Source: Oscillospiraceae bacterium (GTDB taxonomy: Bacteria; Bacillota; Clostridia; Oscillospirales; Acutalibacteraceae). Taken from it: a stretch of 64,000 bases of DNA. The translations under genes and the position numbers were made by a program. The DNA lies in NCBI GenBank assembly GCA_015066595.1, contig SVNZ01000002.1, positions 124,001 through 188,000 of the forward strand, read 5' to 3'. Below, in pieces: positions 1 to 64,000 of this stretch (position 1 is its first letter; each line of letters starts with the position of its first letter). The notes beneath the pieces are model-generated. The model was given only the letters and a program-made list of their open reading frames with translations. It searched no databases and was not told the origin of the DNA.

Positions 1-94
1 TGGTCACACCACCTTGGCGTCTGTTTTCATCTTTGATACGCTCTTTGGGGACTGTCTTCTACTTCCGCCTAAATCGAATTAGGAGGATAATACT

Positions 95-1474
95 ATGGAA
101 AGGAATACAGTCACTTTATTCGAGACAATAGTCACATTGCTCGAAAACAAAAAGTACGCGACACTCAGGGACATTTTATCTACAATGAACCCTGTTGATA
201 TAGCGGTCGTGTTTGAAGACATTCAGGACGAAAAAACCGCTGTGCTGTTCAGGCTCTTGCCTAAAGAACTCGCTGCTGAAGCTTTTGTTGAGATGGACGA
301 AGACACTCAAGAGCTTCTTATCCACGGTTTTTCCGATACCGAGCTTAAAGAAGTCATCGATGAATTATATGTCGACGATGCGGTTGACATCATCGAAGAA
401 ATGCCCGCGAATGTCGTAAAACGTATTTTGCGTCAGGCTGACCCTGATGTCAGAAAACAAATTAACGAAATTTTGAAATACCCTGAAGATTCTGCCGGAT
501 CCATAATGACAACCGAGTTTGTCAAGCTAAGGCCTAAGATGACAGTCGAAGAAGCTATCAAGCGAATCAGACGTACGGGTATTGATAAAGAAACTATCTA
601 CACATGCTACGTTTCTGATGAGCACTCAACACTCATCGGTATCGTTACTATCAAAAGTCTTCTTCTGGCTGACGAGGACGAAGTTATAGAAAACCTGATG
701 GAAACAAACGTCATCTCAGTAAACACACTGGATGACCAGGAAAACGTTGTACAGGTTTTCAACAAGTACAACTTCTTAGCTGTTCCTGTCGTTGATAAAG
801 AAAACCGACTCGTAGGTATTGTCACAGTCGACGATGCTATCGACGTCATGGAAGAAGAGGCTACTGAGGATATCCAGAAGGTTGCGGCTATCACCCCAAC
901 CACCGACAAGCCTTACGACAAGTTGACAGTTTTTGAGATATACAAGAGCCGTATCCCTTGGCTTTTGATACTTATGATTTCTGCTACCTTTACAGGTATG
1001 ATAATCAACTCATTTGAGTCGAGTCTTGCAACATCTATCGTACTCACAGCGTTTATTCCTATGCTCATGGGTACCGGCGGTAACTCAGGCTCACAGTCAT
1101 CTGTTACTATCATTCGTTCGCTCTCTTTGGGTGAAATCGAATTCAAAGACATCTTCAAGGTTATCTTCAAGGAATCGAGAATATCCATACTTTGTGGTTT
1201 ATCTCTCGCTGCAGCTAACTTTGTCAAGATGCTCGTTGTTGACAGAATGCTCCTTCACAATGAAGAAGTTACTGTTATGATAGCTCTGGTTGTATCGCTT
1301 ACACTTGTGCTTACGGTGTTTTTTGCGAAGATTGTCGGCTGTACATTGCCGATGCTCATCAAAAAAATCGGCTTTGACCCGGCGGTTGTAGCCAGTCCGT
1401 TCATCACAACTATCTTAGACGCACTCTCACTGTTCATTTACTTTGAGATTGCAACATCTATACTGCATATATAA
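95..1474 (+). CDS. mgtE: Magnesium transporter MgtE
   Basis: Full-length MgtE-type Mg2+ channel of 459 residues. The N-terminal helical MgtE_N superhelix spans about residues 20-125. A CBS pair follows at about 135-255 and acts as the Mg2+ sensor in this family. The C-terminal half (about 280-459) holds five membrane helices with the family motif GGNSGSQSS near residue 330. The start is set by AGGAGG eight bases upstream. The family forms a homodimer in the membrane that closes when cytosolic Mg2+ is high. The 94 bases upstream are only partly inside the window, so I could not decide whether they are the end of a Mg2+ riboswitch. A strong hairpin terminator follows. Confidence 0.96.
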   Translation: MERNTVTLFETIVTLLENKKYATLRDILSTMNPVDIAVVFEDIQDEKTAVLFRLLPKELAAEAFVEMDEDTQELLIHGFSDTELKEVIDELYVDDAVDIIEEMPANVVKRILRQADPDVRKQINEILKYPEDSAGSIMTTEFVKLRPKMTVEEAIKRIRRTGIDKETIYTCYVSDEHSTLIGIVTIKSLLLADEDEVIENLMETNVISVNTLDDQENVVQVFNKYNFLAVPVVDKENRLVGIVTVDDAIDVMEEEATEDIQKVAAITPTTDKPYDKLTVFEIYKSRIPWLLILMISATFTGMIINSFESSLATSIVLTAFIPMLMGTGGNSGSQSSVTIIRSLSLGEIEFKDIFKVIFKESRISILCGLSLAAANFVKMLVVDRMLLHNEEVTVMIALVVSLTLVLTVFFAKIVGCTLPMLIKKIGFDPAVVASPFITTILDALSLFIYFEIATSILHI

Positions 1475-1481
1475 AAAAGCG

Positions 1482-1520
1482 CCCCCTATAGTAGGTTAAT
1501 ACTACTGTAGGGGGATTTTT
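1482..1520. terminator. Bidirectional terminator between mgtE and gatD-like gene
   Basis: A 13-bp stem (CCCCCTATAGTAG paired with CTACTGTAGGGGG, one G-T pair) with a 7-base loop. It is followed by a T-run on the plus strand and preceded by an A-run, so it can serve both convergent units. Confidence 0.9.
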
Positions 1521-1535
1521 GTGTTTTTTATTAAA

Positions 1536-2171
1536 TCACTTATTCATCACAAGCTCCGCCACATATTCAGCAAAAGCAGGATTCTTCACAAGAATAGGAC
1601 CTATGACCTGAGTACCGAAGAAACGGTCGGTATAAATCCCGTCCACTGTATCCTTCAACGTACCAACAACAGACTTAATCGTGAAAAGAGGTTTGTCGAT
1701 TGAGCTGACAGTGGAACACTTGTTGATATAACCGATAAGCTCGTCCGAAATGAGATCACAGCCAAGAGTCACATCACCTGTGTAGCGGTTTTTGCCCTGT
1801 TCTGAAACGGTAAAATCAAATAGTCCCATACCCTCGTACACAGTGCCATCAGCTGCTGTAAGGCTTTTTCCCAGCATCTCGTAGGAATTGCCTGTAAAAA
1901 GCATTACTTTGCCACTTTGGAATGCAGATTTAAGGCTTTCCTTGAACTGCAACATATGCACAATGCAAGCATTACGTGAACGCTCCGTACCACAGCCACA
2001 GTAAATAAAGTCGTACTTCATAAAGTCGATATCCGAGTCGGTGACAGTCTTGCGGTCAATTTCTACCTCAACACCCTTATCATTAAGGAGTCGCTGCATC
2101 ATACGGACATTACCGTTCTCACCGTAAAGGTTCATTATATCATAGTAAAGATAAAGAATACTTCGCTTCAT
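1536..2171 (-). CDS. gatD: GatD-like glutamine amidotransferase subunit lacking catalytic Cys and His
   Basis: Second gene of a MurT/GatD pair. GatD normally hydrolyses glutamine and passes ammonia to MurT, which amidates the D-Glu of lipid II. The fold is recognisable: GENGN at about residues 17-21, GCGTERSRN near 58, EGMGLFDF near 113, NRYTGDV near 128 and GPILVKNP near 191. The catalytic sites are not there. Where family members read CGGYQ this protein has TGNSYEML (93-100), with no Cys. Where they read GTYLHGP it has GTQVIGP, so Ile190 replaces the His. The usual ENH motif is YINK. The start is ATG at 2171, with GAGGTG six bases upstream. A GTG nine bases earlier is in frame but badly placed. 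Either it is a non-hydrolysing partner or ammonia is used directly. Confidence 0.85.
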   Translation of the reverse strand: MKRSILYLYYDIMNLYGENGNVRMMQRLLNDKGVEVEIDRKTVTDSDIDFMKYDFIYCGCGTERSRNACIVHMLQFKESLKSAFQSGKVMLFTGNSYEMLGKSLTAADGTVYEGMGLFDFTVSEQGKNRYTGDVTLGCDLISDELIGYINKCSTVSSIDKPLFTIKSVVGTLKDTVDGIYTDRFFGTQVIGPILVKNPAFAEYVAELVMNK

Positions 2172-2181
2172 ATCATACACC

Positions 2182-3510
2182 TCACTTCACATCCACAAGT
2201 TCCATAAACTTTCCCTTGTCAGAAAAACATGTGATAACATAAATCTTACCCTTACCGCCCTTGAGATATTCTGTTGCCTCGCTGACAGTGGCAAAGCTTT
2301 TTATCTTGCTTTCATCAATATCGGTAAAGGAGAATCGAGTCATAAGGTCGGTGTTGTACTTACCTGCAAGGACAACCTCTCTTACGTTGTCACAGCACAA
2401 CATCTCGAAATCTATGTCCCACAGCCACGAGGTCTCATAGGTATTGTACTTTCGGCTGATAGCATCAACTATGATCATAACCGATGAGCCCTCATCGTCG
2501 TCCCTTACTACACTCAAAGACTGGTCATATGAGATGGAATTCTCGTGCTTACCAATAAGAAGTGTTCCCTCACGCTCACCAAGGCTAAACCCAACGATTC
2601 TGCCTGATTTAAGGTCATAGTTGCTCAGTGCCTTAGCGGAAATCTCTGGGTCTACTCCTGCGATATCCGCCACAGCAAAAGCCGCAAGAGTGTTATAACA
2701 ATGATAGATACTCGAGAATGAAAGCTCGATTTTATACTTGTCATTGACAATTATATAACCGTCCTTATAATTCACATCGGTGATAGTCCACACGGTGTCA
2801 TTACGCTTGTGACCACAGGCGGTGCACTTATAATTACCGATATGGTTGTAGTGATAATACTCATACTCCATAGGAGCTTTACAACACGGACAGTATTTTC
2901 CGTCGTGATATACGCTGTTGTTCTCCTCCTCATCAGAAGAGAGCCTGTTAGCACCAAAGTAACGCACCTTGTCCCTATCCTTACCGAACATAGATACAAG
3001 AGGATCGTCGGCGTTGAGAATAAGCTCCACGCTATCGTCAAAGCTCTCCGTGATAACATCATACACCCACTCGGGATGTCCGTTACGAGTGAGCTGATCA
3101 CGGTAGAGGTTGGTTATAACAAGGTGATTAGGCTTGAAATACTTGAAGGTATGACGAGCAAAACGCTCATCTGACTCCATAATAACAATATCGCTTTTCA
3201 CTCTACCCGACAATGTACAGGCACATAACAAGAATGTAGTAACGCCCTCGATTTGGTTAGAGCCCTCCTTGTTATAGGCGACTTTAAGCCCTGTGGATTT
3301 CAACACATGTGCTATCATCTCAAGGGTAGAAGTCTTACCGTTGCTGCCCGTGACAGCAATAACCTTGGATGGCAACTTGATATACCTCAAAACATCAGGG
3401 AAAAACTTTAGTGTAATCTGACCGGGGAGGCTGCTGCCACGTCCCACAAGCTTTGCCACAAAACGCAAGGTTTTGCACATAGCCACAGCCAAAAACATTT
3501 TTATCTTCAT
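2182..3510 (-). CDS. murT: MurT, lipid II isoglutaminyl synthase ligase subunit
   Basis: Mur-ligase-family protein of 442 residues that amidates the D-glutamate of lipid II with ATP. Visible motifs are the P-loop TGSNGKTST at 54-62 and the MurT-specific four-Cys zinc ribbon (Cys207, Cys210, Cys229, Cys232) inserted in the central domain. The C-terminal DUF1727 segment contains SWLWDIDFE, whose Asp365 matches the Asp that completes the GatD catalytic triad in staphylococci and streptococci. It starts at an ATG behind GGTGAGG. The stop lies about 10 bases before the gatD start, so the two are co-translated. MurT itself looks intact, in contrast to its partner. Confidence 0.93.
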   Translation of the reverse strand: MKIKMFLAVAMCKTLRFVAKLVGRGSSLPGQITLKFFPDVLRYIKLPSKVIAVTGSNGKTSTLEMIAHVLKSTGLKVAYNKEGSNQIEGVTTFLLCACTLSGRVKSDIVIMESDERFARHTFKYFKPNHLVITNLYRDQLTRNGHPEWVYDVITESFDDSVELILNADDPLVSMFGKDRDKVRYFGANRLSSDEEENNSVYHDGKYCPCCKAPMEYEYYHYNHIGNYKCTACGHKRNDTVWTITDVNYKDGYIIVNDKYKIELSFSSIYHCYNTLAAFAVADIAGVDPEISAKALSNYDLKSGRIVGFSLGEREGTLLIGKHENSISYDQSLSVVRDDDEGSSVMIIVDAISRKYNTYETSWLWDIDFEMLCCDNVREVVLAGKYNTDLMTRFSFTDIDESKIKSFATVSEATEYLKGGKGKIYVITCFSDKGKFMELVDVK

Positions 3511-3646
3511 ATCCTCACCTGCATATAGTAAATTTACGTTTAATATAATACACTAATTATCGGCAAAATACAAGTTTCATTCAAAAATCTCAGGGTGCAC
3601 ACGGAAGTTGTGGTATATATACTGCTCAGCGACTCCTACGTACTCA

Positions 3647-3674
3647 CAAAAAAAGGGCAGTCATTTGACTGCCC
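3647..3674 (-). terminator. Terminator of the YD-repeat lipoprotein gene
   Basis: Perfect 9-bp stem GGGCAGTCA/TGACTGCCC at 3655-3674, followed on the minus strand by a run of seven T at 3648-3654. The rest of 3511-3654 is AT-rich and should contain the murT promoter, though I could not pick convincing boxes. Confidence 0.88.
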
Positions 3675-3686
3675 TTAAATTATGTA

Positions 3687-4316
3687 TTAGTCCATAGACT
3701 CGAGAGTGCCATCAGCGTTGTAGCGATACTCTTTGATTTCACCATTCTCGTCAGCTTTGTACTCAATGTAGTACTTCACTTCGCCTTCACCGGTGAACTC
3801 AGTCATCTTTGTGCACTCGTTGTTATCATCATACTCATACTCTGTGTATGACTTGAGTGTACCATCACCCTCGTATCTGTAGATTCTGTTCTCGTAGCCA
3901 TTCTCATTGTATTCGTAAACAACGTAGTTCTGAATAGCACCGTCAGCATCTATATCTGTGTACTTTGTGATACGATTTTTCTCGTCATACTCAGTCTTAG
4001 CCTGAGCCTGGAGTTTGCCTTCTTTGTCGTAGTATTCACACTTTGTTTTGTTACCCTTGTCATCAAACTCATTGACTGTATAACCGAGAAGATTACCTTC
4101 TGAGTCATAGTTCTCATTCTTAATACAGTTGCCTGCATCATCGTACTCGTTCTTGTAGTAACCAGTTGGATTGCCATCTTCACCTACGCTATATACTTCG
4201 AGGTCATCCGGAATACCATTTTTATTACAACCAACAAAAACAACAGCACAGGATAAAACTAAAAAAACTGCTAATACTAATGAAGTAAGTCTTTTAATAA
4301 AAATACCATTCTGCAT
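3687..4316 (-). CDS. Lipoprotein with tandem YD/MORN-like repeats
   Basis: Predicted exported lipoprotein of 209 residues. The signal peptide covers residues 1-29, with a lipobox ending VFVGC, and the mature protein would start at Cys30. The rest consists of about six imperfect 26-residue repeats of the form Y-x-x-E-Y-D-D-x-G-N followed by Y-D-x-E-G-x-L. This resembles the tyrosine/aspartate repeats of RHS/YD proteins and of many clostridial surface lipoproteins. Such repeats usually form beta-hairpin arrays that bind carbohydrate or partners. No enzymatic motif is visible. It stands alone, with its own terminator, and is divergent from the lipase-like lipoprotein. Function unknown. Confidence 0.8.
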   Translation of the reverse strand: MQNGIFIKRLTSLVLAVFLVLSCAVVFVGCNKNGIPDDLEVYSVGEDGNPTGYYKNEYDDAGNCIKNENYDSEGNLLGYTVNEFDDKGNKTKCEYYDKEGKLQAQAKTEYDEKNRITKYTDIDADGAIQNYVVYEYNENGYENRIYRYEGDGTLKSYTEYEYDDNNECTKMTEFTGEGEVKYYIEYKADENGEIKEYRYNADGTLESMD

Positions 4317-4438
4317 CTTGTATATCTCCTTTATCTTCTTAACCTAAATGTACATATATTGTACCACGAGTTAAATTATAACATCAAATAAAAAAGAGTC
4401 AACAACAAAATTGTAACCCTTTTTCGGAGGTAAAAAGA

Positions 4439-5686
4439 ATGCACAAAAAAATCATATCAACAGCCCTTTTGCTGATACTATCTATTGGAGGAATACTAAT
4501 GCTGACATCATGCGAAACACAAGAAGAAATCTTCACCCTGAAATTCATCACAACACCGCTCAGCACTGACGGTGAAATTGCATCTTTTCCATACACTATC
4601 TCATGGAACGATAGTGTACTTGAGACAAAACCATCTGATTTTTCACCCACACTTGCACGCACTGCTTTGGTGCTGTCATCCACAGCATACGACTACAATT
4701 ATGCACTAGACAACCTCGAAGCTATGCACTTTAAGCACCTTGCAAAATTCAACTACGGTGATAACTACAATAGCGATGCGGTAGGCGTGGTGATTGCGTC
4801 CAGAGAAATTGGTGACACCACACTTGTGAGCATTGTGTTACGTGGCACATACGCAAAAGAGTGGTACTCAAACTTCGATATCGGAAAGGACATAAGCAAA
4901 ACAAAAGTCCACAGCGGTTTTTCAAAAGCAAGTCAATTTGCTTATGAAAAGCTCCTAATGTATATGGTCAATTATGGAATTGACCGTGACCACTCAAAGT
5001 TTTTGGTAACCGGTCACTCAAGGGGTGCAGCGGTAGCAAATCTCTTGTCAAAATCTCTTATTGACACCTATGGTCCAGACAGCGTTTACGCATATACTTT
5101 TGCTACCCCTAACACCACAACAAGCGATGATGCTGAAAGTCCTCTATACAGCTCAATATTTAATTTTGTAAATCCTGAAGACTTCATTGCATTTGTACCG
5201 CTTGAAAACTGGGGTTTTAAAAAATACGGTACAACTATAGTTTTTCCGAGCGAAGACACAGACGAAAACTACTCTGAAAAGCTAAGTAAAGTTTCACAAA
5301 ACTATGAAAAATACAAAGGCAGAAAGCTAAAGACATACTCAGGGACTTCTGCTCAGGAAAAGTTTTTTGACAAAGCATTTGAACTTTCTCCTACAATAAA
5401 AGACTACTATGATACAAAGTACAAGATAGCAGGGCTAGAGCTTAGTCTTCATGAGTATATGAACGTGGTATGTGCGATGCTGAATGAAGAAAACCTCATC
5501 TCAAACGGACTGATACTTTTAGGCTCAGACCAAACTCCTTTTGAAGAACTCAAAAACTTTATACTAATCGGTATGGATATGGAAAGTGAAATGTTCTCGC
5601 TGGATTATGATGCCTCTCTCATCTCATACTCCCACCCCGCCGAAACGTATTTGTCGTGGCTTGAAGTATATATAGACCACCTTTGA
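4439..5686 (+). CDS. Lipase (class 3)-like lipoprotein
   Basis: Predicted secreted lipoprotein of 415 residues. The signal peptide has the lipobox LTSC, with lipidated Cys25. An alpha/beta-hydrolase core carries the nucleophile elbow GHSRG at 192-196 (Ser194), preceded by a segment that fits the class 3 lipase oxyanion region (VLRGT near residue 137). The later TFATPNT and FVNPEDFIAFVP segments are typical of lipase_3 and likely supply the acid and base of the triad. The start follows CGGAGG. The substrate may be a glycerolipid or another ester outside the membrane. Nothing in the neighbourhood defines it further. Confidence 0.82.
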   Translation: MHKKIISTALLLILSIGGILMLTSCETQEEIFTLKFITTPLSTDGEIASFPYTISWNDSVLETKPSDFSPTLARTALVLSSTAYDYNYALDNLEAMHFKHLAKFNYGDNYNSDAVGVVIASREIGDTTLVSIVLRGTYAKEWYSNFDIGKDISKTKVHSGFSKASQFAYEKLLMYMVNYGIDRDHSKFLVTGHSRGAAVANLLSKSLIDTYGPDSVYAYTFATPNTTTSDDAESPLYSSIFNFVNPEDFIAFVPLENWGFKKYGTTIVFPSEDTDENYSEKLSKVSQNYEKYKGRKLKTYSGTSAQEKFFDKAFELSPTIKDYYDTKYKIAGLELSLHEYMNVVCAMLNEENLISNGLILLGSDQTPFEELKNFILIGMDMESEMFSLDYDASLISYSHPAETYLSWLEVYIDHL

Positions 5687-5687
5687 T

Positions 5688-5716
5688 TTGCATTTTCTAT
5701 CACCCAGTAATATAAT
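5688..5716 (+). promoter_or_regulatory. Promoter of the 2-hydroxyacid dehydrogenase gene
   Basis: TTGCAT at 5688-5693 and TATAAT at 5711-5716 with 17-bp spacing, 25 bases before the start codon. Confidence 0.7.
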
Positions 5717-5741
5717 AGTGAAAAACACTTTGAGGTGACTT

Positions 5742-6689
5742 ATGAAAATCGTAGTGCTAGATGCTCAAACCATAACAAAAGGCGACATTTCCCTGAAACC
5801 TCTTCAAAAATTCGGAGAGGTTGTTACATACAACCTGACTAAATACGAAGATATTGCAGAGCGCATCAAAGACGCAGACGCTGTTATCTGCAACAAAACG
5901 CTTTTAAATAGTGATAACTTAAAAGATGCAAATAACCTCAAGTACATCGGTCTTTTTGCGACCGGTTACAATAACATTGATGTAAACTACTGCACAGAGC
6001 ATGGTATAACAGTATGTAATGCCGGCTCATATTCAACAGATGCTGTCGCTCAGCATACATTTGCACTGATACTTGAACACTATTCAAACGTTGGCAAATA
6101 TAACGACTTTTGTCACAATGGTGGCTGGCAAACAGCAGAAACTTTCTCTCCGTTTGTTTTCCCACTCAATGAAGTGAAAGGTAAAACTATCGGCATCGTA
6201 GGTTTTGGCGCTATCGGTCAGAAGGTAGCACAGATTGCAAACGCATTTTCAATGAAAATTCTCGCTTTCAATCGCTCCAAAAAAAACTGTGACTACGTAA
6301 AGTTTGTTGACTTTGATACTCTGCTTAAAAACAGCGACATCGTCACTGTTCATTGTCCGCTCAACGATGATTCAACCTCTATGTTTAACAATGATACATT
6401 CAACAAAATGAAAAAGGGAAGTTTTTTCATCAACACAGCACGAGGCGGTGTTATGGTCGAAGAAGACCTGATAAAAGCTCTTGAAAGTGAACATCTTTCA
6501 GGTGCAGCAGTAGATGTGCTGTCTATTGAACCAATGAGTAAAGACAGCTCACTCCCTCATACAAAAAATCTGCTCATCACACCACATATTGCGTGGGCAC
6601 CAATAGAAACCAGAGAGCGACTCATAGACATCGTTTGCGATAACATCGACTGCTTTATAAAAGGTACTCCTAAAAACAAAGTGAACTAA
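5742..6689 (+). CDS. D-2-hydroxyacid dehydrogenase (glycerate/hydroxypyruvate reductase type)
   Basis: NAD(P)-dependent reductase of 2-oxoacids with 315 residues, normal for the family. The Rossmann motif GFGAIG is at 154-159. The three catalytic residues are visible: Arg234 in NTARGG, Glu263 in SIEP and His282 in ITPHIAW. The sequence style is closest to glycerate dehydrogenase or hydroxypyruvate reductase, but D-lactate-like or other 2-oxoacid substrates cannot be excluded. GAGGTG lies seven bases before the ATG. It is a single-gene unit with its own promoter and a following terminator. Confidence 0.88.
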   Translation: MKIVVLDAQTITKGDISLKPLQKFGEVVTYNLTKYEDIAERIKDADAVICNKTLLNSDNLKDANNLKYIGLFATGYNNIDVNYCTEHGITVCNAGSYSTDAVAQHTFALILEHYSNVGKYNDFCHNGGWQTAETFSPFVFPLNEVKGKTIGIVGFGAIGQKVAQIANAFSMKILAFNRSKKNCDYVKFVDFDTLLKNSDIVTVHCPLNDDSTSMFNNDTFNKMKKGSFFINTARGGVMVEEDLIKALESEHLSGAAVDVLSIEPMSKDSSLPHTKNLLITPHIAWAPIETRERLIDIVCDNIDCFIKGTPKNKVN

Positions 6690-6701
6690 TAAAGCAAAAG
6701 A

Positions 6702-6722
6702 GGCACAGCAAAAGCTGTGCCC
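6702..6722. terminator. Bidirectional terminator
   Basis: GGCACAGC-AAAA-GCTGTGCC perfect 8-bp hairpin with a T-run on the plus side. It separates the convergent dehydrogenase and CLC genes. Confidence 0.88.
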
Positions 6723-6737
6723 TTTTTATTTTCATAT

Positions 6738-8012
6738 TTACTTTGCATTTCTATCAACAAAGCGAGCTCTACGCTTTGAATAAACAATCTTCTGACCTGA
6801 ATACAGTCCGTAGTATCCTGACAGCATAAAGCTTATAGCAAGTGCCACAGCAAACAGTACTATCGAACCGCCACTGAACAACTCAACCGATAGTGCAAGT
6901 GACGCCATAGGACAGTTGACCACCGCACAAAACAGTGCCACCATACCGACAGCCGCCGCAAAGGCAGGATCAAGCCCCAAGAAGCTACCTGCAACATAGC
7001 CTAAAGTTGCACCGATAAAAAGCGTTGGGATAATCTCGCCACCCTTAAATCCAAAACCTATTGTAATAGCGGTGAATAGTATTTTGAGCAGTGGATCATA
7101 CCAGTAGATATCACCATACTCAAAAGCCGAGTGTATCACATTTGAACCAATACCGTTGTATCTCGTACCTAAAAGCAATGTCAGCAATACTATGAGTACA
7201 CCACCGACTGCAATCCTTAAAAAATCATTTTTCAAAAGCTTTTTAGAATACTTGTGGGTAAAGCGAAGCGCCAAGCAGAACAATATGCCCACAACCGCAC
7301 AAGCAATACCAATGATAGCAACCTTGATAACAGACCACATCTCAATATCAGGAACGTTAGAAAGCTTGTACAGTATAGGCTTTAAGCCCATAAGTCTTGT
7401 GATAGAAAAAGATACTATCGACGAAACAATACAAGGTACAAACGCACTGTAGTAGAATATACCGACAGAGATAACCTCCATAGCAAAAATCGTCGCTGTA
7501 AGCGGTGTGCCGAACAACGCAGAGAAAAGTCCGCTCATTCCGCATAGCACACAGATGTGCATATCTTTTTCATCAAGCTTGAAAAGATCACCGATTTGCT
7601 CGCCGATACAGCCACCCAGCTGTATCGCTGCACCTTCTCTGCCTGCTGAGCCTCCAAAAATATGTGTGATGATTGTGCTCAGAAAAATAACAGGAGCTAA
7701 GGTGATGGGAACTTTTTCATCACTTCTGATAGACTTTATGATAAGGTTTGTATCAGCATCATCAGACAACTTGCTGATCTTGTACAAAAGTACAATCAAA
7801 AGGCCACCAAGCGGTAAAAAGTAAATGAGAAATTCATTCGCTTGCCTTAGCTTTGTAGCATAATCAACACAAAACCTGAATGCTCCACCAACAGCTCCGC
7901 CGATAGCGCCGGTGAAAAGAGCAATAAATACCCATTTTAAAAACGAGACAATATACTGCCACACTCTGTGAGCCTTATGCAATAATTTTCCTTTTATTTT
8001 GCTCATATTCAC
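6738..8012 (-). CDS. CLC-family anion transporter, fluoride/proton antiporter (CLC-F) type
   Basis: A 424-residue CLC protein with about ten or more membrane helices. The gating-glutamate motif is GREGAAIQ. The GSGIP chloride-selectivity motif is absent: the equivalent loop reads DTNLI. The late motif is GFKGGEIIPTLFIGATLG. An x-N-L-I loop together with a GFKGGE motif is what I know from the CLC-F fluoride exporters, so fluoride export is more likely than chloride transport. There are no C-terminal CBS domains. No fluoride (crcB) riboswitch is visible in the short leader, so expression is probably constitutive. Confidence 0.85.
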   Translation of the reverse strand: MNMSKIKGKLLHKAHRVWQYIVSFLKWVFIALFTGAIGGAVGGAFRFCVDYATKLRQANEFLIYFLPLGGLLIVLLYKISKLSDDADTNLIIKSIRSDEKVPITLAPVIFLSTIITHIFGGSAGREGAAIQLGGCIGEQIGDLFKLDEKDMHICVLCGMSGLFSALFGTPLTATIFAMEVISVGIFYYSAFVPCIVSSIVSFSITRLMGLKPILYKLSNVPDIEMWSVIKVAIIGIACAVVGILFCLALRFTHKYSKKLLKNDFLRIAVGGVLIVLLTLLLGTRYNGIGSNVIHSAFEYGDIYWYDPLLKILFTAITIGFGFKGGEIIPTLFIGATLGYVAGSFLGLDPAFAAAVGMVALFCAVVNCPMASLALSVELFSGGSIVLFAVALAISFMLSGYYGLYSGQKIVYSKRRARFVDRNAK

Positions 8013-8031
8013 CCCACCTTTATATACTTTT

Positions 8032-8060
8032 ATTATAACTACTCAACTTCTCAAGTTCAA
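8032..8060 (-). promoter_or_regulatory. Promoter of the CLC gene
   Basis: On the minus strand TTGAAC (8055-8060) and TATAAT (8032-8037) with 17-bp spacing, about 20 bases before the start codon. Confidence 0.75.
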
Positions 8061-8133
8061 GACAAAACTCACAATAAAACACATAATTTTGACTCTATAG
8101 ACAGAAAATAATAAAAACGAAAAAGGTGATTAT

Positions 8134-9081
8134 GTGGATAACAGAAAAGTAGTGCTGATAGGCACAGGAATGGTGGGTATGAGCTTTGCTTATGCTGCAC
8201 TCAATCAAAACGCATGCGATGAACTGGTGCTCATTGATATTAACCACGAAAAAGCAATAGGTGAAGCAATGGACTTAAATCACGGACTCGCTTTTTCCAG
8301 AACTTCTATGAGGATATACGCAGGTGAATACAAAGACTGTTGCGATGCCGATATTGTAGTAATTTGCGCCGGAGTAAATCAAAAAGAAGGCGAGTCACGC
8401 CTTGAGCTGCTATCAAGGAATGCAAAGGTATTTGAGTCTATCGTTCACCCTGTTGTAGAAAGCGGTTTTTCAGGAATTTTTTTAGTTGCTACAAACCCTG
8501 TGGACATTATGACCAGAATAACTTACATTATGTCAGGATTTGATGAAAGCAGAGTAATAGGCACAGGCACTACGCTCGACACTGCAAGGCTCAGATATCT
8601 GCTTGGAAAATATTTTCACATTGACCCACGCAATATGCACGCATACGTTATTGGCGAACACGGCGACTCAGAATTTGTTCCGTGGTCACAGGCTCTTTGT
8701 GCCACAAAGCCGCTGTACGATGTCATCAAGGACAACAAAGATATTTTCTCTTTAACAGAGCTCGAAAAAATCGCTAACAAGGTTAGAACATCAGCACAAC
8801 AAATAATAAAAGCTAAAAACGCCACCTACTACGGTATCGGTATGGCAATAGTAAGAATTGTCAAAGCGATACTCCAAAACGAAAACAGCGTGCTGACAGT
8901 ATCCTCAAAAATGAGTGGCGAATACGGTCTGTCTGATGTATTCATCGGAAATCCTTGCATCATAAACGGTTTTGGTATCCGCTCACGTCTTGAGCTCTCG
9001 CTCGAGCGTGACGAGTTCAAAAAAATCAGAGACAGCGCCGCTATACTGAGTGACAGCTTCAATTCTCTGAAACTAGGCTAA
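8134..9081 (+). CDS. ldh: L-lactate dehydrogenase
   Basis: NAD-dependent L-LDH of 315 residues, reducing pyruvate to L-lactate. The nucleotide motif GTGMVG is at 10-15. Gln83 sits at the position that selects pyruvate over oxaloacetate, so this is lactate rather than malate dehydrogenase. Arg89 and Arg152 are the substrate arginines, Asp149 the relay residue, and His176 lies in GEHGD. It starts at GTG 8134 with AAGGTG upstream; the overlapping ATG is out of frame. It likely regenerates NAD+ in fermentation. No Rex-like operator was identified with confidence. Confidence 0.93.
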   Translation: MDNRKVVLIGTGMVGMSFAYAALNQNACDELVLIDINHEKAIGEAMDLNHGLAFSRTSMRIYAGEYKDCCDADIVVICAGVNQKEGESRLELLSRNAKVFESIVHPVVESGFSGIFLVATNPVDIMTRITYIMSGFDESRVIGTGTTLDTARLRYLLGKYFHIDPRNMHAYVIGEHGDSEFVPWSQALCATKPLYDVIKDNKDIFSLTELEKIANKVRTSAQQIIKAKNATYYGIGMAIVRIVKAILQNENSVLTVSSKMSGEYGLSDVFIGNPCIINGFGIRSRLELSLERDEFKKIRDSAAILSDSFNSLKLG

Positions 9082-9155
9082 AAGTTCACAGTTTGTTCTT
9101 GAAAAGGAGTTTTTCATATGTTAATATATTCCTAGCAACAAAGAAGGAAGATATT

Positions 9156-9569
9156 ATGTTCAGAAATTTTTTCTACAAACTTGCTCAGTTTATGCAAGGG
9201 CGTTACGGTAATGATAAACTCAACACATTTTTGCTGATTATCACAGCTATCATATATGTCATCAATTTGTTTGTACGTTCATCGTGGCTTTTCGTTGTTA
9301 TGATGGTACCGGTAGCTCTCTATATTTTCCGTGCACTCTCAAAGAACATCAACAAACGACTGTATGAAAACAACCAGTACGTCAAAATATACACAGTATT
9401 TGAAAACTTTTTCAAACGCCAGTACTACAAGGTGCGTGATTTTAAGACTCACCGCTACGTAAAATGTCCTTACTGCAAATCACAGCTTCGACTCAAAAAG
9501 CGTACCGGCAACCAAAAAATTCACTGTCCACGTTGTAACGAAGATTTCAAGAAAAACATCTTATTCTAA
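9156..9569 (+). CDS. Small membrane protein with C-terminal zinc ribbon
   Basis: A 137-residue protein with two adjacent membrane helices (about 25-60) and a basic linker. The C-terminal four-Cys ribbon is CPYC...CPRC (about 108-128). The start at ATG 9156 is chosen because AAGGAAG sits just upstream; an in-frame upstream methionine at 9093 lacks a ribosome site. The ribbon could bind nucleic acid or simply structure a membrane-anchored domain. Proteins of this layout are common and uncharacterised in clostridia. It follows ldh by 74 bp and ends at a terminator. Confidence 0.75.
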   Translation: MFRNFFYKLAQFMQGRYGNDKLNTFLLIITAIIYVINLFVRSSWLFVVMMVPVALYIFRALSKNINKRLYENNQYVKIYTVFENFFKRQYYKVRDFKTHRYVKCPYCKSQLRLKKRTGNQKIHCPRCNEDFKKNILF

Positions 9570-9583
9570 AAACACTGAACAAA

Positions 9584-9606
9584 AAGCACCTGAAATTCAG
9601 GTGCTT
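9584..9606. terminator. Bidirectional terminator
   Basis: AGCACCTGAA-ATT-CAGGTGCT type hairpin (9-10 bp) followed by seven T on the plus strand and A-rich on the other side. It is shared by convergent genes. Confidence 0.88.
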
Positions 9607-9609
9607 TTT

Positions 9610-9951
9610 TTATACCGTTATCATCGGCTTGAGTCTTATAAAAGCTTTTTCGCCAATACCCTTTATATTTTGTATTTCTTCAATACTCTCAAAATCTCCG
9701 TTTTCATTTCTATATTCTATTATCTTTTTAGCTATACTGTCTGAAATTTCAGGCAGTGTACACAGCTCCTCTATGTCCGCTTTGTTTATATCAACAAGCT
9801 TTATATTGATAGCTTCGATCTCTTTAGAAGTGTAATCACGGTATTGGGTGCTGTCTTTTGCTATATCAAAAATATTAAAAACAACTAAAGCTACAGCAAA
9901 CACAAGTGCTAAAGCGATAATCACCCTGTTGCTTTTTATAAAAGCTTTCAT
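9610..9951 (-). CDS. ComEA-like helix-hairpin-helix DNA-binding protein
   Basis: A short protein of 113 residues with one N-terminal membrane anchor (about 7-28) and a C-terminal double helix-hairpin-helix module. The module reads VDINKADIEELCTLPEI and then IQNIKGIGEKAF. This is the ComEA DNA-binding domain fold, and ComEA binds incoming DNA at the cell surface during transformation. The protein lacks the longer linker of Bacillus ComEA, and no comEB or comEC is adjacent. A role in DNA uptake is therefore probable but not shown. Clear AAGGAGG upstream of the ATG. Confidence 0.82.
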   Translation of the reverse strand: MKAFIKSNRVIIALALVFAVALVVFNIFDIAKDSTQYRDYTSKEIEAINIKLVDINKADIEELCTLPEISDSIAKKIIEYRNENGDFESIEEIQNIKGIGEKAFIRLKPMITV

Positions 9952-10167
9952 ACAGCACCTCCTTTTTTAAGATTATATATCAAAAAACTTTGATTTACAA
10001 TATTTGACACAAAAAGGCAATTTCACTATTAACTCAACATACAAAAAAACACATAAAATTGTCTTTTTTATGGTGTTTATTCACATTGACTTTTAGTACT
10101 CAAATCAATACAATATATACTAGATTTTATAATAGGTACGTTTGTGCCGATGAAAGGAGGAAAAACT

Positions 10168-11565
10168 GTGGTATTTTCAAGTCTATTATTTTTGTTTATG
10201 TATCTGCCGATAGTACTGCTTATTTACTATGCTGTACCGTTTAAATTCCGCAACCTTTTCCTCTTCTTTGCTAACCTTGTTTTCTACGGATGGGGCGAAC
10301 CGATTTACGTAACGCTGATGTTATTCTCCACCGTTGTTGACTACACCTGCGGACACTTCATCGACAAATACCGCACCAAAAACAAAAAAATCGCCAAGAC
10401 CTTCCTTTTATTATCAGTATGTATAAACTTAGGTTTACTTGGTTTCTTCAAATACGCAGGTTTTATCGCAGACACGCTAAACGCGATACCGTTCTTCTCG
10501 CTACCTAGCATTTCGGTACCGCTTCCTATCGGTATCAGTTTCTATACATTCCAGACTATGTCATACTCTATCGACGTATATAGAAACGATGCCCCGGTAC
10601 AGCGCAACATCATCACCTTTGGTACTTATGTAGCGTTGTTCCCTCAGCTTATTGCAGGTCCTATAGTTCGATATAAAGACGTAGCATACCAGCTTGACCA
10701 CCGCAAAGAATCACTCGAAGACTTTACTAAAGGTGTAAAACTTTTCTGTATCGGTCTTGCAAAAAAAGTCCTGCTCGCTAACCAAATGGGACTTATGTGG
10801 GACCAGATCAGAGAATCAGGTGAAATAAACGGTTGGCTTGGATCATGGATAGGAATCATCGGCTACGCATTCCAAATCTACTTTGACTTCTCCGGTTACT
10901 CTGATATGGCACGAGGTCTTGGTAATATGTTCGGTTTCGAGTTCTTAAAGAACTTTGACTATCCTTATATTTCGAAATCCATCACCGAGTTCTGGCGCAG
11001 ATGGCACATCAGCTTAGGTACTTGGTTTAGAGAATACGTTTACATTCCGCTTGGTGGCAACCGCAAAGGCGTGTTACGCCAGATACTGAACCTTCTCATT
11101 GTATGGTTTTTGACAGGTTTCTGGCATGGTGCTTCGTACAACTTCATTTTATGGGGTCTTTTCTACGGTGTGATTCTTATTATCGAAAAATTTATCTTAA
11201 AGAAATGGCTCGATAAATCCCCCGCTTTTGTACAGCATATCTACTCACTTTTACTCATACTATTCGGCTGGGTTATCTTCTACTTCACTGATATTACACA
11301 GCTGTGGGAGTTCACAGTCAGTATGTTCTCATTCTCAGGTGCTGTGATTGGTGAAAGTGCTCTGTCTACAGTCATCTCGTTTATCCCTCTGCTAGTTATC
11401 GCAGGTGTATCATCAACCCCACTTGCGTTCAACCTATACAGCAAAATCAAAGGCAAAAAGTACACCGTTATTTTAGATGCACTATTTTGCATTGCAGTGC
11501 TCGTTATTTGCACCGCTTCCCTTGTGAATCAGAGCTACAACCCATTCCTGTACTTCAGATTCTAG
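10168..11565 (+). CDS. MBOAT-family O-acyltransferase (AlgI/PatA type)
   Basis: Polytopic membrane O-acyltransferase of 465 residues that transfers acyl groups to extracellular polymers. The MBOAT signature is present: FWRRWHISLGTWFREYVYIPLGG, with the usual catalytic-His segment GFWHGAS about 50 residues later. The start is GTG 10168, because AAAGGAGG lies exactly in front and the resulting N-terminus (MVFSSL) matches the paralogue at 51148. The annotatable ATGs at 10144 and 10150 overlap the ribosome site. It is followed 30 bp downstream by a DHHW protein, the usual partner that accepts or delivers the acyl group outside the membrane. Substrate unknown. Confidence 0.9.
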   Translation: MVFSSLLFLFMYLPIVLLIYYAVPFKFRNLFLFFANLVFYGWGEPIYVTLMLFSTVVDYTCGHFIDKYRTKNKKIAKTFLLLSVCINLGLLGFFKYAGFIADTLNAIPFFSLPSISVPLPIGISFYTFQTMSYSIDVYRNDAPVQRNIITFGTYVALFPQLIAGPIVRYKDVAYQLDHRKESLEDFTKGVKLFCIGLAKKVLLANQMGLMWDQIRESGEINGWLGSWIGIIGYAFQIYFDFSGYSDMARGLGNMFGFEFLKNFDYPYISKSITEFWRRWHISLGTWFREYVYIPLGGNRKGVLRQILNLLIVWFLTGFWHGASYNFILWGLFYGVILIIEKFILKKWLDKSPAFVQHIYSLLLILFGWVIFYFTDITQLWEFTVSMFSFSGAVIGESALSTVISFIPLLVIAGVSSTPLAFNLYSKIKGKKYTVILDALFCIAVLVICTASLVNQSYNPFLYFRF

Positions 11566-11595
11566 TATTAAAAATTTTTAAGAGAGGAGCTTAAT

Positions 11596-12744
11596 ATGAA
11601 GAAAGCATTCAAGTTTTTGCCTTCATTGGTATTCATCGTTTTCATTTTTGCGATGACAATACTCTTCTTTGCACTTCCTAAAAAAGAATACAGCTCCTCA
11701 GAAAAACGCTATCTGTCTTCTTTTCCGACACTCACTGTGGAAACATTTTTCAGCGGTGATTTCGGTGAAGATTTTGAAAAGTATCTTTCTGACCACACAG
11801 CTTTTCGCAATTTCTGGGTTGGACTCAACTCTTACTACAACCTGTGTTTGGGAAATCCTTTGTCAAACGGTATCTACCACTGTAGTGACGGATATCTCAT
11901 CAATGACCCGCCTCAAAGGGACAGATTTGATGCTAACATCGACATTATTACAGAATTTGCAAACTCTAAGGATATAAAAGCTACAGTGATGCTTGCACCG
12001 TCTACCGGTTATGTTACAAATGACGTGTTGCCTAACAAACACATTATCTACCACGATAACGAGCTCATCACAAACGCAAAAGAAACTTTCAAGGAAAATG
12101 ACATCGCTTTTGTCGACCTTAGAAACGAGTTCAAAGAAGCATACCGCAACGGTGCTGACATCTACTACAGAACAGACCATCACTGGACGACCTACGGTGC
12201 ACACCTTGCTTACTGTAATCTTTCAGACAAGCTTGGCTTTTCACCTAAATCAAAAGACAGCTATGAAATCACAAAGCACGAAGGCTTTTACGGTACGACA
12301 TATTCTTCGAGTGGTTTCTGGTTGACTCAGCCTGACCACATTGAAATATGGGAGTCAGATGCTTCTAAAAATAAAGACATCACAGTCAGTATCGTAGACG
12401 GTGAAAACAGCGTTGAATCTGACTCGATGTACTTCCTTGATAACCTTAAAGATGATGACAAGTATCCGGTATTCTTAGACGGTAACCACCCGTACACCGT
12501 TATCAAAAACAACGCTTTGTTAAAGAATGGCAAAAACAACAAGCTTCTCATTATCAAAGACAGCTTTGCACATTCTCTGACTCCTTTCCTTGCTGACCAT
12601 TTCAGCGAGATTGTCATGATAGACATGAGATATTATAAGCAAAGCGTATCGGAGCTTATAGACGAAAACGATTTCTCACAGATGCTCTTTATCTACAGCA
12701 TCGACAATCTGGCTACTGATACCGACATTGCATGGCTTGAATAA
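11596..12744 (+). CDS. DHHW-family (AlgX/AlgJ-like) SGNH acyltransferase partner
   Basis: A 382-residue protein with one N-terminal membrane anchor (about 9-29) and an extracytoplasmic SGNH-hydrolase-like domain. Motifs are TDHHWTTYGA around residue 195, which carries the catalytic Asp-His pair, and IKDSFAHSL around 315, which carries the likely nucleophilic Ser. In AlgJ/AlgX-type proteins this domain completes acetyl transfer to polysaccharide after the MBOAT has moved the acyl group across the membrane. It sits directly behind the MBOAT gene and shares a terminator with the opposite operon. Confidence 0.88.
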   Translation: MKKAFKFLPSLVFIVFIFAMTILFFALPKKEYSSSEKRYLSSFPTLTVETFFSGDFGEDFEKYLSDHTAFRNFWVGLNSYYNLCLGNPLSNGIYHCSDGYLINDPPQRDRFDANIDIITEFANSKDIKATVMLAPSTGYVTNDVLPNKHIIYHDNELITNAKETFKENDIAFVDLRNEFKEAYRNGADIYYRTDHHWTTYGAHLAYCNLSDKLGFSPKSKDSYEITKHEGFYGTTYSSSGFWLTQPDHIEIWESDASKNKDITVSIVDGENSVESDSMYFLDNLKDDDKYPVFLDGNHPYTVIKNNALLKNGKNNKLLIIKDSFAHSLTPFLADHFSEIVMIDMRYYKQSVSELIDENDFSQMLFIYSIDNLATDTDIAWLE

Positions 12745-12756
12745 TAACACAACAAA

Positions 12757-12783
12757 ACCCCGCATACAGTTTGTATGCGGGGT
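12757..12783. terminator. Bidirectional terminator
   Basis: ACCCCGCATAC/GTATGCGGGGT 11-bp hairpin with a 5-base loop and T-runs on both outgoing strands. Confidence 0.92.
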
Positions 12784-12796
12784 TTATTTTTTCATT

Positions 12797-13489
12797 TTAC
12801 TTTAGTTTAGAGATGTTTTCTCTGGCCTTTTTGATGACGCGCAAGTCGTTATCATATGTGCACTTGTTGTGCACATCGAAAAGGTCAACCCAAATAAATG
12901 AGTCGATTTCCTCTTTCTGGACTTTAACATCAGTTGAAAAAGTCTGCGCCATAAAGAACACAACTCTCTTTTTGATTCTACCAAACGGAGTATAGTCAGA
13001 AACCTCTCTGAAACTGTCAACTATCTCAACATCAAGTCCTGTTTCTTCTTTGATTTCTCTGATAGCTGTCTGCTCCTCTGTCTCGCCTTTTTCGACGTGA
13101 CCCTTAGGGAAACTCCAGTATCTTCCGTTGTGGTTTTTAACGAGCAACACCTTGTAGTTGTTCTCGTTTGCTTTATGAATAATGATAGCCCCACAGGATT
13201 TTTCATAAAGACAGCTGAGTGACTCTATCTCAACATTCCTAAGATTACTGAGCTTTTCTTTGATTTCAGGCTCATAGTAAATCTCGCCTTCAGGAGCAAC
13301 AACACATTTTTGCTCTCCGTTTTTCAGAGTTGCGACAGCTATAACAACGCCTCTGAGAAAATCAAATACATTTTTTCTGCTCAAAATGTACGAGCTAACA
13401 TTATTAACACCCTCTGCACTCGAATATCCCGAGTACAAACCGTCGCTTATTTCACCGTACACATTAACTCTGACTCGTTTTGCGAGCAT
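12797..13489 (-). CDS. NUDIX hydrolase with extra N-terminal domain
   Basis: A 230-residue protein. The complete Nudix box runs from GHVEKGE to REIKEETGL around residues 131-153, preceded by WSFPKGHVEKGE, which is typical of Ap4A hydrolase-like members acting on dinucleoside polyphosphates. About 95 residues in front form a separate beta-rich domain that I do not recognise. It starts with AKRVRVNVYGEISDG and contains GVVIAVATLKNGEQK. The start is ATG 13489, ten bases after AAAGGAGG. The GTG used by longer models overlaps that ribosome site. The gene follows a DHHW gene by 20 bp and is probably co-transcribed with it. Confidence 0.87.
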   Translation of the reverse strand: MLAKRVRVNVYGEISDGLYSGYSSAEGVNNVSSYILSRKNVFDFLRGVVIAVATLKNGEQKCVVAPEGEIYYEPEIKEKLSNLRNVEIESLSCLYEKSCGAIIIHKANENNYKVLLVKNHNGRYWSFPKGHVEKGETEEQTAIREIKEETGLDVEIVDSFREVSDYTPFGRIKKRVVFFMAQTFSTDVKVQKEEIDSFIWVDLFDVHNKCTYDNDLRVIKKARENISKLK

Positions 13490-13509
13490 AACCGTCACAC
13501 CTCCTTTAT

Positions 13510-14712
13510 TTAGTCATATAATGTTCTGATTCTGTCAACCTGAATAGGAGCATTTGCTGCTACAATATTGTTGACAAAGAGCACCTCGCTGATACCGTTA
13601 TCAGCACAGTATTTCTTTAAGTTACCGTCAAAATATCTGAAGTCCACAACGTGAACCTCTTCGTAGTTCGCTGTAAAAAACGGTGCGATGGCGTTACCGT
13701 AAGATTCTTTTACGATAGCGATTTTCTTACCGTTTTTCAGATCTTCGTTGTATTCCACAAACAGTGGGCAGTCACCCCAGATAAATACACCGTATGCGTA
13801 TGGGCCTGAAGTAGCGTTTTCATATAGCACAGTAGTCTGATATGGTTCTGAACCTGCGCTTTCTGTACGCATAGCATAAGTGTTATACGGGAAAGTCCAG
13901 TAGTGAACTGTGTCTAAGTTGTTGTATAATCCACCATCACAATAAAGCAATGAACCCTCAAAACCATCTACTTTTTGCTCTGTACATACAGAGAGGTCGA
14001 GCACCTTCTGGTCAGTCTGTTCACAGAACGCTTTGTATGCATAATAAGCACCAAGTCCTGTCCAGTGGTGGTCTGTATTAAAGTAGATGTACTCCTTACA
14101 GTGTTCAGAGAGCTCGTTGTAACAGTTGATTGAAATAACATCTTCTGTATAGCCCTCATAAATAGCTTTAATGTTATCAGGCTGGTTGTTAGACTGTACA
14201 TCACCGTTTTCAATCAGTCTTTTTGGAAGACCAAACTCAATATGGTTTGGTACAATCATATTGTACACCTTAACGTCGTCACCGACAGAAGCTTTAAACT
14301 CCGAGATGCAATCTGCGTAATCCTGAGCAGAAGTATCAGAACCTGCAAAAAGCTCGTACGCTGCGTTGTTGTAGATATATACAGCGCTGTTGCCTGATGA
14401 GTAGTAGCCCTTGCTCTTTTTATCTTCGTCAGGGATATCAGGCTCTTTGAATGACAGTGTAGCAGGAGGCTCCGTAGCAGCAACTGTTGCAGCTGTTGTC
14501 TCCTCGGTCTTTTTATCATCACCGATAGAAAACAATGCTTTCACTCCAACTACAAGCAACGTGATGATAAGGATAAGAATAAGGAGCATTATACCAACGA
14601 TTGTGGCGCGTCTTGCAAAAAGCTTTTTCTTTCTCTGCTTTTCACGTTCAAGTGCACGTCGTGCATTTCGTCTTTCTATATAATCTCTATCCTCGTTGAA
14701 ATTATAGTCCAT
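13510..14712 (-). CDS. DHHW-family SGNH protein (unpaired)
   Basis: A 400-residue protein with a basic cytoplasmic N-terminus (about 1-35) rich in Arg/Lys, one membrane helix (about 36-60) and a Thr/Ala/Pro linker. The extracytoplasmic AlgX/DHHW domain contains TDHHWTGLGAYYAY (about residue 217) and IVKESYGNAIAPFF (about 345), where the SGNH serine appears as ESYGN. It belongs to the same family as the genes at 11596 and 52590 but has no MBOAT directly beside it on this strand. It could work with the MBOAT encoded on the opposite strand 2 kb away. Confidence 0.86.
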   Translation of the reverse strand: MDYNFNEDRDYIERRNARRALEREKQRKKKLFARRATIVGIMLLILILIITLLVVGVKALFSIGDDKKTEETTAATVAATEPPATLSFKEPDIPDEDKKSKGYYSSGNSAVYIYNNAAYELFAGSDTSAQDYADCISEFKASVGDDVKVYNMIVPNHIEFGLPKRLIENGDVQSNNQPDNIKAIYEGYTEDVISINCYNELSEHCKEYIYFNTDHHWTGLGAYYAYKAFCEQTDQKVLDLSVCTEQKVDGFEGSLLYCDGGLYNNLDTVHYWTFPYNTYAMRTESAGSEPYQTTVLYENATSGPYAYGVFIWGDCPLFVEYNEDLKNGKKIAIVKESYGNAIAPFFTANYEEVHVVDFRYFDGNLKKYCADNGISEVLFVNNIVAANAPIQVDRIRTLYD

Positions 14713-14763
14713 CTGAGCTCCTCCTTCCTGAACACCAAAACAAATAATAAAAATACATTATAC

Positions 14764-14792
14764 ATTATAATACAAAACGACGTTTTATACAA
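14764..14792 (-). promoter_or_regulatory. Promoter of DHHW-NUDIX unit
   Basis: Minus strand TTGTAT (14787-14792), 17-bp spacer, TATAAT (14764-14769), about 50 bases before the start. The remainder of 14793-14935 is AT-rich and should hold the divergent promoter of the aminotransferase. Confidence 0.7.
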
Positions 14793-14935
14793 CTAAAATT
14801 TTCACAAATATGATATTTTCTTGAATTTTTCGACATATTTTATGTCTGTAAGTTGACCACATCGCCAATTTTGTTGCAAATTTGACTAATATATGGTAGT
14901 ATAAATTGATTAGTTTATTTTAGAAGGTGATTACT

Positions 14936-16129
14936 TTGACATACAATTTCTCAGACAAAGTGCTAGCTCTTAAGCCTAACGCCATCAGAGAAATATTAAA
15001 AAGTGCATCCGACCCGGGAGTTATCTCGCTATCAGCCGGCAACCCTGCCCCTGATGCTTTCCCTGTAGATGCTATCAAAGAGATTTCAAAAAACTTGCTT
15101 GAGAACAATCCTATCGGTGTTTTGCAGTACGGTATTTCCGACGGTTACACACCGCTTCGAGATACTTTGAAAACATATTTAAAAGAAGAACTCGATATCA
15201 TCAAAGAAGATGACGAGCTCATCATAGTATCCGGTGCACAGCAGGTTATGGATATAGCCGCTAAGACTTTTTTGAATGAGCACGATACTCTCATCTGCGA
15301 AGCTCCTTCATTTGTCGGCGCATTAAACACTTTCAGAAGTTATAATGTAGATTTAGTCGGCGTAACGGTCGAAAAAGACGGTATGGATATGCAAGAGCTC
15401 GAAGAAAAGCTGAAAGCTTATCCTAACACAAAGCTTATCTACACTATCCCTAATTTCCAGAATCCGTCCGGCGTCACTATGAGTTTACAAAAACGCCACA
15501 AGCTCTATGAGCTTGCTAAAAAGTACGGTGTGCTTATTATTGAAGACAACCCTTACGGAGATCTTCGATATAATGGCGAAAATGTACCATGCATCAAGAG
15601 CTTTGATGATAGCGGTATCGTCATCTACTCAGGCTCATTCTCAAAAGTAGTCGCTCCGGGAATAAGAGTCGGTTTTATGGTCGCAAACAAAGAAGCTATG
15701 GCAAAGATGATCGTGTGCAAACAAGGACAGGACGTTCATACTACAATGTGGTCACAGCTTGTATGCAACGAATTTATGACTAAATACGACTACAAAGGTC
15801 ATTTAGAAAAACTTCGAGCTCTTTACAAAGAAAAAGCTGAACTTTGTATGAATTTGCTTGATGAATATGTTGTACCTACAGGCATCACATATAATAAAAT
15901 CGAGGGCGGACTGTTCATATGGTGCACACTACCAAAAGGCGTGGATATGCTCGCATTCTGCAAAGCTCTCACAGAAAAAAAGGTGTGTGTCGTACCGGGC
16001 AACGCTTTTTTGACTGACAGCGCTATACCTTGTGATTCTTTCAGAATCAACTTCTCAACCCCAACCGATGACGAACTCAAAAAAGGTATAAAAATCATCG
16101 GCGAGGTCGCAAAAGATTTTATAAAATAA
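14936..16129 (+). CDS. PLP-dependent aminotransferase (class I/II, LysN/MocR-like)
   Basis: Fold-type I aminotransferase of 397 residues. Its style matches 2-aminoadipate or aromatic/branched aminotransferases: SAGNPAPDAFP near the N-terminus, YTIPNFQNPSG in the middle, EDNPYGDLRY with the PLP-binding Asp/Tyr, and SGSFSK with the PLP Lys at about residue 237. The start is TTG 14936, seven bases after AAGGTG; the in-frame GTG at 14927 overlaps that site. trpS follows after 33 bp, so the two probably form an operon, which hints at an aromatic substrate. That is inference only. Confidence 0.88.
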   Translation: MTYNFSDKVLALKPNAIREILKSASDPGVISLSAGNPAPDAFPVDAIKEISKNLLENNPIGVLQYGISDGYTPLRDTLKTYLKEELDIIKEDDELIIVSGAQQVMDIAAKTFLNEHDTLICEAPSFVGALNTFRSYNVDLVGVTVEKDGMDMQELEEKLKAYPNTKLIYTIPNFQNPSGVTMSLQKRHKLYELAKKYGVLIIEDNPYGDLRYNGENVPCIKSFDDSGIVIYSGSFSKVVAPGIRVGFMVANKEAMAKMIVCKQGQDVHTTMWSQLVCNEFMTKYDYKGHLEKLRALYKEKAELCMNLLDEYVVPTGITYNKIEGGLFIWCTLPKGVDMLAFCKALTEKKVCVVPGNAFLTDSAIPCDSFRINFSTPTDDELKKGIKIIGEVAKDFIK

Positions 16130-16162
16130 CTACTATTATAGATTTAACAAAAGGTGATTTTT

Positions 16163-17185
16163 ATGCAAGAAACTACACAAACTACAAGCAAGAAAAAGGT
16201 GGTACTCTCTGCTATTCAGCCGAGTGGTACTATCACACTGGGCAACTACTTAGGCGCTGTTCGCAACTGGGTAAAAATGCAGGAAAACGACGAGTACAAC
16301 TGCCTTTACGCTCTGGCTGACTTACACACTATCACAGTAAGACAGGAAACAGCAAATTTTAGAAAGAACCTATACGATGCTTATGCTTCTATCTTAGCTT
16401 GCGGTATTGATACAGAGAAATCTCCGTTCTTTATTCAAAGCCACGTTGCGGCTCACTCGCAGCTTGCGTGGATTCTCAACTGCTACACGCAGTTTGGTGA
16501 GCTTTCCCGCATGACACAGTTTAAGGACAAGAGCTTAAAGCACGCTGACAATATCAACGCAGGTTTGTTTACATACCCTGTGCTTATGGCAGGCGATATT
16601 CTGCTTTATCAGGCTGATTTGGTTCCTATCGGTGCTGACCAAAAACAGCATCTTGAGCTTGCCAGGGACATCGCAACACGCTTTAACGGTATCTACGGCA
16701 ACACTTTCAAGGTGCCTGACGGTTTTATCCCTAAAAACGGTGCAAGAGTTATGAGCCTGCAAAATCCTACATCTAAGATGAGCAAGTCCGACGAAAATGT
16801 GAATGCATGTGTACTTCTCACTGACTCTGACGATGTCATCATGAAGAAGTTCAAGCGTGCTGTCACGGATAACGACGCAAAAGTTTTCTATGGTGAGGGC
16901 AAACACGGTATCAACAACCTTATGTCTATCTACTCAGCTGTCACAGGACTTACGTTCGAGCAGATTGAGCACGACTTTGACGGTAAGGGTTATGGCGATT
17001 TCAAAACTGCTGTCGGCGAAGCTGTTATTGCAGAGCTTTCACCTATCAGAAAGCGTTATGAAGAGTACGTCAAAGACAAAGCTTATCTTCAACAGTGCTA
17101 CGCTAAATCTGACGAGTTCGCAAACCGTCTTGCACAGCGCACACTTGATAAATGTATGAAGAAAATCGGCTTTATTTTAAAGTAA
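16163..17185 (+). CDS. trpS: Tryptophanyl-tRNA synthetase
   Basis: Class I TrpRS of 340 residues. The HIGH-equivalent signature is PSGTITLGNYLGA near the N-terminus and the KMSKS loop is SKMSKSDEN near residue 203. The dimeric class Ic layout is complete, including GADQKQHLELARDI in the substrate pocket. The start is ATG 16163, with AAAGGTG in front; a GTG nine bases earlier lies inside the ribosome site. It has no T-box of its own and is probably transcribed with the preceding aminotransferase. Confidence 0.95.
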   Translation: MQETTQTTSKKKVVLSAIQPSGTITLGNYLGAVRNWVKMQENDEYNCLYALADLHTITVRQETANFRKNLYDAYASILACGIDTEKSPFFIQSHVAAHSQLAWILNCYTQFGELSRMTQFKDKSLKHADNINAGLFTYPVLMAGDILLYQADLVPIGADQKQHLELARDIATRFNGIYGNTFKVPDGFIPKNGARVMSLQNPTSKMSKSDENVNACVLLTDSDDVIMKKFKRAVTDNDAKVFYGEGKHGINNLMSIYSAVTGLTFEQIEHDFDGKGYGDFKTAVGEAVIAELSPIRKRYEEYVKDKAYLQQCYAKSDEFANRLAQRTLDKCMKKIGFILK

Positions 17186-17197
17186 CACACAAAGCAA

Positions 17198-17223
17198 AAA
17201 CCGCAGGATTTACCCTGCGGTTT
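17198..17223. terminator. Bidirectional terminator
   Basis: AAACCGCAGG/CCTGCGGTTT hairpin with a 6-base loop between convergent trpS and the GH13 gene. Confidence 0.9.
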
Positions 17224-17229
17224 TATTTT

Positions 17230-18771
17230 TTAGCCTTTTATAATCAAAGCGTTTTTGCCTTTTAAAATCACTGTATCTTTTTGCACATCATACTCGCCAA
17301 GGCTGAAAATAACCTCTGCGTTTTCACTGATGCTTGCTGTCTTTTCTTCACTTGATACATTGAAATATACGGTGAAATCACCACGCTTGTAGACAAAGAG
17401 GTTGTCGCCCTTTTGTGCATGAACAAGCTCAAAATCGGACTCATTTCGTAAATCTGCGTACTTATGACGCAGTGCAATGAGTGTCTTTAAGTTTTCATAG
17501 ATGCTTTCCTTTTTGCCGATGTTATTTTCAACAGTTGGAGCATCAGCACTTTTATCAACAGGAAGATAGAGCTTACTCTCATCAGCGGTCGAGAAACCTA
17601 AGTTCTTTGAACTATCCCACTGCATCGGAGTACGGGAACCAGTACGAGAAAAGCCACCTTCTTTTGAAACTAAATCTGTCTGATAACGCATACCGATTTC
17701 ATCGCCATAATACACAAAAGGCACACCGGGCATAGTCATCATAAATGTATGAGTAAGCTTTATCATCTCGTTACTCATATAGAAAGTAGCACGTGGCATA
17801 TCGTGGTTGTTAGTCATAAAACAGATATAGCCATTATCTTTAGTAAGTGGATAATTAGTCAGATATTCATCAAGGAAAGTGGTGAGGTCACCCTGTGCTT
17901 CATCTGAGAAAAAGCTCTTGTTTTTTTCATCAACTAGATAACGGAAAAGTGTTGAATATCCGTTGCCGTAGTGGTCAAGGTAGAAGTCCATATGGAAACC
18001 ACCGTCGTTTAAGGAACGCTGTGGGTTGCACCACTCTGACACGAGAGCACACTGGGGATAGTCCTTGTCCATCATCTCTCTGATGTTAGCCCAGATTTTT
18101 GATGTAGCTATTTTTTTATCATCATTTTTAACGAGCGAGTCAGCCATATCGACTCTGAAACCATCCACGCCGAGGTCGAGCCAATAACGCATAATATCTT
18201 TGATGAGTTCAACCGTTTTTTGTGCTTCTTTTGAGTCGTATGGAAGCTGCCAACTAGGATGAGTGATATCATAAAAACCGTAGTTTAATGCCGGCTGTGA
18301 TGAAAAGTAGTTGACAAGATAGTTTCCGTCACGCTCACATACACCGCACATCAGTCTGTACTCTGGAGGTGCGTCCCACACAGATTTTGTGAAGATATAG
18401 CAATCAGTATATTCATTCTTCTTAGCTTTTTTAGCCTGCAAAAACCATTCGTTTGTATCGCTTGTGTGACCTGGTACAAGGTCAAATAGCACCTTGATGC
18501 CCATCTGATGAGCAGTACTGAGCAACTCTTTCACATCGTCCAAAGTGCCATAACGCTGTGCCACCTTTTTGTGATCTCTTACGTCGTAGCCTGCGTCCAT
18601 AAACGGTGAGTCATAGATAGGGTTAATCCACAGCGCATTACATCCAAGCTCTTTGATATAAGGAAGCTTTTTGATGATACCTTGTATATCTCCGATACCG
18701 TCCCCGTTAGCATCATAGAAACTCTGTGGATAAATCTCGTAAAAAACAGCATTTTCCAACCATTTTGGCAT
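17230..18771 (-). CDS. Intracellular GH13 alpha-glucosidase/amylase-family enzyme
   Basis: A 513-residue (beta/alpha)8 glycoside hydrolase without a signal peptide, so cytoplasmic. The GH13 conserved regions are visible: DLVPGHTS, then GFRVDMADS with nucleophile Asp208, SEWCNP with acid/base Glu246, and NNHDMPR with Asp324. The C-terminal beta domain is complete. The opening YEIYPQSFYDANGDGIGD is typical of oligosaccharide-cleaving enzymes such as oligo-1,6-glucosidase, maltase and trehalose-synthase-like members. Exact specificity is not readable. It probably acts on imported maltodextrins. Confidence 0.9.
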   Translation of the reverse strand: MPKWLENAVFYEIYPQSFYDANGDGIGDIQGIIKKLPYIKELGCNALWINPIYDSPFMDAGYDVRDHKKVAQRYGTLDDVKELLSTAHQMGIKVLFDLVPGHTSDTNEWFLQAKKAKKNEYTDCYIFTKSVWDAPPEYRLMCGVCERDGNYLVNYFSSQPALNYGFYDITHPSWQLPYDSKEAQKTVELIKDIMRYWLDLGVDGFRVDMADSLVKNDDKKIATSKIWANIREMMDKDYPQCALVSEWCNPQRSLNDGGFHMDFYLDHYGNGYSTLFRYLVDEKNKSFFSDEAQGDLTTFLDEYLTNYPLTKDNGYICFMTNNHDMPRATFYMSNEMIKLTHTFMMTMPGVPFVYYGDEIGMRYQTDLVSKEGGFSRTGSRTPMQWDSSKNLGFSTADESKLYLPVDKSADAPTVENNIGKKESIYENLKTLIALRHKYADLRNESDFELVHAQKGDNLFVYKRGDFTVYFNVSSEEKTASISENAEVIFSLGEYDVQKDTVILKGKNALIIKG

Positions 18772-18810
18772 AGCGTAATTCTCCTTAATTTGTTATATTT
18801 TCTGCTTTCA

Positions 18811-18839
18811 ATTTTATCATCAGTGTGATTTTGTGTCAA
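18811..18839 (-). promoter_or_regulatory. Promoter of the GH13 gene
   Basis: Minus strand TTGACA (18834-18839), 17-bp spacer, TAAAAT (18811-18816). Confidence 0.75.
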
Positions 18840-18941
18840 TAAATACGGTGATTTTTAGCATCCAAAAACTCACCATTGCATACAAAAGCCCTTTCGCATA
18901 GTATGTATATAGATAGATACAAAACAGAGGAGGGCATACAC

Positions 18942-19505
18942 TTGAAAATTTCTCAGATATCAAACGACAAAGTAATGATAACCTTGTGTAATGAAGATAT
19001 GAAGAGCTTTGAACTCGAATTTGACGAAATGGGGCTCAGTGATCCGCATTCAAAAAAGATAATCAACAGACTTTTAAGCCTCGCATGCACGAGCAACTCT
19101 CTGGTGCTTGATAACAAAACCGTACTATGTGAAGCCCTGCCTACAGATAACGGGTGTGTGCTTTTTATATCACTGAAAGACAAAAAGCACAGGCGCAAAA
19201 AGTACCGTATAAAGCGTATCACAGAGTATCCGTGCTACCGCTTTGAGTGTGTTGAAGATTTATTATCAGCTGTCGAAAGGCTCTACTACACTGATGTGCT
19301 TTTCTACAACAACTCGGCATATATGTACAAAAACAGATACTACCTTGTATTCGACTACCCTATTGTACCAAAAAAAGCTAAGAGCATTCTCCTGGAATTT
19401 GCAAACATCGTAAAAGGTACAAAACCTTTTGTCGCACGACTTCACGAAAGTGCTACCACCCTATCAAGCGGCAACGCAATAGTTCATATTGGAGCTTCAC
19501 TTTAA
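18942..19505 (+). CDS. mecA: MecA-like adaptor protein
   Basis: A 187-residue protein with the MecA layout. The N-terminal substrate-binding domain opens KISQISNDKVMITL and contains a segment around FDEMGLSDPHSKKI. A variable linker with a Lys/Arg-rich stretch follows, and the C-terminal ClpC-binding domain contains YYLVFDYP. MecA proteins deliver substrates to the ClpCP protease and in Bacillus restrain competence and sporulation regulators. The start is TTG 18942, seven bases after GAGGAGGG. Longer forms from ATG 18876 have no ribosome site. Confidence 0.75.
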   Translation: MKISQISNDKVMITLCNEDMKSFELEFDEMGLSDPHSKKIINRLLSLACTSNSLVLDNKTVLCEALPTDNGCVLFISLKDKKHRRKKYRIKRITEYPCYRFECVEDLLSAVERLYYTDVLFYNNSAYMYKNRYYLVFDYPIVPKKAKSILLEFANIVKGTKPFVARLHESATTLSSGNAIVHIGASL

Positions 19506-19507
19506 AC

Positions 19508-19536
19508 TTGAATAAACATCTTAAACAGCGTATAAT
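19508..19536 (+). promoter_or_regulatory. Promoter of the MBL-fold hydrolase gene
   Basis: TTGAAT (19508-19513), 17-bp spacer, TATAAT (19531-19536), 30 bases before the start codon. Confidence 0.75.
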
Positions 19537-19565
19537 AAAAGAGAAGTTTTAAGTAAGGTGATAAA

Positions 19566-20447
19566 ATGTTTGAATTAGTACAGGTCAGTGAACAATGCTA
19601 CTTTATCGAAAGTCCATCAAAGGTCGGCATATACCGTCAAAACGAAAAAGATGTCTACCTCATCGACTCCGGCTCTGATAAAGGAAGTGCTAAGCGTACT
19701 CTCAGAATCGCAAAAGAACAAGACTGGAATATTAAAGGCATCATCAACACACACGCCCACGCTGACCACATCGGTGGCAACGCATATATACAAAAAGAAA
19801 CCGGTTGCGACATCTTCTGTTCAACAATAGACATTCCGTTTATTGAGCATACACTTATCAATCCACTGCACATCTATGGCGGATATTTTCCGCAGGATTT
19901 GCGTCACAAGTTCTTTTTGGCAGAGAGCAGTAAAGCAAAAGACATCTCTTCGCCAGATTTCCCAAACGAACTCAAAACTTACGATATTTCAGGTCATTCG
20001 CTCGGTATGATTGCAATAGTTGCACCAGACGGAACTGCTTTTGTGGGTGATATAGTATCCAGTGAGTTTATCCTTAAAAAATACGGTATCACCTATCTTC
20101 TCGATATCAAAAAGCATCTTATGTCGCTCGATTTTGTTGAGAAGATGAATGCAAAGCATTTTGTTATGTCGCACGTCGATACAGTAGACGATATCAAACC
20201 GCTGATAGACTTAAACCGAAAGAAGATTTTCGAAATAGCCGACAAGATTTTAGAGCTTCTCAAAGAACCTAAATCGTTCGAAGCGTTACTTAAAGAGCTG
20301 TTCTATCACTACGAACTTTCAATGAATTTCAAACAACATTCGCTGGTCGGCAGTACTGTCCGCTCGTACTTAAGCTGGCTCAAAGAAGAAGGAAAGCTAC
20401 AGACACAGATAGTCGACAACATCCTTTTGTGGAAAACCACTCAATAA
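19566..20447 (+). CDS. Metallo-beta-lactamase-fold hydrolase
   Basis: A 293-residue MBL-fold protein. The metal motif THAHADHIGG has His63, His65, Asp67 and His68. Further ligands are likely His in SGHSLG, Asp in VGDIV and His in MSHVD. After the catalytic core, residues about 235-293 form a winged-helix-like tail (KSFEALLKELFYHY, then VRSYLSWLKEEGKL), as in LACTB2/BH2-type members. The family includes glyoxalase II-like thioesterases and RNases; the substrate is unclear. Confidence 0.85.
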   Translation: MFELVQVSEQCYFIESPSKVGIYRQNEKDVYLIDSGSDKGSAKRTLRIAKEQDWNIKGIINTHAHADHIGGNAYIQKETGCDIFCSTIDIPFIEHTLINPLHIYGGYFPQDLRHKFFLAESSKAKDISSPDFPNELKTYDISGHSLGMIAIVAPDGTAFVGDIVSSEFILKKYGITYLLDIKKHLMSLDFVEKMNAKHFVMSHVDTVDDIKPLIDLNRKKIFEIADKILELLKEPKSFEALLKELFYHYELSMNFKQHSLVGSTVRSYLSWLKEEGKLQTQIVDNILLWKTTQ

Positions 20448-20506
20448 AACTGAACAGTCACTAAATCAACAACCATTCACCATCATCCTGAATATTTTGT
20501 TACTAC

Positions 20507-20535
20507 AGCAGATGCAACTTTTTATTTGCATCTGC
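20507..20535 (+). terminator. Terminator of the MBL gene
   Basis: AGCAGATGCAA/TTGCATCTGCT hairpin with a 7-base loop, followed by five T. Confidence 0.9.
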
Positions 20536-20541
20536 TTTTTG

Positions 20542-20570
20542 TTGACACAAAATAACGATAGTGATATTCT
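20542..20570 (+). promoter_or_regulatory. Promoter of the FN3-like secreted protein
   Basis: TTGACA (20542-20547), 17-bp spacer, TATTCT (20565-20570). It starts immediately after the preceding terminator. Confidence 0.75.
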
Positions 20571-20624
20571 TTTAATATAAGCTTATATACTTTCAAAAGT
20601 TCTTTTTTCTACGGAGGGGATATT

Positions 20625-21848
20625 ATGACAAAAAGACTTATATCACTCATTATGGTGCTCGTACTGTCATTGAGCGTGCTGGCCGTTGCACCTGTGTCTG
20701 CTGCAGAAGTTGAAGACTATGCACAAATTTCAGCAAACAACGACTGGTACAGCGTATATGATGATGCAATTTATTATGGCGATTATAAATATTTGGGAAA
20801 CAAATATTACAATGAAAGACCCCATGAATTTTTTCTTCATGATTTAGACTTCAACGGAATTCCTGAGCTAATAATATGTGATGGACCTATTAGTTATAAC
20901 TTTCCAGATTATGACTACTATGTTTATACAGTAAAAAATGGCAATATAATCTATTGTGGCGGTGTGAGCTGCGTTTTTGCAAGATTTTTTGATCATATGA
21001 ATAGTAGCTACAAAGGACTTTATTGTGAAAGCAATATAGACGGATTAGCTTGGTGTGACTATTACTATATGAAAAACAATAAAGTTGTAAAAAAAGAAAT
21101 TGTTCATATAGACACGATAAGTAATATGCCTTCAATAAAAACAACTGTTTACGACAAAACCTTATATAATGCATATAAAAAAGCCACAAAAGCAAATAAA
21201 AATGATTACTGGAGCGGACGCACACCAAAATATCCTATTAAATCCTATACTCGTTCAGAAATCTACTCAATGGGCTATGACAAGTTCGTGGGAAAATACC
21301 AGTATCTCGCTATTCCAAAGGTCAAGAAGTTTGAGAACGTAAACGGTGGCGTGAAAGTCACATGGAACAGCGTCAAGGGTGCTGAAAACTACCGTTTGTA
21401 TGTAAAGAGTGGTTCAAGCTGGAAAACAGTCGGCACAACAAAAAGCACATCATATACTCACAAGACCTCAAATTCAGGCAAGACTTATACATATACCGTC
21501 AAGTGCCTGTCAGCAGATAAAAAGAGGTCAACAAGTCGCTTTATCAGCGCAGGCTTCAAGAATAAATATATCGCAACGCCAAAGCTGAGAAGTATCAAGA
21601 ACAAGAGCGACGGTGTACGCTTTGTTTTCTATCAGGTGAAAGGTGCTTCAAAGTACAGAATTTATCGCAAAACAAGCGGTACTTCATGGAAGAAGGTCGG
21701 CGACGTATCGAGTAAGAAAGACTACTTCCTTGACAAAACCGCAAAGAAAGGTAAAAAATACACCTATACAGTACGCTGTGTGACTTCAAATGGAAAGAAG
21801 CACGTCAGCGGATACAACAAAACCGGTCTTACAATAACACGCAAATAG
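20625..21848 (+). CDS. Secreted protein with two C-terminal fibronectin III-like domains
   Basis: A 407-residue exported protein with a Sec signal peptide (about 1-27, cleaved after VSAA). The N-terminal domain (about 30-225) is rich in Tyr/Asp and contains FLHDLDFNGIPELIICD, a VCBS-like calcium-loop pattern often seen in Ruminococcus surface proteins. Two FN3-like repeats of about 90 residues follow (about 228-315 and 317-405), sharing the pattern GxxVxWxxVKGAxxYRxY and GKxYTYTVRC. The second half is unusually rich in Lys and Ser. No catalytic site or anchoring motif is visible. Role probably adhesion or matrix. Confidence 0.8.
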   Translation: MTKRLISLIMVLVLSLSVLAVAPVSAAEVEDYAQISANNDWYSVYDDAIYYGDYKYLGNKYYNERPHEFFLHDLDFNGIPELIICDGPISYNFPDYDYYVYTVKNGNIIYCGGVSCVFARFFDHMNSSYKGLYCESNIDGLAWCDYYYMKNNKVVKKEIVHIDTISNMPSIKTTVYDKTLYNAYKKATKANKNDYWSGRTPKYPIKSYTRSEIYSMGYDKFVGKYQYLAIPKVKKFENVNGGVKVTWNSVKGAENYRLYVKSGSSWKTVGTTKSTSYTHKTSNSGKTYTYTVKCLSADKKRSTSRFISAGFKNKYIATPKLRSIKNKSDGVRFVFYQVKGASKYRIYRKTSGTSWKKVGDVSSKKDYFLDKTAKKGKKYTYTVRCVTSNGKKHVSGYNKTGLTITRK

Positions 21849-21857
21849 CTACAACAT

Positions 21858-21887
21858 AAAAGCCTACCTTTTAAAAAGGTAGGCTTT
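21858..21887. terminator. Bidirectional terminator
   Basis: AAAGCCTACC/GGTAGGCTTT stem flanked by T-rich tracts on both sides. It ends the plus-strand gene and the Leu T-box operon. Confidence 0.9.
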
Positions 21888-21897
21888 TATTTTTGCA

Positions 21898-22704
21898 TTA
21901 TTTTATGTCAAAAATCTTTCTGACGTTTTTTGAAAAAATCATTTCGTTTTCTTCTTCGGTTAGTCCTATAGCCATAAACCGCTCGAGCTCTTCGCTAGGA
22001 TCCCACATTGGATAGTCCGTCGCAAAAAGCACGTGTTGAGCACCGTAGGTGCGTATAACTTCTTTTGCTGCTTGTGGGGTTATCGCATATAGGCTCGAAG
22101 AACAATCAACGTAGAAGTTTTCTATACCTGCATACACCTTGCACGCATCTTCCCACATCGACCAGCCACCAAAATGTGCACCAATAACAGTGAGATTTTT
22201 GTACTTTTTCAGCACAGGAAGCAAGCGGTTAGGGTTAGAATAGTCATAGCGATTATCGCCTGTGTGCATTAGAACAGGGAGCCCCTTCTCCTCGCATAAA
22301 TTATAAATCTGAAGACATCTTTTGTCATCTATCGCAAACTGCTGGATATCAGGGTGAAGCTTCACTCCCTGCAGTCCGAGTGAGATAAGATGCTCAACAT
22401 CACCTTTCTGGTCTTCACTATCAGGGTGGAGTGTACCGAGTCCTGTCAGCATACCCTTGTGCTCATCAACACTCTTAGCAATGAACTCGTTGATAGATTT
22501 CACCTGATGCGGAGTAGTAGCGACAGACTGCACAATAAAGTGGTCGACCCCCGCCTTTTTGCCACGAGCAAGCAAATCCTCAGTAGTACCCAAGCATTTT
22601 GACACGATATCATAAAAGCGGTCTGTACCACCCACCGCCTTGCTGGCAATCTTTTCGGGATAGATATGACAATGTGCATCTATAACTTCGTAATTTTTAT
22701 ACAT
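21898..22704 (-). CDS. Amidohydrolase-family metal-dependent hydrolase
   Basis: A 268-residue TatD/amidohydrolase_2-type (COG2159-like) protein. The metal motif is DAHCHIYP with His11 and His13. Further ligand segments are GVKLHPD, MHTGD, GAHFGG and ATDYPMWDP, which supplies the final Asp. The family includes decarboxylases and hydrolases of cyclic or aromatic acids. It is the last gene of the Leu T-box unit, overlapping the fusion gene by one base (TAATG). Its place in branched-chain metabolism is unexplained. Confidence 0.85.
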   Translation of the reverse strand: MYKNYEVIDAHCHIYPEKIASKAVGGTDRFYDIVSKCLGTTEDLLARGKKAGVDHFIVQSVATTPHQVKSINEFIAKSVDEHKGMLTGLGTLHPDSEDQKGDVEHLISLGLQGVKLHPDIQQFAIDDKRCLQIYNLCEEKGLPVLMHTGDNRYDYSNPNRLLPVLKKYKNLTVIGAHFGGWSMWEDACKVYAGIENFYVDCSSSLYAITPQAAKEVIRTYGAQHVLFATDYPMWDPSEELERFMAIGLTEEENEMIFSKNVRKIFDIK

Positions 22705-25229
22705 TATGCTGTCTCCACGCTATTTGCTTTTTGCAGGCCAAGCTTTTCAACAGCCTGCTCACGCATTTTATACTTCATAATTTTACCTGCAGCGTTGGTT
22801 GGGAAAGAAGATACAAAATCAACATATCTAGGCACCTTGTGTCGAGCCATATTAGCACCGATGTATTCTTTCATCTCGGCTTCGGTCATAGACTCACCGT
22901 CTTTTAAGATGATACAGGCCATGATTTCTTCACCGTACTGCTCATCAGGAACGCCGATGACCTGAACATCTGATACCTTTTCGTGAGTGTAAATAAACTC
23001 CTCAATCTCCTTAGGATAGATGTTCTCACCACCTCTAATAATCATATCTTTGAGTCGGCCTGTGATACGGTAGTTTCCGTCTTTTGTACGACAAGCCAAA
23101 TCTCCTGTGTGGAGCCAACCGTCTTTGTCGATAGCAGATGCTGTTGCCTGTGGCATTTTGTAGTAGCCTTTCATGATGTTATAGCCACGAGCAAGGAATT
23201 CACCGGGCACTTCATCATCACAGTCTTCGCCTGTTTCAGGGTCAACAATTCTGCACTCAATTTCAGGCAGAGCACGACCAACTGTAGATACTCTGACCTC
23301 AAGCGGGTCATCAGTCGAACTCATAGTACACCCAGGAGATGCCTCTGTCTGACCGTAAACGATAGTGATTTCTTTCATATTCATTTTATCTACAACGTCC
23401 TGCATAACAGAAATAGGACAAGGAGAACCCGCCATAATACCTGTTCGCATATATGAGAAATCGGTTTTTTCGAAATCCTCGTGCTCAAGAAGAGCGATGA
23501 ACATAGTAGGAACACCATGGAAAGCTGTGATATGCTCGTTGTTGATACAAGAGAGTGCAGGCTTCGGTGAGAAATACGGAAGCGGAAGTATAGTACCACC
23601 GTGAGTCATAGTAGCAGTCATAGCGAGCACCATACCAAAGCAGTGGAACATAGGCACCTGAATCATCATTCTGTCAGCAGTAGAAAGGTCCATTCTGTCG
23701 CCGATACACTTACCATTGTTCACGATGTTGTAGTGAGTGAGCATAACACCCTTAGGAAAGCCTGTAGTACCTGATGTGTACTGCATGTTACACACATCGT
23801 CTTTGTCTACAAGAGCAGCCATACGGTGCACTTCTGAAAGCGGAACTTTAGAAGAAAGCTCTACTGCGTCGTTCCATGTCATACAGCCTTTCTGCTTGAA
23901 ACCGACTGTGATAACGTTTCTAAGGAAAGGCAGACGCTTTGAATGAAGCTGTGTGCCCTCTTTTGTGTTTTCAAGCTCCGGACAAAGCTGTGCAACTATT
24001 TTGCCATAATGAGTGTCCTTTGAGCCTTCTGTCATAATGAGAGTATGAGTATCGGACTGCCTGAGCAGATACTCAGCCTCGTGGATTTTATATGATGTGT
24101 TGACTGTAACCAAAATCGCACCGATTTTTGTTGCAGCCCAAAACGCAATATACCACTGTGGTACGTTAGATGCCCACATAGCTACTTTTGAACCTGCTTT
24201 TACACCCATAGCGATGAGTGCTCTGGCAAAGGTATCAACATCATCTCTAAATTCACTGTATGTTCTTGTGTAGTCAAGAGTAGTATATTTGAACGCATAC
24301 TGGTCAGGAAACTCCTCGACCATTCTATCAAGTACATCAGCAAAAGTCGCATCGATAAGAAGATCCTTTTTCCACACAAACTTTCCTGTTCTGGATTTGT
24401 TATGGTACAGAGTCTTTTTGTTCTTTGATGTGTCATCAAACTGCTTCATAAACTCTTTGTACTGAGAGAAGATGATTTCCATATCGTCAATCTCTTCGCA
24501 CCAAGAAGGATCCCAGATAAGAGAAATATAGCCATCATAGTTGACTGAACTTAAAGATAGCATCATTTCTTTTACAGGGAGATCGCCCTCACCTGCTAAG
24601 CAGTATTCTACCTTTTCATCAACCTTTTTAGCATCAGAAAAATGCACGTGCTTTACATATGCGCCGAGGTTTTTGATGACCTGCTCAGGTGTTTCACCAC
24701 AAGTAAAATAAGCGTGTGACAAATGCCACAGTGCAGCAACGTTATCGCTTGCAAAGCTGTCGAGCACCTCGCACAAATCCTTTGTAGACGCAAAAAGTCC
24801 TGATGTTTCAATAAGCAAAATAACGTTTTTCTCAGTAGCTTTATCAAGCACTGACTCAATAGTTTTCTTGACCTGATTGATAGCATCTTCTTTGTTGCTG
24901 CTTTCAAACGCACGCATACGAATATGTGGAATACGCAGGTTAGATGCTATCTCGATACAGCTGTTAATTTCATCGATAGTGCCTTTTTCTGTCAAGCTGT
25001 TTGCTATATCAGACACCACATCAATACACGGAATCTCAAGTCCTTTTTCAAACAAACGTCTGAGAGTTGCTGCTGCGGTATAATCATGGAAAGCACCGTC
25101 TTTTTCAGTGAAAAGGCGGTTATGAATATTATGCAGTTCTATCCCCTTGAAACCAAGGTAGTTAGCCGCATCACAAAAATCTTCAAACTGGCTGTTGTGC
25201 CAGCCTTTTGTAGAAAATGAAAGCTTCAT
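22704..25229 (-). CDS. TIM-barrel (sugar isomerase-like)-acyl-CoA synthetase fusion
   Basis: An 841-residue two-domain protein. Residues 1-275 resemble xylose isomerase-like TIM barrels, with candidate metal residues in LLIETSG, LWHLSHAYF and HVHFSDA. The last expected Glu position reads SLIWDP rather than SLEWDP. Residues about 290-841 form a complete adenylate-forming acyl-CoA synthetase: TSGTTGFPKGVMLTH near 487, IVYGQTEASPG, HTGDLACR, GRLKDMIIRGGENIYP, and the catalytic Lys in NAAGKIMK. The synthetase part resembles medium-chain or fatty acyl-CoA ligases. It is four bases behind the LeuA-like gene and under the Leu T-box, so isovalerate or another leucine-related acid is the likely substrate by inference. 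Confidence 0.88.
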   Translation of the reverse strand: MKLSFSTKGWHNSQFEDFCDAANYLGFKGIELHNIHNRLFTEKDGAFHDYTAAATLRRLFEKGLEIPCIDVVSDIANSLTEKGTIDEINSCIEIASNLRIPHIRMRAFESSNKEDAINQVKKTIESVLDKATEKNVILLIETSGLFASTKDLCEVLDSFASDNVAALWHLSHAYFTCGETPEQVIKNLGAYVKHVHFSDAKKVDEKVEYCLAGEGDLPVKEMMLSLSSVNYDGYISLIWDPSWCEEIDDMEIIFSQYKEFMKQFDDTSKNKKTLYHNKSRTGKFVWKKDLLIDATFADVLDRMVEEFPDQYAFKYTTLDYTRTYSEFRDDVDTFARALIAMGVKAGSKVAMWASNVPQWYIAFWAATKIGAILVTVNTSYKIHEAEYLLRQSDTHTLIMTEGSKDTHYGKIVAQLCPELENTKEGTQLHSKRLPFLRNVITVGFKQKGCMTWNDAVELSSKVPLSEVHRMAALVDKDDVCNMQYTSGTTGFPKGVMLTHYNIVNNGKCIGDRMDLSTADRMMIQVPMFHCFGMVLAMTATMTHGGTILPLPYFSPKPALSCINNEHITAFHGVPTMFIALLEHEDFEKTDFSYMRTGIMAGSPCPISVMQDVVDKMNMKEITIVYGQTEASPGCTMSSTDDPLEVRVSTVGRALPEIECRIVDPETGEDCDDEVPGEFLARGYNIMKGYYKMPQATASAIDKDGWLHTGDLACRTKDGNYRITGRLKDMIIRGGENIYPKEIEEFIYTHEKVSDVQVIGVPDEQYGEEIMACIILKDGESMTEAEMKEYIGANMARHKVPRYVDFVSSFPTNAAGKIMKYKMREQAVEKLGLQKANSVETA

Positions 25230-25232
25230 TTG

Positions 25233-26612
25233 TTACGCCTCCTCATAAACAATTTTGTTCACAGCGTTTAAGTATGCTCTGATACTTGCACCGATGATAT
25301 CGGTCGAAATGCCGTTACCGCTGAAAACTCTTGAACCGTTTCTCAGCTTCACAATAGCGCTACCCATAGCTTCTTTGCCCTGTGTTACTGACTGAATCTG
25401 GAAATCATCGAGCTCATAGTGATGGCCGATAATCTGGTCAATAGCAAGAAAAGCCGCATCAACAGGACCATCACCGATACAAATACCCTGCAACTGCTCA
25501 CCGTCTTTTTCCAGAGTGATCTGAGCACTTGAGTTGATGATGTTACCGCTGTTTACGATATATGAAATAAGTTTGTATGTTGCAGGAACCTGCAGTGCGA
25601 CAGACGCAACAATAGCATCGAGTTCTTTAGCACCGACGTTCTTTTTCTCTGCAACACGTAAAAACTCTTCATACACCTTAGCGTCGTCTTCTTCAGACAA
25701 ATCATAGCCAAGCTTTTTAACAGCAACAGCAACATCGTCTGCAGAGTCTTTTGCATCAAGGTGAATAGAGTTTTCGTCTGCACCTGCTACACTGACAGCT
25801 GTATTTTCATTGTTAGCATTTTCAGCGATGCGGTTGATCTGCTTAATTATTCTGTGCATTTCTGTAAAACGAATGTTAGATTCAAAACCGTAGTTGTCAC
25901 CACAGTTTTTAATCATAGTAACAAATTCATCGAGTGGTGCACAGTCGCCATCTACTGCTGTTTTCACAACATCGACGCCTTTTCTGCATGACAGGATAGA
26001 TGACGCTGTTGCAAGACCATTTTTATTGTCGCATTTTACACCCATAGGAACATCAGCTTTTTTGCCGATTTTTTCTGCAAATTCTGCAAAATCGTCCGGC
26101 ATCATAGATGATGCTGAGTCACATATAGAAATAGCTGTTGCGCCACTTTCACGTGCTGCTTTTATGGCATCTTTGAGAAAGTCTTTCTCTGCTCTTGTAG
26201 CATCTACTGCACAAAACTCTACATTTTCGCAGTAGCTCTTTGCCTTTGTGATACATTCCTTGATATGTGCAATCATCTTGTTAGCTTTTTTGTGGCATGT
26301 GTACTCCATAAGTGCCGGAGAAACCGGAAGCTCAACACGAATACAAGGCTTGTTTGCATTTGAGAGAGCCTGTGCTGCGTTGTCGATACTCTCCAGTGTA
26401 CTGCCAGCCGCTACAGAAATAACGCTCTTTTTCACAAAAGATGCTACTGTGCGCACAAATAGGATGTCTGTTCTTTCATTTATAATTTCAGGTAGCTCAA
26501 TAATATCTACTGATAGTTTCTCTAGTTGACGAGCGATTTCGAGCTTTTCTTTAAAGCTGAATCTGCTGTTTTCTTTGCATAATGTTGTGTCTGCAATTCT
26601 GATTTGTTTCAT
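25233..26612 (-). CDS. LeuA-like protein with degenerate active site and intact regulatory domain
   Basis: A 459-residue homologue of 2-isopropylmalate synthase. The N-terminal HMGL-like barrel keeps the fold but not the chemistry. The DTTLRDGEQ motif is DTTLCKENS, so catalytic Arg and metal Asp are replaced by Cys12 and Lys13. The HxHxD metal motif is KCDNK at 193-197, and the NGxGERAGN loop is shortened to DGDCAP. The C-terminal LeuA allosteric domain (about 340-459) is well preserved, including GDGPVDAAFLAID and STDIIGASIRAYLNA. It lies directly behind a Leu-specifier T-box. It cannot plausibly act as isopropylmalate synthase. A leucine sensor or scaffold, or a novel activity, is possible. 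Confidence 0.88.
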   Translation of the reverse strand: MKQIRIADTTLCKENSRFSFKEKLEIARQLEKLSVDIIELPEIINERTDILFVRTVASFVKKSVISVAAGSTLESIDNAAQALSNANKPCIRVELPVSPALMEYTCHKKANKMIAHIKECITKAKSYCENVEFCAVDATRAEKDFLKDAIKAARESGATAISICDSASSMMPDDFAEFAEKIGKKADVPMGVKCDNKNGLATASSILSCRKGVDVVKTAVDGDCAPLDEFVTMIKNCGDNYGFESNIRFTEMHRIIKQINRIAENANNENTAVSVAGADENSIHLDAKDSADDVAVAVKKLGYDLSEEDDAKVYEEFLRVAEKKNVGAKELDAIVASVALQVPATYKLISYIVNSGNIINSSAQITLEKDGEQLQGICIGDGPVDAAFLAIDQIIGHHYELDDFQIQSVTQGKEAMGSAIVKLRNGSRVFSGNGISTDIIGASIRAYLNAVNKIVYEEA

Positions 26613-26906
26613 AAAAATCTATCCTCTCTTATAAAGAATAAGCAAAATAAAAGTCCCCAAGGCATAGCCTCAGGGACGAAAGTATCGCGGTACCACCCTG
26701 TTTACTGATATAAAACCAGTCAACTTAGCAGGCTCTGACAAGCCTTTTGCCACGGTAACGGGGCACACCGTAACCGCTTAATCGTTTCAGCGGTTCTGCT
26801 CCAAAATGAGACTTCTTCATCCGTTTCTATCGTCTTGCACCGACCGACGACTCTCTGAAAGAAACTGTGGATGAAAAATAATTTCTTCATCGCATTTAAA
26901 AATATT
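26613..26906 (-). promoter_or_regulatory. T-box leader, specifier CUC (Leu)
   Basis: Minus-strand T-box riboswitch in front of the LeuA-like gene. The conserved T-box AGGGTGGTACCGCG is at 26687-26700. The competing terminator hairpin GTCCCTGAGG.../...TTGGGGAC is at 26653-26677, followed by TTTTATTTT. Stem I has the base stem and K-turn (GCGATGA...GGAGC), the AGAGAG bulge and the GGTGCAAG loop. The specifier triplet just above the lower stem reads CUC followed by A (plus-strand 26808-26810), a Leu codon. Uncharged tRNA-Leu would favour the antiterminator and turn the operon on. Confidence 0.9.
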
Positions 26907-26912
26907 GGTATA

Positions 26913-26941
26913 ACTATATCACAGACATTTTGAGATGTCAA
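26913..26941 (-). promoter_or_regulatory. Promoter of the Leu T-box operon
   Basis: Minus strand TTGACA (26936-26941), exactly 17 bp, TATAGT (26913-26918). Confidence 0.85.
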
Positions 26942-27042
26942 CAAATATACGTTAATTTTTTCACTTTTAACATTATCTCTCACATATTATGCAAAAGTAA
27001 CTGTAAAAATCACCAAAAGGCTGTATTATATTAAACAATTTA

Positions 27043-27396
27043 CTATAAAATACTATTCACCCAGTTTAAAAACGGAGTGCGATTATCTGCGTTAGACTTG
27101 TTTGGTCCATACCAATGATTTTCAACTACAAACGTGCATTTTCCAACGACAAATCTGTCCTGATAATAGCGTCGTTTATCGCCGAAATAACACAGCTTTT
27201 TCAGCTCTGCATCTGAACAGTCTGAGGGCACTTCCATCAGTACCGCAAAACCAGAGCTACAACAAAACCTTCTTTGGCACTCATCTGCATTTGTTAGTAT
27301 ATTCAACACACTATCAGTCAAAGCCCCTGCATTATTCATTTTACCAAGAAGACTGAACGCAAACTCTTTGTTCGACATTTTCTCATAATCTGTCAT
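27043..27396 (-). CDS. Hypothetical protein, 117 residues
   Basis: Not recognised. It is soluble, with no signal or membrane helix. It contains three to four Cys (ECQRRFCCSS in the middle) and a conserved-looking aromatic C-terminus with RRYYQDRFV and NHWYGPNKSNADNRTPF. A good ribosome site (AAGGTGG) precedes the ATG. It stands alone between the Leu T-box promoter and the terminator of the Val operon. Confidence 0.7.
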   Translation of the reverse strand: MTDYEKMSNKEFAFSLLGKMNNAGALTDSVLNILTNADECQRRFCCSSGFAVLMEVPSDCSDAELKKLCYFGDKRRYYQDRFVVGKCTFVVENHWYGPNKSNADNRTPFLNWVNSIL

Positions 27397-27505
27397 AAAT
27401 CATACCACCTTTTATAAGTTTTGTTCATTATAACATACTATTACGTGTATGTATTTAACTTCGAAAAATTGTATGCCGACTTCAAACAACAGTAAGTTGG
27501 AAGTA

Positions 27506-27531
27506 ATGTATAACTCACGCATGTTATACAT
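27506..27531. repeat. Inverted repeat upstream of the 117-residue hypothetical gene
   Basis: ATGTATAAC, 8 bases, GTTATACAT: a perfect 9-bp inverted repeat with no T-run on either side, so it is not a terminator. It lies 110 bases upstream of the minus-strand gene ending at 27043 and could be a protein-binding site. The rest of 27397-27549 holds nothing else I can name. Confidence 0.55.
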
Positions 27532-27549
27532 GATTGCAATATGTTTTTA

Positions 27550-27583
27550 TAAAAAAAGTAGAGATAGCAACCGCTATCTCTAC
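27550..27583 (-). terminator. Terminator of the Val T-box operon
   Basis: GTAGAGATAGC/GCTATCTCTAC 11-bp perfect hairpin (27558-27583) followed on the minus strand by seven T. It lies 26 bp past the ilvE stop. Confidence 0.93.
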
Positions 27584-27608
27584 TTATAAACTCATATTAA
27601 ACTCTTAA

Positions 27609-28670
27609 TTATAGCTCAACGATCCAGCCGAACTGGTCTTCAATCTTGCCCCACTGGATACCTGTTAAAGTATCATATAGAGCTTGTGTTGTTTCGCCGA
27701 TTTCGCCTGAGTTTACTGCGTACTTCTTGCCTTTGTAGCACAGCTCACCGATTGGTGAGATAACAGCTGCTGTACCGCAACCCCATGCTTCTTCAAGAGT
27801 ACCGTTTTCCATAGCTTCTTCAAGTTCATCGATAGAAAGCAAACGCTCAGTAACCTTATAGCCTTCTTTTCTGAGCACTTCAAGGCAGCTCATACGAGTG
27901 ATACCAGGTAAGATTGAACCTGAAAGCATTGGTGTGATGATTTCGCCATTGATTTTGAACATAACGTTCATAGCGCCGACTTCTTCAATGTATTTTCTCT
28001 CTACACCGTCGAGCCAGAGCACCTGTGAATAGCCAAGTCGCTCAGCACGCTCACCTGCGCGGTTAGAAGCAGCGTAGTTACCGCCACATTTAGCGTAGCC
28101 TGTACCACCACGTACAGCTCTTACGTCTTCATCTTCGATCATAATCTTTACTGGATTGATACCCTCTGCATAGTAAGAACCTACAGGAGAAGCGATGATG
28201 ATAAATGTTGCATTTGATACAGCGTGAACGCCTAAGCTCTCGTCGTTACCAAACATAAATGGTCTTAAATACAGGGAAGTTCCCTCAGAATATGGAGTCC
28301 AGTCCTGCTCAACCTCAACGAATTTAAGGAGTGCCTCGAGTGCATCTTCCTCTGGAATTTCAGGCAAGCAAAGACGCTCAGCAGAACGGTTCATACGTCT
28401 GATATTCTCGATAGGTCTGAAAAGCTGAACTTTCTTGTCAGCACGTCTGTATGCCTTGAGTCCCTCAAAAATCTCTGAACCATAGTGGAGTACAGTTGAT
28501 GCAGGGTGGATAGAAAGGTTTTCAAACGGTACGATTCGAGCATCGTGCCAGCCCTTATCCTTGCTGTAGTCCATAATAAACATATGGTCTGTGAAAATCT
28601 TACCAAAACCTAAAGCGCTCTCGTCAGGTTTAGCCTTAGGTGTAGTTGTTTTTGTGATTGTGATATTCAT
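27609..28670 (-). CDS. ilvE: Branched-chain amino acid aminotransferase
   Basis: Fold-type IV PLP aminotransferase of 353 residues, the longer eukaryote-like BCAT group. The PLP Lys is at 194 in GYAKCGGNYAAS, LHYGSEIFEGLKAYR is near residue 62, and the PLP-phosphate segment SILPGITR and the late EAWGCGTAA segment are present. It interconverts Val, Leu and Ile with their 2-oxoacids using glutamate. It is the last gene of the operon that begins at the Val T-box. Its place after the 2-oxoacid oxidoreductase fits a final transamination step in valine formation. Confidence 0.95.
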   Translation of the reverse strand: MNITITKTTTPKAKPDESALGFGKIFTDHMFIMDYSKDKGWHDARIVPFENLSIHPASTVLHYGSEIFEGLKAYRRADKKVQLFRPIENIRRMNRSAERLCLPEIPEEDALEALLKFVEVEQDWTPYSEGTSLYLRPFMFGNDESLGVHAVSNATFIIIASPVGSYYAEGINPVKIMIEDEDVRAVRGGTGYAKCGGNYAASNRAGERAERLGYSQVLWLDGVERKYIEEVGAMNVMFKINGEIITPMLSGSILPGITRMSCLEVLRKEGYKVTERLLSIDELEEAMENGTLEEAWGCGTAAVISPIGELCYKGKKYAVNSGEIGETTQALYDTLTGIQWGKIEDQFGWIVEL

Positions 28671-28706
28671 CTAAAACACCTTCTTAAAAAATATTGTGTT
28701 CAAAAA

Positions 28707-29240
28707 TTAGCTGTTAGCACCGAGTTCAAGAGCCTTGATGTTGAGCTCTTTCATATCTGCACGCTTTGCCGAAATAACTTTTGCTAAACCGTTTTCGATA
28801 CCTGCCTGTGTGTAATCGCCGAGCTCTTTGAGCATCTTACCCATAACTATCATGTTAGCAAGGGTAGGAATACCGTTATCAGAAGCGAGCTGTGTAGCAG
28901 GAATATAGAAAACATTTACGTCATCACGCTCTACCTTACGCTCGATAAGTGTAGAGTCAGCGAATATGTATCCGCCCGGCTTAACGTCCTTTTCAAACTT
29001 ATCAAGAGAAGGAAGGTTAAGCGCTACCAAAACATCAGGTGCAGACACGATAGGTGAACCAACCGGCTCGTCAGATATAATAACTGAACAAGAAGCTGTA
29101 CCGCCACGCATCTCAGGACCATATGATGGAAGCCAACTTACCTGTTTGTCTTCTGTGAGTCCCTTATAAGCGACAAATTTACCTGCGAAAAGAATACCCT
29201 GACCACCAAAGCCGGAGAATAAAAACTGTGTAGTAGCCAT
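28707..29240 (-). CDS. 2-oxoacid:ferredoxin oxidoreductase, gamma subunit
   Basis: A 177-residue gamma-type subunit (KorC/VorC/PorG family). It opens with FSGFGGQGILFAGK and has SYGPEMRGGTASC, both typical of the CoA-binding-side gamma subunit. It completes the four-subunit enzyme with the delta, alpha and beta genes upstream. Its start overlaps the beta-subunit stop by one base, indicating translational coupling. In this operon the branched-chain (VOR) reaction is the likely one: acyl-CoA + CO2 + reduced ferredoxin to 2-oxoacid, or the reverse. Confidence 0.92.
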   Translation of the reverse strand: MATTQFLFSGFGGQGILFAGKFVAYKGLTEDKQVSWLPSYGPEMRGGTASCSVIISDEPVGSPIVSAPDVLVALNLPSLDKFEKDVKPGGYIFADSTLIERKVERDDVNVFYIPATQLASDNGIPTLANMIVMGKMLKELGDYTQAGIENGLAKVISAKRADMKELNIKALELGANS

Positions 29241-29995
29241 TATGCTTCCTCCTTTGCTGATCTGTCTTTATAAACGCCGAGTGGATAATATGGGAGCATA
29301 TTATCGTCAATCCACTTGAGTGCATCAACAGGAGTCATGCCCCAGTTTGTAGGACAGCTGGATACAACCTCAACAAGTGAGAAGCCTTTGCCGTCAATCT
29401 GGTTCTGGAACGCCTTTTTGATAGCTTTCTTTGCGTTTTTGATATTTTTAACTGAGTTTACAGTTACACGCTCAAGGTACTCAGGACCTTCAAGCTGAGA
29501 AAGCATCTCACAAACACGGATAGGATAACCACAGTGGTTGACGTCACGTCCGTATGGAGAAGTCTGTGTTACCTGGCCAGGAAGTGATGTTGGAGCCATC
29601 TGACCGCCTGTCATACCATAAATAGCGTTGTTGATAAAAATAACTGTGATGTTCTCGTTTCTAGCAGCTGAGTGTACTGTTTCAGCCATACCGATTGATG
29701 CAAGGTCACCGTCACCCTGATATGTAAATACGATGTTGTTCTCAGGGTCAGAACGTTTAACACCTGTAGCAACTGCAGGAGCACGACCGTGTGCTGCCTC
29801 AATCATATCGCAATTAAAGTAATTATATGCCATAACTGAGCAACCAACCGGTGCAATACCGATGGTTCTGCCCTCGATACCGAGCTCATCAATAACCTCA
29901 GCAACAAGACGATGTACAACACCGTGTAAACAGCCCGGACAGTAGTGCATAGGCACATCAGTCAAAGCATGTGGTTTATCAAATACTACTGCCAT
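29240..29995 (-). CDS. 2-oxoacid:ferredoxin oxidoreductase, beta subunit (TPP-binding)
   Basis: A 251-residue beta subunit. It has the CPGC motif near the N-terminus (YCPGCLHG), the TPP/Mg motif from GDGDLASIG to NNAIYGMTGGQ, and GIAPVGCS. It carries the thiamine diphosphate and joins the alpha subunit at the active site. Start and stop overlap both neighbours by single bases (TAATG arrangement), so expression is tightly coupled. Confidence 0.93.
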   Translation of the reverse strand: MAVVFDKPHALTDVPMHYCPGCLHGVVHRLVAEVIDELGIEGRTIGIAPVGCSVMAYNYFNCDMIEAAHGRAPAVATGVKRSDPENNIVFTYQGDGDLASIGMAETVHSAARNENITVIFINNAIYGMTGGQMAPTSLPGQVTQTSPYGRDVNHCGYPIRVCEMLSQLEGPEYLERVTVNSVKNIKNAKKAIKKAFQNQIDGKGFSLVEVVSSCPTNWGMTPVDALKWIDDNMLPYYPLGVYKDRSAKEEA

Positions 29996-31056
29996 TAGTT
30001 CGCACCTCCGTTTGCTTCAATAATAGCTTCTAATACCTGCTCTGGAGAAGGAATCATACCACCAACACGGTTGCACAGTGTAACAGGCACCTTGCAACCT
30101 GTAGCAAGCTTAACATCTTCAATCATCTGACCCATAGAAAGCTCAACTGAAATAATAGCTTTTGCTTTATCTGCAACCTTCTCAAATGGAGCCTTAGGGA
30201 ATGGCCACAAGGTAATAGGACGGATAAGACCTACTTTGATACCCTGTTTTCTTGCTTCATTGATAGCGTTTTTAGAAACACGTGAAGCAATACCGAATGC
30301 TGCAACGATGATATCAGCATCTTCTGTCATATACTCTTCATACATAGCTTCGTTTGCTTCGACCTGTGCGTAACGTTCATAGCGTTCAAAATTGAGTCGC
30401 TCGAGGTCTTCAGCAACAAGGGACAGTGAGTTTACAATGTTGTGCTCACGCTCCATCTTGGTACCTGTTGTGGCCCATGGAGTAGCTGGTCTTTCTTTGA
30501 CATCAAAGTCAAGCTCAACAGGCTCCATCATCTGGCCCATAGTACCGTCAGCCAAAATCATAGAAGTCATTCTGTATTTATCAGCGAGCTCAAAGCCTTT
30601 TACTGTGAGCTCAGCCATCTCCTGAACTGATGCAGGAGCAAGTACGATCATTTTAAAGTCACCGTGTGCTCCGCCTTTTGTAGCCTGAAAGTAATCAGAC
30701 TGGCTAGGCTGAATACCACCAAGGCCAGGACCACCACGCTGTACGTTGACAACAAGACATGGAAGGTCAGAACCTGCCATATAGGAAAGTCCCTCGCCCT
30801 TGAGTGAAATACCCGGTGAGGAAGACGATGTCATAACACGCTTGCCTGTGGATGCAACACCATACACCATATTGATAGCAGCGATTTCGCTCTCAGCCTG
30901 CAAGAAGCAACCGCCGATCTTAGGCATTTTCTTAGCCATATAAGCAGCGATTTCTGTCTGTGGAGTAATAGGATAGCCAAAGTAGTGCTTGCAGCCAGCG
31001 AGTATTGCAGCTTCAGCAATAGCTTCGTTACCTTTCATCAAAACTTTATCTGCCAT
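29995..31056 (-). CDS. 2-oxoacid:ferredoxin oxidoreductase, alpha subunit (VorB/KorA-like)
   Basis: A 353-residue alpha subunit. The signature GYPITPQTEI lies near residue 28, with ASTGKRVMTSSSSPGISL and GGPGLGGIQPSQSDY further on, as in KorA and VorB. Substrate choice (2-oxoglutarate or branched 2-oxoacids) cannot be read from sequence alone. Operon context with ilvE and a Val T-box argues for 2-oxoisovalerate. It is preceded by a ferredoxin-type subunit four bases away. Confidence 0.93.
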   Translation of the reverse strand: MADKVLMKGNEAIAEAAILAGCKHYFGYPITPQTEIAAYMAKKMPKIGGCFLQAESEIAAINMVYGVASTGKRVMTSSSSPGISLKGEGLSYMAGSDLPCLVVNVQRGGPGLGGIQPSQSDYFQATKGGAHGDFKMIVLAPASVQEMAELTVKGFELADKYRMTSMILADGTMGQMMEPVELDFDVKERPATPWATTGTKMEREHNIVNSLSLVAEDLERLNFERYERYAQVEANEAMYEEYMTEDADIIVAAFGIASRVSKNAINEARKQGIKVGLIRPITLWPFPKAPFEKVADKAKAIISVELSMGQMIEDVKLATGCKVPVTLCNRVGGMIPSPEQVLEAIIEANGGAN

Positions 31057-31060
31057 AATC

Positions 31061-31267
31061 TCACCTCTCTACCTTAATTACACAGTCAGGACACATAGTA
31101 GCACAGAAAGCACAACCGATACAGCTTTGCTCGTCTGTGATTACTGCTGGGTGATGCCCCTTTTTGTTGATTTCGTCTTTTGCAAGGATAAGCAAGTTTT
31201 TCGGACACGCCTGCACGCATAGTCCGCAACCCTTACAGTTGTCTGTTTTAAATGTTAGTTTTGCCAT
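31061..31267 (-). CDS. 2-oxoacid:ferredoxin oxidoreductase, delta (2x[4Fe-4S]) subunit
   Basis: A 68-residue ferredoxin-like subunit with two classical clusters, CKGCGLCVQACP (about 11-22) and CIGCAFCATMCP (about 49-60). The longer spacer between clusters is typical of KorD/VorD subunits. It shuttles electrons between ferredoxin and the TPP site of the enzyme encoded just downstream. Confidence 0.93.
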   Translation of the reverse strand: MAKLTFKTDNCKGCGLCVQACPKNLLILAKDEINKKGHHPAVITDEQSCIGCAFCATMCPDCVIKVER

Positions 31268-31296
31268 AAAACCTCTTCCTTTCCTATAAGCTATCT

Positions 31297-31962
31297 CTAA
31301 ACAGGTCTAGCCTGAAGACTCAGTGGCAAGAGATTATCAATCTTGTCGCATAAGTCATTATATAAATGTTCTTCTACACTTGTGTACACTATCGGCAAAC
31401 CGCTCAGCTTTGAAACCTCGTTTGCGTATTCAACTGAGTCGAGCACATCGTCTGTTGTAGTCACAGCACCTAAATTTGAGTTGTTGACAATACCTGTGAA
31501 GCTGATGTGTCCAACGTACTCAATCTCACGCATAACTTCGATAGTAGACTGCGCATCTCTGGTCAGTGGACGATAACAGTTGATAACCATGAGCATCTCA
31601 TAGTCGTTTTCTTCGATTATCTTCAAAGCTAGCCGACCCAGTGCCAGCGCACCTCTGTCGTCACCGCCGACATCAATAATAACCGACAGCGACTTATCAT
31701 CTGTTATAGCGTACATATCCTGAGGCAGTGCAGGGATATCAACGTTAGAGTTAGCGTAGTCTGACACAATCAGCCTGATACCATTGTCAGCAAACTCCCC
31801 GCTACTGTCCTTTGTTCTGAAATACGGATTAACTATATCAAGGTCAGCAACCGCTACGTTATCGGTCTGTTTTCTGAGTAGCCTAGCCATATTAACAGCA
31901 ACGTTAGTTTTGCCACTGCCATAGTGTCCGCATAGCAATGTGATTCTTTTAAATTTTTTCAT
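31297..31962 (-). CDS. P-loop ATPase of the oxidoreductase operon
   Basis: A 221-residue SIMIBI-type P-loop protein. The Walker A motif is GHYGSGKTN at about 12-20. VADLDIVNPYFRTKD follows, and IIDVGGDDRGA forms the Walker B-like strand. Relatives are often found beside 2-oxoacid oxidoreductases in clostridia, but their role is not established. Cofactor or Fe-S assembly is one possibility. It is 10 bp after the XRE-cupin-synthetase gene and 29 bp before the delta subunit. Confidence 0.85.
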   Translation of the reverse strand: MKKFKRITLLCGHYGSGKTNVAVNMARLLRKQTDNVAVADLDIVNPYFRTKDSSGEFADNGIRLIVSDYANSNVDIPALPQDMYAITDDKSLSVIIDVGGDDRGALALGRLALKIIEENDYEMLMVINCYRPLTRDAQSTIEVMREIEYVGHISFTGIVNNSNLGAVTTTDDVLDSVEYANEVSKLSGLPIVYTSVEEHLYNDLCDKIDNLLPLSLQARPV

Positions 31963-31972
31963 AACTTAACTA

Positions 31973-34261
31973 TTATAACTTATTTCTCTGGATTTTTCCA
32001 CTCACTGTCTTAGGAAGTTCATCTCTGAACACAACAAGTCGTGGATATTTATACGGAGCAGTGCGACTCTTGACATAAGTCTGGATTTCTTTCTTGAGGT
32101 CTTCGGTCGGGTTAGTACCCTTTGTAAGTACGATAGAAGCTTTGACTATCTGACCTCTGACTTCATCAGGAGCGGCAGAAACGCCACACTCGAGTACATA
32201 CGGAAGTTCCATAATAACAGATTCGATTTCAAACGGTCCGATACGGTATCCTGAACTTTTGATAACATCATCGACACGTCCTTCGTAGAAGAAGAAACCG
32301 TCTTCATCACGCCACGCAACGTCACCAGTGTGATAAACACCGTCGTGCATAACTTCCTTTGTTTTCTCTTCGTCATTGTAGTATCCAACGAACAATCCAC
32401 AAGGGTGACCGTTCTTGAGGTTGACTACGATTTCGCCCGGTTCACCGTCAGGAACTTCGTTGCCATCACTATCAACGAGCATAACATCATAGATAGGAGC
32501 AGGCTTGCCCATAGAGCCGATTTTGTGCTTAGCACCTGTCATATTACCAACGATCATTGTGCTCTCTGTCTGGCCAAAGCCTTCGATAATCTGAAGCCCT
32601 GTAGCCTTTTCAAACTGACGATAAACTTCTGGGTTTAATGCTTCACCTGCAGTAGTCATGTGCTGTACAGATGAGAAATCGTATTTTGAGATATCCTGTT
32701 TTACCATCATTCGAAGCATCGTTGGTGGGGCACAGAATGTAGTAATCTGATATTTTGCAAACATCGGCAGAATATCCGCTGCATCGAAACGATCAAAGTC
32801 ATATACGAATGTAGCCGCTTCGCACAGCCACTGACCGTAGAGCTTGCCCCACATAGCTTTAGCCCAACCTGTGTCGGAGATAGTGTAGTGCAAGCCTTCA
32901 GGGTCAACATTATGCCAGTATTTTGCTGTATGGAAATGTCCAAGCGGATATTTGTAATTGTGAGTTGCAATTTTCGGATAGCCTGATGTACCTGATGTGA
33001 AATACATAAGCATAAGATCGTCACCGCAAGGAGCATCTTCTGTTCTATTATAGTGAGTGGAATACAGTGTGTATTCCTCATCGAATGTACGCCAGCCTTC
33101 ACGCTCACCGTTGACGATGAGTTTGTTGACAAGACCGTCGTAGCCTTTTGCCGCTTCATCTACCTGATGCGAAACATCACCGTCTGCTGTACAGATAACT
33201 GTGTTGATACCGGCACTTTTAAGTCTGTATTCAAGGTCGTGAGCCTGAAGCTGGTTAGGAGCAGGGATAGCAATAGCACCGAGCTTGTTAAGACCAATCA
33301 TAGCAAACCAGAACTGGTAGTGACGCTTTAAGATGAGCATAACTCTGTCACCTTTTTTGATGCCGAGCGACTTAAAGTAGTTAGCACACTGAGCAGATGC
33401 TTTCTTGATATCTTTGAAAGTGAATCTGCGTTCCGTGTGGTCTTTAGATATATGTAACATAGCGAGCTTGTCAGGTTTTTTGTCTGCGAGCTCGTCAACT
33501 AAATCAAATGCAAAGTTGAATTTCTCTGTGTTTTTGAATTTGATAGAAGTAGGAGTACCGTTTTCGTTCTCCTCAATATCAACGTACTTTCTATAGATTC
33601 GGTCGACTTCGTGCTTTCTCTGAGTCTTTTTAATCTCAACGAGCTTACCACTTGAAAGCTCAGGAATAGGCTCGCCTGTAGGGTTAAGCACAATAGCATA
33701 AAATACGCAATCCTTACCGTTTACAGCAATCATACCGTGTGGCTTGTCCGAGTCAAAGTAGATAGAGTCTCCAGGACCCAATATCTCTTTGTGCTCGCCT
33801 ACTTGTACCATAAGGTTACCCTCAACTACAATGTCAAGCTCCTGACCTTCGTGTGTAGTGAGCTCAATGTCACCCTGCTGAGCGTTTTCGTCATAGACAG
33901 AGCGAACATAAAGTGGCTCTGCGATACGGTTCTGGAACGCATAAGCAAGGTTGTAGTAAGTCATACCGTGAGCCTGAGCTACCTTCTGACCTAAACCTGC
34001 ACGAGTAACGCTATAGCTCTTAAGGTTTGGTGAGTAACCCTCAATAATGTCAGTAACGTTGACAGAAAGAGCCATAGCACAGCGATAAATAAAAGCGAAG
34101 TTTAAATCACTTTTACCCTGTTCACAGCTTAAATATTCATCGACAGTAACATCGGTTTTCTTAGCCATTTGTTCAACTGTGAGGTTCTGGATTTCTCTTA
34201 GCTCTCTGATACGAGCAGCCATCTCTTGAATTTTGTAGTCAAGACCTGTCATTTGTTGCAT
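31973..34261 (-). CDS. XRE-cupin-acyl-CoA synthetase fusion, Val T-box operon
   Basis: A 762-residue triple-domain protein. Residues 15-72 form an XRE/HTH_3 DNA-binding domain (IRELREIQNLTVEQMAKKTD). Residues about 115-195 form a cupin (THEGQELDIVVEGNL, then GDSIYFDSDKPHGMIAV). Residues about 235-762 are a full acyl-CoA synthetase: FTSGTSGYPK near 424, SDTGWAKAMWGKLYGQW, GFGQTESTM, HTGDVAWRDEDG, and catalytic Lys in SGKIQRNKL. The synthetase resembles medium-chain or acetyl-CoA synthetase types. XRE-cupin is a common regulator layout, and its covalent link to an enzyme is unusual. Leader and operon suggest isobutyrate as substrate and DNA binding linked to acyl status; both are inference. Confidence 0.9.
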   Translation of the reverse strand: MQQMTGLDYKIQEMAARIRELREIQNLTVEQMAKKTDVTVDEYLSCEQGKSDLNFAFIYRCAMALSVNVTDIIEGYSPNLKSYSVTRAGLGQKVAQAHGMTYYNLAYAFQNRIAEPLYVRSVYDENAQQGDIELTTHEGQELDIVVEGNLMVQVGEHKEILGPGDSIYFDSDKPHGMIAVNGKDCVFYAIVLNPTGEPIPELSSGKLVEIKKTQRKHEVDRIYRKYVDIEENENGTPTSIKFKNTEKFNFAFDLVDELADKKPDKLAMLHISKDHTERRFTFKDIKKASAQCANYFKSLGIKKGDRVMLILKRHYQFWFAMIGLNKLGAIAIPAPNQLQAHDLEYRLKSAGINTVICTADGDVSHQVDEAAKGYDGLVNKLIVNGEREGWRTFDEEYTLYSTHYNRTEDAPCGDDLMLMYFTSGTSGYPKIATHNYKYPLGHFHTAKYWHNVDPEGLHYTISDTGWAKAMWGKLYGQWLCEAATFVYDFDRFDAADILPMFAKYQITTFCAPPTMLRMMVKQDISKYDFSSVQHMTTAGEALNPEVYRQFEKATGLQIIEGFGQTESTMIVGNMTGAKHKIGSMGKPAPIYDVMLVDSDGNEVPDGEPGEIVVNLKNGHPCGLFVGYYNDEEKTKEVMHDGVYHTGDVAWRDEDGFFFYEGRVDDVIKSSGYRIGPFEIESVIMELPYVLECGVSAAPDEVRGQIVKASIVLTKGTNPTEDLKKEIQTYVKSRTAPYKYPRLVVFRDELPKTVSGKIQRNKL

Positions 34262-34562
34262 GATACATTTCTCCTTAGTTGTTAGGACGAAAAAAGCACC
34301 CGTCCCAAAGTTTTCTTTGAGACGAGCGCATAAAAATCACCCGCGGTACCACTCAAATTGCGATACAATCGCCACTCTCAGGGTCTGACAACCCCTATGC
34401 CTTCACGCAGCAATCACGGAGAGGTTCTACTAACTAAAAAGCTTTCTTCCTCTCGGCTCAGAAGCTACAAACACAGAAACTGTAGTCCGGCGACTCACAC
34501 CAACCGTCGCCTCTCTGAAGGTCATATATCTGTGCACTCTTCGTCATAGCCTTTTATTACAC
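34262..34562 (-). promoter_or_regulatory. T-box leader, specifier GUA (Val)
   Basis: Minus-strand T-box riboswitch. The conserved GAGTGGTACCGCGG is at 34341-34354. The terminator hairpin at 34296-34329 has stem CCGTCTCAAAG-like arms around TTTT/AAAA, with T6 after it. Stem I has the K-turn base GGCTATGACGAAG paired to CTTCTGAGCC, the AGAGAGGCGAC bulge region and the GGTGTGAG loop. The unpaired 3' side above CTTC ends GUA followed by G, giving Val (plus-strand 34466-34468). A shifted reading UUU (Phe) is less consistent with the other two leaders. Aminoacylation of tRNA-Val would repress the operon. Confidence 0.88.
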
Positions 34563-34568
34563 GATAAC

Positions 34569-34597
34569 ACTATATCATAACTCTCTCAAAATGTCAA
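34569..34597 (-). promoter_or_regulatory. Promoter of the Val T-box operon
   Basis: Minus strand TTGACA (34592-34597), 17 bp, TATAGT (34569-34574). It begins four bases past the stop of the Ile-linked synthetase gene, and no terminator separates the two units. Confidence 0.85.
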
Positions 34598-34600
34598 TAT

Positions 34601-36871
34601 TTACAGTTTATTTCTCTGAATCTTACCGCTTATTGTTTTTGGCAGATCATCTCTGAATACTACAATACGTGGGTACTTGTATGGTGCAGTACGAGATTTG
34701 ACATAATTCTGAATTTCTTTTTTGAGATCTTCACTAGGGTTTGTACCCTTTGTAAGTACGATAGAAGCCTTAACAACCTGACCTCTTACTTCGTCAGGCT
34801 CAGCTGACACACCACACTCGAGCACATATGGGAGTTCCATGATAACAGACTCGATTTCAAACGGTCCGATACGATATCCCGAACTCTTGATAACATCGTC
34901 AACTCGACCGACATACCAAAGGAAACCGTCTTCATCACGCCATGCAACGTCACCTGTATGATAGTAACCGTCGTGGTAGACTTCTTTTGTTTTTTCTTCA
35001 TCTTTATAGTAACCCAGGAACAAACCGCATGGGACCTTGTCACTTGTCTTGATGCAGATTTCACCCGGCTCACCATCAGGTACCTCGTTGCCATCATTAT
35101 CAAGAAGATGAACATCATACAGCGCAACAGGCTTACCCATTGAGCCGAGCTTTGAACCTTCACCGATAAGGTTAGCGATAGAAAGAGTTGTTTCTGTCTG
35201 ACCAAAGCCCTCTTTGAGCTTAAGGCCTGTTGCCTTTTTGAACTGTTTATAAACCTCAGGATTAAGTGCCTCACCTGCTGTTGTTGCTCTTCTTACAGAT
35301 GAGAAATCATATTTTGAAAGATCCTGCTTAATCATCATTCTCAGCATTGTAGGTGGAGCACAGAAAGTGGTGATCTGGTACTGTTTAAACATCGGTAAGA
35401 TATCCGATGCATCAAAGCGTTCAAAGTCGTATGTGAACACTGCACCCTGACTTAACCACTGACCGTAAAGCTTACCCCACAGTGCTTTACCCCAACCTGT
35501 GTCAGAAATAGTAAAGTGCAAACCATCAGGTGACACACCGTGCCAGAACTTTGCTGTGATGAAGTGACCCAACGGATATTTGTATGAATGAAGTGCAATT
35601 TTCGGATAACCTGTAGTACCTGATGTAAAGAACATCAGCATCGGGTCATCACCACAAGGAGTGTCCTCGTTTCTGTAATAATGAGCAGAAAACAGAGGGA
35701 ATTCTTCGTCAAAGTTATTCCAACCCTCACGCTCACCACCGACTAAAACTTTAGTTTTAAGTGTAGGAGATTTCTCCTGTGCAATATCAACCTGATGTGA
35801 TACATCACCGTCAGCAGTACAAACGATAGCACTGACACCTGCTGCATTGAAGCGATAATCAAAGTCATGGGCTTGGAGCTGGTTAGTAGCAGGGATAGCA
35901 ATAGCTCCGAGCTTGTGCAGACCTAAAATAGCAAACCAGAACTGGTAGTGACGTTTTAGAACAAGCATAACTCTGTCGCCCTTCTTAATACCCAGTGACT
36001 TGAAGTAGTTTGCAGCCTGAGCAGATGCACGCTTCATATCATTGAATGTGAACCTGCGCTCGTTTTTATCTCTGTCAACGTGAATCATAGCGAGCTTATC
36101 AGGATCGCTCTTAGCGATAGCGTCAACTGTATCAAAAGCAAAGTTATATCTATCTTCGTTTTCAAAGTCGATAGCTTTAAGACATCCGTTTTCATCAACA
36201 GTAGTTTTGATGAACTCTTCACACAGAAGCTTATCCTGTACATTTTCTGAATGAGATACCAGAGTATCACGGATAATATCCTCTGACTCATTTTCACCAG
36301 GAAGTACTACCGCAACAAACTGACATTCTTCACCATCTACAGCAATCATACCGTGAGGAGTAGAACTGTTGTAGTAAATGCTATCGCCTTCACTTAAATA
36401 TTCGATATTATCACCGACCTGTATTTTGAGCTTACCTTTTAAGATAAAGTCAAATTCCTGACCGGAGTGTTTTGTAAGATGGATAGGCTTATCTTGTAGC
36501 TCCTTGGAGTATTTATATGTAACAAAATAAGGCTCGGAAATTTTCTTTCTAAACCACGGAGCAAGGTTCTGAATAACAATGCCGTCTTCTTTTGCGGTCT
36601 GCTGACCCTGACCTTTTCTTGTTACTGTATATGAAGAAAGCAGCGCACTTTTACCCTCGAGCAAATCAGAAATACCTATATTAAAAGCAAGTGAGCACTT
36701 GTGAATGAAAGTGAAAGGGAAGTCCTGCTTTCCTGACTCAAAATCACAGTATTGTTCAACACTCACGTCTGTTTTCTTCGCCATTTCTTCTACAGAAAAG
36801 CCGAAGATTTCTCGCATTTCTTTAATTCGTACGGCCACCTCAAGTAGCTTTTGAGTTTCAACAGTTGCCAT
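34601..36871 (-). CDS. XRE-cupin-acyl-CoA synthetase fusion, Ile T-box
   Basis: A 756-residue paralogue of the gene at 31973 with the same XRE (about 14-70), cupin (about 112-190) and acyl-CoA synthetase (about 230-756) order. The C-terminal 70 residues are nearly identical in the two proteins. Motifs are FTSGTTGYPK, SDTGWGKALWGKLYGQW, GFGQTETTLS, HTGDVAWRDEDG and SGKIQRNKL. Differences cluster in the HTH, the cupin and the segment after GFGQTE, where acyl and DNA specificity would be expected to diverge. Single gene behind an Ile-specifier T-box. 2-Methylbutyrate activation is the likely role by inference. Confidence 0.9.
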   Translation of the reverse strand: MATVETQKLLEVAVRIKEMREIFGFSVEEMAKKTDVSVEQYCDFESGKQDFPFTFIHKCSLAFNIGISDLLEGKSALLSSYTVTRKGQGQQTAKEDGIVIQNLAPWFRKKISEPYFVTYKYSKELQDKPIHLTKHSGQEFDFILKGKLKIQVGDNIEYLSEGDSIYYNSSTPHGMIAVDGEECQFVAVVLPGENESEDIIRDTLVSHSENVQDKLLCEEFIKTTVDENGCLKAIDFENEDRYNFAFDTVDAIAKSDPDKLAMIHVDRDKNERRFTFNDMKRASAQAANYFKSLGIKKGDRVMLVLKRHYQFWFAILGLHKLGAIAIPATNQLQAHDFDYRFNAAGVSAIVCTADGDVSHQVDIAQEKSPTLKTKVLVGGEREGWNNFDEEFPLFSAHYYRNEDTPCGDDPMLMFFTSGTTGYPKIALHSYKYPLGHFITAKFWHGVSPDGLHFTISDTGWGKALWGKLYGQWLSQGAVFTYDFERFDASDILPMFKQYQITTFCAPPTMLRMMIKQDLSKYDFSSVRRATTAGEALNPEVYKQFKKATGLKLKEGFGQTETTLSIANLIGEGSKLGSMGKPVALYDVHLLDNDGNEVPDGEPGEICIKTSDKVPCGLFLGYYKDEEKTKEVYHDGYYHTGDVAWRDEDGFLWYVGRVDDVIKSSGYRIGPFEIESVIMELPYVLECGVSAEPDEVRGQVVKASIVLTKGTNPSEDLKKEIQNYVKSRTAPYKYPRIVVFRDDLPKTISGKIQRNKL

Positions 36872-37181
36872 AACGATTCCTCCTTTAAGGATAAATATAG
36901 TATAATAATATAAAAACCCGTCTCAAAGAAACCTTTGAGACGGGTGTAAAATACACTCGCGGTACCACTCAAATTGCAGAAAATATATCTGCCACTCTCA
37001 GAGTCTAACAACTCCTATGCCTTTACGCAGCAATCACGGAAGACGTCTACTAACATCGCTTTCGGGTCTTCGGCTCAGAAGTGATGGGCAACCTAATTAT
37101 CTGTTGTCGGTTTACACCAGCCACCGACTCTCTGAAAACAAATAAATAAAGCCGTCTTCGTCATAGCCTTTATAATTTTTT
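36872..37181 (-). promoter_or_regulatory. T-box leader, specifier AUC (Ile)
   Basis: Minus-strand T-box riboswitch. GAGTGGTACCGCG is at 36958-36970. The terminator hairpin ACCCGTCTCAAAG/CTTTGAGACGGGT is at 36916-36945, followed by TTTTATATT. Stem I shares the K-turn base GGCTATGACGAAG/CTTCTGAGCC and other segments with the Val leader, showing common ancestry. Above CTTC the loop reads CAUCA, giving AUC followed by A, an Ile codon (plus-strand 37083-37085). Confidence 0.9.
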
Positions 37182-37186
37182 TTACA

Positions 37187-37215
37187 AGTTTAGCACTTAA
37201 AAAAAGGTTTGTCAA
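37187..37215 (-). promoter_or_regulatory. Promoter of the Ile T-box gene
   Basis: Minus strand TTGACA (37210-37215), 17 bp, TAAACT (37187-37192). Confidence 0.78.
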
Positions 37216-37313
37216 TATTTTTTTGAGTTTTTATCATACTTAAATTATAAAAAGTACTACACAAAGCTCTTCTTTTGTGATAAAATACTGATATATTAGT
37301 TAAGGAGCTTTTT

Positions 37314-37865
37314 ATGCTTAAAAAAATTCAACGTCTTGATGACCTTGTTGTCAAGAAGATTGCGCGTATTCACACCCCTTTTCTAAACAGAATAATGGTC
37401 ATTTTCACAAAGCTCGGCAACGGTGCTTTTATCTGGTGGATTACACTGTGCTTTCCGTTTTTGCTTATGCAGACAAAAAGAGCGACAGGTGTGTATCTCA
37501 CTTTAGCTTTAGGTGTCAACTTTATCCTGGGCGAAATCATCATCAAGCACATCATCGGCCGTATGCGACCAAGCTCTAAACTGGAAGAAGAAGAGCTCAT
37601 CATCAAAAGTCCGAAAGACTACTCTTTTCCGTCCGGTCATACAGCTTCGTCTTTCACTGCTTTTACTGTGACACTGCTTCGTTGTCATTGGTACATCTTC
37701 TTACCGGTGCTTTTAGTTGCACTCATCATCAGCTTCTCAAGAATGTACCTTCGAGTGCATTACTTGAGTGACGTCGTGTGCGGTGCGGCGCTCGGTTTTT
37801 TGAGCGGCACTGTGTGCACTTGGTTGTTTGAATACCAGCTGGCTCACTTTTTTGTGTTCCCGTAA
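37314..37865 (+). CDS. PAP2-family membrane phosphatase
   Basis: A 183-residue protein with about five membrane helices and all three phosphatidic-acid-phosphatase motifs: KHIIGRMRP near residue 78, PSGH at about 108-111, and SRMYLRVHYLSD near 140. Members dephosphorylate undecaprenyl pyrophosphate or phosphatidylglycerophosphate on the outer membrane face. Its size fits the undecaprenyl-PP (BcrC/PgpB-like) group. Single-gene unit. Confidence 0.9.
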   Translation: MLKKIQRLDDLVVKKIARIHTPFLNRIMVIFTKLGNGAFIWWITLCFPFLLMQTKRATGVYLTLALGVNFILGEIIIKHIIGRMRPSSKLEEEELIIKSPKDYSFPSGHTASSFTAFTVTLLRCHWYIFLPVLLVALIISFSRMYLRVHYLSDVVCGAALGFLSGTVCTWLFEYQLAHFFVFP

Positions 37866-37877
37866 ATATTGTTTTTT

Positions 37878-37904
37878 AGAAGGCTTTTGTGTAAAAAGTC
37901 TTCT
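37878..37904 (+). terminator. Terminator of the PAP2 gene
   Basis: AGAAGGCTTTT/AAAAGTCTTCT 11-bp stem (one G-T pair) with a 5-base loop and a seven-T tail. Confidence 0.9.
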
Positions 37905-37910
37905 TTTTTT

Positions 37911-38254
37911 ATTATTTTTCAAAAAAACTGTTGACTTGCAAAATATTACTATTTGTAGAAAAAAGTCTGCTATTTTCACATAAAGAACTTATCGGTTGTT
38001 TTTTGGAAAATATATTGAAAAGTACAAAAAACCGAAATATACAGTTATTTCCAAGGCGTTTTAAAAAAGTTTTCCTTGTTTTCCACAGAGTTTTCCACAT
38101 TTATTATTTCTAAAGTGAATAATACAGAAAGTATATTTCGAAATACAAATTTTTATTAACAAAAATAAGTTGATTTTAAGGAAAATAAACACCTTGTGAA
38201 TAGCAACAGGTGCATTTGACCAATATATTTGTAAAGAAAAGGAACGGTGCACTT
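37911..38254. other. AT-rich intergenic stretch with two DnaA-box-like sequences
   Basis: A 344-bp gap of very low GC without a credible gene. It contains two copies of TTTTCCACA (38079-38087 and 38091-38099, same orientation, 12 bp apart), each one mismatch from the DnaA box TTATCCACA. No dnaA, dnaN or rpmH is nearby. I see no tRNA or clear riboswitch here. Confidence 0.4.
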
Positions 38255-38518
38255 ATGATCAAAGGAATCAGCCATCAGATAATAGAAATAACAGACACAG
38301 AAAACAAATACTACGAACGAGCGCTTCTTGTCCTGCGACCTGAATATGCGTCCATATCACGTGAAGTGCTCGAAAAAGAAGCGAAAAAGATGCTACAAAA
38401 AATGGACACCCTGTCTTCTGCAAAGCCAAAAAGTGTAATGCTGCACAGAATCTTGCTGTCCCTGCTTTTTGGCGCAGTCGGCTCACTTATCACTGTTATG
38501 ATATATTCACTATCCTGA
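38255..38518 (+). CDS. Small tail-anchored hypothetical protein
   Basis: Not recognised. It has 87 residues from ATG 38255, which follows AAGGAAC; a longer form from 38210 has no ribosome site. The N-terminal half (IKGISHQIIEITDTENKYYERALLVLRP) looks like a compact alpha/beta segment. The C-terminus (about 63-85) is a single membrane helix with only two residues after it, so it would be tail-anchored in the cytoplasmic membrane. It is followed 57 bp later by a DUF6512-like membrane protein. Confidence 0.68.
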   Translation: MIKGISHQIIEITDTENKYYERALLVLRPEYASISREVLEKEAKKMLQKMDTLSSAKPKSVMLHRILLSLLFGAVGSLITVMIYSLS

Positions 38519-38575
38519 GAATGAAAACATCTCCCCTGTCATATATTTTACTAATATATATGATGGGGGTTTACT

Positions 38576-39163
38576 ATGAAAGAAAAAAGATATAAAACGC
38601 TGGAGTTTATCGGCATTCCTATTATATACTTAATCGCTACTCTTTTGCACTTTGTGTATAAGCTGAGCGACGGATCAACGCTATCTATACTTTTTGGTGC
38701 AGTAAACGAAAGCGTATGGGAACACATAAAAATTTTTTCTGTAGGATTTGTTTTTTGGTCAGTTATTATTTTGCTGTCATCTAAACCGCCTTTCTATAAA
38801 TTTGTTGTGGCAAAGACCGTATCGCTGTACTTTTTATCGCTTTGTATCACAGTGTTTTTTTATACCTACACTTTCTTCACAAAAAGACCGATACATATTG
38901 TCGATTTACTGTCTGCTGTGGCTTTTGTAGCTCTTACCCAGTACATTTCATACCGTCTTGTTACAAGTTCTAATCGCATCGAAGAATACTTCGTTGTTGC
39001 TGTGATGCTACTTATGCTGTTCTTTGTGATGTTTTTCAGCTTTACTGTTTTTCCTCCCAGAGCAGACCTTTTTAAAGATCCTGTAACAGGTATGTACGGA
39101 ATAATAAGCGAAAACATCGACAAAGGTGCACTTCATCTGCACAATTCACAACAAAATCCTTAG
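38576..39163 (+). CDS. DUF6512-like multi-pass membrane protein
   Basis: A 195-residue protein with about five membrane helices. It contains FGAVNESVWEHIKIF near residue 40, a motif I associate with an uncharacterised clostridial membrane family (DUF6512). Possible polar residues in the membrane are few, and no catalytic pattern is evident. Function unknown. Confidence 0.72.
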   Translation: MKEKRYKTLEFIGIPIIYLIATLLHFVYKLSDGSTLSILFGAVNESVWEHIKIFSVGFVFWSVIILLSSKPPFYKFVVAKTVSLYFLSLCITVFFYTYTFFTKRPIHIVDLLSAVAFVALTQYISYRLVTSSNRIEEYFVVAVMLLMLFFVMFFSFTVFPPRADLFKDPVTGMYGIISENIDKGALHLHNSQQNP

Positions 39164-39265
39164 TATATTTCTAATTTACAACTATACTTGCAAACTATAT
39201 GTGGTATAATGAATAGGTGTAAATCTACTATATAGTGTGCAAACACTTAGAATAAGGAATTTTTT

Positions 39266-40015
39266 ATGGAAAACCAAGTTAGAGAAAAGAAAGATGATAT
39301 CATAGCAGGCAGAAATCCTGTCACAGAAGCTATTTCATCAAGCAGACCTATCGAGAGTATTCTTGTTGCAAAAAACAACCACGCAGGCTCAATCGTCGCT
39401 ATACTTTCAAAAGCTAAGAAAAAAGGCATCACCATAAAAGAGGTTGATCAAAAAAAGCTCGACTTTATGACAGGTAATGCGACTCATCAGGGTATAGTCG
39501 CTATAGCTGCTATCAAAGAGTACAGTGAAGTTTCAGATATTTTAGAACTTGCAAAAGACAGAAACGAGTCACCTTTTATTATCATACTTGATGAAATCGA
39601 AGACCCTCACAACTTAGGGGCTATCATTCGTACTGCTGAATGTGCAGGTGCACACGGTGTCATCATCAAAAAGCGACACAGCGCAGGTCTTTCATATACA
39701 GTAGGAAAAGCCTCTGCAGGGGCGGTTGAATATGTCCCTGTTGCAAGAGTGAACAACATATCATCGGTTATCGATGAACTGAAAGCTCAGAACATCTGGG
39801 TATATGGTGCTGATATGAACGGTACCGACTATGAAAAATGCGATTTTTCAGGCGGTGTGGCTCTTGTTATTGGAAACGAAGGCAAAGGCATCAGCCGTTT
39901 AGTCAGAGAAAAATGTGACACTATAGTTTCACTACCACTTAAAGGGAAGATAAATTCTCTCAACGCATCTGTTGCAGCAGGAATCTTGATGTACAAAGTA
40001 TCCTCCTTCAGATAA
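39266..40015 (+). CDS. rlmB: 23S rRNA (guanosine-2'-O)-methyltransferase RlmB, TrmH family
   Basis: SPOUT-class methyltransferase of 249 residues. The N-terminal substrate-binding domain opens IIAGRNPVTEAI and contains NATHQGIVAIAA. The C-terminal knot domain carries DEIEDPHNLGAIIRTAECAG, VIGNEGKGISRLVREKCD and PLKGKINSLNASVAAG, the three TrmH motifs. RlmB methylates G2251 of 23S rRNA. An extended -10 (TGGTATAAT, 39202-39210) precedes it. Confidence 0.93.
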   Translation: MENQVREKKDDIIAGRNPVTEAISSSRPIESILVAKNNHAGSIVAILSKAKKKGITIKEVDQKKLDFMTGNATHQGIVAIAAIKEYSEVSDILELAKDRNESPFIIILDEIEDPHNLGAIIRTAECAGAHGVIIKKRHSAGLSYTVGKASAGAVEYVPVARVNNISSVIDELKAQNIWVYGADMNGTDYEKCDFSGGVALVIGNEGKGISRLVREKCDTIVSLPLKGKINSLNASVAAGILMYKVSSFR

Positions 40016-40079
40016 CGACCCCATTCGACACAGATATCATAAATTTTACGTTAATATTAAAAAGAGAGGAGTTGATGAA

Positions 40080-42731
40080 ATGAAAATCTGGCGAAAAGAA
40101 AGCACAAAACCTATCAAAAACGAAAAGGCAGAAGAGCAAGAAGAATTCACTGATATCAGCCAGACATCAACCCCTGTTGTCGATGACAGCAAAAAAGATA
40201 AAATGGAGGAAATCTACTCCACTAAGGACAAGCAGATAAAATACAAACGTCTCACCCCACTAGAAGCTGAAGAAGCCGCAAAACGTACTCAGTCTGCTAA
40301 AGAAAAACTGACTTCCGGCAAAGCGGAAATCGCTCTCAACACTCCCGTATCAACCAACGAAATAGTAGAACTCACATCAGAGCACGAGGAAGGCACTGTT
40401 ATTGCAGAAGACATCATCGAAGATGTTGAAGATATCGTTGCTCCACGCACAGTGCACGTTCAAGATATAGACGAAATCGACATAGATATCGATCACCACA
40501 AATCGCTCAAGAAATACGAACTTCAGGCAAAAGACACTTCACGTTACGAAAAGCGCAACACAATATCTGCAAAAAGCGAATATGAGCGAATATTCGGCAA
40601 ACCTAAGTACGATGTAACCGGTGAAAAAATAGTCGCAAAAATCCCGACATATCAACATGACAGCAAAATCACGCTCATCAATTTGAAAGCAGGTCGGTTC
40701 ACTGACGTCGTCGAAAGCGAATATGACGAATACTTAAAATCAAATGACCCAATTATCTCAAAAAGACCTGAACATCTGGGCAGGAATATCGAACCAAAAC
40801 AATCGCTTTTATATACACTAAGTCAACTGGCTCAACAAAAAAATTCTGAACAAAAAAGTCAGCCGAGTGCAAAAGCAGAAAAAATCGGGGACAAGCCACT
40901 CAAGAAACATGAGAACAAAATCAAAAAGTTTTTCAGAATACTTGCTATCCTACTACTACCAAAAGCCGAGTCAGGCAGCAACGACACCACACAAACTGTG
41001 CAGTCAGCCGACTATCAAAGCCGACAAGATGCAAAGTATGTTTCTAAAGAAATTGCAACTAATCTCAAAAATCTGATTGTTAAAACAGGTGTGCTGTCCG
41101 TACTGTTTGTTATGGCTTTTGTGTTGACTGTTATGCAAAAAGTATCCGGTGCAGATATCTTCTTGGGCACTCCTTTCGCTCCACTTATCTACTGCGGTGT
41201 GAATCTTTTGATTCTCATCATCACAGGTGTTATCGCACAATCGTTCATCATAAGCGGACTCAAACCTCTCAAAAAATTCAAAGGCAACAGCGATACTGCT
41301 GTGGCATGTGCATATATTGCGTGTCTGATTCAACAAATAGCATCAATGTTCACTTCATTAAAGTTTGTTGACTCCACCTTGCATTTGTACACAACCATCA
41401 TCACCTTCTCATTTGTTATGAACACCTTGGGCAGAGCATTGATGGCATCACGAGTCAAATCAAACTTCAAGTTCATCACATCTAAGTCACCTGCATTCGC
41501 TGCCAAGATATTCAACGACGAAGAAACTGCCCGAAAAATGCTCTCAGGCACTACCGCATCACACTCAGTTGTTGCTTATCAGCATCCGACAAGATTTTTA
41601 AGCGACTTTTTAAAAATCTCGTATGCTCCCGACCCTAGCGAAGAGCTGTGCTCAAAGCTCACTCCTATCACACTTGTTAGCTCTGTGTTCGTTGCTGTAA
41701 CGTACGGTGTTATTTCAAAAACCTTTATAGGTGCACTTTCAGCTTTAGCTGTTATGTTGTGTATCAGTATTCCAGTATGTGCGCTGCTGTGTGGCAACTT
41801 ACCGCTCAAGTTTTCGTGCAAAGACACTCTCAAGCACGGCGCTATGCTCAGCGGATATCCGTCCATACGACAATTTTGTGACTGCGATGCGGTTATGGTA
41901 GATGCTATGGAACTTTATCCGAAAGGCTCTATCAAACTAAACGCTATGAAGCATTTTGCAGAATTTCGAGTTGAAGAATCACTTCTTAGCGCAGCAGTCA
42001 TTTTAAAAGAAGCAAAATCCCCACTATATACAGCTTTTGAAAAAATACTCGAAGAAAACGCCCACAACCTGCCGAAGGTCGAAAGTGTTATGTACGAGGA
42101 CAAGCTCGGACTTGTCGGCTGGGTCGGCGGAGAACGAGTGCTGATTGGTAACAGAAAGCTACTTGACAGATATCACATTTACCTCGACGACGCTGCCGAT
42201 GAGACCAAGTATAAGAACAGTTCAAAAGACGTTACATATATCGCCTGCTCAGGACAGCTTGTTTCGATGATAGTTACAACTTACACCCCAAACCCCGTTG
42301 TGAAGAACGTGCTCTCACGTGCTCAGAAAAACGGTCTGTGCCTGGTTGTACGAACAACTGACTGTAACGTTACTCAGGACAAAATTGCTACTGATTACGA
42401 GATTTACGCTCGCACAGTAAAGGTGCTTTCAACCGGCTACGCAAGCACCTGCAACGAAGTATCATCTAAAAAAGAAGAGAGCTCACGCTCGTATCTTGCT
42501 ACAAGAGGTAAGTTCTCGTCACTTTTATATGCTGTAAATACAGCTATTTCTCTAAAACACAATCTGACCATCGGTATCATTATCGAAATTTTCGGCTTAA
42601 TACTGGGTGTATTGCTATGTGCCACTATGGTGCTTTATGCAAGCGTATCAATACTCGGCGTACTCGAAATGCTCCTTTATATGCTGTTCTGGTCGATAGC
42701 TACTATTGTAGTCCAATTTGTTAAAAGGTAA
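40080..42731 (+). CDS. Degenerate P-type ATPase-like membrane protein
   Basis: An 883-residue protein. Residues 1-300 are acidic/basic low-complexity and probably disordered. From about 330 the layout follows a P-type ATPase: two helix pairs, a hydrophobic segment ISIPVCALLCGNLPL where heavy-metal ATPases have CPC, then the phosphorylation site. That site reads VMVDAMELYPKGS (Asp608) instead of DKTGTLT. A later GGERVLIGNRKLL (about 682-694) matches the nucleotide-domain GNxxL segment. TGES, GDGxNDxxP and most of the P-domain are missing, and two or three C-terminal helices close the protein. The pump chemistry is lost, so a sensor or structural role is possible. It is followed 14 bp later by rpe. 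Confidence 0.78.
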   Translation: MKIWRKESTKPIKNEKAEEQEEFTDISQTSTPVVDDSKKDKMEEIYSTKDKQIKYKRLTPLEAEEAAKRTQSAKEKLTSGKAEIALNTPVSTNEIVELTSEHEEGTVIAEDIIEDVEDIVAPRTVHVQDIDEIDIDIDHHKSLKKYELQAKDTSRYEKRNTISAKSEYERIFGKPKYDVTGEKIVAKIPTYQHDSKITLINLKAGRFTDVVESEYDEYLKSNDPIISKRPEHLGRNIEPKQSLLYTLSQLAQQKNSEQKSQPSAKAEKIGDKPLKKHENKIKKFFRILAILLLPKAESGSNDTTQTVQSADYQSRQDAKYVSKEIATNLKNLIVKTGVLSVLFVMAFVLTVMQKVSGADIFLGTPFAPLIYCGVNLLILIITGVIAQSFIISGLKPLKKFKGNSDTAVACAYIACLIQQIASMFTSLKFVDSTLHLYTTIITFSFVMNTLGRALMASRVKSNFKFITSKSPAFAAKIFNDEETARKMLSGTTASHSVVAYQHPTRFLSDFLKISYAPDPSEELCSKLTPITLVSSVFVAVTYGVISKTFIGALSALAVMLCISIPVCALLCGNLPLKFSCKDTLKHGAMLSGYPSIRQFCDCDAVMVDAMELYPKGSIKLNAMKHFAEFRVEESLLSAAVILKEAKSPLYTAFEKILEENAHNLPKVESVMYEDKLGLVGWVGGERVLIGNRKLLDRYHIYLDDAADETKYKNSSKDVTYIACSGQLVSMIVTTYTPNPVVKNVLSRAQKNGLCLVVRTTDCNVTQDKIATDYEIYARTVKVLSTGYASTCNEVSSKKEESSRSYLATRGKFSSLLYAVNTAISLKHNLTIGIIIEIFGLILGVLLCATMVLYASVSILGVLEMLLYMLFWSIATIVVQFVKR

Positions 42732-42745
42732 AGAGAGGAAAAAAT

Positions 42746-43396
42746 ATGCAAATTGCTCCGTCATTATTATCATGTGATTTTTCAAAATTCGGCGAAGAAA
42801 TCGTACGTATGGACAAAGCAGGTGCTGATATGATGCACCTCGATGTTATGGACGCCCACTTTGTTCCTAACCTCACATTCGGCGCTCCTGTCATCAAGAT
42901 GCTCAGAAAATATACGAGTAAGCCTTTTGATGTTCATCTTATGATTTCTGAACCACTGAAATATATCGATGATTTTTGCGATGCCGGTGCTGATATCATT
43001 TCTTTCCACACTGAATCTGACTCCGATATAGAAGAAACTATCAATAAAATTGAGAGCCGAAACGTAAAACCCGCACTTGCTATCAAGCCTAACACTCCAG
43101 CAGAAGATGTGTTCCCTTATCTTGACAGACTTTACATGGTGCTTGTTATGACTGTAGAGCCGGGCTTTGGTGGCCAGAGCTTTATGGGTGATATGATGAG
43201 CAAGGTTGAAAAAATCAAGCTCGAAGCAAAAAAACGCAACCTAAACCTGCTCATCCAGGTTGATGGCGGTATCGCAAAGGAAACTATCAAAACAGCGTCT
43301 GATGCCGGCGTTGATATCTGTGTCGCAGGCACAGCGGTCTTCAAACCTGAAGATGCAAAAAAAGCTATAGACGAGCTCAAATCTCTGTGCGAGTAA
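42746..43396 (+). CDS. rpe: Ribulose-phosphate 3-epimerase
   Basis: A TIM-barrel epimerase of 216 residues interconverting ribulose-5-phosphate and xylulose-5-phosphate. Motifs are IAPSLLSCDFSKFG, MHLDVMDAHFVPNLTFG with the metal His/Asp, FDVHLMISEP, TVEPGFGGQSF, and VDGGI for the second Asp. Ribosome site AGAGAGG. It shares a unit with the degenerate ATPase gene. Confidence 0.95.
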   Translation: MQIAPSLLSCDFSKFGEEIVRMDKAGADMMHLDVMDAHFVPNLTFGAPVIKMLRKYTSKPFDVHLMISEPLKYIDDFCDAGADIISFHTESDSDIEETINKIESRNVKPALAIKPNTPAEDVFPYLDRLYMVLVMTVEPGFGGQSFMGDMMSKVEKIKLEAKKRNLNLLIQVDGGIAKETIKTASDAGVDICVAGTAVFKPEDAKKAIDELKSLCE

Positions 43397-43432
43397 TCCG
43401 TACAAACAGCGTAGTATTTATTACACAAAATA

Positions 43433-43463
43433 AAGGCTTGACATCCAGTGGATGTCAAGCCTT
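43433..43463. terminator. Bidirectional terminator
   Basis: AAGGCTTGACATCC/GGATGTCAAGCCTT 14-bp perfect hairpin between rpe and the convergent permease operon. Confidence 0.93.
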
Positions 43464-43488
43464 TTGTTTTGTTATATAGTTTATTTTA

Positions 43489-43791
43489 TTACATTTCGCC
43501 TTCGTGCTTAGAATTCTTTTTCTTGTCAGGAGTGAGAGCTGTCTCACCTCTAAGATACATAATAAGAAGACCCATAAGCACAAGGATAGTTGATACGTAA
43601 ATGATAACCGGTAAGATAGAGTCTTTAATAAAAAGACAGATAGCTGTTGCAGTAGGACCACCGATAATGATAGCTGCGAGATATCCGAAGAAAGTAAGTC
43701 CGCCGGCAAAAAGCACGGCTGCGATACCGTAACCAAATATTACGCTCAGAAAATCAGATATTTTTTTACAAATTTCTTTAAACTTTTTCAT
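43489..43791 (-). CDS. Small membrane protein paired with TRAP-type permease
   Basis: Not recognised by family. It has 100 residues with an amphipathic N-terminus, about three membrane helices (about 17-40, 43-62 and 62-85) and a charged tail. Its ribosome site AAGGAGG includes the stop codon of the permease gene upstream, so translation is coupled. It could replace the usual four-helix DctQ small subunit, but it is shorter and lacks DctQ motifs. Confidence 0.68.
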   Translation of the reverse strand: MKKFKEICKKISDFLSVIFGYGIAAVLFAGGLTFFGYLAAIIIGGPTATAICLFIKDSILPVIIYVSTILVLMGLLIMYLRGETALTPDKKKNSKHEGEM

Positions 43792-43803
43792 CACGCTACC
43801 TCC

Positions 43804-45162
43804 TTACAGTCCCATTACAGGCAAAAAGCCCATCAAAATTACTACCTGTAAGATAAACTGAGCAGCTACCCACCACAGGTTATTGTTGAATGTCTTAGTA
43901 AAATCAGACTCAGCAAGAGTCATACCAGCGTACATACCAAGGCCGAGCGGTGGTGTGATACCACACATAACACCACAGATACATGGAAGCATAGCAGCAG
44001 CAAGAAGCGGGTCAACACCAACACTTGCAAGAGAAGTGATGAACATAGGTCCAAAGATAACAACGATGGAAGAACCTGGGATAACCATACCCATGATACA
44101 AGTGATGATACAGATAGCAAGCACCATACCGAACTTGCCAAAATTCCAAGACTGGATAATAGCGCCGAGTTCATCAGCTACATTGAGTTCTCCGAAAAGT
44201 GAACCGATCATATAACCGAATACACAAACACCGATAGCAGGAGCAATAACTTTTACACCCTCAGCAAACATCTTTGAAAGGTTTTTGAAAGAAACAGTGC
44301 TTTTGTCTTTAGCGATAAGAACAGCATAGATAGCTGCAATACCGCCAACGAATAAAAGAATGGAGCTTGATAACGCCTTTGCACCTTCTTCGCCCAGACG
44401 AGCTGTAAAGAATGTATCCTTGAAGAAGTAGTCAAGAATAAATGGTAATAAGATGATTACCGGCAAGAAAAGTGCCTTCCAGCCTACTTTTAATGTTTCT
44501 TTGAGTGAAGGAAGTTCTTCCTTGCTCATAGGTTTAACACCGTAGTATTTACAGAAGCTCCATACCATCACAAGTCGCTGGATAATAAACCAGATTGAAA
44601 TGCCCCACAGGATAATCCAGAACTCACCCTGTGAAATCTCGTTGTCAGGATAAAGCGCTGCGAAAGCACCGAGCGCTGCAACGATGTTAGAAGATGGTGG
44701 AATCATATTGCCCATATAGCTTGCGTTACTCTCAACGTTTGCAGCAAGATGAGCAGGGAAACCTGACTTCTTCATAGCAGGGATAGTGATAGAGCCTGTA
44801 GCCATAACGTTACCAGGACCTGAGCCTGACAGTGCTCCTACAAAGCTACTTGCGATAACCGCTGCATAACCGGCACCACCGGAAATTCTACCGAGCAGTG
44901 ACAGGATAATTGCTATACAGCTGTCAATAACGTGAGTTTTTGTGAGCAGTATCGACATAGATACAAACGCAACCATTGAATAAAGAAGTGATGTGGAAAG
45001 TGCATCGTTGATATATGTCCATACATTAGCCCAAGAGCCCGTGATAGTAAGCAACACCAAAAAGCTGATGCCTACTGCTTCATATACCGGTCTTTTAAAC
45101 GCCAAAAACCATACACAAATCACTAAAAGCATAACGCCTAAGTAAACCATAGAAAGTGGCAT
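43804..45162 (-). CDS. TRAP transporter large permease (DctM-like)
   Basis: A 452-residue protein with about 11-12 membrane helices of the DctM/IT superfamily. It shows two pseudo-repeats with GSGPGNVMATGSITIPAMKK and VIPGSSIVVIFGPMF, plus ITPPLGLGMYAGM near the end. DctM proteins work with a small DctQ subunit and a periplasmic or lipoprotein binding protein to import organic acids. Neither partner in classical form is visible here. The divergent LysR gene suggests induction by the substrate. Confidence 0.85.
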   Translation of the reverse strand: MPLSMVYLGVMLLVICVWFLAFKRPVYEAVGISFLVLLTITGSWANVWTYINDALSTSLLYSMVAFVSMSILLTKTHVIDSCIAIILSLLGRISGGAGYAAVIASSFVGALSGSGPGNVMATGSITIPAMKKSGFPAHLAANVESNASYMGNMIPPSSNIVAALGAFAALYPDNEISQGEFWIILWGISIWFIIQRLVMVWSFCKYYGVKPMSKEELPSLKETLKVGWKALFLPVIILLPFILDYFFKDTFFTARLGEEGAKALSSSILLFVGGIAAIYAVLIAKDKSTVSFKNLSKMFAEGVKVIAPAIGVCVFGYMIGSLFGELNVADELGAIIQSWNFGKFGMVLAICIITCIMGMVIPGSSIVVIFGPMFITSLASVGVDPLLAAAMLPCICGVMCGITPPLGLGMYAGMTLAESDFTKTFNNNLWWVAAQFILQVVILMGFLPVMGL

Positions 45163-45198
45163 GTTTATTTCTCCCCTTCATTTTTATATTATAACTCG

Positions 45199-45230
45199 TA
45201 GGTTATAGTACCTATTCCGAACTAGGAATA
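45199..45230. promoter_or_regulatory. Candidate LysR operator: two adjacent inverted repeats
   Basis: TAGGT-N6-ACCTA (45199-45214) overlaps TATTCC-N6-GGAATA (45213-45230). The second fits the LysR T-N11-A plan. Both lie downstream of the permease -10 and between the divergent genes. Confidence 0.6.
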
Positions 45231-45239
45231 ACATAAAAT

Positions 45240-45268
45240 ATTATAATATTTTAAAGAGAGCTTGTCAA
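45240..45268 (-). promoter_or_regulatory. Promoter of the TRAP permease operon
   Basis: Minus strand TTGACA (45263-45268), 17 bp, TATAAT (45240-45245): a consensus promoter about 78 bases before the start codon. Confidence 0.85.
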
Positions 45269-45296
45269 TAGGATTGTATTATTTTTTGTTTTTGCT

Positions 45297-45324
45297 TGCA
45301 TTTTTATTTAAAAAACAGTATTCT
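45297..45324 (+). promoter_or_regulatory. Promoter of the LysR gene
   Basis: TTGCAT (45297-45302), 16 bp, TATTCT (45319-45324), about 30 bases before the start. Confidence 0.6.
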
Positions 45325-45354
45325 ATGTAGTGAAAGAAAAAAGGAGGCATATGT

Positions 45355-46242
45355 ATGAATTCACGACAAATCGAGTATGCAATATTGCTTTCACAGCATC
45401 TGAACTTTTCTCAGGTAGCTGATGAGCTCGGCATATCTCAGCCTTCTCTGAGCAAACAAATCATCAGTCTTGAAAACGAACTCGGCGTAAAGCTTTTTGA
45501 TAGAAACCACAGCCCACTGACGCTCACCCCTGCCGGCGAGTATTTTGTCAAAAATGCTCAGGAGCTACTGTACAAAGAATCTGAAATCCTGAAAGCGCTC
45601 TCAAAATTTCAGTCAGGTGAAAACGGAAGTTTAGTTATCGGTGTGACTCCTTTTCGAAGCCTTTACCTGATGCCTGAAATCATCAAAAAAATCAAAGCGA
45701 AGTTCCCGGGTGTTCGGGTTACTCTTCACGAAGCAACCAGTGCTCAGCTTAGAAAAGAAGCAAGCGAAGGCAAATTCGACTTTGCTATTGTGAACCTGCC
45801 TGTTGACGAATCTATCCTCAATGTCAAAAAGCTCGAGCCTGACACTTTAGTACTAGCAGTTGAAAGCTCTATGGCAAAAGCTCTTAACATAGAAAACAAA
45901 GACTATGTCGATTTCAAACAGTTTGCTTCTATACCTTTTGTTGTGCTCAGTCCTGCTCAGGAACTCAGACAGCTCTTTGACAAGCTATGCACCAACGCAA
46001 ACATCGACCCTGATATTTCTGCGGAAGTAGTAGGTGTCACCACCGCATGGGCACTGGCTAAAGCCGGTGTGGGAGCAGCACTTCTTCCACTTCAGTTTAT
46101 ACAAAATCAGTTTATCGACAAAGATCTTACATTATATAAAATCAAAAATAATCTTGGTACACGTCAGCCTGCTATCGTAAGGCGAAAAGACCAGTACCTT
46201 TCTGACTATGCAAAATATGCTATCAAACTTCTGACTGAATAA
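45355..46242 (+). CDS. LysR-family transcriptional regulator
   Basis: A 295-residue LysR protein. The N-terminal winged HTH opens SRQIEYAILLSQHLNFSQVADELGISQPSLSKQI. A linker helix follows, and the effector-binding domain begins GSLVIGVTPFRSLYLMPEII. Ribosome site AAAGGAGG. It is divergent from the TRAP permease operon, separated by 192 bp that contain both promoters and two inverted repeats. Control of that operon by the transported acid is the natural inference. Confidence 0.92.
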   Translation: MNSRQIEYAILLSQHLNFSQVADELGISQPSLSKQIISLENELGVKLFDRNHSPLTLTPAGEYFVKNAQELLYKESEILKALSKFQSGENGSLVIGVTPFRSLYLMPEIIKKIKAKFPGVRVTLHEATSAQLRKEASEGKFDFAIVNLPVDESILNVKKLEPDTLVLAVESSMAKALNIENKDYVDFKQFASIPFVVLSPAQELRQLFDKLCTNANIDPDISAEVVGVTTAWALAKAGVGAALLPLQFIQNQFIDKDLTLYKIKNNLGTRQPAIVRRKDQYLSDYAKYAIKLLTE

Positions 46243-46246
46243 AAGA

Positions 46247-46274
46247 AAAGTCCGCTTGTTTTAAGCGGACTTTT
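46247..46274. terminator. Bidirectional terminator
   Basis: AAAAGTCCGCTT/AAGCGGACTTTT stem with a short loop between lysR and the adenylation gene. Confidence 0.9.
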
Positions 46275-46282
46275 TATATTTA

Positions 46283-47758
46283 TTAAGCGTATTTTTGGAT
46301 CATCTGTTTGCGGTCAATTTTACCATTGAATGTCTTGATGATTTCGTCGATAACAACTATCTGCTTAGGCTGTTTGTATGGCTCTAAGTTCTTTGCGATG
46401 ATATCGCGGATTTCTTTTTCGTTGAGCTCTTCACCCTCTTTAAGTACTACGAGTAGTTTAAGCGCTGTGTTACCACGCATACTGACAGGTACAAGCAAAC
46501 ACTCATCTACACAAGAAGCACGCATAGCGATGTCTTCTACTTCAACAGGAGCAACCTTGAAACCACCTAGGTTTATAGTATCGTTACTTCTGCCGACTAA
46601 GATGAGCTCACCGTTTTCAGCAAAGTAGCAAAGGTCGCTCATCAAAAGCATTCCGTTTTTAATAGCCTTAGCGGTCTGTTCAGGCTCATTCCAATAGCCC
46701 TGCATAACAGACTTACTCTTTATGCCACAAAGTCCTGGGTTTTCTGCGCAAGCGTTTTTGATTTCGTTTCCGTCTTCATCAAGGATAACAATCTCGCTGT
46801 ATGAGTTAGGAAAACCCACACTGCCACTGTACTTTGAACCACCTGAAACACAGAACTCGTCTGTGCATACAACACCGACTTCCGAACAACCAAAGCAGTT
46901 GTACATATATACATCAGGCAGCAGTGCACGCATCTTTTCCTTATCTGTTTCAGGATAAGCAGTAGAGCTTGAGTAGATAAATCTTAGCTGGTCATTAAGT
47001 GCAGCGAGGTCTTTTGAAGCAATAGCCAAAAGCATATGAATAGCAGACGGTGGCAGATAAAGTGAAGTAACATTGTGTTCTTTGATAGTATTGAAATACT
47101 GCTTAAAGTTTCTGAAGCTTTCAAGCAAGCTCACTGTACTTCCCACTGCCATAGCAATGTGACATTTTCTGAGTCCTGCTGCATGGTTCATCGGAGTAGG
47201 AATGAGCCACACGTTGTCGCTTTTGATATTTGTAGTCTCGATACCTGCAAGAGCAATGTTCATCTCGTTAGAAAAAGATACCATAACTCCTTTAGATTTG
47301 CCTGTAGTACCTGTAGTAAAGAGTATCTCAGCAAGGCTGTCCGGGTCGACGTCCTCAGCCTTGTAATCATCTTCGAGTGCATAAATCTCAGGCATAATCT
47401 CGTCAAGTGCCCAGGATGAAAGATCATCTCTGTGAGATAAAGTGATGATAGTAGAAGCCTCAAGTTCATCTGCTATCTCTTTGATACGATTTGACGGAGT
47501 GTTTTTCTCAAGCGGTACAAATGTAGCACCAAAAAGCTGGATACCGTACCATACATAAATATAAGGCAACACGTGATCAGACTCAACGATAACACGCTCA
47601 CCCTTTTTCACACCCTTTTGTGATAGATATTTAGCTACCTGACGGTTAGCTTTAGCAAGCTCACTGTATGTGCATTTTTCATCCAAGACCAAAAATGCGA
47701 GTTTGTCAGGATGCTCAAGTGATTTTTCTTGAATAGTCAGAGCTATTGAATTAAGCAT
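46283..47758 (-). CDS. Adenylate-forming ligase, DltA-like position
   Basis: A 491-residue AMP-forming enzyme. Motifs are FTTGTTGKSKGVMVSF, YNCFGCSEVG, LMSDLCYF, GRSNDTINLGGFKVAPVEVED and the catalytic Lys in FNGKIDRKQM. The start is ATG 47758 behind AGGAGG; the longer reading from 47812 overlaps it. With an acyl carrier protein and an MBOAT in the same operon it parallels DltA, which loads D-alanine onto DltC. The sequence is nearer to acyl-CoA ligases than to canonical DltA, so the acyl group may not be D-alanine. Confidence 0.85.
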   Translation of the reverse strand: MLNSIALTIQEKSLEHPDKLAFLVLDEKCTYSELAKANRQVAKYLSQKGVKKGERVIVESDHVLPYIYVWYGIQLFGATFVPLEKNTPSNRIKEIADELEASTIITLSHRDDLSSWALDEIMPEIYALEDDYKAEDVDPDSLAEILFTTGTTGKSKGVMVSFSNEMNIALAGIETTNIKSDNVWLIPTPMNHAAGLRKCHIAMAVGSTVSLLESFRNFKQYFNTIKEHNVTSLYLPPSAIHMLLAIASKDLAALNDQLRFIYSSSTAYPETDKEKMRALLPDVYMYNCFGCSEVGVVCTDEFCVSGGSKYSGSVGFPNSYSEIVILDEDGNEIKNACAENPGLCGIKSKSVMQGYWNEPEQTAKAIKNGMLLMSDLCYFAENGELILVGRSNDTINLGGFKVAPVEVEDIAMRASCVDECLLVPVSMRGNTALKLLVVLKEGEELNEKEIRDIIAKNLEPYKQPKQIVVIDEIIKTFNGKIDRKQMIQKYA

Positions 47759-47823
47759 AGGTTTCCTCCTACGATATTTTAAGTGCCTGCGGAAAACCCA
47801 CAGGCACTTCATTTTAAAGTTAT

Positions 47824-49437
47824 CTAATATTTACCATAAATAAATGCTGAAGCGTCAAATCCCGGTCCGTAGATACCAAATACCAGTATCACTGCTAACA
47901 GCAACAGTATCATGCCCCATCTAAATATAAGATTCTGTCTCGAGAGAGCTTCTCTAATCTTCAAGCCATTTTCTTGTAGTATGCCGACAACTAAAAGCAC
48001 AAGAATAGCCAAGACAAGGATAAGCATATTTTTCTCATCAACACCGTATGTGAATATCTCTCCATCGACACCTAACAAAAATCCAAGATCTACCGATGTA
48101 AACATGGTTTTAATCATCACAAATGCATCGTGCAGACTTGGTGCATTGGTGAGTATGCGCGATACACAAAGCACCATGAAAGTTCGCAGAATCTGGAACA
48201 AATGGAAACTGAAAGCCTCGGTATTGATACGAAGTTTTTCAGCCATCTTCTTATACACTGGAGCCAGCGCAACGCTAGATGAAATAATCAGCGCATTATA
48301 AAAGGCATTGGCAATACGTTGCATACTCAGTCCATGCCATATATTCATCAGGAAAAACACAACAAAAGGAGCTGCTACAGAAGGGATAATCTTGCCTGCG
48401 TGACCCCCAAAGCGCTTACGCGCCTTTTTGCTCAAAGCTGTGACAGGCTTGCAAAGCATAACAGGATAGAAAACAAATTCTCTCATCCATGCGCCAAGTG
48501 ACATGTGCCATCTGTGCCAGAAATCTGCCATAGATGTCGCAAAGAACGGACGTTCAAAGTTAAGCGGAAGCTCAATGCCCATCATCTGTGCCGCACCTCT
48601 GGTGATATCAGTACCACCGGAAAAGTCGCCGTAAATCTGGAACGAATACGCAAGTACACCAAAGAATACCTGTGAACCGTTGTATCCACCTGCAACAAAT
48701 TCAGGTGAGAATACGTGAGCAGAAATAGCCGATACTCTGTCAGCTATAACAAGCTTTTTGAAAAAGCCCCACAAAATCAACTGTGCACCGTACTTGATGT
48801 TTTTATAATCAAGCTTGTGCTCCCCACTCAACTGAACACCCACATCGCAGTATCTGAAAAGCGGGCCCTGAACGATAGAAGGAAAGAACGATACAAATAA
48901 AGCGAACTTACCGATGTTTCTCTCGGCAGCGTGCTTGCCTCGTCCGATATCAATCAAATATCCTATTGAGTTGAATGTGTAATACGAAAGTCCAAGCGGT
49001 ACAATAACATTGATAAGCGGATCCGAAATATCCCACTTAAACAAAGTGAAAAACTTATCCAGACCATCAAAAATAAACCCGTGACACTTCAGAATAATGA
49101 GTACACCGAGATTTACTAGTGCTGTAAAAACCTGAACACTATGTATCTTCTTGTTCGCAATTTTCTTAAACTCGCGTTTTTGTTCCTTTGTTACACCATC
49201 GCCCAGAGATTTTACATACGCCTGTTGCTTGTCGCGGATACTCTGCATCCATAGACCCGAAGCATATGTGAAAAACGTAGTTGCCAGAATGAACAACAGA
49301 TTCTTAACGCCGCTACTTAAATAAAAACCGTAGCTGGCAACAAGCAGTACTACCCACTGGAACTTTTTCGGAACAATATAGTAGACAATTAAAACTACCG
49401 CTAAAAACGCCAGAAAAGCTAATGAATTTAACGCCAT
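47824..49437 (-). CDS. MBOAT-family acyltransferase, DltB-like position
   Basis: A 537-residue polytopic MBOAT protein. The signature DFWHRWHMSLGAWMREFVFYP is at about 300-320, and the catalytic His lies in MNIWHGLSM about 50 residues later. It is longer than DltB (about 400) because of extra C-terminal helices around 430-530. It lies between an ACP gene and an adenylation gene. Known DltB moves an acyl group from the carrier protein to the outer face; the acceptor here is unknown. No DltD-like gene is in the operon. Confidence 0.88.
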   Translation of the reverse strand: MALNSLAFLAFLAVVLIVYYIVPKKFQWVVLLVASYGFYLSSGVKNLLFILATTFFTYASGLWMQSIRDKQQAYVKSLGDGVTKEQKREFKKIANKKIHSVQVFTALVNLGVLIILKCHGFIFDGLDKFFTLFKWDISDPLINVIVPLGLSYYTFNSIGYLIDIGRGKHAAERNIGKFALFVSFFPSIVQGPLFRYCDVGVQLSGEHKLDYKNIKYGAQLILWGFFKKLVIADRVSAISAHVFSPEFVAGGYNGSQVFFGVLAYSFQIYGDFSGGTDITRGAAQMMGIELPLNFERPFFATSMADFWHRWHMSLGAWMREFVFYPVMLCKPVTALSKKARKRFGGHAGKIIPSVAAPFVVFFLMNIWHGLSMQRIANAFYNALIISSSVALAPVYKKMAEKLRINTEAFSFHLFQILRTFMVLCVSRILTNAPSLHDAFVMIKTMFTSVDLGFLLGVDGEIFTYGVDEKNMLILVLAILVLLVVGILQENGLKIREALSRQNLIFRWGMILLLLAVILVFGIYGPGFDASAFIYGKY

Positions 49438-49468
49438 AACTATCTCTCTAATCTGTTATTTGTGATTA

Positions 49469-49699
49469 TCAGTCTTCGTCAAGAATGCTCTCAACGAGCT
49501 CGTGGATAGCCTTAGCACTATTGAAGTTCTCAGGCTCCATCATATCAACTGTGATAGTAATATCAAAAATGTCACACAGCTCTCCTACAATAGAAACGAT
49601 GTCAAAGCTGTCAAGAATACCGTCGTCGATAAGTTTTTCTTCTTTTTCAAAATCAACGTCAGAACGAATAGACTCAAGAATTTCAATAATCTTATCCAT
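49469..49699 (-). CDS. Acyl carrier protein, DltC-like
   Basis: A 76-residue acidic four-helix carrier protein. The phosphopantetheine attachment is GILDSFDIV with Ser31, and the DSFD rather than DSL sequence resembles DltC-type carriers. First gene of a three-gene operon ACP, MBOAT, adenylation enzyme. Ribosome site AAGGAGA. Confidence 0.9.
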   Translation of the reverse strand: MDKIIEILESIRSDVDFEKEEKLIDDGILDSFDIVSIVGELCDIFDITITVDMMEPENFNSAKAIHELVESILDED

Positions 49700-49742
49700 G
49701 ATAATACATTCTCCTTTTAGAAAACATTAGTTTTGTTGTGTA

Positions 49743-49769
49743 TGTAAGTGCGCACAACACGCACTTACA
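49743..49769 (-). promoter_or_regulatory. Leader hairpin of the ACP operon
   Basis: TGTAAGTGCG/CGCACTTACA perfect 10-bp inverted repeat with a 7-base loop in the predicted 5' untranslated region. No T-run follows, so it is not a terminator. It may stabilise the mRNA or be a binding site. Confidence 0.55.
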
Positions 49770-49788
49770 CACAATCTTACATTATATA

Positions 49789-49817
49789 AATATATCACAC
49801 ACAATAACCTAAGTCAA
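49789..49817 (-). promoter_or_regulatory. Promoter of the ACP-MBOAT-ligase operon
   Basis: Minus strand TTGACT (49812-49817), 17 bp, TATATT (49789-49794). Confidence 0.72.
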
Positions 49818-49884
49818 TCGTCAAAATTCGCATATATCCGACATAATAAAGGGGGTATTTTAGAGCAAAAAGCAAAACAGACTC

Positions 49885-50898
49885 CTACATCACGATGTTC
49901 ACAAGATGTGCAATGCACGGTATGCTTTTACTCTGCTGTACTGTCACGGGAGAAAGCAAGGCACCTGTAGCTATAACCAGCACGTTTTTGAGCTCCTTTT
50001 TTTCGACTTTTTTTAGTATATGACCGCACAAAACACTGGCACAGCATCCACAGCCCGAGCCTCCCGAATGGACATCAAACTCGTTGTCATCAAATATCAT
50101 CACACCGCAGTCCTTGTGCCTACTCTGTATATCATAGCCTTCTTTTAATAACAGCTCATACAGTAGCTTTGAGCCGATTTTGCCTAAATCTCCAGTATAT
50201 ATCATATCGTAGTCAGTTTCTTTTGTATTTGTGTCTTCAAAAAACATTTTTATAGTATCAGCTGCTGCAGGTGCCATCGCTGCACCCATATTGTTCTGGT
50301 CTTTTACTCCCAAATCAACGATTTTTCCGACAGTCGCTCTGAGCACCTTCGGTTTTTTGTCATCTTGTTCACCGGATAATATACAGCTTCCTGCACCTGT
50401 TACCGTCCACTGTGCAGACTGAGGACGCTGCCCACCGTAATCAAGCGGAAATCTGTACTGCCTTTCTGCACTGCAAAAATGTGATGATGTCACACATGCT
50501 GACAAAAGCGACGCTTTACTCTCGACCATAACAGCCGCCATAATAAGACTTTGCACCATCGTAGAACACGCACCGTACTGTCCCAGATACGGTATAGCAT
50601 AGTCTTTGAGTCCGAAAGATGAGCTCACGCACTGATTGAGAAGATCTCCTGCAAACAAAAAACCGATATCTTTTGCACTGACCTTTGCTTTTTCAAGTGC
50701 GATACTCAAAGCTTCAGTCTGAAGTTTGCTTTCTGCATCTTCCCAAGTATCCTGACCCACGTGCATATCATACTCGATTTTATCAAAATCATCTTTGAGC
50801 GGGCCTTGAGCTTCTTTTTTTCCTACTATACTGCCAAAGCCCGCTATACTAACATTGTTTGAAAACTCTATTGTCTGAGCACCGATTTTCTTCACCAT
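49885..50898 (-). CDS. spoVAD: Stage V sporulation protein AD
   Basis: A 337-residue thiolase-fold protein of the SpoVAD family. Motifs are QTIEFSNNVSIAGFGSIVGKKE at the start, DLLNQCVSSSFGL, GACSTMVQSLI, TGDLG, and HSGGSGCGCCA near the C-terminus. SpoVAD binds dipicolinic acid and is part of the channel that loads it into the forespore. The start is ATG 50898 behind AAAGGAG. spoVAC and spoVAE, its usual neighbours, are absent on both sides. Confidence 0.92.
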   Translation of the reverse strand: MVKKIGAQTIEFSNNVSIAGFGSIVGKKEAQGPLKDDFDKIEYDMHVGQDTWEDAESKLQTEALSIALEKAKVSAKDIGFLFAGDLLNQCVSSSFGLKDYAIPYLGQYGACSTMVQSLIMAAVMVESKASLLSACVTSSHFCSAERQYRFPLDYGGQRPQSAQWTVTGAGSCILSGEQDDKKPKVLRATVGKIVDLGVKDQNNMGAAMAPAAADTIKMFFEDTNTKETDYDMIYTGDLGKIGSKLLYELLLKEGYDIQSRHKDCGVMIFDDNEFDVHSGGSGCGCCASVLCGHILKKVEKKELKNVLVIATGALLSPVTVQQSKSIPCIAHLVNIVM

Positions 50899-51015
50899 AA
50901 AAAACACTCCTTTGTGATATTGTTCCCACAAAACAGAGCATAAATACAGCATATCTATTTTATATTTTTATTTAAAAATATAGTCATAGTTTTTACTCAA
51001 AATTCTTTCACAATA

Positions 51016-51045
51016 TTGAAACTCAATGTCGGTTTAGTGTATAAT
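51016..51045 (+). promoter_or_regulatory. Promoter of the second MBOAT/DHHW cassette
   Basis: TTGAAA (51016-51021), 18 bp, TATAAT (51040-51045), about 100 bases before the start. Confidence 0.7.
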
Positions 51046-51147
51046 ATTTTTAATTTGTTAATATGCGATTTTTCGACAGAAAACCTTGCGTTTTTCGCTC
51101 GGTTTTAGATATCTTTTGACTATTTTTTAAGGAAAGGCAAAACAATT

Positions 51148-52575
51148 ATGGTCTTTAGCTCTCTTGCATTTTTGTGCATATTTTTACCGATAGTTTTTGT
51201 ACTGTACACAATTATCCCGTCTTTGAAAATCAGAAACGGTCTTTTGATTATAGCCAGCTTATTCTTCTACGCATACGGAGAACCTGTCTATGTGTTCTTA
51301 ATGATATTCAGCTCCTTACTCAACTATCTATGTGCATTGTGGGTAGACAGTAAAGAAGGCGAAAAAAACAAATTTGCTCTTGTTGTTGCTGTGATTGTAA
51401 ACCTCGGCATACTCGGTGTGTTTAAATATGCAGGATTTGCCATCGACTCCATAAACGGACTACTCAACACAAATATCCCTGTGCCTGTGATTGCGTTACC
51501 TATAGGTATCTCTTTCTTTACATTTCAGGCACTGTCTTATGTTATCGACGTTTATCGTGGCACAACCTCTGTGCAAAAAAACTACTTTAACATTCTGCTT
51601 TATATATCTTTCTTCCCACAGCTTATTGCAGGACCTATTGTTAAGTACCACGACGTCAACGAGCAAATCAGCAACAGAACCCAAAACCTTGACAAAGTAG
51701 CCATGGGACTACGACGTTTTATCTGTGGTCTGTCAAAAAAAGTTCTTATAGCAAACACTATGGGACAGGTTGCGGATACAGTCTTTGGTGCTGATAGCGC
51801 TGACTTGTCACTTCTTAGTGCTTGGATAGGCGCTATTGCTTACATATTCCAGATTTACTACGACTTCTGTGGCTACTCGGATATGGCTATAGGCTTAGGA
51901 CATATGTTTGGCTTTGAGTTTAAGGAGAACTTCAACTATCCATATTCAGCGAAAAACATTCAGGACTTCTGGAGACGCTGGCACATCTCACTTTCAACGT
52001 GGTTCAAAGAATACCTTTACATTCCACTCGGTGGTAACAGAAAAGGAAAACTCAGAACCTCAATCAACAAGATCATAGTTTTCTTTGCAACAGGTCTGTG
52101 GCACGGTGCCAACTGGACTTTTGTGATATGGGGACTTTACCACGGACTGTTCTTGCTTGTTGAAGAATTTGTACCGTTCATCAAAAAGCTCCCGAAGGTG
52201 ATAGCTCACATCTACACACTTTTGGTTGTGACAGTCGGCTTCGTGATTTTCCGTGCAGACACCATCACTGACGGTATGGCATATCTATCACAGATGTTCA
52301 CAGGCTTTGACTTCACAAGTCAGTCTTTGAGCCTTGCACTTTCACAGCTAACCCCTTGGTTTATTTTCATACTCGTTGTTGCTATCATCGGCTGTGCTCC
52401 TATAAAACCGATTGCCGACAAAATTCGTGCTCATGCGCACTCAGATATTGCTTTGAGCACTAAATGGAAAGTTGTCCATGTTGCACTTTATTTAGCTACT
52501 TTTGTACTTTTGTTCTGGTGTATCCTACGCTTATCCGGAACATCATATAATCCGTTTATATATTTCAGATTCTAA
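51148..52575 (+). CDS. MBOAT-family O-acyltransferase (AlgI/PatA type)
   Basis: A 475-residue polytopic acyltransferase, clearly paralogous to the protein at 10168 with the same MVFSSL start and the same end SYNPFIYFRF. The signature FWRRWHISLSTWFKEYLYIPLGGN and the catalytic His in GLWHGANW are present. It is followed 14 bp later by a DHHW protein, forming a second acyl-transfer pair. Confidence 0.9.
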   Translation: MVFSSLAFLCIFLPIVFVLYTIIPSLKIRNGLLIIASLFFYAYGEPVYVFLMIFSSLLNYLCALWVDSKEGEKNKFALVVAVIVNLGILGVFKYAGFAIDSINGLLNTNIPVPVIALPIGISFFTFQALSYVIDVYRGTTSVQKNYFNILLYISFFPQLIAGPIVKYHDVNEQISNRTQNLDKVAMGLRRFICGLSKKVLIANTMGQVADTVFGADSADLSLLSAWIGAIAYIFQIYYDFCGYSDMAIGLGHMFGFEFKENFNYPYSAKNIQDFWRRWHISLSTWFKEYLYIPLGGNRKGKLRTSINKIIVFFATGLWHGANWTFVIWGLYHGLFLLVEEFVPFIKKLPKVIAHIYTLLVVTVGFVIFRADTITDGMAYLSQMFTGFDFTSQSLSLALSQLTPWFIFILVVAIIGCAPIKPIADKIRAHAHSDIALSTKWKVVHVALYLATFVLLFWCILRLSGTSYNPFIYFRF

Positions 52576-52589
52576 GGAAGGTGGCAATT

Positions 52590-54020
52590 ATGAAGAAAAA
52601 ACCTATGTTGCTGCTTTTCATAGTAGCTTGTTTTATCATTTGTATTATCCCATCAGCGGGTATGTTATTTTTTAGCTCTGATGAAACCATCTCAAACGAA
52701 GACGCCTTTGAATTCCCACCACTTGTTAATGAAGACAATACCTTCAATCAGGATATCTTTGAACAACTGGGCACATATTTTGAAAAACATTTTGCTTTTC
52801 GGCCATACGTCATCTCACTTGATGCGCAGATACAGTCTAAAGTGTTCAAAGTATCTAACCTTGATACCGTAATCGTGGGAAAAGATGACTGGCTGTACTA
52901 CTCTTCAACTTTGAATGACTATCTGGGCAAAAACACATTAAGTGACCGTGCTATAAATAATATTGCACACAATTTAAAGCTCACCCAAGACTACGTAAAC
53001 TCACAGGGGATTGACTTCCTCTTTACTGTAGCTCCTAACAAAAACTCTGTCTACGACGAATATATGCCATACTACTACGGTATCCCTGTATCTGACAGAC
53101 GAAATGTCGATGTTTTGAAAACACAACTGGACGAAAAGGGGGTCAACTACTGTGACTTGTACCCTATATTTGAAGAGTCAGATGAGATTTTGTACCTGCA
53201 ACAAGACTCTCACTGGAACGACAAGGGTGCAAAGCTTGTGTATGACAAAATTCTCACAAAACTGTCCAAAATGCCCCGCGACTACAGCGACACAAATGTA
53301 GTAAGAACTAAGAATTTTATGGGTGACTTAGGTAAGATGCTTTACCCGAAAACCCAAGAGAGCGAATACAACTATGACTACAGCGAGGGCTTTGATTTTA
53401 CTTACACAACTGACACAAAATCTGTCGAAGACGCTATCATAGGAACAAAAAGCGACCGTGCTTCGGGCAGTCTGTATATGTACCGAGATTCTTTCGGTAA
53501 CTCGCTTTTGCCTTTTTTTGCAAGCTCATACAACAAAGCATATTTCACAAAAACATTTCCGCTTAACTTGAGTATTGATTTGCTTGTACAAAAGCCTGAC
53601 ACTGTAATCATCGAGCTGGTTGAGCGTAATCTTAACTGGTTATTAACTCAGCCTCCGGTTTTTCTTTCGCCTGAATTGACATCCTACAGCATAGTTGATA
53701 AAATGGATTGTAATGTTGATGTGACTGCCAAAACCTCACAGGTCAATATGACTTATATTGAGCTCAGCGGAACACTGAGCGAAGACATCATCACAGACAA
53801 CTGCAAAATCTATGTTAAGCTCACCGACAACAGCGGAGCTTCACACCTGTTCGAAGCATTCCACACTAGCACTGACACAAGTGACTATGGTTTCACAGCT
53901 TATGTAAACGCTGCTGACTATAACAGTGAAAAGCTTTCTGTGAGCGTTGTTGCATACTCTGATACATCATTTAAGGAAATAGGTTCTTCTACCATCAAAG
54001 TTGAAGAAGTTACATATTAA
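52590..54020 (+). CDS. DHHW-family SGNH protein with C-terminal beta domain
   Basis: A 476-residue protein with one N-terminal anchor (about 5-25) and an AlgX-like domain. The Asp-His pair is in QDSHWNDKGA (about 210) and the Ser in YRDSFGNSLLPFF (about 300). An additional beta-rich domain of about 110 residues follows the catalytic core (from about 365) and is missing from the two other DHHW proteins here. The start is ATG 52590, after AAGGAAGGTGG. Partner of the MBOAT just upstream. Confidence 0.87.
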   Translation: MKKKPMLLLFIVACFIICIIPSAGMLFFSSDETISNEDAFEFPPLVNEDNTFNQDIFEQLGTYFEKHFAFRPYVISLDAQIQSKVFKVSNLDTVIVGKDDWLYYSSTLNDYLGKNTLSDRAINNIAHNLKLTQDYVNSQGIDFLFTVAPNKNSVYDEYMPYYYGIPVSDRRNVDVLKTQLDEKGVNYCDLYPIFEESDEILYLQQDSHWNDKGAKLVYDKILTKLSKMPRDYSDTNVVRTKNFMGDLGKMLYPKTQESEYNYDYSEGFDFTYTTDTKSVEDAIIGTKSDRASGSLYMYRDSFGNSLLPFFASSYNKAYFTKTFPLNLSIDLLVQKPDTVIIELVERNLNWLLTQPPVFLSPELTSYSIVDKMDCNVDVTAKTSQVNMTYIELSGTLSEDIITDNCKIYVKLTDNSGASHLFEAFHTSTDTSDYGFTAYVNAADYNSEKLSVSVVAYSDTSFKEIGSSTIKVEEVTY

Positions 54021-54037
54021 CAAAGGGGAAATATCTT

Positions 54038-55030
54038 ATGAAAAAAACTAGAACTATTTTGAAAGTCGCACTTGTAATGGCTATGTGCCTTATGATGCTC
54101 AGCCTTACAGCGTGTGGCAAACCGGTTACACTGAGCATCAACGACTGTGGTACTCTCACAGAGTTTGAAGCTACAACAGCTATGACAGTAGCAGACGTTT
54201 TGAAAGAAGCTCAGATAACTCTTAACGAAAAAGATGAAACTGTTCCACCGGTTGATGAAAAAGTAAAAGAAGACACAACAGAAATCCTTATTAAAAGATA
54301 CGCTAAAGTCACTATCGTCAAAGGTGACGAAAAAAAGGAAGTTGAGCTTGTCGGTGGCACCGTAGAAGAAGCCATCAAAAAATCAGGCATCACGTTAAAT
54401 GACAACGAAGTTACTGATGCCGAAAACAATGCGTTCCTCACAGATGGAATGACTATCAACATATTAAAGAAAATCACTGTTACTCTTGCTGCTGACGGTA
54501 AGAAAAACAAGGTGGAAACAACAGCCAAAACTGTAGAAGAACTCCTTAAAGAACAAGATATCACACTCGATGAGGACGACGAAGTAACAAAGCCACTCGA
54601 CACTATCCTAAAAGATGGTATGAAAATTGCTGTTAAGCGTGTTGAATACAAAGAAGAAACAAGAACTGAAACTATCGACTACAAAACACAGGAAAAGTAC
54701 TCTGACTCAATGGCTCAGGGTACAAGCGAAGTTACCCAAGAAGGCGTAGAAGGCGAAAAAGAGGTTACTTACAAAGTCAAATACGTTGACTCAAAAGAAG
54801 ATTCAAAAGAAGTACTCAGTGAGAAAGTCACTAAAGAGCCTAAGGATAAAATCGTTACATATGGCACAAAACAACAGCAAAGCAATTCAAACTCTAACTC
54901 AAACAGCCAAAGCAGTTCAGGCGGAAAAACTGTTGTATCAAAACAGGCAGTTCCTAACTGTGACGACGCTTCTCACGGTTATTATGTAATCACTTACTCT
55001 GACGGTACTGTTGATTATCAGGAGTACTAA
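54038..55030 (+). CDS. Lipoprotein with ubiquitin-like DUF348 repeats and a G5 domain
   Basis: A 330-residue lipoprotein with lipobox LTAC, Cys26. Three DUF348 repeats (about 30-90, 95-145 and 150-205) are of the YabE/Rpf type. A G5 domain (about 205-285) has EYKEETRTETIDYKTQEKYSDS-like beta strands. A short Ser/Asn/Gln linker and a 30-residue tail containing NCDDASHGYYVITYSDGT close it. YabE/Rpf proteins carry a 3D or lysozyme-like domain after G5; none is present, so it probably binds rather than cuts peptidoglycan. It is 17 bp after the DHHW gene. Confidence 0.84.
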   Translation: MKKTRTILKVALVMAMCLMMLSLTACGKPVTLSINDCGTLTEFEATTAMTVADVLKEAQITLNEKDETVPPVDEKVKEDTTEILIKRYAKVTIVKGDEKKEVELVGGTVEEAIKKSGITLNDNEVTDAENNAFLTDGMTINILKKITVTLAADGKKNKVETTAKTVEELLKEQDITLDEDDEVTKPLDTILKDGMKIAVKRVEYKEETRTETIDYKTQEKYSDSMAQGTSEVTQEGVEGEKEVTYKVKYVDSKEDSKEVLSEKVTKEPKDKIVTYGTKQQQSNSNSNSNSQSSSGGKTVVSKQAVPNCDDASHGYYVITYSDGTVDYQEY

Positions 55031-55041
55031 TACTATAAAAC

Positions 55042-55069
55042 AAAACGCTACCGATAATGGTAGCGTTTT
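55042..55069 (+). terminator. Terminator of the second acylation cassette
   Basis: AAAACGCTACC/GGTAGCGTTTT stem with a 6-base loop. Confidence 0.9.
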
Positions 55070-55094
55070 TTATTAGCATGCTAAAAAGCAGTAA

Positions 55095-55122
55095 AAAACG
55101 GTCCGATTATACGGACCGTTTT
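55095..55122. terminator. Terminator of the VanW gene (bidirectional)
   Basis: AAAACGGTCCG/CGGACCGTTTT 11-bp hairpin directly after the previous terminator. It acts on the minus-strand gene. Confidence 0.88.
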
Positions 55123-55129
55123 ATTTTTG

Positions 55130-56812
55130 CTATATATCAGACTCTGGTGCCGGTTCTGGTGCCGGTTCCGGTGCTGGCTCCGGCTCTGGTGCTGGCTCTG
55201 GTTCCGGTGCTGGTTCCGGCTCCGGTGCTGGTTCCGGTGCTGGCTCCGGCTCTGGAGCTTGTGAACTGTTGCTTTGTGGTTTTTCTTCTTCCACTTTAGA
55301 TGAAGATGTTTTCTTGCTCGACTTCTTCGATGAAGTTTGTGAACCACCCGGTGCAGATGTATAATATGTAGAATTTGGAAGGCTTTCAGTTTTCACCTTT
55401 TTACCGTCAAGATAATATGTACGTGATGTCTGAGCTCTGAATCCATTTGAGAAGTAAGATGTAACAGATGAGTCAATCTTAATTTCATCAAACTCTTCGT
55501 TCTCTAAACCATACATATTACAGTGAAGAACCACACCGTCCATATAGCACTCCATAAAGAGCTGATAATCGAAGATATTCTTTACTTTTAAGTCAATATT
55601 GCCATAATCTATTGTAGCATCTCTACCTGCATCAACGTAGGCCGACTTATAGTAGTGGCACTCACGCTCTACTACTTCCATACCACACAGCATTGTTGCA
55701 TTATATATTGTTGTGCTTGACTGGCAGATACCACCGCCTACACCTATTTCACTTCTACCGTTATTGATAACTCCCGCCGGCTTGTAGCCTCTTGAAGTAA
55801 GGTTTGAATCGCCTGTACATTCGTTGAAAGACCATACGTCACCCGGATTGATGATAGAGTTGTTACATACGCTTAACGAGAGCTTCATATTAGAGTTACC
55901 GTTAGCGTTGTTAGTAGATGTAGTTGTAAAGCTTGAAAGCTTTTTGATATTGTTCTGCAAGAATTCTTTTGTGTATTTCGGCTCGGTTTTATCTACCTGC
56001 GCTTCGATTTCGCCCGCTACCTTACCTTGTGCAAAAAACTCCTTGAGCTGAGCGATGAACTCGTCGTTTTTCAGCACGATACCTATTTTGCTATCTTCGA
56101 TAGTAAATTTGTTCGAGCCTTTTTTAGAGCTGTCAAACTTAGTGACAACCGCATCAAGCGGATCCTGATTAATATCTTTTGAAACAGTTTTAGCAACCTC
56201 TGCATAGATAGCGTCGTCAATCACCACAGCGATATTTGCTTTTTTCTCACCGCTGGATAACAAGGTGCTTTCGCATTCTTCCATGATACCTTCGAGCACC
56301 TGCTGTGTGTTGAAAGTATATGTCAGATCATCTTTTGTCAAAGTTGTGCTGTTTTCTCCAGCATTCACTGTGACATTTATACTGTTAGCAAGCTTTTCTT
56401 CCTCAACGACTAAGGCATCCTGTGCTTCTTTCATAGTCATACCGCTGATAGCGATATCGTTGACGTAAACTTCGCTTGGGAATTTGAATTCAGCAAAAAT
56501 AGAGTAAGCACAATAACCACCTGCTAACAAGAGCAAAACCACACCGATAATAACGCTCGTGAGTATCGCTCTCTTTTTAGCTTTTGGGTCTTTTTGCTTT
56601 TTCTCTTTTTTCTTAGCTGCTTTTACCTCAAATTTATCTTCATCATAGATAACAAAATCGTCCTGAATAGAGCGTGAAGCAGATGATATATCAACAGTTT
56701 CCTCAACAGGCTGATATGCATTAGTTTCTCTGTTTTTGTTTCTTCTTGTTTCTGCTAAAATAGCATTTATTTCCATAGTGTTGGCAATATTCTTGTTCTC
56801 GTTATTTTCCAT
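55130..56812 (-). CDS. VanW-family membrane-anchored protein with Pro-Glu-Ala tail
   Basis: A 560-residue protein. The cytoplasmic N-terminus (about 1-85) is charged, and one membrane helix (about 86-108) follows. Two peptidoglycan-binding-4-like domains (about 115-300) come next. The VanW domain (about 315-470) contains SFNECTGD, GVGGGICQSSTTIYNATM and ECHYYKSAYVDAGRDATIDYG. The C-terminus is a 45-residue run of PEPA and PEPE units encoded by a tandem GGTTCCGGTGCT-like DNA repeat (55142-55258), as in wall-spanning segments. The role is probably in peptidoglycan cross-talk; the VanW biochemical function is not established. Confidence 0.88.
   Translation of the reverse strand: MENNENKNIANTMEINAILAETRRNKNRETNAYQPVEETVDISSASRSIQDDFVIYDEDKFEVKAAKKKEKKQKDPKAKKRAILTSVIIGVVLLLLAGGYCAYSIFAEFKFPSEVYVNDIAISGMTMKEAQDALVVEEEKLANSINVTVNAGENSTTLTKDDLTYTFNTQQVLEGIMEECESTLLSSGEKKANIAVVIDDAIYAEVAKTVSKDINQDPLDAVVTKFDSSKKGSNKFTIEDSKIGIVLKNDEFIAQLKEFFAQGKVAGEIEAQVDKTEPKYTKEFLQNNIKKLSSFTTTSTNNANGNSNMKLSLSVCNNSIINPGDVWSFNECTGDSNLTSRGYKPAGVINNGRSEIGVGGGICQSSTTIYNATMLCGMEVVERECHYYKSAYVDAGRDATIDYGNIDLKVKNIFDYQLFMECYMDGVVLHCNMYGLENEEFDEIKIDSSVTSYFSNGFRAQTSRTYYLDGKKVKTESLPNSTYYTSAPGGSQTSSKKSSKKTSSSKVEEEKPQSNSSQAPEPEPAPEPAPEPEPAPEPEPAPEPEPAPEPAPEPAPESDI
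55142..55258 (-). repeat. Low-complexity tandem repeat encoding Pro-Glu-Ala
   Basis: Imperfect 6-, 12- and 18-base units of the GGTTCCGGTGCT type. They encode the proline-rich tail of the VanW protein and are likely to vary in copy number between strains. Confidence 0.8.
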
Positions 56813-57044
56813 ATTTCAATTCGCCTCCCATATTACTTTTCTTTTTACAGATATATAATACAGTACCCCTCAATTTTGTATAATCTTTTTAGGAAATAAA
56901 AATAAAAAATATATCACAATTTTCATGGTAATTTCTGACTTTATATGTAGATTGTTCACACAAAGCATATTGAATATCAGCACAAAATATAATATAATTA
57001 TATTTACAAAAATTCCACCATATAACATACAAAAGGAACACATT

Positions 57045-58331
57045 ATGAAAACTTTGATTTTATCAGCTTCCACCGGAGGCGGCCACAACCGTGCGTCAAA
57101 CGCACTTAAAGCATATATAAAATCGCAGGACAGCGACGCAGTAGTAGAAATAGTAGATACACTGAAATATTGTTCTTCTATACTAGACAAAACAGTCACT
57201 GTCGGCTACAAAACCCTCGCCAAAAAAGCCCCTGACCTATACGGAACTTTTTACAAAAGAGCGGATAAGGAGTCTCCTATATCAGACTTAGTGCACTCGG
57301 TGATGACTCAGTTTGCAAAAAAACTGTTACCGCTTATTGAGGACGAAAAGCCTGATATCGTAGTAACCTGCCACCCATTTGCGTCCAGTATGATGTCCAT
57401 TTTAAAAGAAGCATATAAAATAGATGTCCCTGTTATATCCATCATCACAGACTATATGCCACACAGAGCATACATAGGCGACCATATTGATGCATACATA
57501 ACCGCCAGCAAAGACACCGCTGACAACCTATCGAGCAAATACAAGGTCGACCCTCATCGCATCTTTCCGCTGGGTATGCCGATTTTTGAGAGCTTTTATC
57601 ACAAAAACGAGAACAGATGCAAAGAAACCTACCAAAGACTCGGTTTTTCAAGCTCTAAGCCCACCGTGCTTGTTATGGCTGGAAGCTTCGGAGTGACAGA
57701 TATTCTGAAAATCTATGAAAATCTGGTTGAAATCGATGTTGACTACCAAATCATCGTAATCACCGGAAAGAACCAGAAGCTTTACGATGCTTTTGAAAAA
57801 CTGCTCAATCGAAGTATAAACGAGTTCGAAACCTCTGACTACTCCACTTTGTTCTCTGAACTAAGCGATGCAAATATCGCAAAGCTCATTTATGAGCATA
57901 GCGAACAGCTTAGGCACGAGCTCAGCTCTAAACTCACAAAAACCTTCAGGCGTTCTACTGATAAAACAAAGCCAACAAAACTCTTCTATTTTGTTGACAA
58001 CGTCGAGGATTATATGCATATTTCTGACCTTATTATCACAAAGCCGGGTGGACTCACAACCAGCGAAAGTCTTGCATGTGCACTGCCTATGGCTGTGTTC
58101 AAAGCGTTTCCCGGTCAGGAAGCCCAAAACGCTGACTTCTTAGTCGACAAAAATGCCGCTATTGTGCTGGAAAAAGGCGAGAAAGGTGCACAACAAATCA
58201 AAGAGCTTCTCTCAAACCCACAGCTGTTGTCCGACATGAAGGAAAGCTGTGCTGAATGTGCACAGCTGCACTCATCAGAACGCATATACAGCCTTATGAA
58301 GGATATTGTAAAATTTAACAATCAGCTTTGA
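57045..58331 (+). CDS. Glycolipid glycosyltransferase (UgtP/MGDG synthase family)
   Basis: A 428-residue GT28-type glycosyltransferase. The N-terminal MGDG-synthase domain starts SASTGGGHNRASNAL. The C-terminal donor-binding domain contains VMAGSFGVTDI, KPGGLTTSES and FPGQEAQNADFL. Members add glucose or galactose to diacylglycerol to make glycolipids and the lipoteichoic acid anchor. The start is ATG 57045, after AAAGGAAC; the in-frame extension upstream lacks a ribosome site. An insertion of about 40 residues (around 260-300) between the domains is unusual. Its stop overlaps the spoIIE stop on the other strand by 10 bp. Confidence 0.88.
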   Translation: MKTLILSASTGGGHNRASNALKAYIKSQDSDAVVEIVDTLKYCSSILDKTVTVGYKTLAKKAPDLYGTFYKRADKESPISDLVHSVMTQFAKKLLPLIEDEKPDIVVTCHPFASSMMSILKEAYKIDVPVISIITDYMPHRAYIGDHIDAYITASKDTADNLSSKYKVDPHRIFPLGMPIFESFYHKNENRCKETYQRLGFSSSKPTVLVMAGSFGVTDILKIYENLVEIDVDYQIIVITGKNQKLYDAFEKLLNRSINEFETSDYSTLFSELSDANIAKLIYEHSEQLRHELSSKLTKTFRRSTDKTKPTKLFYFVDNVEDYMHISDLIITKPGGLTTSESLACALPMAVFKAFPGQEAQNADFLVDKNAAIVLEKGEKGAQQIKELLSNPQLLSDMKESCAECAQLHSSERIYSLMKDIVKFNNQL

Positions 58332-60652
58332 TTTTCTACAACTCTTAAAGCTAACGCCGTAATGTCGTCATCGTGACTGTCGTTGCGGCGTTTTTTTGCT
58401 TCTTCCACTATCTTTGCTGATAGCTCTTCCATGCTATCATCACCCCACGACATAAATATTTTTTCGATATAATCTGTGTTAGAGCACAAGGCTCCGTCAG
58501 ACACCATCAGTATCATATCCCCATGTGTAAGTGTCATGTCTTCTTTTGCAAAACGAACCTCATTCAAAATTCCTATCGGAAGACTAGACATATCTTTTTT
58601 ATAAAGCTTTGAATTCTTTTTGACATAGGTTACGCACGCCCCCGCTTTTAAAAACTGTGCTTTTCCTGAAAAAAGGTTAAAATCAATAACATCAAGCGTA
58701 GCCATAGACTCATCTTCGCTTTTTATCATCAGCGATGAGTTCACCACCTGTAGCGAGCAGTCATATGAGAGCCCTGCTCTGCATAGTTTTGATAAAATAC
58801 TCAACGCCATATTTGAGTCAACAGCAGCTCTGCCACCGCTACCCATACCGTCAGAAAGCATTAAGACCGTGCTTCCCATACCGTTGTTAAAATAATTTAA
58901 GCAGTCGCCACACAGCTCACCATCATTACAAATATGTTGAGATGAACCTATCTCAACATCAAAGCAAGGTCGTTCGCACAGCACAATCCGAACTCGGTCA
59001 CGCTCATAGCTGATTGACGGTGACTCAAAGCGTCTTCCACAAGCACGGGATATTTCGTGAGTCACCTGACTTTTTGAGATATTCATCTTTTGGTTTAAAA
59101 TCAGCTGTATATCTACTACCATTCCTTTGCCTTTTTGAATCCTACAGCTGCAGTCAACCACCGCAAGCGATAGCGATGATAGTGCATCTACTACTCTGTT
59201 TGAGCATTCTGCGTCGTATTTTTCATACTCTTCAAACTCTTCGGACAAGTCTTCGAGTATATCAGAAAGCCCCGCAAACTGCGATGCTACTACTGAGCGA
59301 ATCTGGGTTATTCTTCTTCGTGCTGCTTCGCACGATTGATACTCCTTGTAGCTTTGATTTATGCTTGCGACCAGCTCTGTTGTACGACAGCACTTTTTCA
59401 CAAAATTTTCTTCTACATCACGCTCTTTTACAAAGCCATTCACTTTTAAAGTTTCGGTCAGACGATGAAAATCTTCATTCGTCTGAGCCTTTTGTTTTTC
59501 GTGGCAGTAGTACCGCATACCACATCTGCTGCACGTATGCTCGCATGCGTTGTCATATATCCAACTCGCATTTGGTGTGTAAAGTCTAGACAGCCTCTCA
59601 GACACAGAATTTACGCAACTGCTTACATTCGACAATGCACGTGATGCAAAAGACAGTCGCATCGTTACAGCACGCCTGACAGCCTCGTTGTCAGGTGTTT
59701 CGCTGTTTTGAGAAAATACGTTGCTCACATAATTTCCGATAGTTTTCGGCAACACCAAAAATATGATAGCACCTATTACACTTTCGACAAAAACCGCAAA
59801 TACAATTTCACTGTCTGATGAAGAAAACGCCATTGTTAAGTTGCACACCAGCATACAAAGGGCCACAGCAACCTTGCCCATAGGTGCAAAAAGTCCGCCC
59901 ATAAGTCCCGAAAATGCGAACCCCGCACACAAAAATATCATATCATTTGATGTCAAAGAAAACACTATGCCGGTGGCAACGCCTGAGATACTGCCTCCTG
60001 ATACTCCACCGTACATAGAAGACAAAAGCACAACAACAACCGCCACCGCTCTGCCCAAAGAAATGTTGCCGATAGTAAGTGACGAAAAAGCAAGCAACAG
60101 TATGCACCCGGACATAGCAATGCACGCGATTTCCTGACTGTTAAGCGACATCAAACTTTTTTTGCTACTGCATAACGTGACACTTCGCCCCATAAAATAC
60201 GCTCCTGCTGCCGCAAGCGTTGCTTCCATAAGACATTTTGTAACCTCGCTTAACTCACTTGCAGAAGAAAATGTCAGCGCCACACCCGTCACAAAAGTAG
60301 GCACAAACGCCACTATACACGGAAAAAACCTGCTATGTGACACTTTCTTGAACTCGTTTAAAACCCATCTGAGCGCACCTATTGATATACAAACCGCAAT
60401 ATATCGAAAGCTATCGATTGGGTTTCTGATTAAAAAGCCGAGTATTGAGCCCATCAGCCCTGCGGGCATATATGTAAAAGGCACTGCTGCTGCAAATGAT
60501 GCCCCAAACGGAGAAAGCTCCCCCAGCACCGCACCTTTTGAAACTAACAAGCCACACACAAAATATGTAATATGAAGCACCACTTCACGTGTCACATTAA
60601 CCGCATTTTCATTCAACCTAACGCTTTTTTTAGCAAAATCTCTGTATGCCAT
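58322..60652 (-). CDS. spoIIE: Stage II sporulation protein E
   Basis: A 776-residue protein. About ten membrane helices lie in residues 30-310. A central segment with FtsZ-interaction character (about 320-560) contains a Cys cluster (CEHTCSRCGMRYYC). The C-terminal PP2C-type phosphatase domain (about 570-776) carries LMLSDGMGSGGRAAVDS and LMVSDGALCSN. SpoIIE sits at the asymmetric septum and dephosphorylates SpoIIAA to activate SigF in the forespore. No Spo0A box was identified with confidence in the short upstream region. Confidence 0.95.
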   Translation of the reverse strand: MAYRDFAKKSVRLNENAVNVTREVVLHITYFVCGLLVSKGAVLGELSPFGASFAAAVPFTYMPAGLMGSILGFLIRNPIDSFRYIAVCISIGALRWVLNEFKKVSHSRFFPCIVAFVPTFVTGVALTFSSASELSEVTKCLMEATLAAAGAYFMGRSVTLCSSKKSLMSLNSQEIACIAMSGCILLLAFSSLTIGNISLGRAVAVVVVLLSSMYGGVSGGSISGVATGIVFSLTSNDMIFLCAGFAFSGLMGGLFAPMGKVAVALCMLVCNLTMAFSSSDSEIVFAVFVESVIGAIIFLVLPKTIGNYVSNVFSQNSETPDNEAVRRAVTMRLSFASRALSNVSSCVNSVSERLSRLYTPNASWIYDNACEHTCSRCGMRYYCHEKQKAQTNEDFHRLTETLKVNGFVKERDVEENFVKKCCRTTELVASINQSYKEYQSCEAARRRITQIRSVVASQFAGLSDILEDLSEEFEEYEKYDAECSNRVVDALSSLSLAVVDCSCRIQKGKGMVVDIQLILNQKMNISKSQVTHEISRACGRRFESPSISYERDRVRIVLCERPCFDVEIGSSQHICNDGELCGDCLNYFNNGMGSTVLMLSDGMGSGGRAAVDSNMALSILSKLCRAGLSYDCSLQVVNSSLMIKSEDESMATLDVIDFNLFSGKAQFLKAGACVTYVKKNSKLYKKDMSSLPIGILNEVRFAKEDMTLTHGDMILMVSDGALCSNTDYIEKIFMSWGDDSMEELSAKIVEEAKKRRNDSHDDDITALALRVVENQS

Positions 60653-60777
60653 TTCAGACTTCCTTTTTTTGAGAGTGCTTTCATTATAAGCTTATGCTCA
60701 TCACGTGTTTGTCACTGTTTGTTTGTTGTTTTGTGTTTTGTTTTGTAGAGAATTTTTCTATATTTAGGCAAAAAGAA

Positions 60778-60803
60778 AAACCGACTAAAAACTTAGTCGG
60801 TTT
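60778..60803 (-). terminator. Terminator of the secreted GH13 gene
   Basis: AAACCGACTAA/TTAGTCGGTTT perfect 11-bp hairpin, T-rich after it on the minus strand. Nothing else is recognisable in 60653-60777 apart from a TATAAT upstream of spoIIE. Confidence 0.9.
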
Positions 60804-60828
60804 ATCATTTTATGTTTTAAAATTTTGT

Positions 60829-62439
60829 TTATTTAGCCTTTAAAACAGCTGTTGACATAGCAGGCATTTTAAGAACACCGTTACTAAATGTCACCTTCCA
60901 AGACTCAGCATTTGCGTCATAGTCTTCAGCTTTGGTAGCTACACAACCGCCTCTGAATTCAGCGTTACTAAGGATATCATCAGTGATTTCAACCTCTTTC
61001 ACTTCGTCTCCACCGTAGTGTAAAACAAGAAGCTTCTCACCCTCATATTCAACGTAATATCCACCCAGATATATATCATCTGACTCAAATGTATCGGTGA
61101 TGTCCCCTCGTGCAATCTCAGGATTCTGGTTTCGGATTTTGATGAGTCTGCGATATGTGTTGAGCAGACTATTTTCTTCTTCTAACTGCTGTTTTACACC
61201 GCCAAGTGGGTTTTCAACCACCTCAGCAACACCGTTTACGTAAATGTTAGGAAGGTTGTCGTTGTCCCATATCATAGCAGTACGGTAAGAAGCATCGTTC
61301 GTGGTATTTGGAGCTTCGATACCGATTTCTTCACCGTAGTATGTAAACGAGTTACCAGGTGACATAAAATACAGTGCAGCCGCAAATTTATTTTCCTCTT
61401 CAAAAAGAGTGTTTGAAACACGAGGCATATCGTGGTTTGTCAGGAAGTTTGCGTTGATAGCGGTTTTAGAACGCTTTTTGATGTTATCGTTATATCTTTT
61501 GAGCGAATTCGCAAAAGACTTGGTCTGACCGTTTCGGCCTGTCATAATATAGTCGCCCGTAGTAGTAGCAAATTTGAAGTTAAAAAAGCTGTCTATACCG
61601 GACTCATATTTATCATAAATAGCACCGGCACTATCCCAGTCTTCACCAACCATATATACATCAGGGTTGTATGACTGAGCCATATCGTAGAACCATGTCA
61701 TAAACTCGATACCGTCGGTTTTTGCATCAGTAAAATACTTTACAGCATCAAGTCGAAAACCGTCCACACCACGTTCAAGCCAGAATTTTACAATTTCTTC
61801 AAAGTACTCTCTGGTACCATCATATGAAAGGTTCCAGTCAGGCATCTCAGGTGAGAACTGACCTTCGTAGTAATAGTCACTGTTTGTGACAGAGCGATTG
61901 TGTGTAAAGTCCGAACCCTTTTTGAAGTTATAGTACTTTGCGTAACCGTCTTCGTTACCTTCCCTGAGCTCCTCACAGGCTTTTTCAAAGTATGGGTGGT
62001 TAGATGCACTGTGGTTTACAACAAGGTCGATAATAACAGAAATGCCACGCTTGTCGCATTCTGCCATAAATTTGTCAAAAATTTTGAGTGTACCAAACTC
62101 AGGGTCAATATCAAAGTAGTCTTCAACATTATACTTATGATATGAATAAGATGGCATCATAGGTGACAGCCAGATACCGTCTATACCCAGATCGTCGCCA
62201 CTGTTTGGATCCCCATCGTTGAGATAGTCAAGCTTTGAGATAATACCCTCGAAGTCGCCTGTTTCATCACCGTCCGAGTCACAGAAAGAGCCTATCCAAA
62301 TCTGGTAGTATGTCCTGTATTTATCGTTTGATTTAAGCACTTCGTTAGTATCAACAGGGTCTCCTCCTGTGCTACAACCACACAATACACAAGACAATGT
62401 AATGCATATTAGCAAAATAGCTGATATTACTTTTTTCAT
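60829..62439 (-). CDS. Extracellular GH13 alpha-amylase-family lipoprotein
   Basis: A 536-residue lipoprotein. The signal peptide ends in lipobox VLCGC, with Cys22 probably lipidated. The GH13 barrel has DLVVNHSA, GFRLDAVKY (nucleophile Asp231), VGEDWDSAG (acid/base Glu266) and TNHDMPR (Asp337), plus a C-terminal beta domain. It is exposed on the cell surface and likely trims starch or maltodextrin for the ABC permeases encoded just upstream. The start is ATG 62439, behind AAAGGGA; upstream in-frame methionines lack a ribosome site. Confidence 0.92.
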   Translation of the reverse strand: MKKVISAILLICITLSCVLCGCSTGGDPVDTNEVLKSNDKYRTYYQIWIGSFCDSDGDETGDFEGIISKLDYLNDGDPNSGDDLGIDGIWLSPMMPSYSYHKYNVEDYFDIDPEFGTLKIFDKFMAECDKRGISVIIDLVVNHSASNHPYFEKACEELREGNEDGYAKYYNFKKGSDFTHNRSVTNSDYYYEGQFSPEMPDWNLSYDGTREYFEEIVKFWLERGVDGFRLDAVKYFTDAKTDGIEFMTWFYDMAQSYNPDVYMVGEDWDSAGAIYDKYESGIDSFFNFKFATTTGDYIMTGRNGQTKSFANSLKRYNDNIKKRSKTAINANFLTNHDMPRVSNTLFEEENKFAAALYFMSPGNSFTYYGEEIGIEAPNTTNDASYRTAMIWDNDNLPNIYVNGVAEVVENPLGGVKQQLEEENSLLNTYRRLIKIRNQNPEIARGDITDTFESDDIYLGGYYVEYEGEKLLVLHYGGDEVKEVEITDDILSNAEFRGGCVATKAEDYDANAESWKVTFSNGVLKMPAMSTAVLKAK

Positions 62440-62499
62440 ATTATCAATCCCTTTTATCGCATTTAGTGGCATAAAATCAAAACGCCACCTGACTTCTAG

Positions 62500-62508
62500 A
62501 TTATAGCA
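62500..62508 (-). promoter_or_regulatory. Extended -10 promoter of the secreted GH13 gene
   Basis: Minus strand TGC-TATAAT, about 55 bases before the start. The -35 box is poor. It is separated from the permease genes by a terminator. Confidence 0.55.
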
Positions 62509-62546
62509 TAACTCATAACAAAATAAAAGCATTTTATAAAAAGAAA

Positions 62547-62568
62547 AAGGGCGGATAAATCCGCCCTT
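62547..62568 (-). terminator. Terminator of the malFG operon
   Basis: AAGGGCGGAT/ATCCGCCCTT hairpin with a 2-base loop and a T-rich tail on the minus strand. Confidence 0.9.
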
Positions 62569-62579
62569 TAAGGTGTTTA

Positions 62580-63434
62580 TTAACCCTTTACGCCACCGGC
62601 TGTAACGCCCTCGACGTAGTAACGCTGCATGAACAAGAACAATATGGAGATAGGAACAGCAACAACAACGGAACCTGCAAGGAATCGCTTGAAGTAATTA
62701 ACCTTAAATTCAAGTGATACCATTGTCTGCAGACCGATAGCAACTGTATAGTTATCACGCATATCGCCCATGATAATCTTAGCGAGGATGAAGTCAGTCC
62801 ATGGACCGATGAAAGATGTCAAAACTGTGTAAACTACGATAGGCTTTGACATAGGGAGAATAATCTTCCAGAAAATCTGGTTACGTGTCGCACCGTCGAT
62901 AGTCGCAGCTTCGTCGAGCGCACGAGGGATCGTATCAAAGAAGCCCTTAGAGATCTGATAACCAAGACCCGCACCGGCACTGTAACAGATAACAAGTGCA
63001 ACGAGTGTCTGAGTAAGGCCCATAGCCTTTAAGAGGTAGTAGATAGCGATCATTGTCATAAAACCAGGGAACATACCTAAGATCATACCAATGTTGATGA
63101 GAGGCTTTCTGGCTTTAAATCTAAGACGGCTGAAGCTGTAGCTTACCATAAGAACAGCGAGTGTTGAGATAATACAGCTGAATATCGCAACAACAAGTGT
63201 GTTCATAAACCATCTTGGGAAGTTAAGTGTAGCTGTGTCTGTGAACAGCTGAATGTAGTTCTTGAAAGAGTATGTCTTTGGCAAAAGATATGATACTGTT
63301 GCCAAGCCTTCATCTCTAAATGAGTGAAGAACAAGATAAATAAGTGGAGAAATCCAGATAAGACCGAGTACAGCAAGCAATGTGTAAACAAATGCGTTAG
63401 CGAGGCCTCTCTTGAGTTTATAACTTTTAATCAT
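62580..63434 (-). CDS. malG: Sugar ABC transporter permease, MalG-like
   Basis: A 284-residue integral membrane permease of the carbohydrate-uptake-1 family with six predicted helices. The EAA loop EAATIDGATRNQIFWKIILPM, which contacts the ATPase, lies near residue 187. It ends with the typical YYVEGVTAGGVKG. It overlaps the MalF-like gene upstream by four bases. Maltodextrin is the likely substrate, given the adjacent GH13 lipoprotein. Confidence 0.93.
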   Translation of the reverse strand: MIKSYKLKRGLANAFVYTLLAVLGLIWISPLIYLVLHSFRDEGLATVSYLLPKTYSFKNYIQLFTDTATLNFPRWFMNTLVVAIFSCIISTLAVLMVSYSFSRLRFKARKPLINIGMILGMFPGFMTMIAIYYLLKAMGLTQTLVALVICYSAGAGLGYQISKGFFDTIPRALDEAATIDGATRNQIFWKIILPMSKPIVVYTVLTSFIGPWTDFILAKIIMGDMRDNYTVAIGLQTMVSLEFKVNYFKRFLAGSVVVAVPISILFLFMQRYYVEGVTAGGVKG

Positions 63435-64000
63435 GAGAATTCCTCCTCGTTCTTAGCAGATTTTGTAAGGTTGAATGTGACAAGTGAAAGTGTTGCACAA
63501 ACAATAAATACAAGGATACCAACAGCAGCCGCAAGGTTGTAGTCCTGAGAGTTCATAGTCAACTTAAAGAGCCATGTAACAAGAAGGTCTGTGTAGCCAG
63601 CCTGGTACAGGTTTTCTGTTGTTGGACCACCGTTAGTGAGAAGGTAGATAACGTTGAAGTTATTAACGTTACTGATAAAGTTTGTGATAAGGTATGGTGT
63701 TGTTACGAACAGCATATATGGTAGTGTGATACTAAAGAAAGATCTCACCGGACCAGCACCGTCGATAGTAGCACTCTCATAAAGGTCAGCAGGAATGTTC
63801 ATCAAAATACCTGATGTGATGAGAATGGTGTAAGGAATACCTATCCAGCAGTTAATAACAATAACCGTGATTCGAGCCACCAGAGCCGTGGAATTGAGGA
63901 ACAGAATTCCCTTGTCAATAATACCTAGGCTCATAAGTAACACGTTGATAGCACCATCTTCCTGGAGCATCTGGTTCATCAAAAGAAGTGTAACGAACTG
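63431..64000 (-). CDS. malF: Sugar ABC transporter permease, MalF-like (5' part outside window)
   Basis: The C-terminal 190 residues of a MalF-type permease; the frame is open to the window edge, so the gene continues beyond 64000. The EAA loop ESATIDGAGPVRSFFSITLPY is present, and NNFNVIYLLTNGGPT is characteristic of the MalF family. It pairs with the MalG-like subunit downstream. Confidence 0.92.
   Translation of the reverse strand, partial: QFVTLLLMNQMLQEDGAINVLLMSLGIIDKGILFLNSTALVARITVIVINCWIGIPYTILITSGILMNIPADLYESATIDGAGPVRSFFSITLPYMLFVTTPYLITNFISNVNNFNVIYLLTNGGPTTENLYQAGYTDLLVTWLFKLTMNSQDYNLAAAVGILVFIVCATLSLVTFNLTKSAKNEEEFS

Follow-up and report, generated by a model that had tools for sequence, protein, structure and literature searches.

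Why should genes for acyl-CoA synthetases stand behind T-box leaders that read codons for leucine, valine and isoleucine? This arrangement is found on the minus strand of a 64,000-nt stretch of an Oscillospiraceae genome (positions 124,001 to 188,000 of contig SVNZ01000002.1; hereafter, the window). T-boxes switch genes on when the cognate tRNA is uncharged and its amino acid is scarce, and rumen bacteria have been known since the 1960s to make valine, isoleucine and leucine from isobutyrate, 2-methylbutyrate and isovalerate. These pairings (isovalerate to leucine, isobutyrate to valine, 2-methylbutyrate to isoleucine) are summarised in PMC7356843. The sequence-only reading of the window had proposed that the locus is the genetic basis of this reductive carboxylation, with each branch under its own amino acid. 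Conserved codon wiring and the absence of de novo genes support that proposal. From sequence comparison we conclude that the locus very probably encodes a salvage route from environmental branched short-chain acids to valine, isoleucine and leucine, controlled branch by branch.

All three leaders gave full-length matches to the T-box covariance model (RF00230) on the minus strand. The Leu leader (26899-26669; 126.3 bits, E 1.2e-27) and the Ile leader (37173-36933; 101.6 bits) exceed the gathering score of 93, while the Val leader (34556-34315; 88 bits, E 1.6e-18) falls below it. The specifiers CUC (26810-26808), GUA (34468-34466) and AUC (37085-37083), for Leu, Val and Ile, respectively, occupy the expected loop position, bearing out the codons read earlier from the letters. 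Each leader contains the antiterminator core GTGGTACCGCG with UGGN and a competing terminator. Promoter-like sites with 10-11 of 12 matches precede the leaders: TTGACA-17 nt-TAAACT for the Ile unit (37187-37215) and TTGACA-17 nt-TATAGT for the Val (34569-34597) and Leu (26913-26941) units. Each T-box match shares its 3' end with an overlapping terminator, a hairpin plus T-run (36916-36945 in the Ile, 34296-34329 in the Val and 26653-26677 in the Leu leader), and a further terminator-like hairpin lies 3' of ilvE at the end of the Val unit (27556-27585). The shuffled controls are weak for the promoter scan (42 sites found, 32.0 in shuffles, sd 6.0) and modest for the terminator scan (16 found, 11.1 in shuffles, sd 3.4); the three leader pairs rank among the best-scoring sites. 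The genome encodes tRNA-Leu(GAG) and tRNA-Val(UAC), and the tRNAs identified among its 42 matches do not include tRNA-Ile(GAU); its Leu tRNAs and complete Val tRNAs end in ACCA.

In RNA architecture and specifier reading the leaders resemble the RF00230 T-boxes of ilv/leu operons and aminoacyl-tRNA synthetase genes; unlike those, they control acyl-CoA synthetase units. The terms acyl-CoA, CoA synthetase and CoA ligase do not occur in the main text, the part considered here, of two T-box surveys (PMC2494555, PMC3766115). Each T-box had been described as preceding a synthetase gene. All three units do contain one, but in the Leu unit a LeuA-like gene, which we call pLeuA, comes first and the synthetase second.

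The wiring is conserved among relatives. With a codon-blind anchor to fix a single register, the cognate codon appears there in 62 of the 63 Leu leaders, 31 of the 32 Ile leaders and 17 of the 21 Val leaders. None of 18 other registers has it in more than 9, 5 and 9 leaders, respectively; because the leaders share common descent, these counts are not independent draws. Within 80 named loci, specifier and gene agree wherever a T-box core accompanies the gene: for 51/51 real pLeuA leaders, 17/17 readable Ile leaders and 15/15 Val leaders, with L149 (a spurious core inside ilvE) and L126 (a masked leader) set aside and the leaders of L131, L140, L147 and L185 read by eye. Locus L120 is the same contig as G022:C67; it is counted in this set and left out of the register count and of the Val/Ile tree and 94-orthologue motif count given below. 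Searches up to 420 nt away revealed no T-box core for 23 of the 79 pLeuA genes in the named set (eight of them directly behind ilvE), 7 of the 22 Val-type genes and 1 of the 23 Ile-type genes. Four pLeuA and four Ile-type genes of this set are too close to a contig end, and L143, which has a partial pLeuA only, is outside the 79.

The lack of de novo genes, noticed at first for the window, extends to the whole genome: searches of this 99.3% complete assembly found no ilvB, ilvC, ilvD, LeuB, LeuC or true LeuA. Its one PF00330 match lies within a 649-aa, aconitase-like open frame, the sole match of the leuB search scored 27.5 bits against a cut-off of 353.2, and pLeuA is its only LeuA_dimer protein. 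Among relatives, synthetases with the same N-terminal HTH-cupin fusion as the Ile- and Val-unit enzymes occur in 53 of the 94 genomes that lack ilvC and in 18 of the 123 that have it (uncorrected for phylogeny; truncated synthetases in G112, G141 and G164 excluded). Tandem copies are present in 17 genomes, 16 of them without ilvC; G134, with its two copies on different contigs, is excluded. In the 59-genome table, G013 and G023 were scored as ilvC-positive from contig matches of partial length; G054, at 25 bits, was taken to be negative. Two genomes appear to retain just the modules they need. G049 possesses ilvC and ilvD, has neither a LeuC-sized PF00330 protein nor another LeuA_dimer protein, and carries the Ile and Leu modules, with the Val synthetase absent. 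G010 possesses ilvC, ilvD and neighbouring LeuC-like and LeuA_dimer genes, together with a single fused synthetase behind an Ile T-box; the 18-kb stretch read in G010 holds nothing of the oxidoreductase beyond a 26% partial gamma-subunit match.

The Ile unit encodes a 756-aa synthetase (34601-36871, minus strand), a proposed 2-methylbutyryl-CoA synthetase, and the Val unit a 762-aa synthetase (31973-34261, minus strand), a proposed isobutyryl-CoA synthetase. Both are HTH-cupin-AMP-binding fusions and are 65% identical to each other. Their best solved relative is 3etc, the Macs enzyme of Methanosarcina acetivorans (E 5e-188 for Ile and 2e-183 for Val), in an alignment that spans the whole synthetase part; no other chain reached E 1e-150. 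This enzyme prefers 2-methylbutyrate (PMC10455477), which supports the salvage reading. The best-scoring NCBIfam family is MbcS of S. aureus (NF047394; 432.7 and 437.1 bits), though well below its cut-off of 850. MbcS accepts 2-methylbutyrate and isobutyrate, and isovalerate poorly (PMC10026030), which fits the presence of a separate synthetase family in the Leu unit. The two proteins are predicted to share with Macs and MbcS the AMP-forming activation of 2-methyl-branched short acids, and differ from them in the fused N-terminal HTH and cupin domains and in missing the MbcS equivalog cut-off. The pocket segments TAK[FYW]W (Macs-like) and G[FY]GQTE, in which the equivalent of Macs Trp259 is our own placement, are both present in both window proteins. 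Among orthologues, 31 of the 38 Ile-type and 23 of the 28 Val-type proteins have the former, and 37 of the 38 Ile-type but only 18 of the 28 Val-type proteins the latter. In a midpoint-rooted FastTree phylogeny with 28 Val and 38 Ile tips, the Val synthetases make up a single clade (support 1.0).

The remainder of the Val unit, all on the minus strand, encodes a P-loop NTPase (CbiA/ParA-like; 31297-31962) that accompanies the oxidoreductase genes in relatives, a 68-aa ferredoxin subunit with two 4Fe-4S clusters (31061-31267), VorB, the alpha subunit of 2-oxoacid:ferredoxin oxidoreductase (29995-31056; NF005507, 539 bits, cut-off 399), a TPP-binding beta subunit (29240-29995), a gamma subunit (28707-29240) and the branched-chain aminotransferase IlvE (27609-28670; NF009897, 488 bits, cut-off 307). 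The ferredoxin-dependent oxidoreductase and ilvE noticed earlier in this unit are confirmed by curated families for VorB and IlvE, and these assignments also support the salvage reading. We assign the enzyme as a 2-oxoisovalerate:ferredoxin oxidoreductase (Vor) because VorB scores above its cut-off and shares an operon with the beta, gamma and ferredoxin subunits. It has the alpha, beta, gamma and ferredoxin subunits of Vor; it differs in that beta and gamma, recognised by Pfam, score below their equivalog cut-offs and in the placement of its genes behind a Val T-box. The relatives G025 and G027 have the oxidoreductase within the Leu T-box operon instead.

The proposed route would operate as follows. 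Uncharged tRNA-Ile, tRNA-Val or tRNA-Leu would cause read-through of the matching unit, and the synthetase of that unit would use ATP and CoA to activate 2-methylbutyrate, isobutyrate or isovalerate, respectively. The oxidoreductase, with reduced ferredoxin, would carboxylate the acyl-CoA to the 2-oxo acid, which IlvE would transaminate to the amino acid.

The acyl-CoAs might chiefly prime branched-chain fatty acid synthesis, with amino acids as a secondary product. The below-cut-off family match of the Ile and Val synthetases to MbcS favours this, as MbcS serves membrane lipids in S. aureus (PMC10026030). We nevertheless consider it very improbable, given that the Val unit also encodes the oxidoreductase and IlvE, that each branch is governed by the tRNA of its own amino acid, and that no de novo route to valine, isoleucine or leucine was found in the genome. 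Flow in the opposite direction, in which branched-chain amino acids would be broken down for energy in a Stickland-like way, yielding 2-oxo acids, acyl-CoAs and branched acids, would require no de novo pathway. Such oxidoreductases can work in both directions, and clostridia are known producers of branched acids. This reading is very improbable: all three units bear T-boxes, which switch on at amino acid scarcity, AMP-forming synthetases consume ATP, and the fused synthetases are associated with the absence of ilvC, as expected if they replace biosynthesis.

Along with salvage, the Leu unit raises the question of what its first gene does. The minus-strand unit comprises pLeuA (25233-26612), an 841-aa fusion of a TIM barrel (AP_endonuc_2) with an AMP-binding synthetase (22704-25229), a proposed isovaleryl-CoA synthetase, and an amidohydrolase (Amidohydro_2) with conserved metal-type residues (21898-22704). 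The sequence-only reading noticed neither that a catalytically dead LeuA homologue opens the unit nor that the synthetases carry HTH-cupin or TIM-barrel fusions. The TIM-barrel synthetase lies directly 3' of pLeuA in 78 of 80 loci; it occurs without pLeuA in five relatives (G038, G045, G050, G054, G058), so pLeuA is not its obligate partner.

Like 2-isopropylmalate synthase (LeuA), pLeuA has an HMGL-like barrel and the LeuA_dimer allosteric domain (residues 328-454). Unlike LeuA, it has about 459 rather than about 500 residues, has lost the RDG, HxH, GERAG and NAFxH motifs, and stands in a genome where LeuB and LeuC were not found. The catalytic RDG and metal-binding HxH motifs are present in none of 94 orthologues (>36% identity, about 93% of full length or more), and the vacated positions vary among them. 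The window protein reaches at best 277 bits against the 2-isopropylmalate synthase equivalog cut-off of 532. De novo leucine synthesis via this gene was rejected, with the motifs lost and LeuB and LeuC not found in the genome. In contrast to the catalytic part, the allosteric domain (PF08502) is retained in 17 of 17 members. It is more conserved than the catalytic domain in 136/136 pairs of these orthologues and in 0/10 pairs of five true LeuA proteins, which were chosen by their RDG motif, so that the comparison is valid for the conservation pattern and not for motifs. Eight true LeuA candidates had been considered; two had no RDG-bearing frame, and the one in G036 was judged to be another kind of synthase and excluded. 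pLeuA is the sole LeuA_dimer protein in 15 of 17 relatives carrying it; G051 has a second one, and G025 has pLeuA alongside ilvC and a LeuA/LeuC pair. When the regulatory domain by itself was searched against PDB sequences, nothing matched at E 1 or better.

These patterns suggest that pLeuA may be a leucine-binding regulator and no longer an isopropylmalate synthase, its most likely target being the adjoining isovaleryl-CoA synthetase; we give this about an even chance. The putative leucine binding is predicted from domain conservation. As an evolutionary scenario, and one that could equally be true or false, LeuA would have ceased to be catalytic once leucine was no longer made de novo, and would have been retained as a leucine-sensing subunit that feedback-controls an unrelated synthetase in the same operon under the Leu T-box. 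Feedback by leucine itself would then be added to tRNA-based control.

Alternatively, pLeuA could catalyse a new reaction in leucine metabolism, partnered with the fused TIM barrel and the amidohydrolase, rather than act as a sensor. Purifying selection, the barrel residues E103, D137 and R140 that are still kept, and the metal-type amidohydrolase nearby are compatible with this possibility. We consider it doubtful, though deserving attention, in view of the loss of all four motifs with variation at the vacated positions, the conservation centred on the regulatory domain, and the occurrence of the amidohydrolase in only 26 of 80 loci (within the flank covered). That pLeuA is a decaying pseudogene product, kept merely through its operon position, is suggested by the missing catalytic motifs and is hardly credible. 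The reading frame keeps at least 93% of its full length in each of 94 loci, dN/dS does not exceed 0.21 in the 16 pairs compared from nine orthologues (with saturation of one barrel value), and a search at E 1e-60 or better recovers 7,735 related clusters (among those listed, four named, all annotated as hypothetical).

Returning to the salvage route with pLeuA as its putative leucine sensor, the three acid-to-amino-acid conversions proposed here are those of the known branched-acid carboxylation, to which the locus adds candidate genes and, for every branch, a T-box switch of its own. We recognised no description of such a gene set in the open-access papers searched; older or subscription papers may cover parts of it. 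The chemistry and the T-boxes are old, while the wiring and the pseudo-enzyme look new within the open-access literature searched.

The locus thus offers a concrete gene set for the branched-acid route, which may allow an acid requirement to be predicted from a genome, and it predicts that each branch responds to its own amino acid. The protein family to which pLeuA belongs is very large and has the look of an enzyme that became a sensor; if so, leucine would be monitored in two forms, charged tRNA and the free amino acid, across a large group of mostly uncultured gut bacteria. Since gut microbes exchange branched acids, these findings may bear on cross-feeding and on feed supplements for ruminants.

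The Ile unit consists of a single gene (34601-36871, minus strand) that encodes a fusion of HTH, cupin and acyl-CoA synthetase domains, and the Val-unit synthetase (31973-34261, minus strand) is a sister fusion, 65% identical to it. The other Val-unit genes encode a P-loop NTPase, a two-cluster ferredoxin, three other 2-oxoacid:ferredoxin oxidoreductase subunits and IlvE. Both the oxidoreductase and the ilvE gene assigned to this unit by the sequence-only reading are thereby present, with VorB and IlvE exceeding curated cut-offs. A terminator-like hairpin lies 3' of ilvE, and a 117-aa open frame without a Pfam match (27043-27396) is located between ilvE and the Leu leader. The Leu unit, also on the minus strand, includes the LeuA-like protein pLeuA (25233-26612), a synthetase of another family with a fused N-terminal TIM barrel (22704-25229) and an amidohydrolase (21898-22704).

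Three T-boxes were identified in the window using Rfam, two above the gathering score and the third with E 1.6e-18 at a relaxed threshold. As had been claimed, they lie on the minus strand ahead of the synthetase units, preceding pLeuA and the two fusion genes, and the same specifier triplets, CUC, GUA and AUC, were read in the three leaders. Each leader has a strong sigma-70 promoter match just ahead (promoter-like sites per se are not rare in shuffled sequences) and a terminator into which the 3' end of the T-box match extends. Genes for tRNA-Leu(GAG) and tRNA-Val(UAC), both ending in ACCA, are encoded in the genome; the 40 tRNA entries obtained with ARAGORN from 42 matches include neither tRNA-Ile(GAU) nor tRNA-Ala, and we guess that this gap perhaps stems from ribosomal RNA spacers missing from the draft. 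The genome contains nine T-boxes by Rfam, including the three in the window; five of the other six precede putative cysE, pheS, alaS, thrS and aspS genes (named by reading translations).

The normal pathway to valine, isoleucine and leucine is absent from the genome as searched (1.73 Mb, 99.3% complete), which extends to the whole genome the lack of ilvC, ilvD, leuB and leuC first noted in the window. Searches for ilvB (TIGR00118), ilvC (TIGR00465) and ilvD (PF00920) gave zero matches, the sole leuB match scored 27.5 bits versus a cut-off of 353.2, and the sole match to PF00330, used to search for LeuC, lies within a 649-aa open frame. The only LeuA_dimer (PF08502) match in the genome is pLeuA.

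Among 59 relatives, this genome counted, 17 possess pLeuA and 15 of these lack ilvC, which is missing in 9 of the 42 genomes without pLeuA. In 15 of the 17 carriers pLeuA is the sole LeuA_dimer protein (the exceptions, relatives G025 and G051, each have two), and another LeuA_dimer protein is present in 38 of the 42 non-carriers. In an order-wide set of 217 genomes, all at least 90% complete, the fused synthetase was found in 53 of 94 genomes without ilvC versus 18 of 123 with ilvC (p about 1e-10, ignoring phylogeny); two fused synthetases lie side by side in 17 genomes, of which 16 lack ilvC, a count that likewise ignores phylogeny. Three relatives have mixed gene sets. G049 (93% complete) possesses ilvC and ilvD, with an aconitase-sized protein as its sole PF00330 match and pLeuA as its sole LeuA_dimer protein; it retains the modules for Ile and Leu and lacks the Val synthetase. 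G010 contains ilvC, ilvD and a LeuC-like gene next to a LeuA_dimer gene, and its one remaining fused synthetase is preceded by an Ile T-box; the stretch read holds only a 26% gamma-subunit match to the oxidoreductase. G025, a counter-example, combines salvage-type with normal-pathway genes.

Related loci were found by scanning one genome per species with A1, an alignment of 17 pLeuA members. At least 575 stretches encode a pLeuA relative at E 1e-3 or better, possibly with true LeuA among them, and the best 80 of these constitute the named set. By record title and taxonomy, the 80 include 25 Oscillospiraceae, 14 Lachnospiraceae and 36 Bacillota without family; a ruminant, deer or horse host is given in 35 titles and none of these in 45. 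Three pLeuA contigs (L164, L172, L182) are labelled Salinivirgaceae (Bacteroidota), Eggerthellaceae (Actinomycetota) and Abditibacteriota, reflecting either horizontal transfer or misbinned contigs.

The TIM-barrel synthetase gene is located immediately 3' of pLeuA in 78 of the 80 loci, the other two having a contig end 210 nt behind pLeuA or a synthetase that fails the "directly behind" rule. A T-box core was detected at 52 of 79 pLeuA genes in the named set. One core is spurious; in the 51 real leaders the specifier is always a Leu codon, identified by rule in 50 and by eye in one. Another 23 genes have no core within 420 nt, eight of them being directly behind ilvE, and four are too near a contig end for a leader. 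Of 23 Ile-type synthetases in the named set, 18 have a core, one has none and four are near a contig end; every one of the 17 leaders that could be read has an Ile codon. The 22 Val-type synthetases include 15 with a core and seven without, and a Val codon was read in all 15 leaders, three by eye. In a second set, 40 stretches from relatives and the window, the Leu codon was found in 17/17 pLeuA leaders, the Ile codon in 17/18 Ile-type leaders by rule (the 18th reads AUC by eye), and the Val codon among the candidates in 9/9 Val-type leaders, as first candidate in 5/9. A codon-blind control over both sets, using a single register, recovered the cognate codon in 62/63 Leu, 31/32 Ile and 17/21 Val leaders; it was much scarcer at 18 other registers.

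With types labelled by best BLAST match, the Val-type synthetases group as a single clade in the tree (support 1.0), so the Ile and Val types look like old duplicates, each staying tied to a different codon. Operon layout varies across stretches L081 (1-19460), L088 (1-20000) and L095 (1-16829) around related loci. A Leu T-box, pLeuA, synthetase, ilvE and oxidoreductase form one row in G025 and G027, and the oxidoreductase sits in the Val unit in G011. The P-loop NTPase gene (31297-31962) adjoins ferredoxin/oxidoreductase genes in many relatives too; 41 near full-length copies of the NTPase and 39 of VorB occur in the stretches read. The amidohydrolase was seen in only 26 of the 80 named loci, and each of its residues H11, H13, K115, H147, H177 and D230 is retained in 97% or more of 34 orthologues.

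The RDG, HxH and GERAG motifs and the NAFxH segment, which we take to be the functional motifs of true LeuA (2-isopropylmalate synthase), are present in 0 of 94 pLeuA orthologues, and the vacated positions vary between them. The window pLeuA scores far under isopropylmalate synthase cut-offs. PF08502 is present in all 17 aligned members, and the LeuA_dimer domain is better conserved than the barrel in 136/136 pairs (mean identity 67.6 vs 46.2%), in contrast to 0/10 pairs among five true LeuA proteins of relatives (49.1 vs 63.1%). Across 16 pairs drawn from nine orthologues, the dN/dS ratio of pLeuA does not exceed 0.21, save one saturated barrel value. Of 8,000 candidates scored in a large protein collection, 7,735 match pLeuA at E 1e-60 or better, by score alone; of the 120 matches listed, four carry a name, in each case "hypothetical protein". 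The conservation pattern, operon position and near-exclusive distribution with true LeuA suggest that pLeuA may act as a leucine sensor. Five relatives possess the TIM-barrel synthetase without pLeuA, which counts against an obligate partnership; four of these encode some other LeuA_dimer protein and the fifth, G045, encodes none.

The TIM barrel of the Leu synthetase (residues 1-250) could be another degenerate enzyme domain, given its weak likeness to solved barrels (3wqo, E 5e-6) and its few conserved residues (mean top-residue frequency 0.54 vs 0.81 in the synthetase part). The N-terminal HTH and cupin of the Ile and Val synthetases are arranged as in XRE-cupin regulators. In some other genomes, matches to the fused query span at least one stop and look like adjacent regulator and enzyme genes, which suggests that regulator and enzyme have fused.

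Relatives of known specificity point to the probable substrates of the synthetases, which are predicted to be 2-methylbutyrate in the Ile unit, isobutyrate in the Val unit and isovalerate in the Leu unit. The best solved relative of both fusions is 3etc (E 5e-188 and 2e-183), a Methanosarcina enzyme that, as described in PMC10455477, prefers 2-methylbutyrate and has a critical Trp259. We tentatively place the Trp259 equivalent in the TAK[FY]W segment, which both window fusions have and some orthologues do not. PMC10026030 reports S. aureus MbcS to be active on 2-methylbutyrate and isobutyrate and poor on isovalerate, which would account for the other synthetase family in the Leu branch.

The ATP dependence of the synthetases, the T-box logic and the missing normal pathway argue that the pathway would run from branched acids to amino acids. 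T-boxes are well known, and the enzymes of the locus have known relatives. The chemistry itself is old, as summarised in PMC7356843 with references to work from 1962 on. As far as the open-access literature searched shows, the assignment at gene level, in which every branch has its own T-box, is new, and so is the putative family of leucine-sensing pseudo-enzymes.
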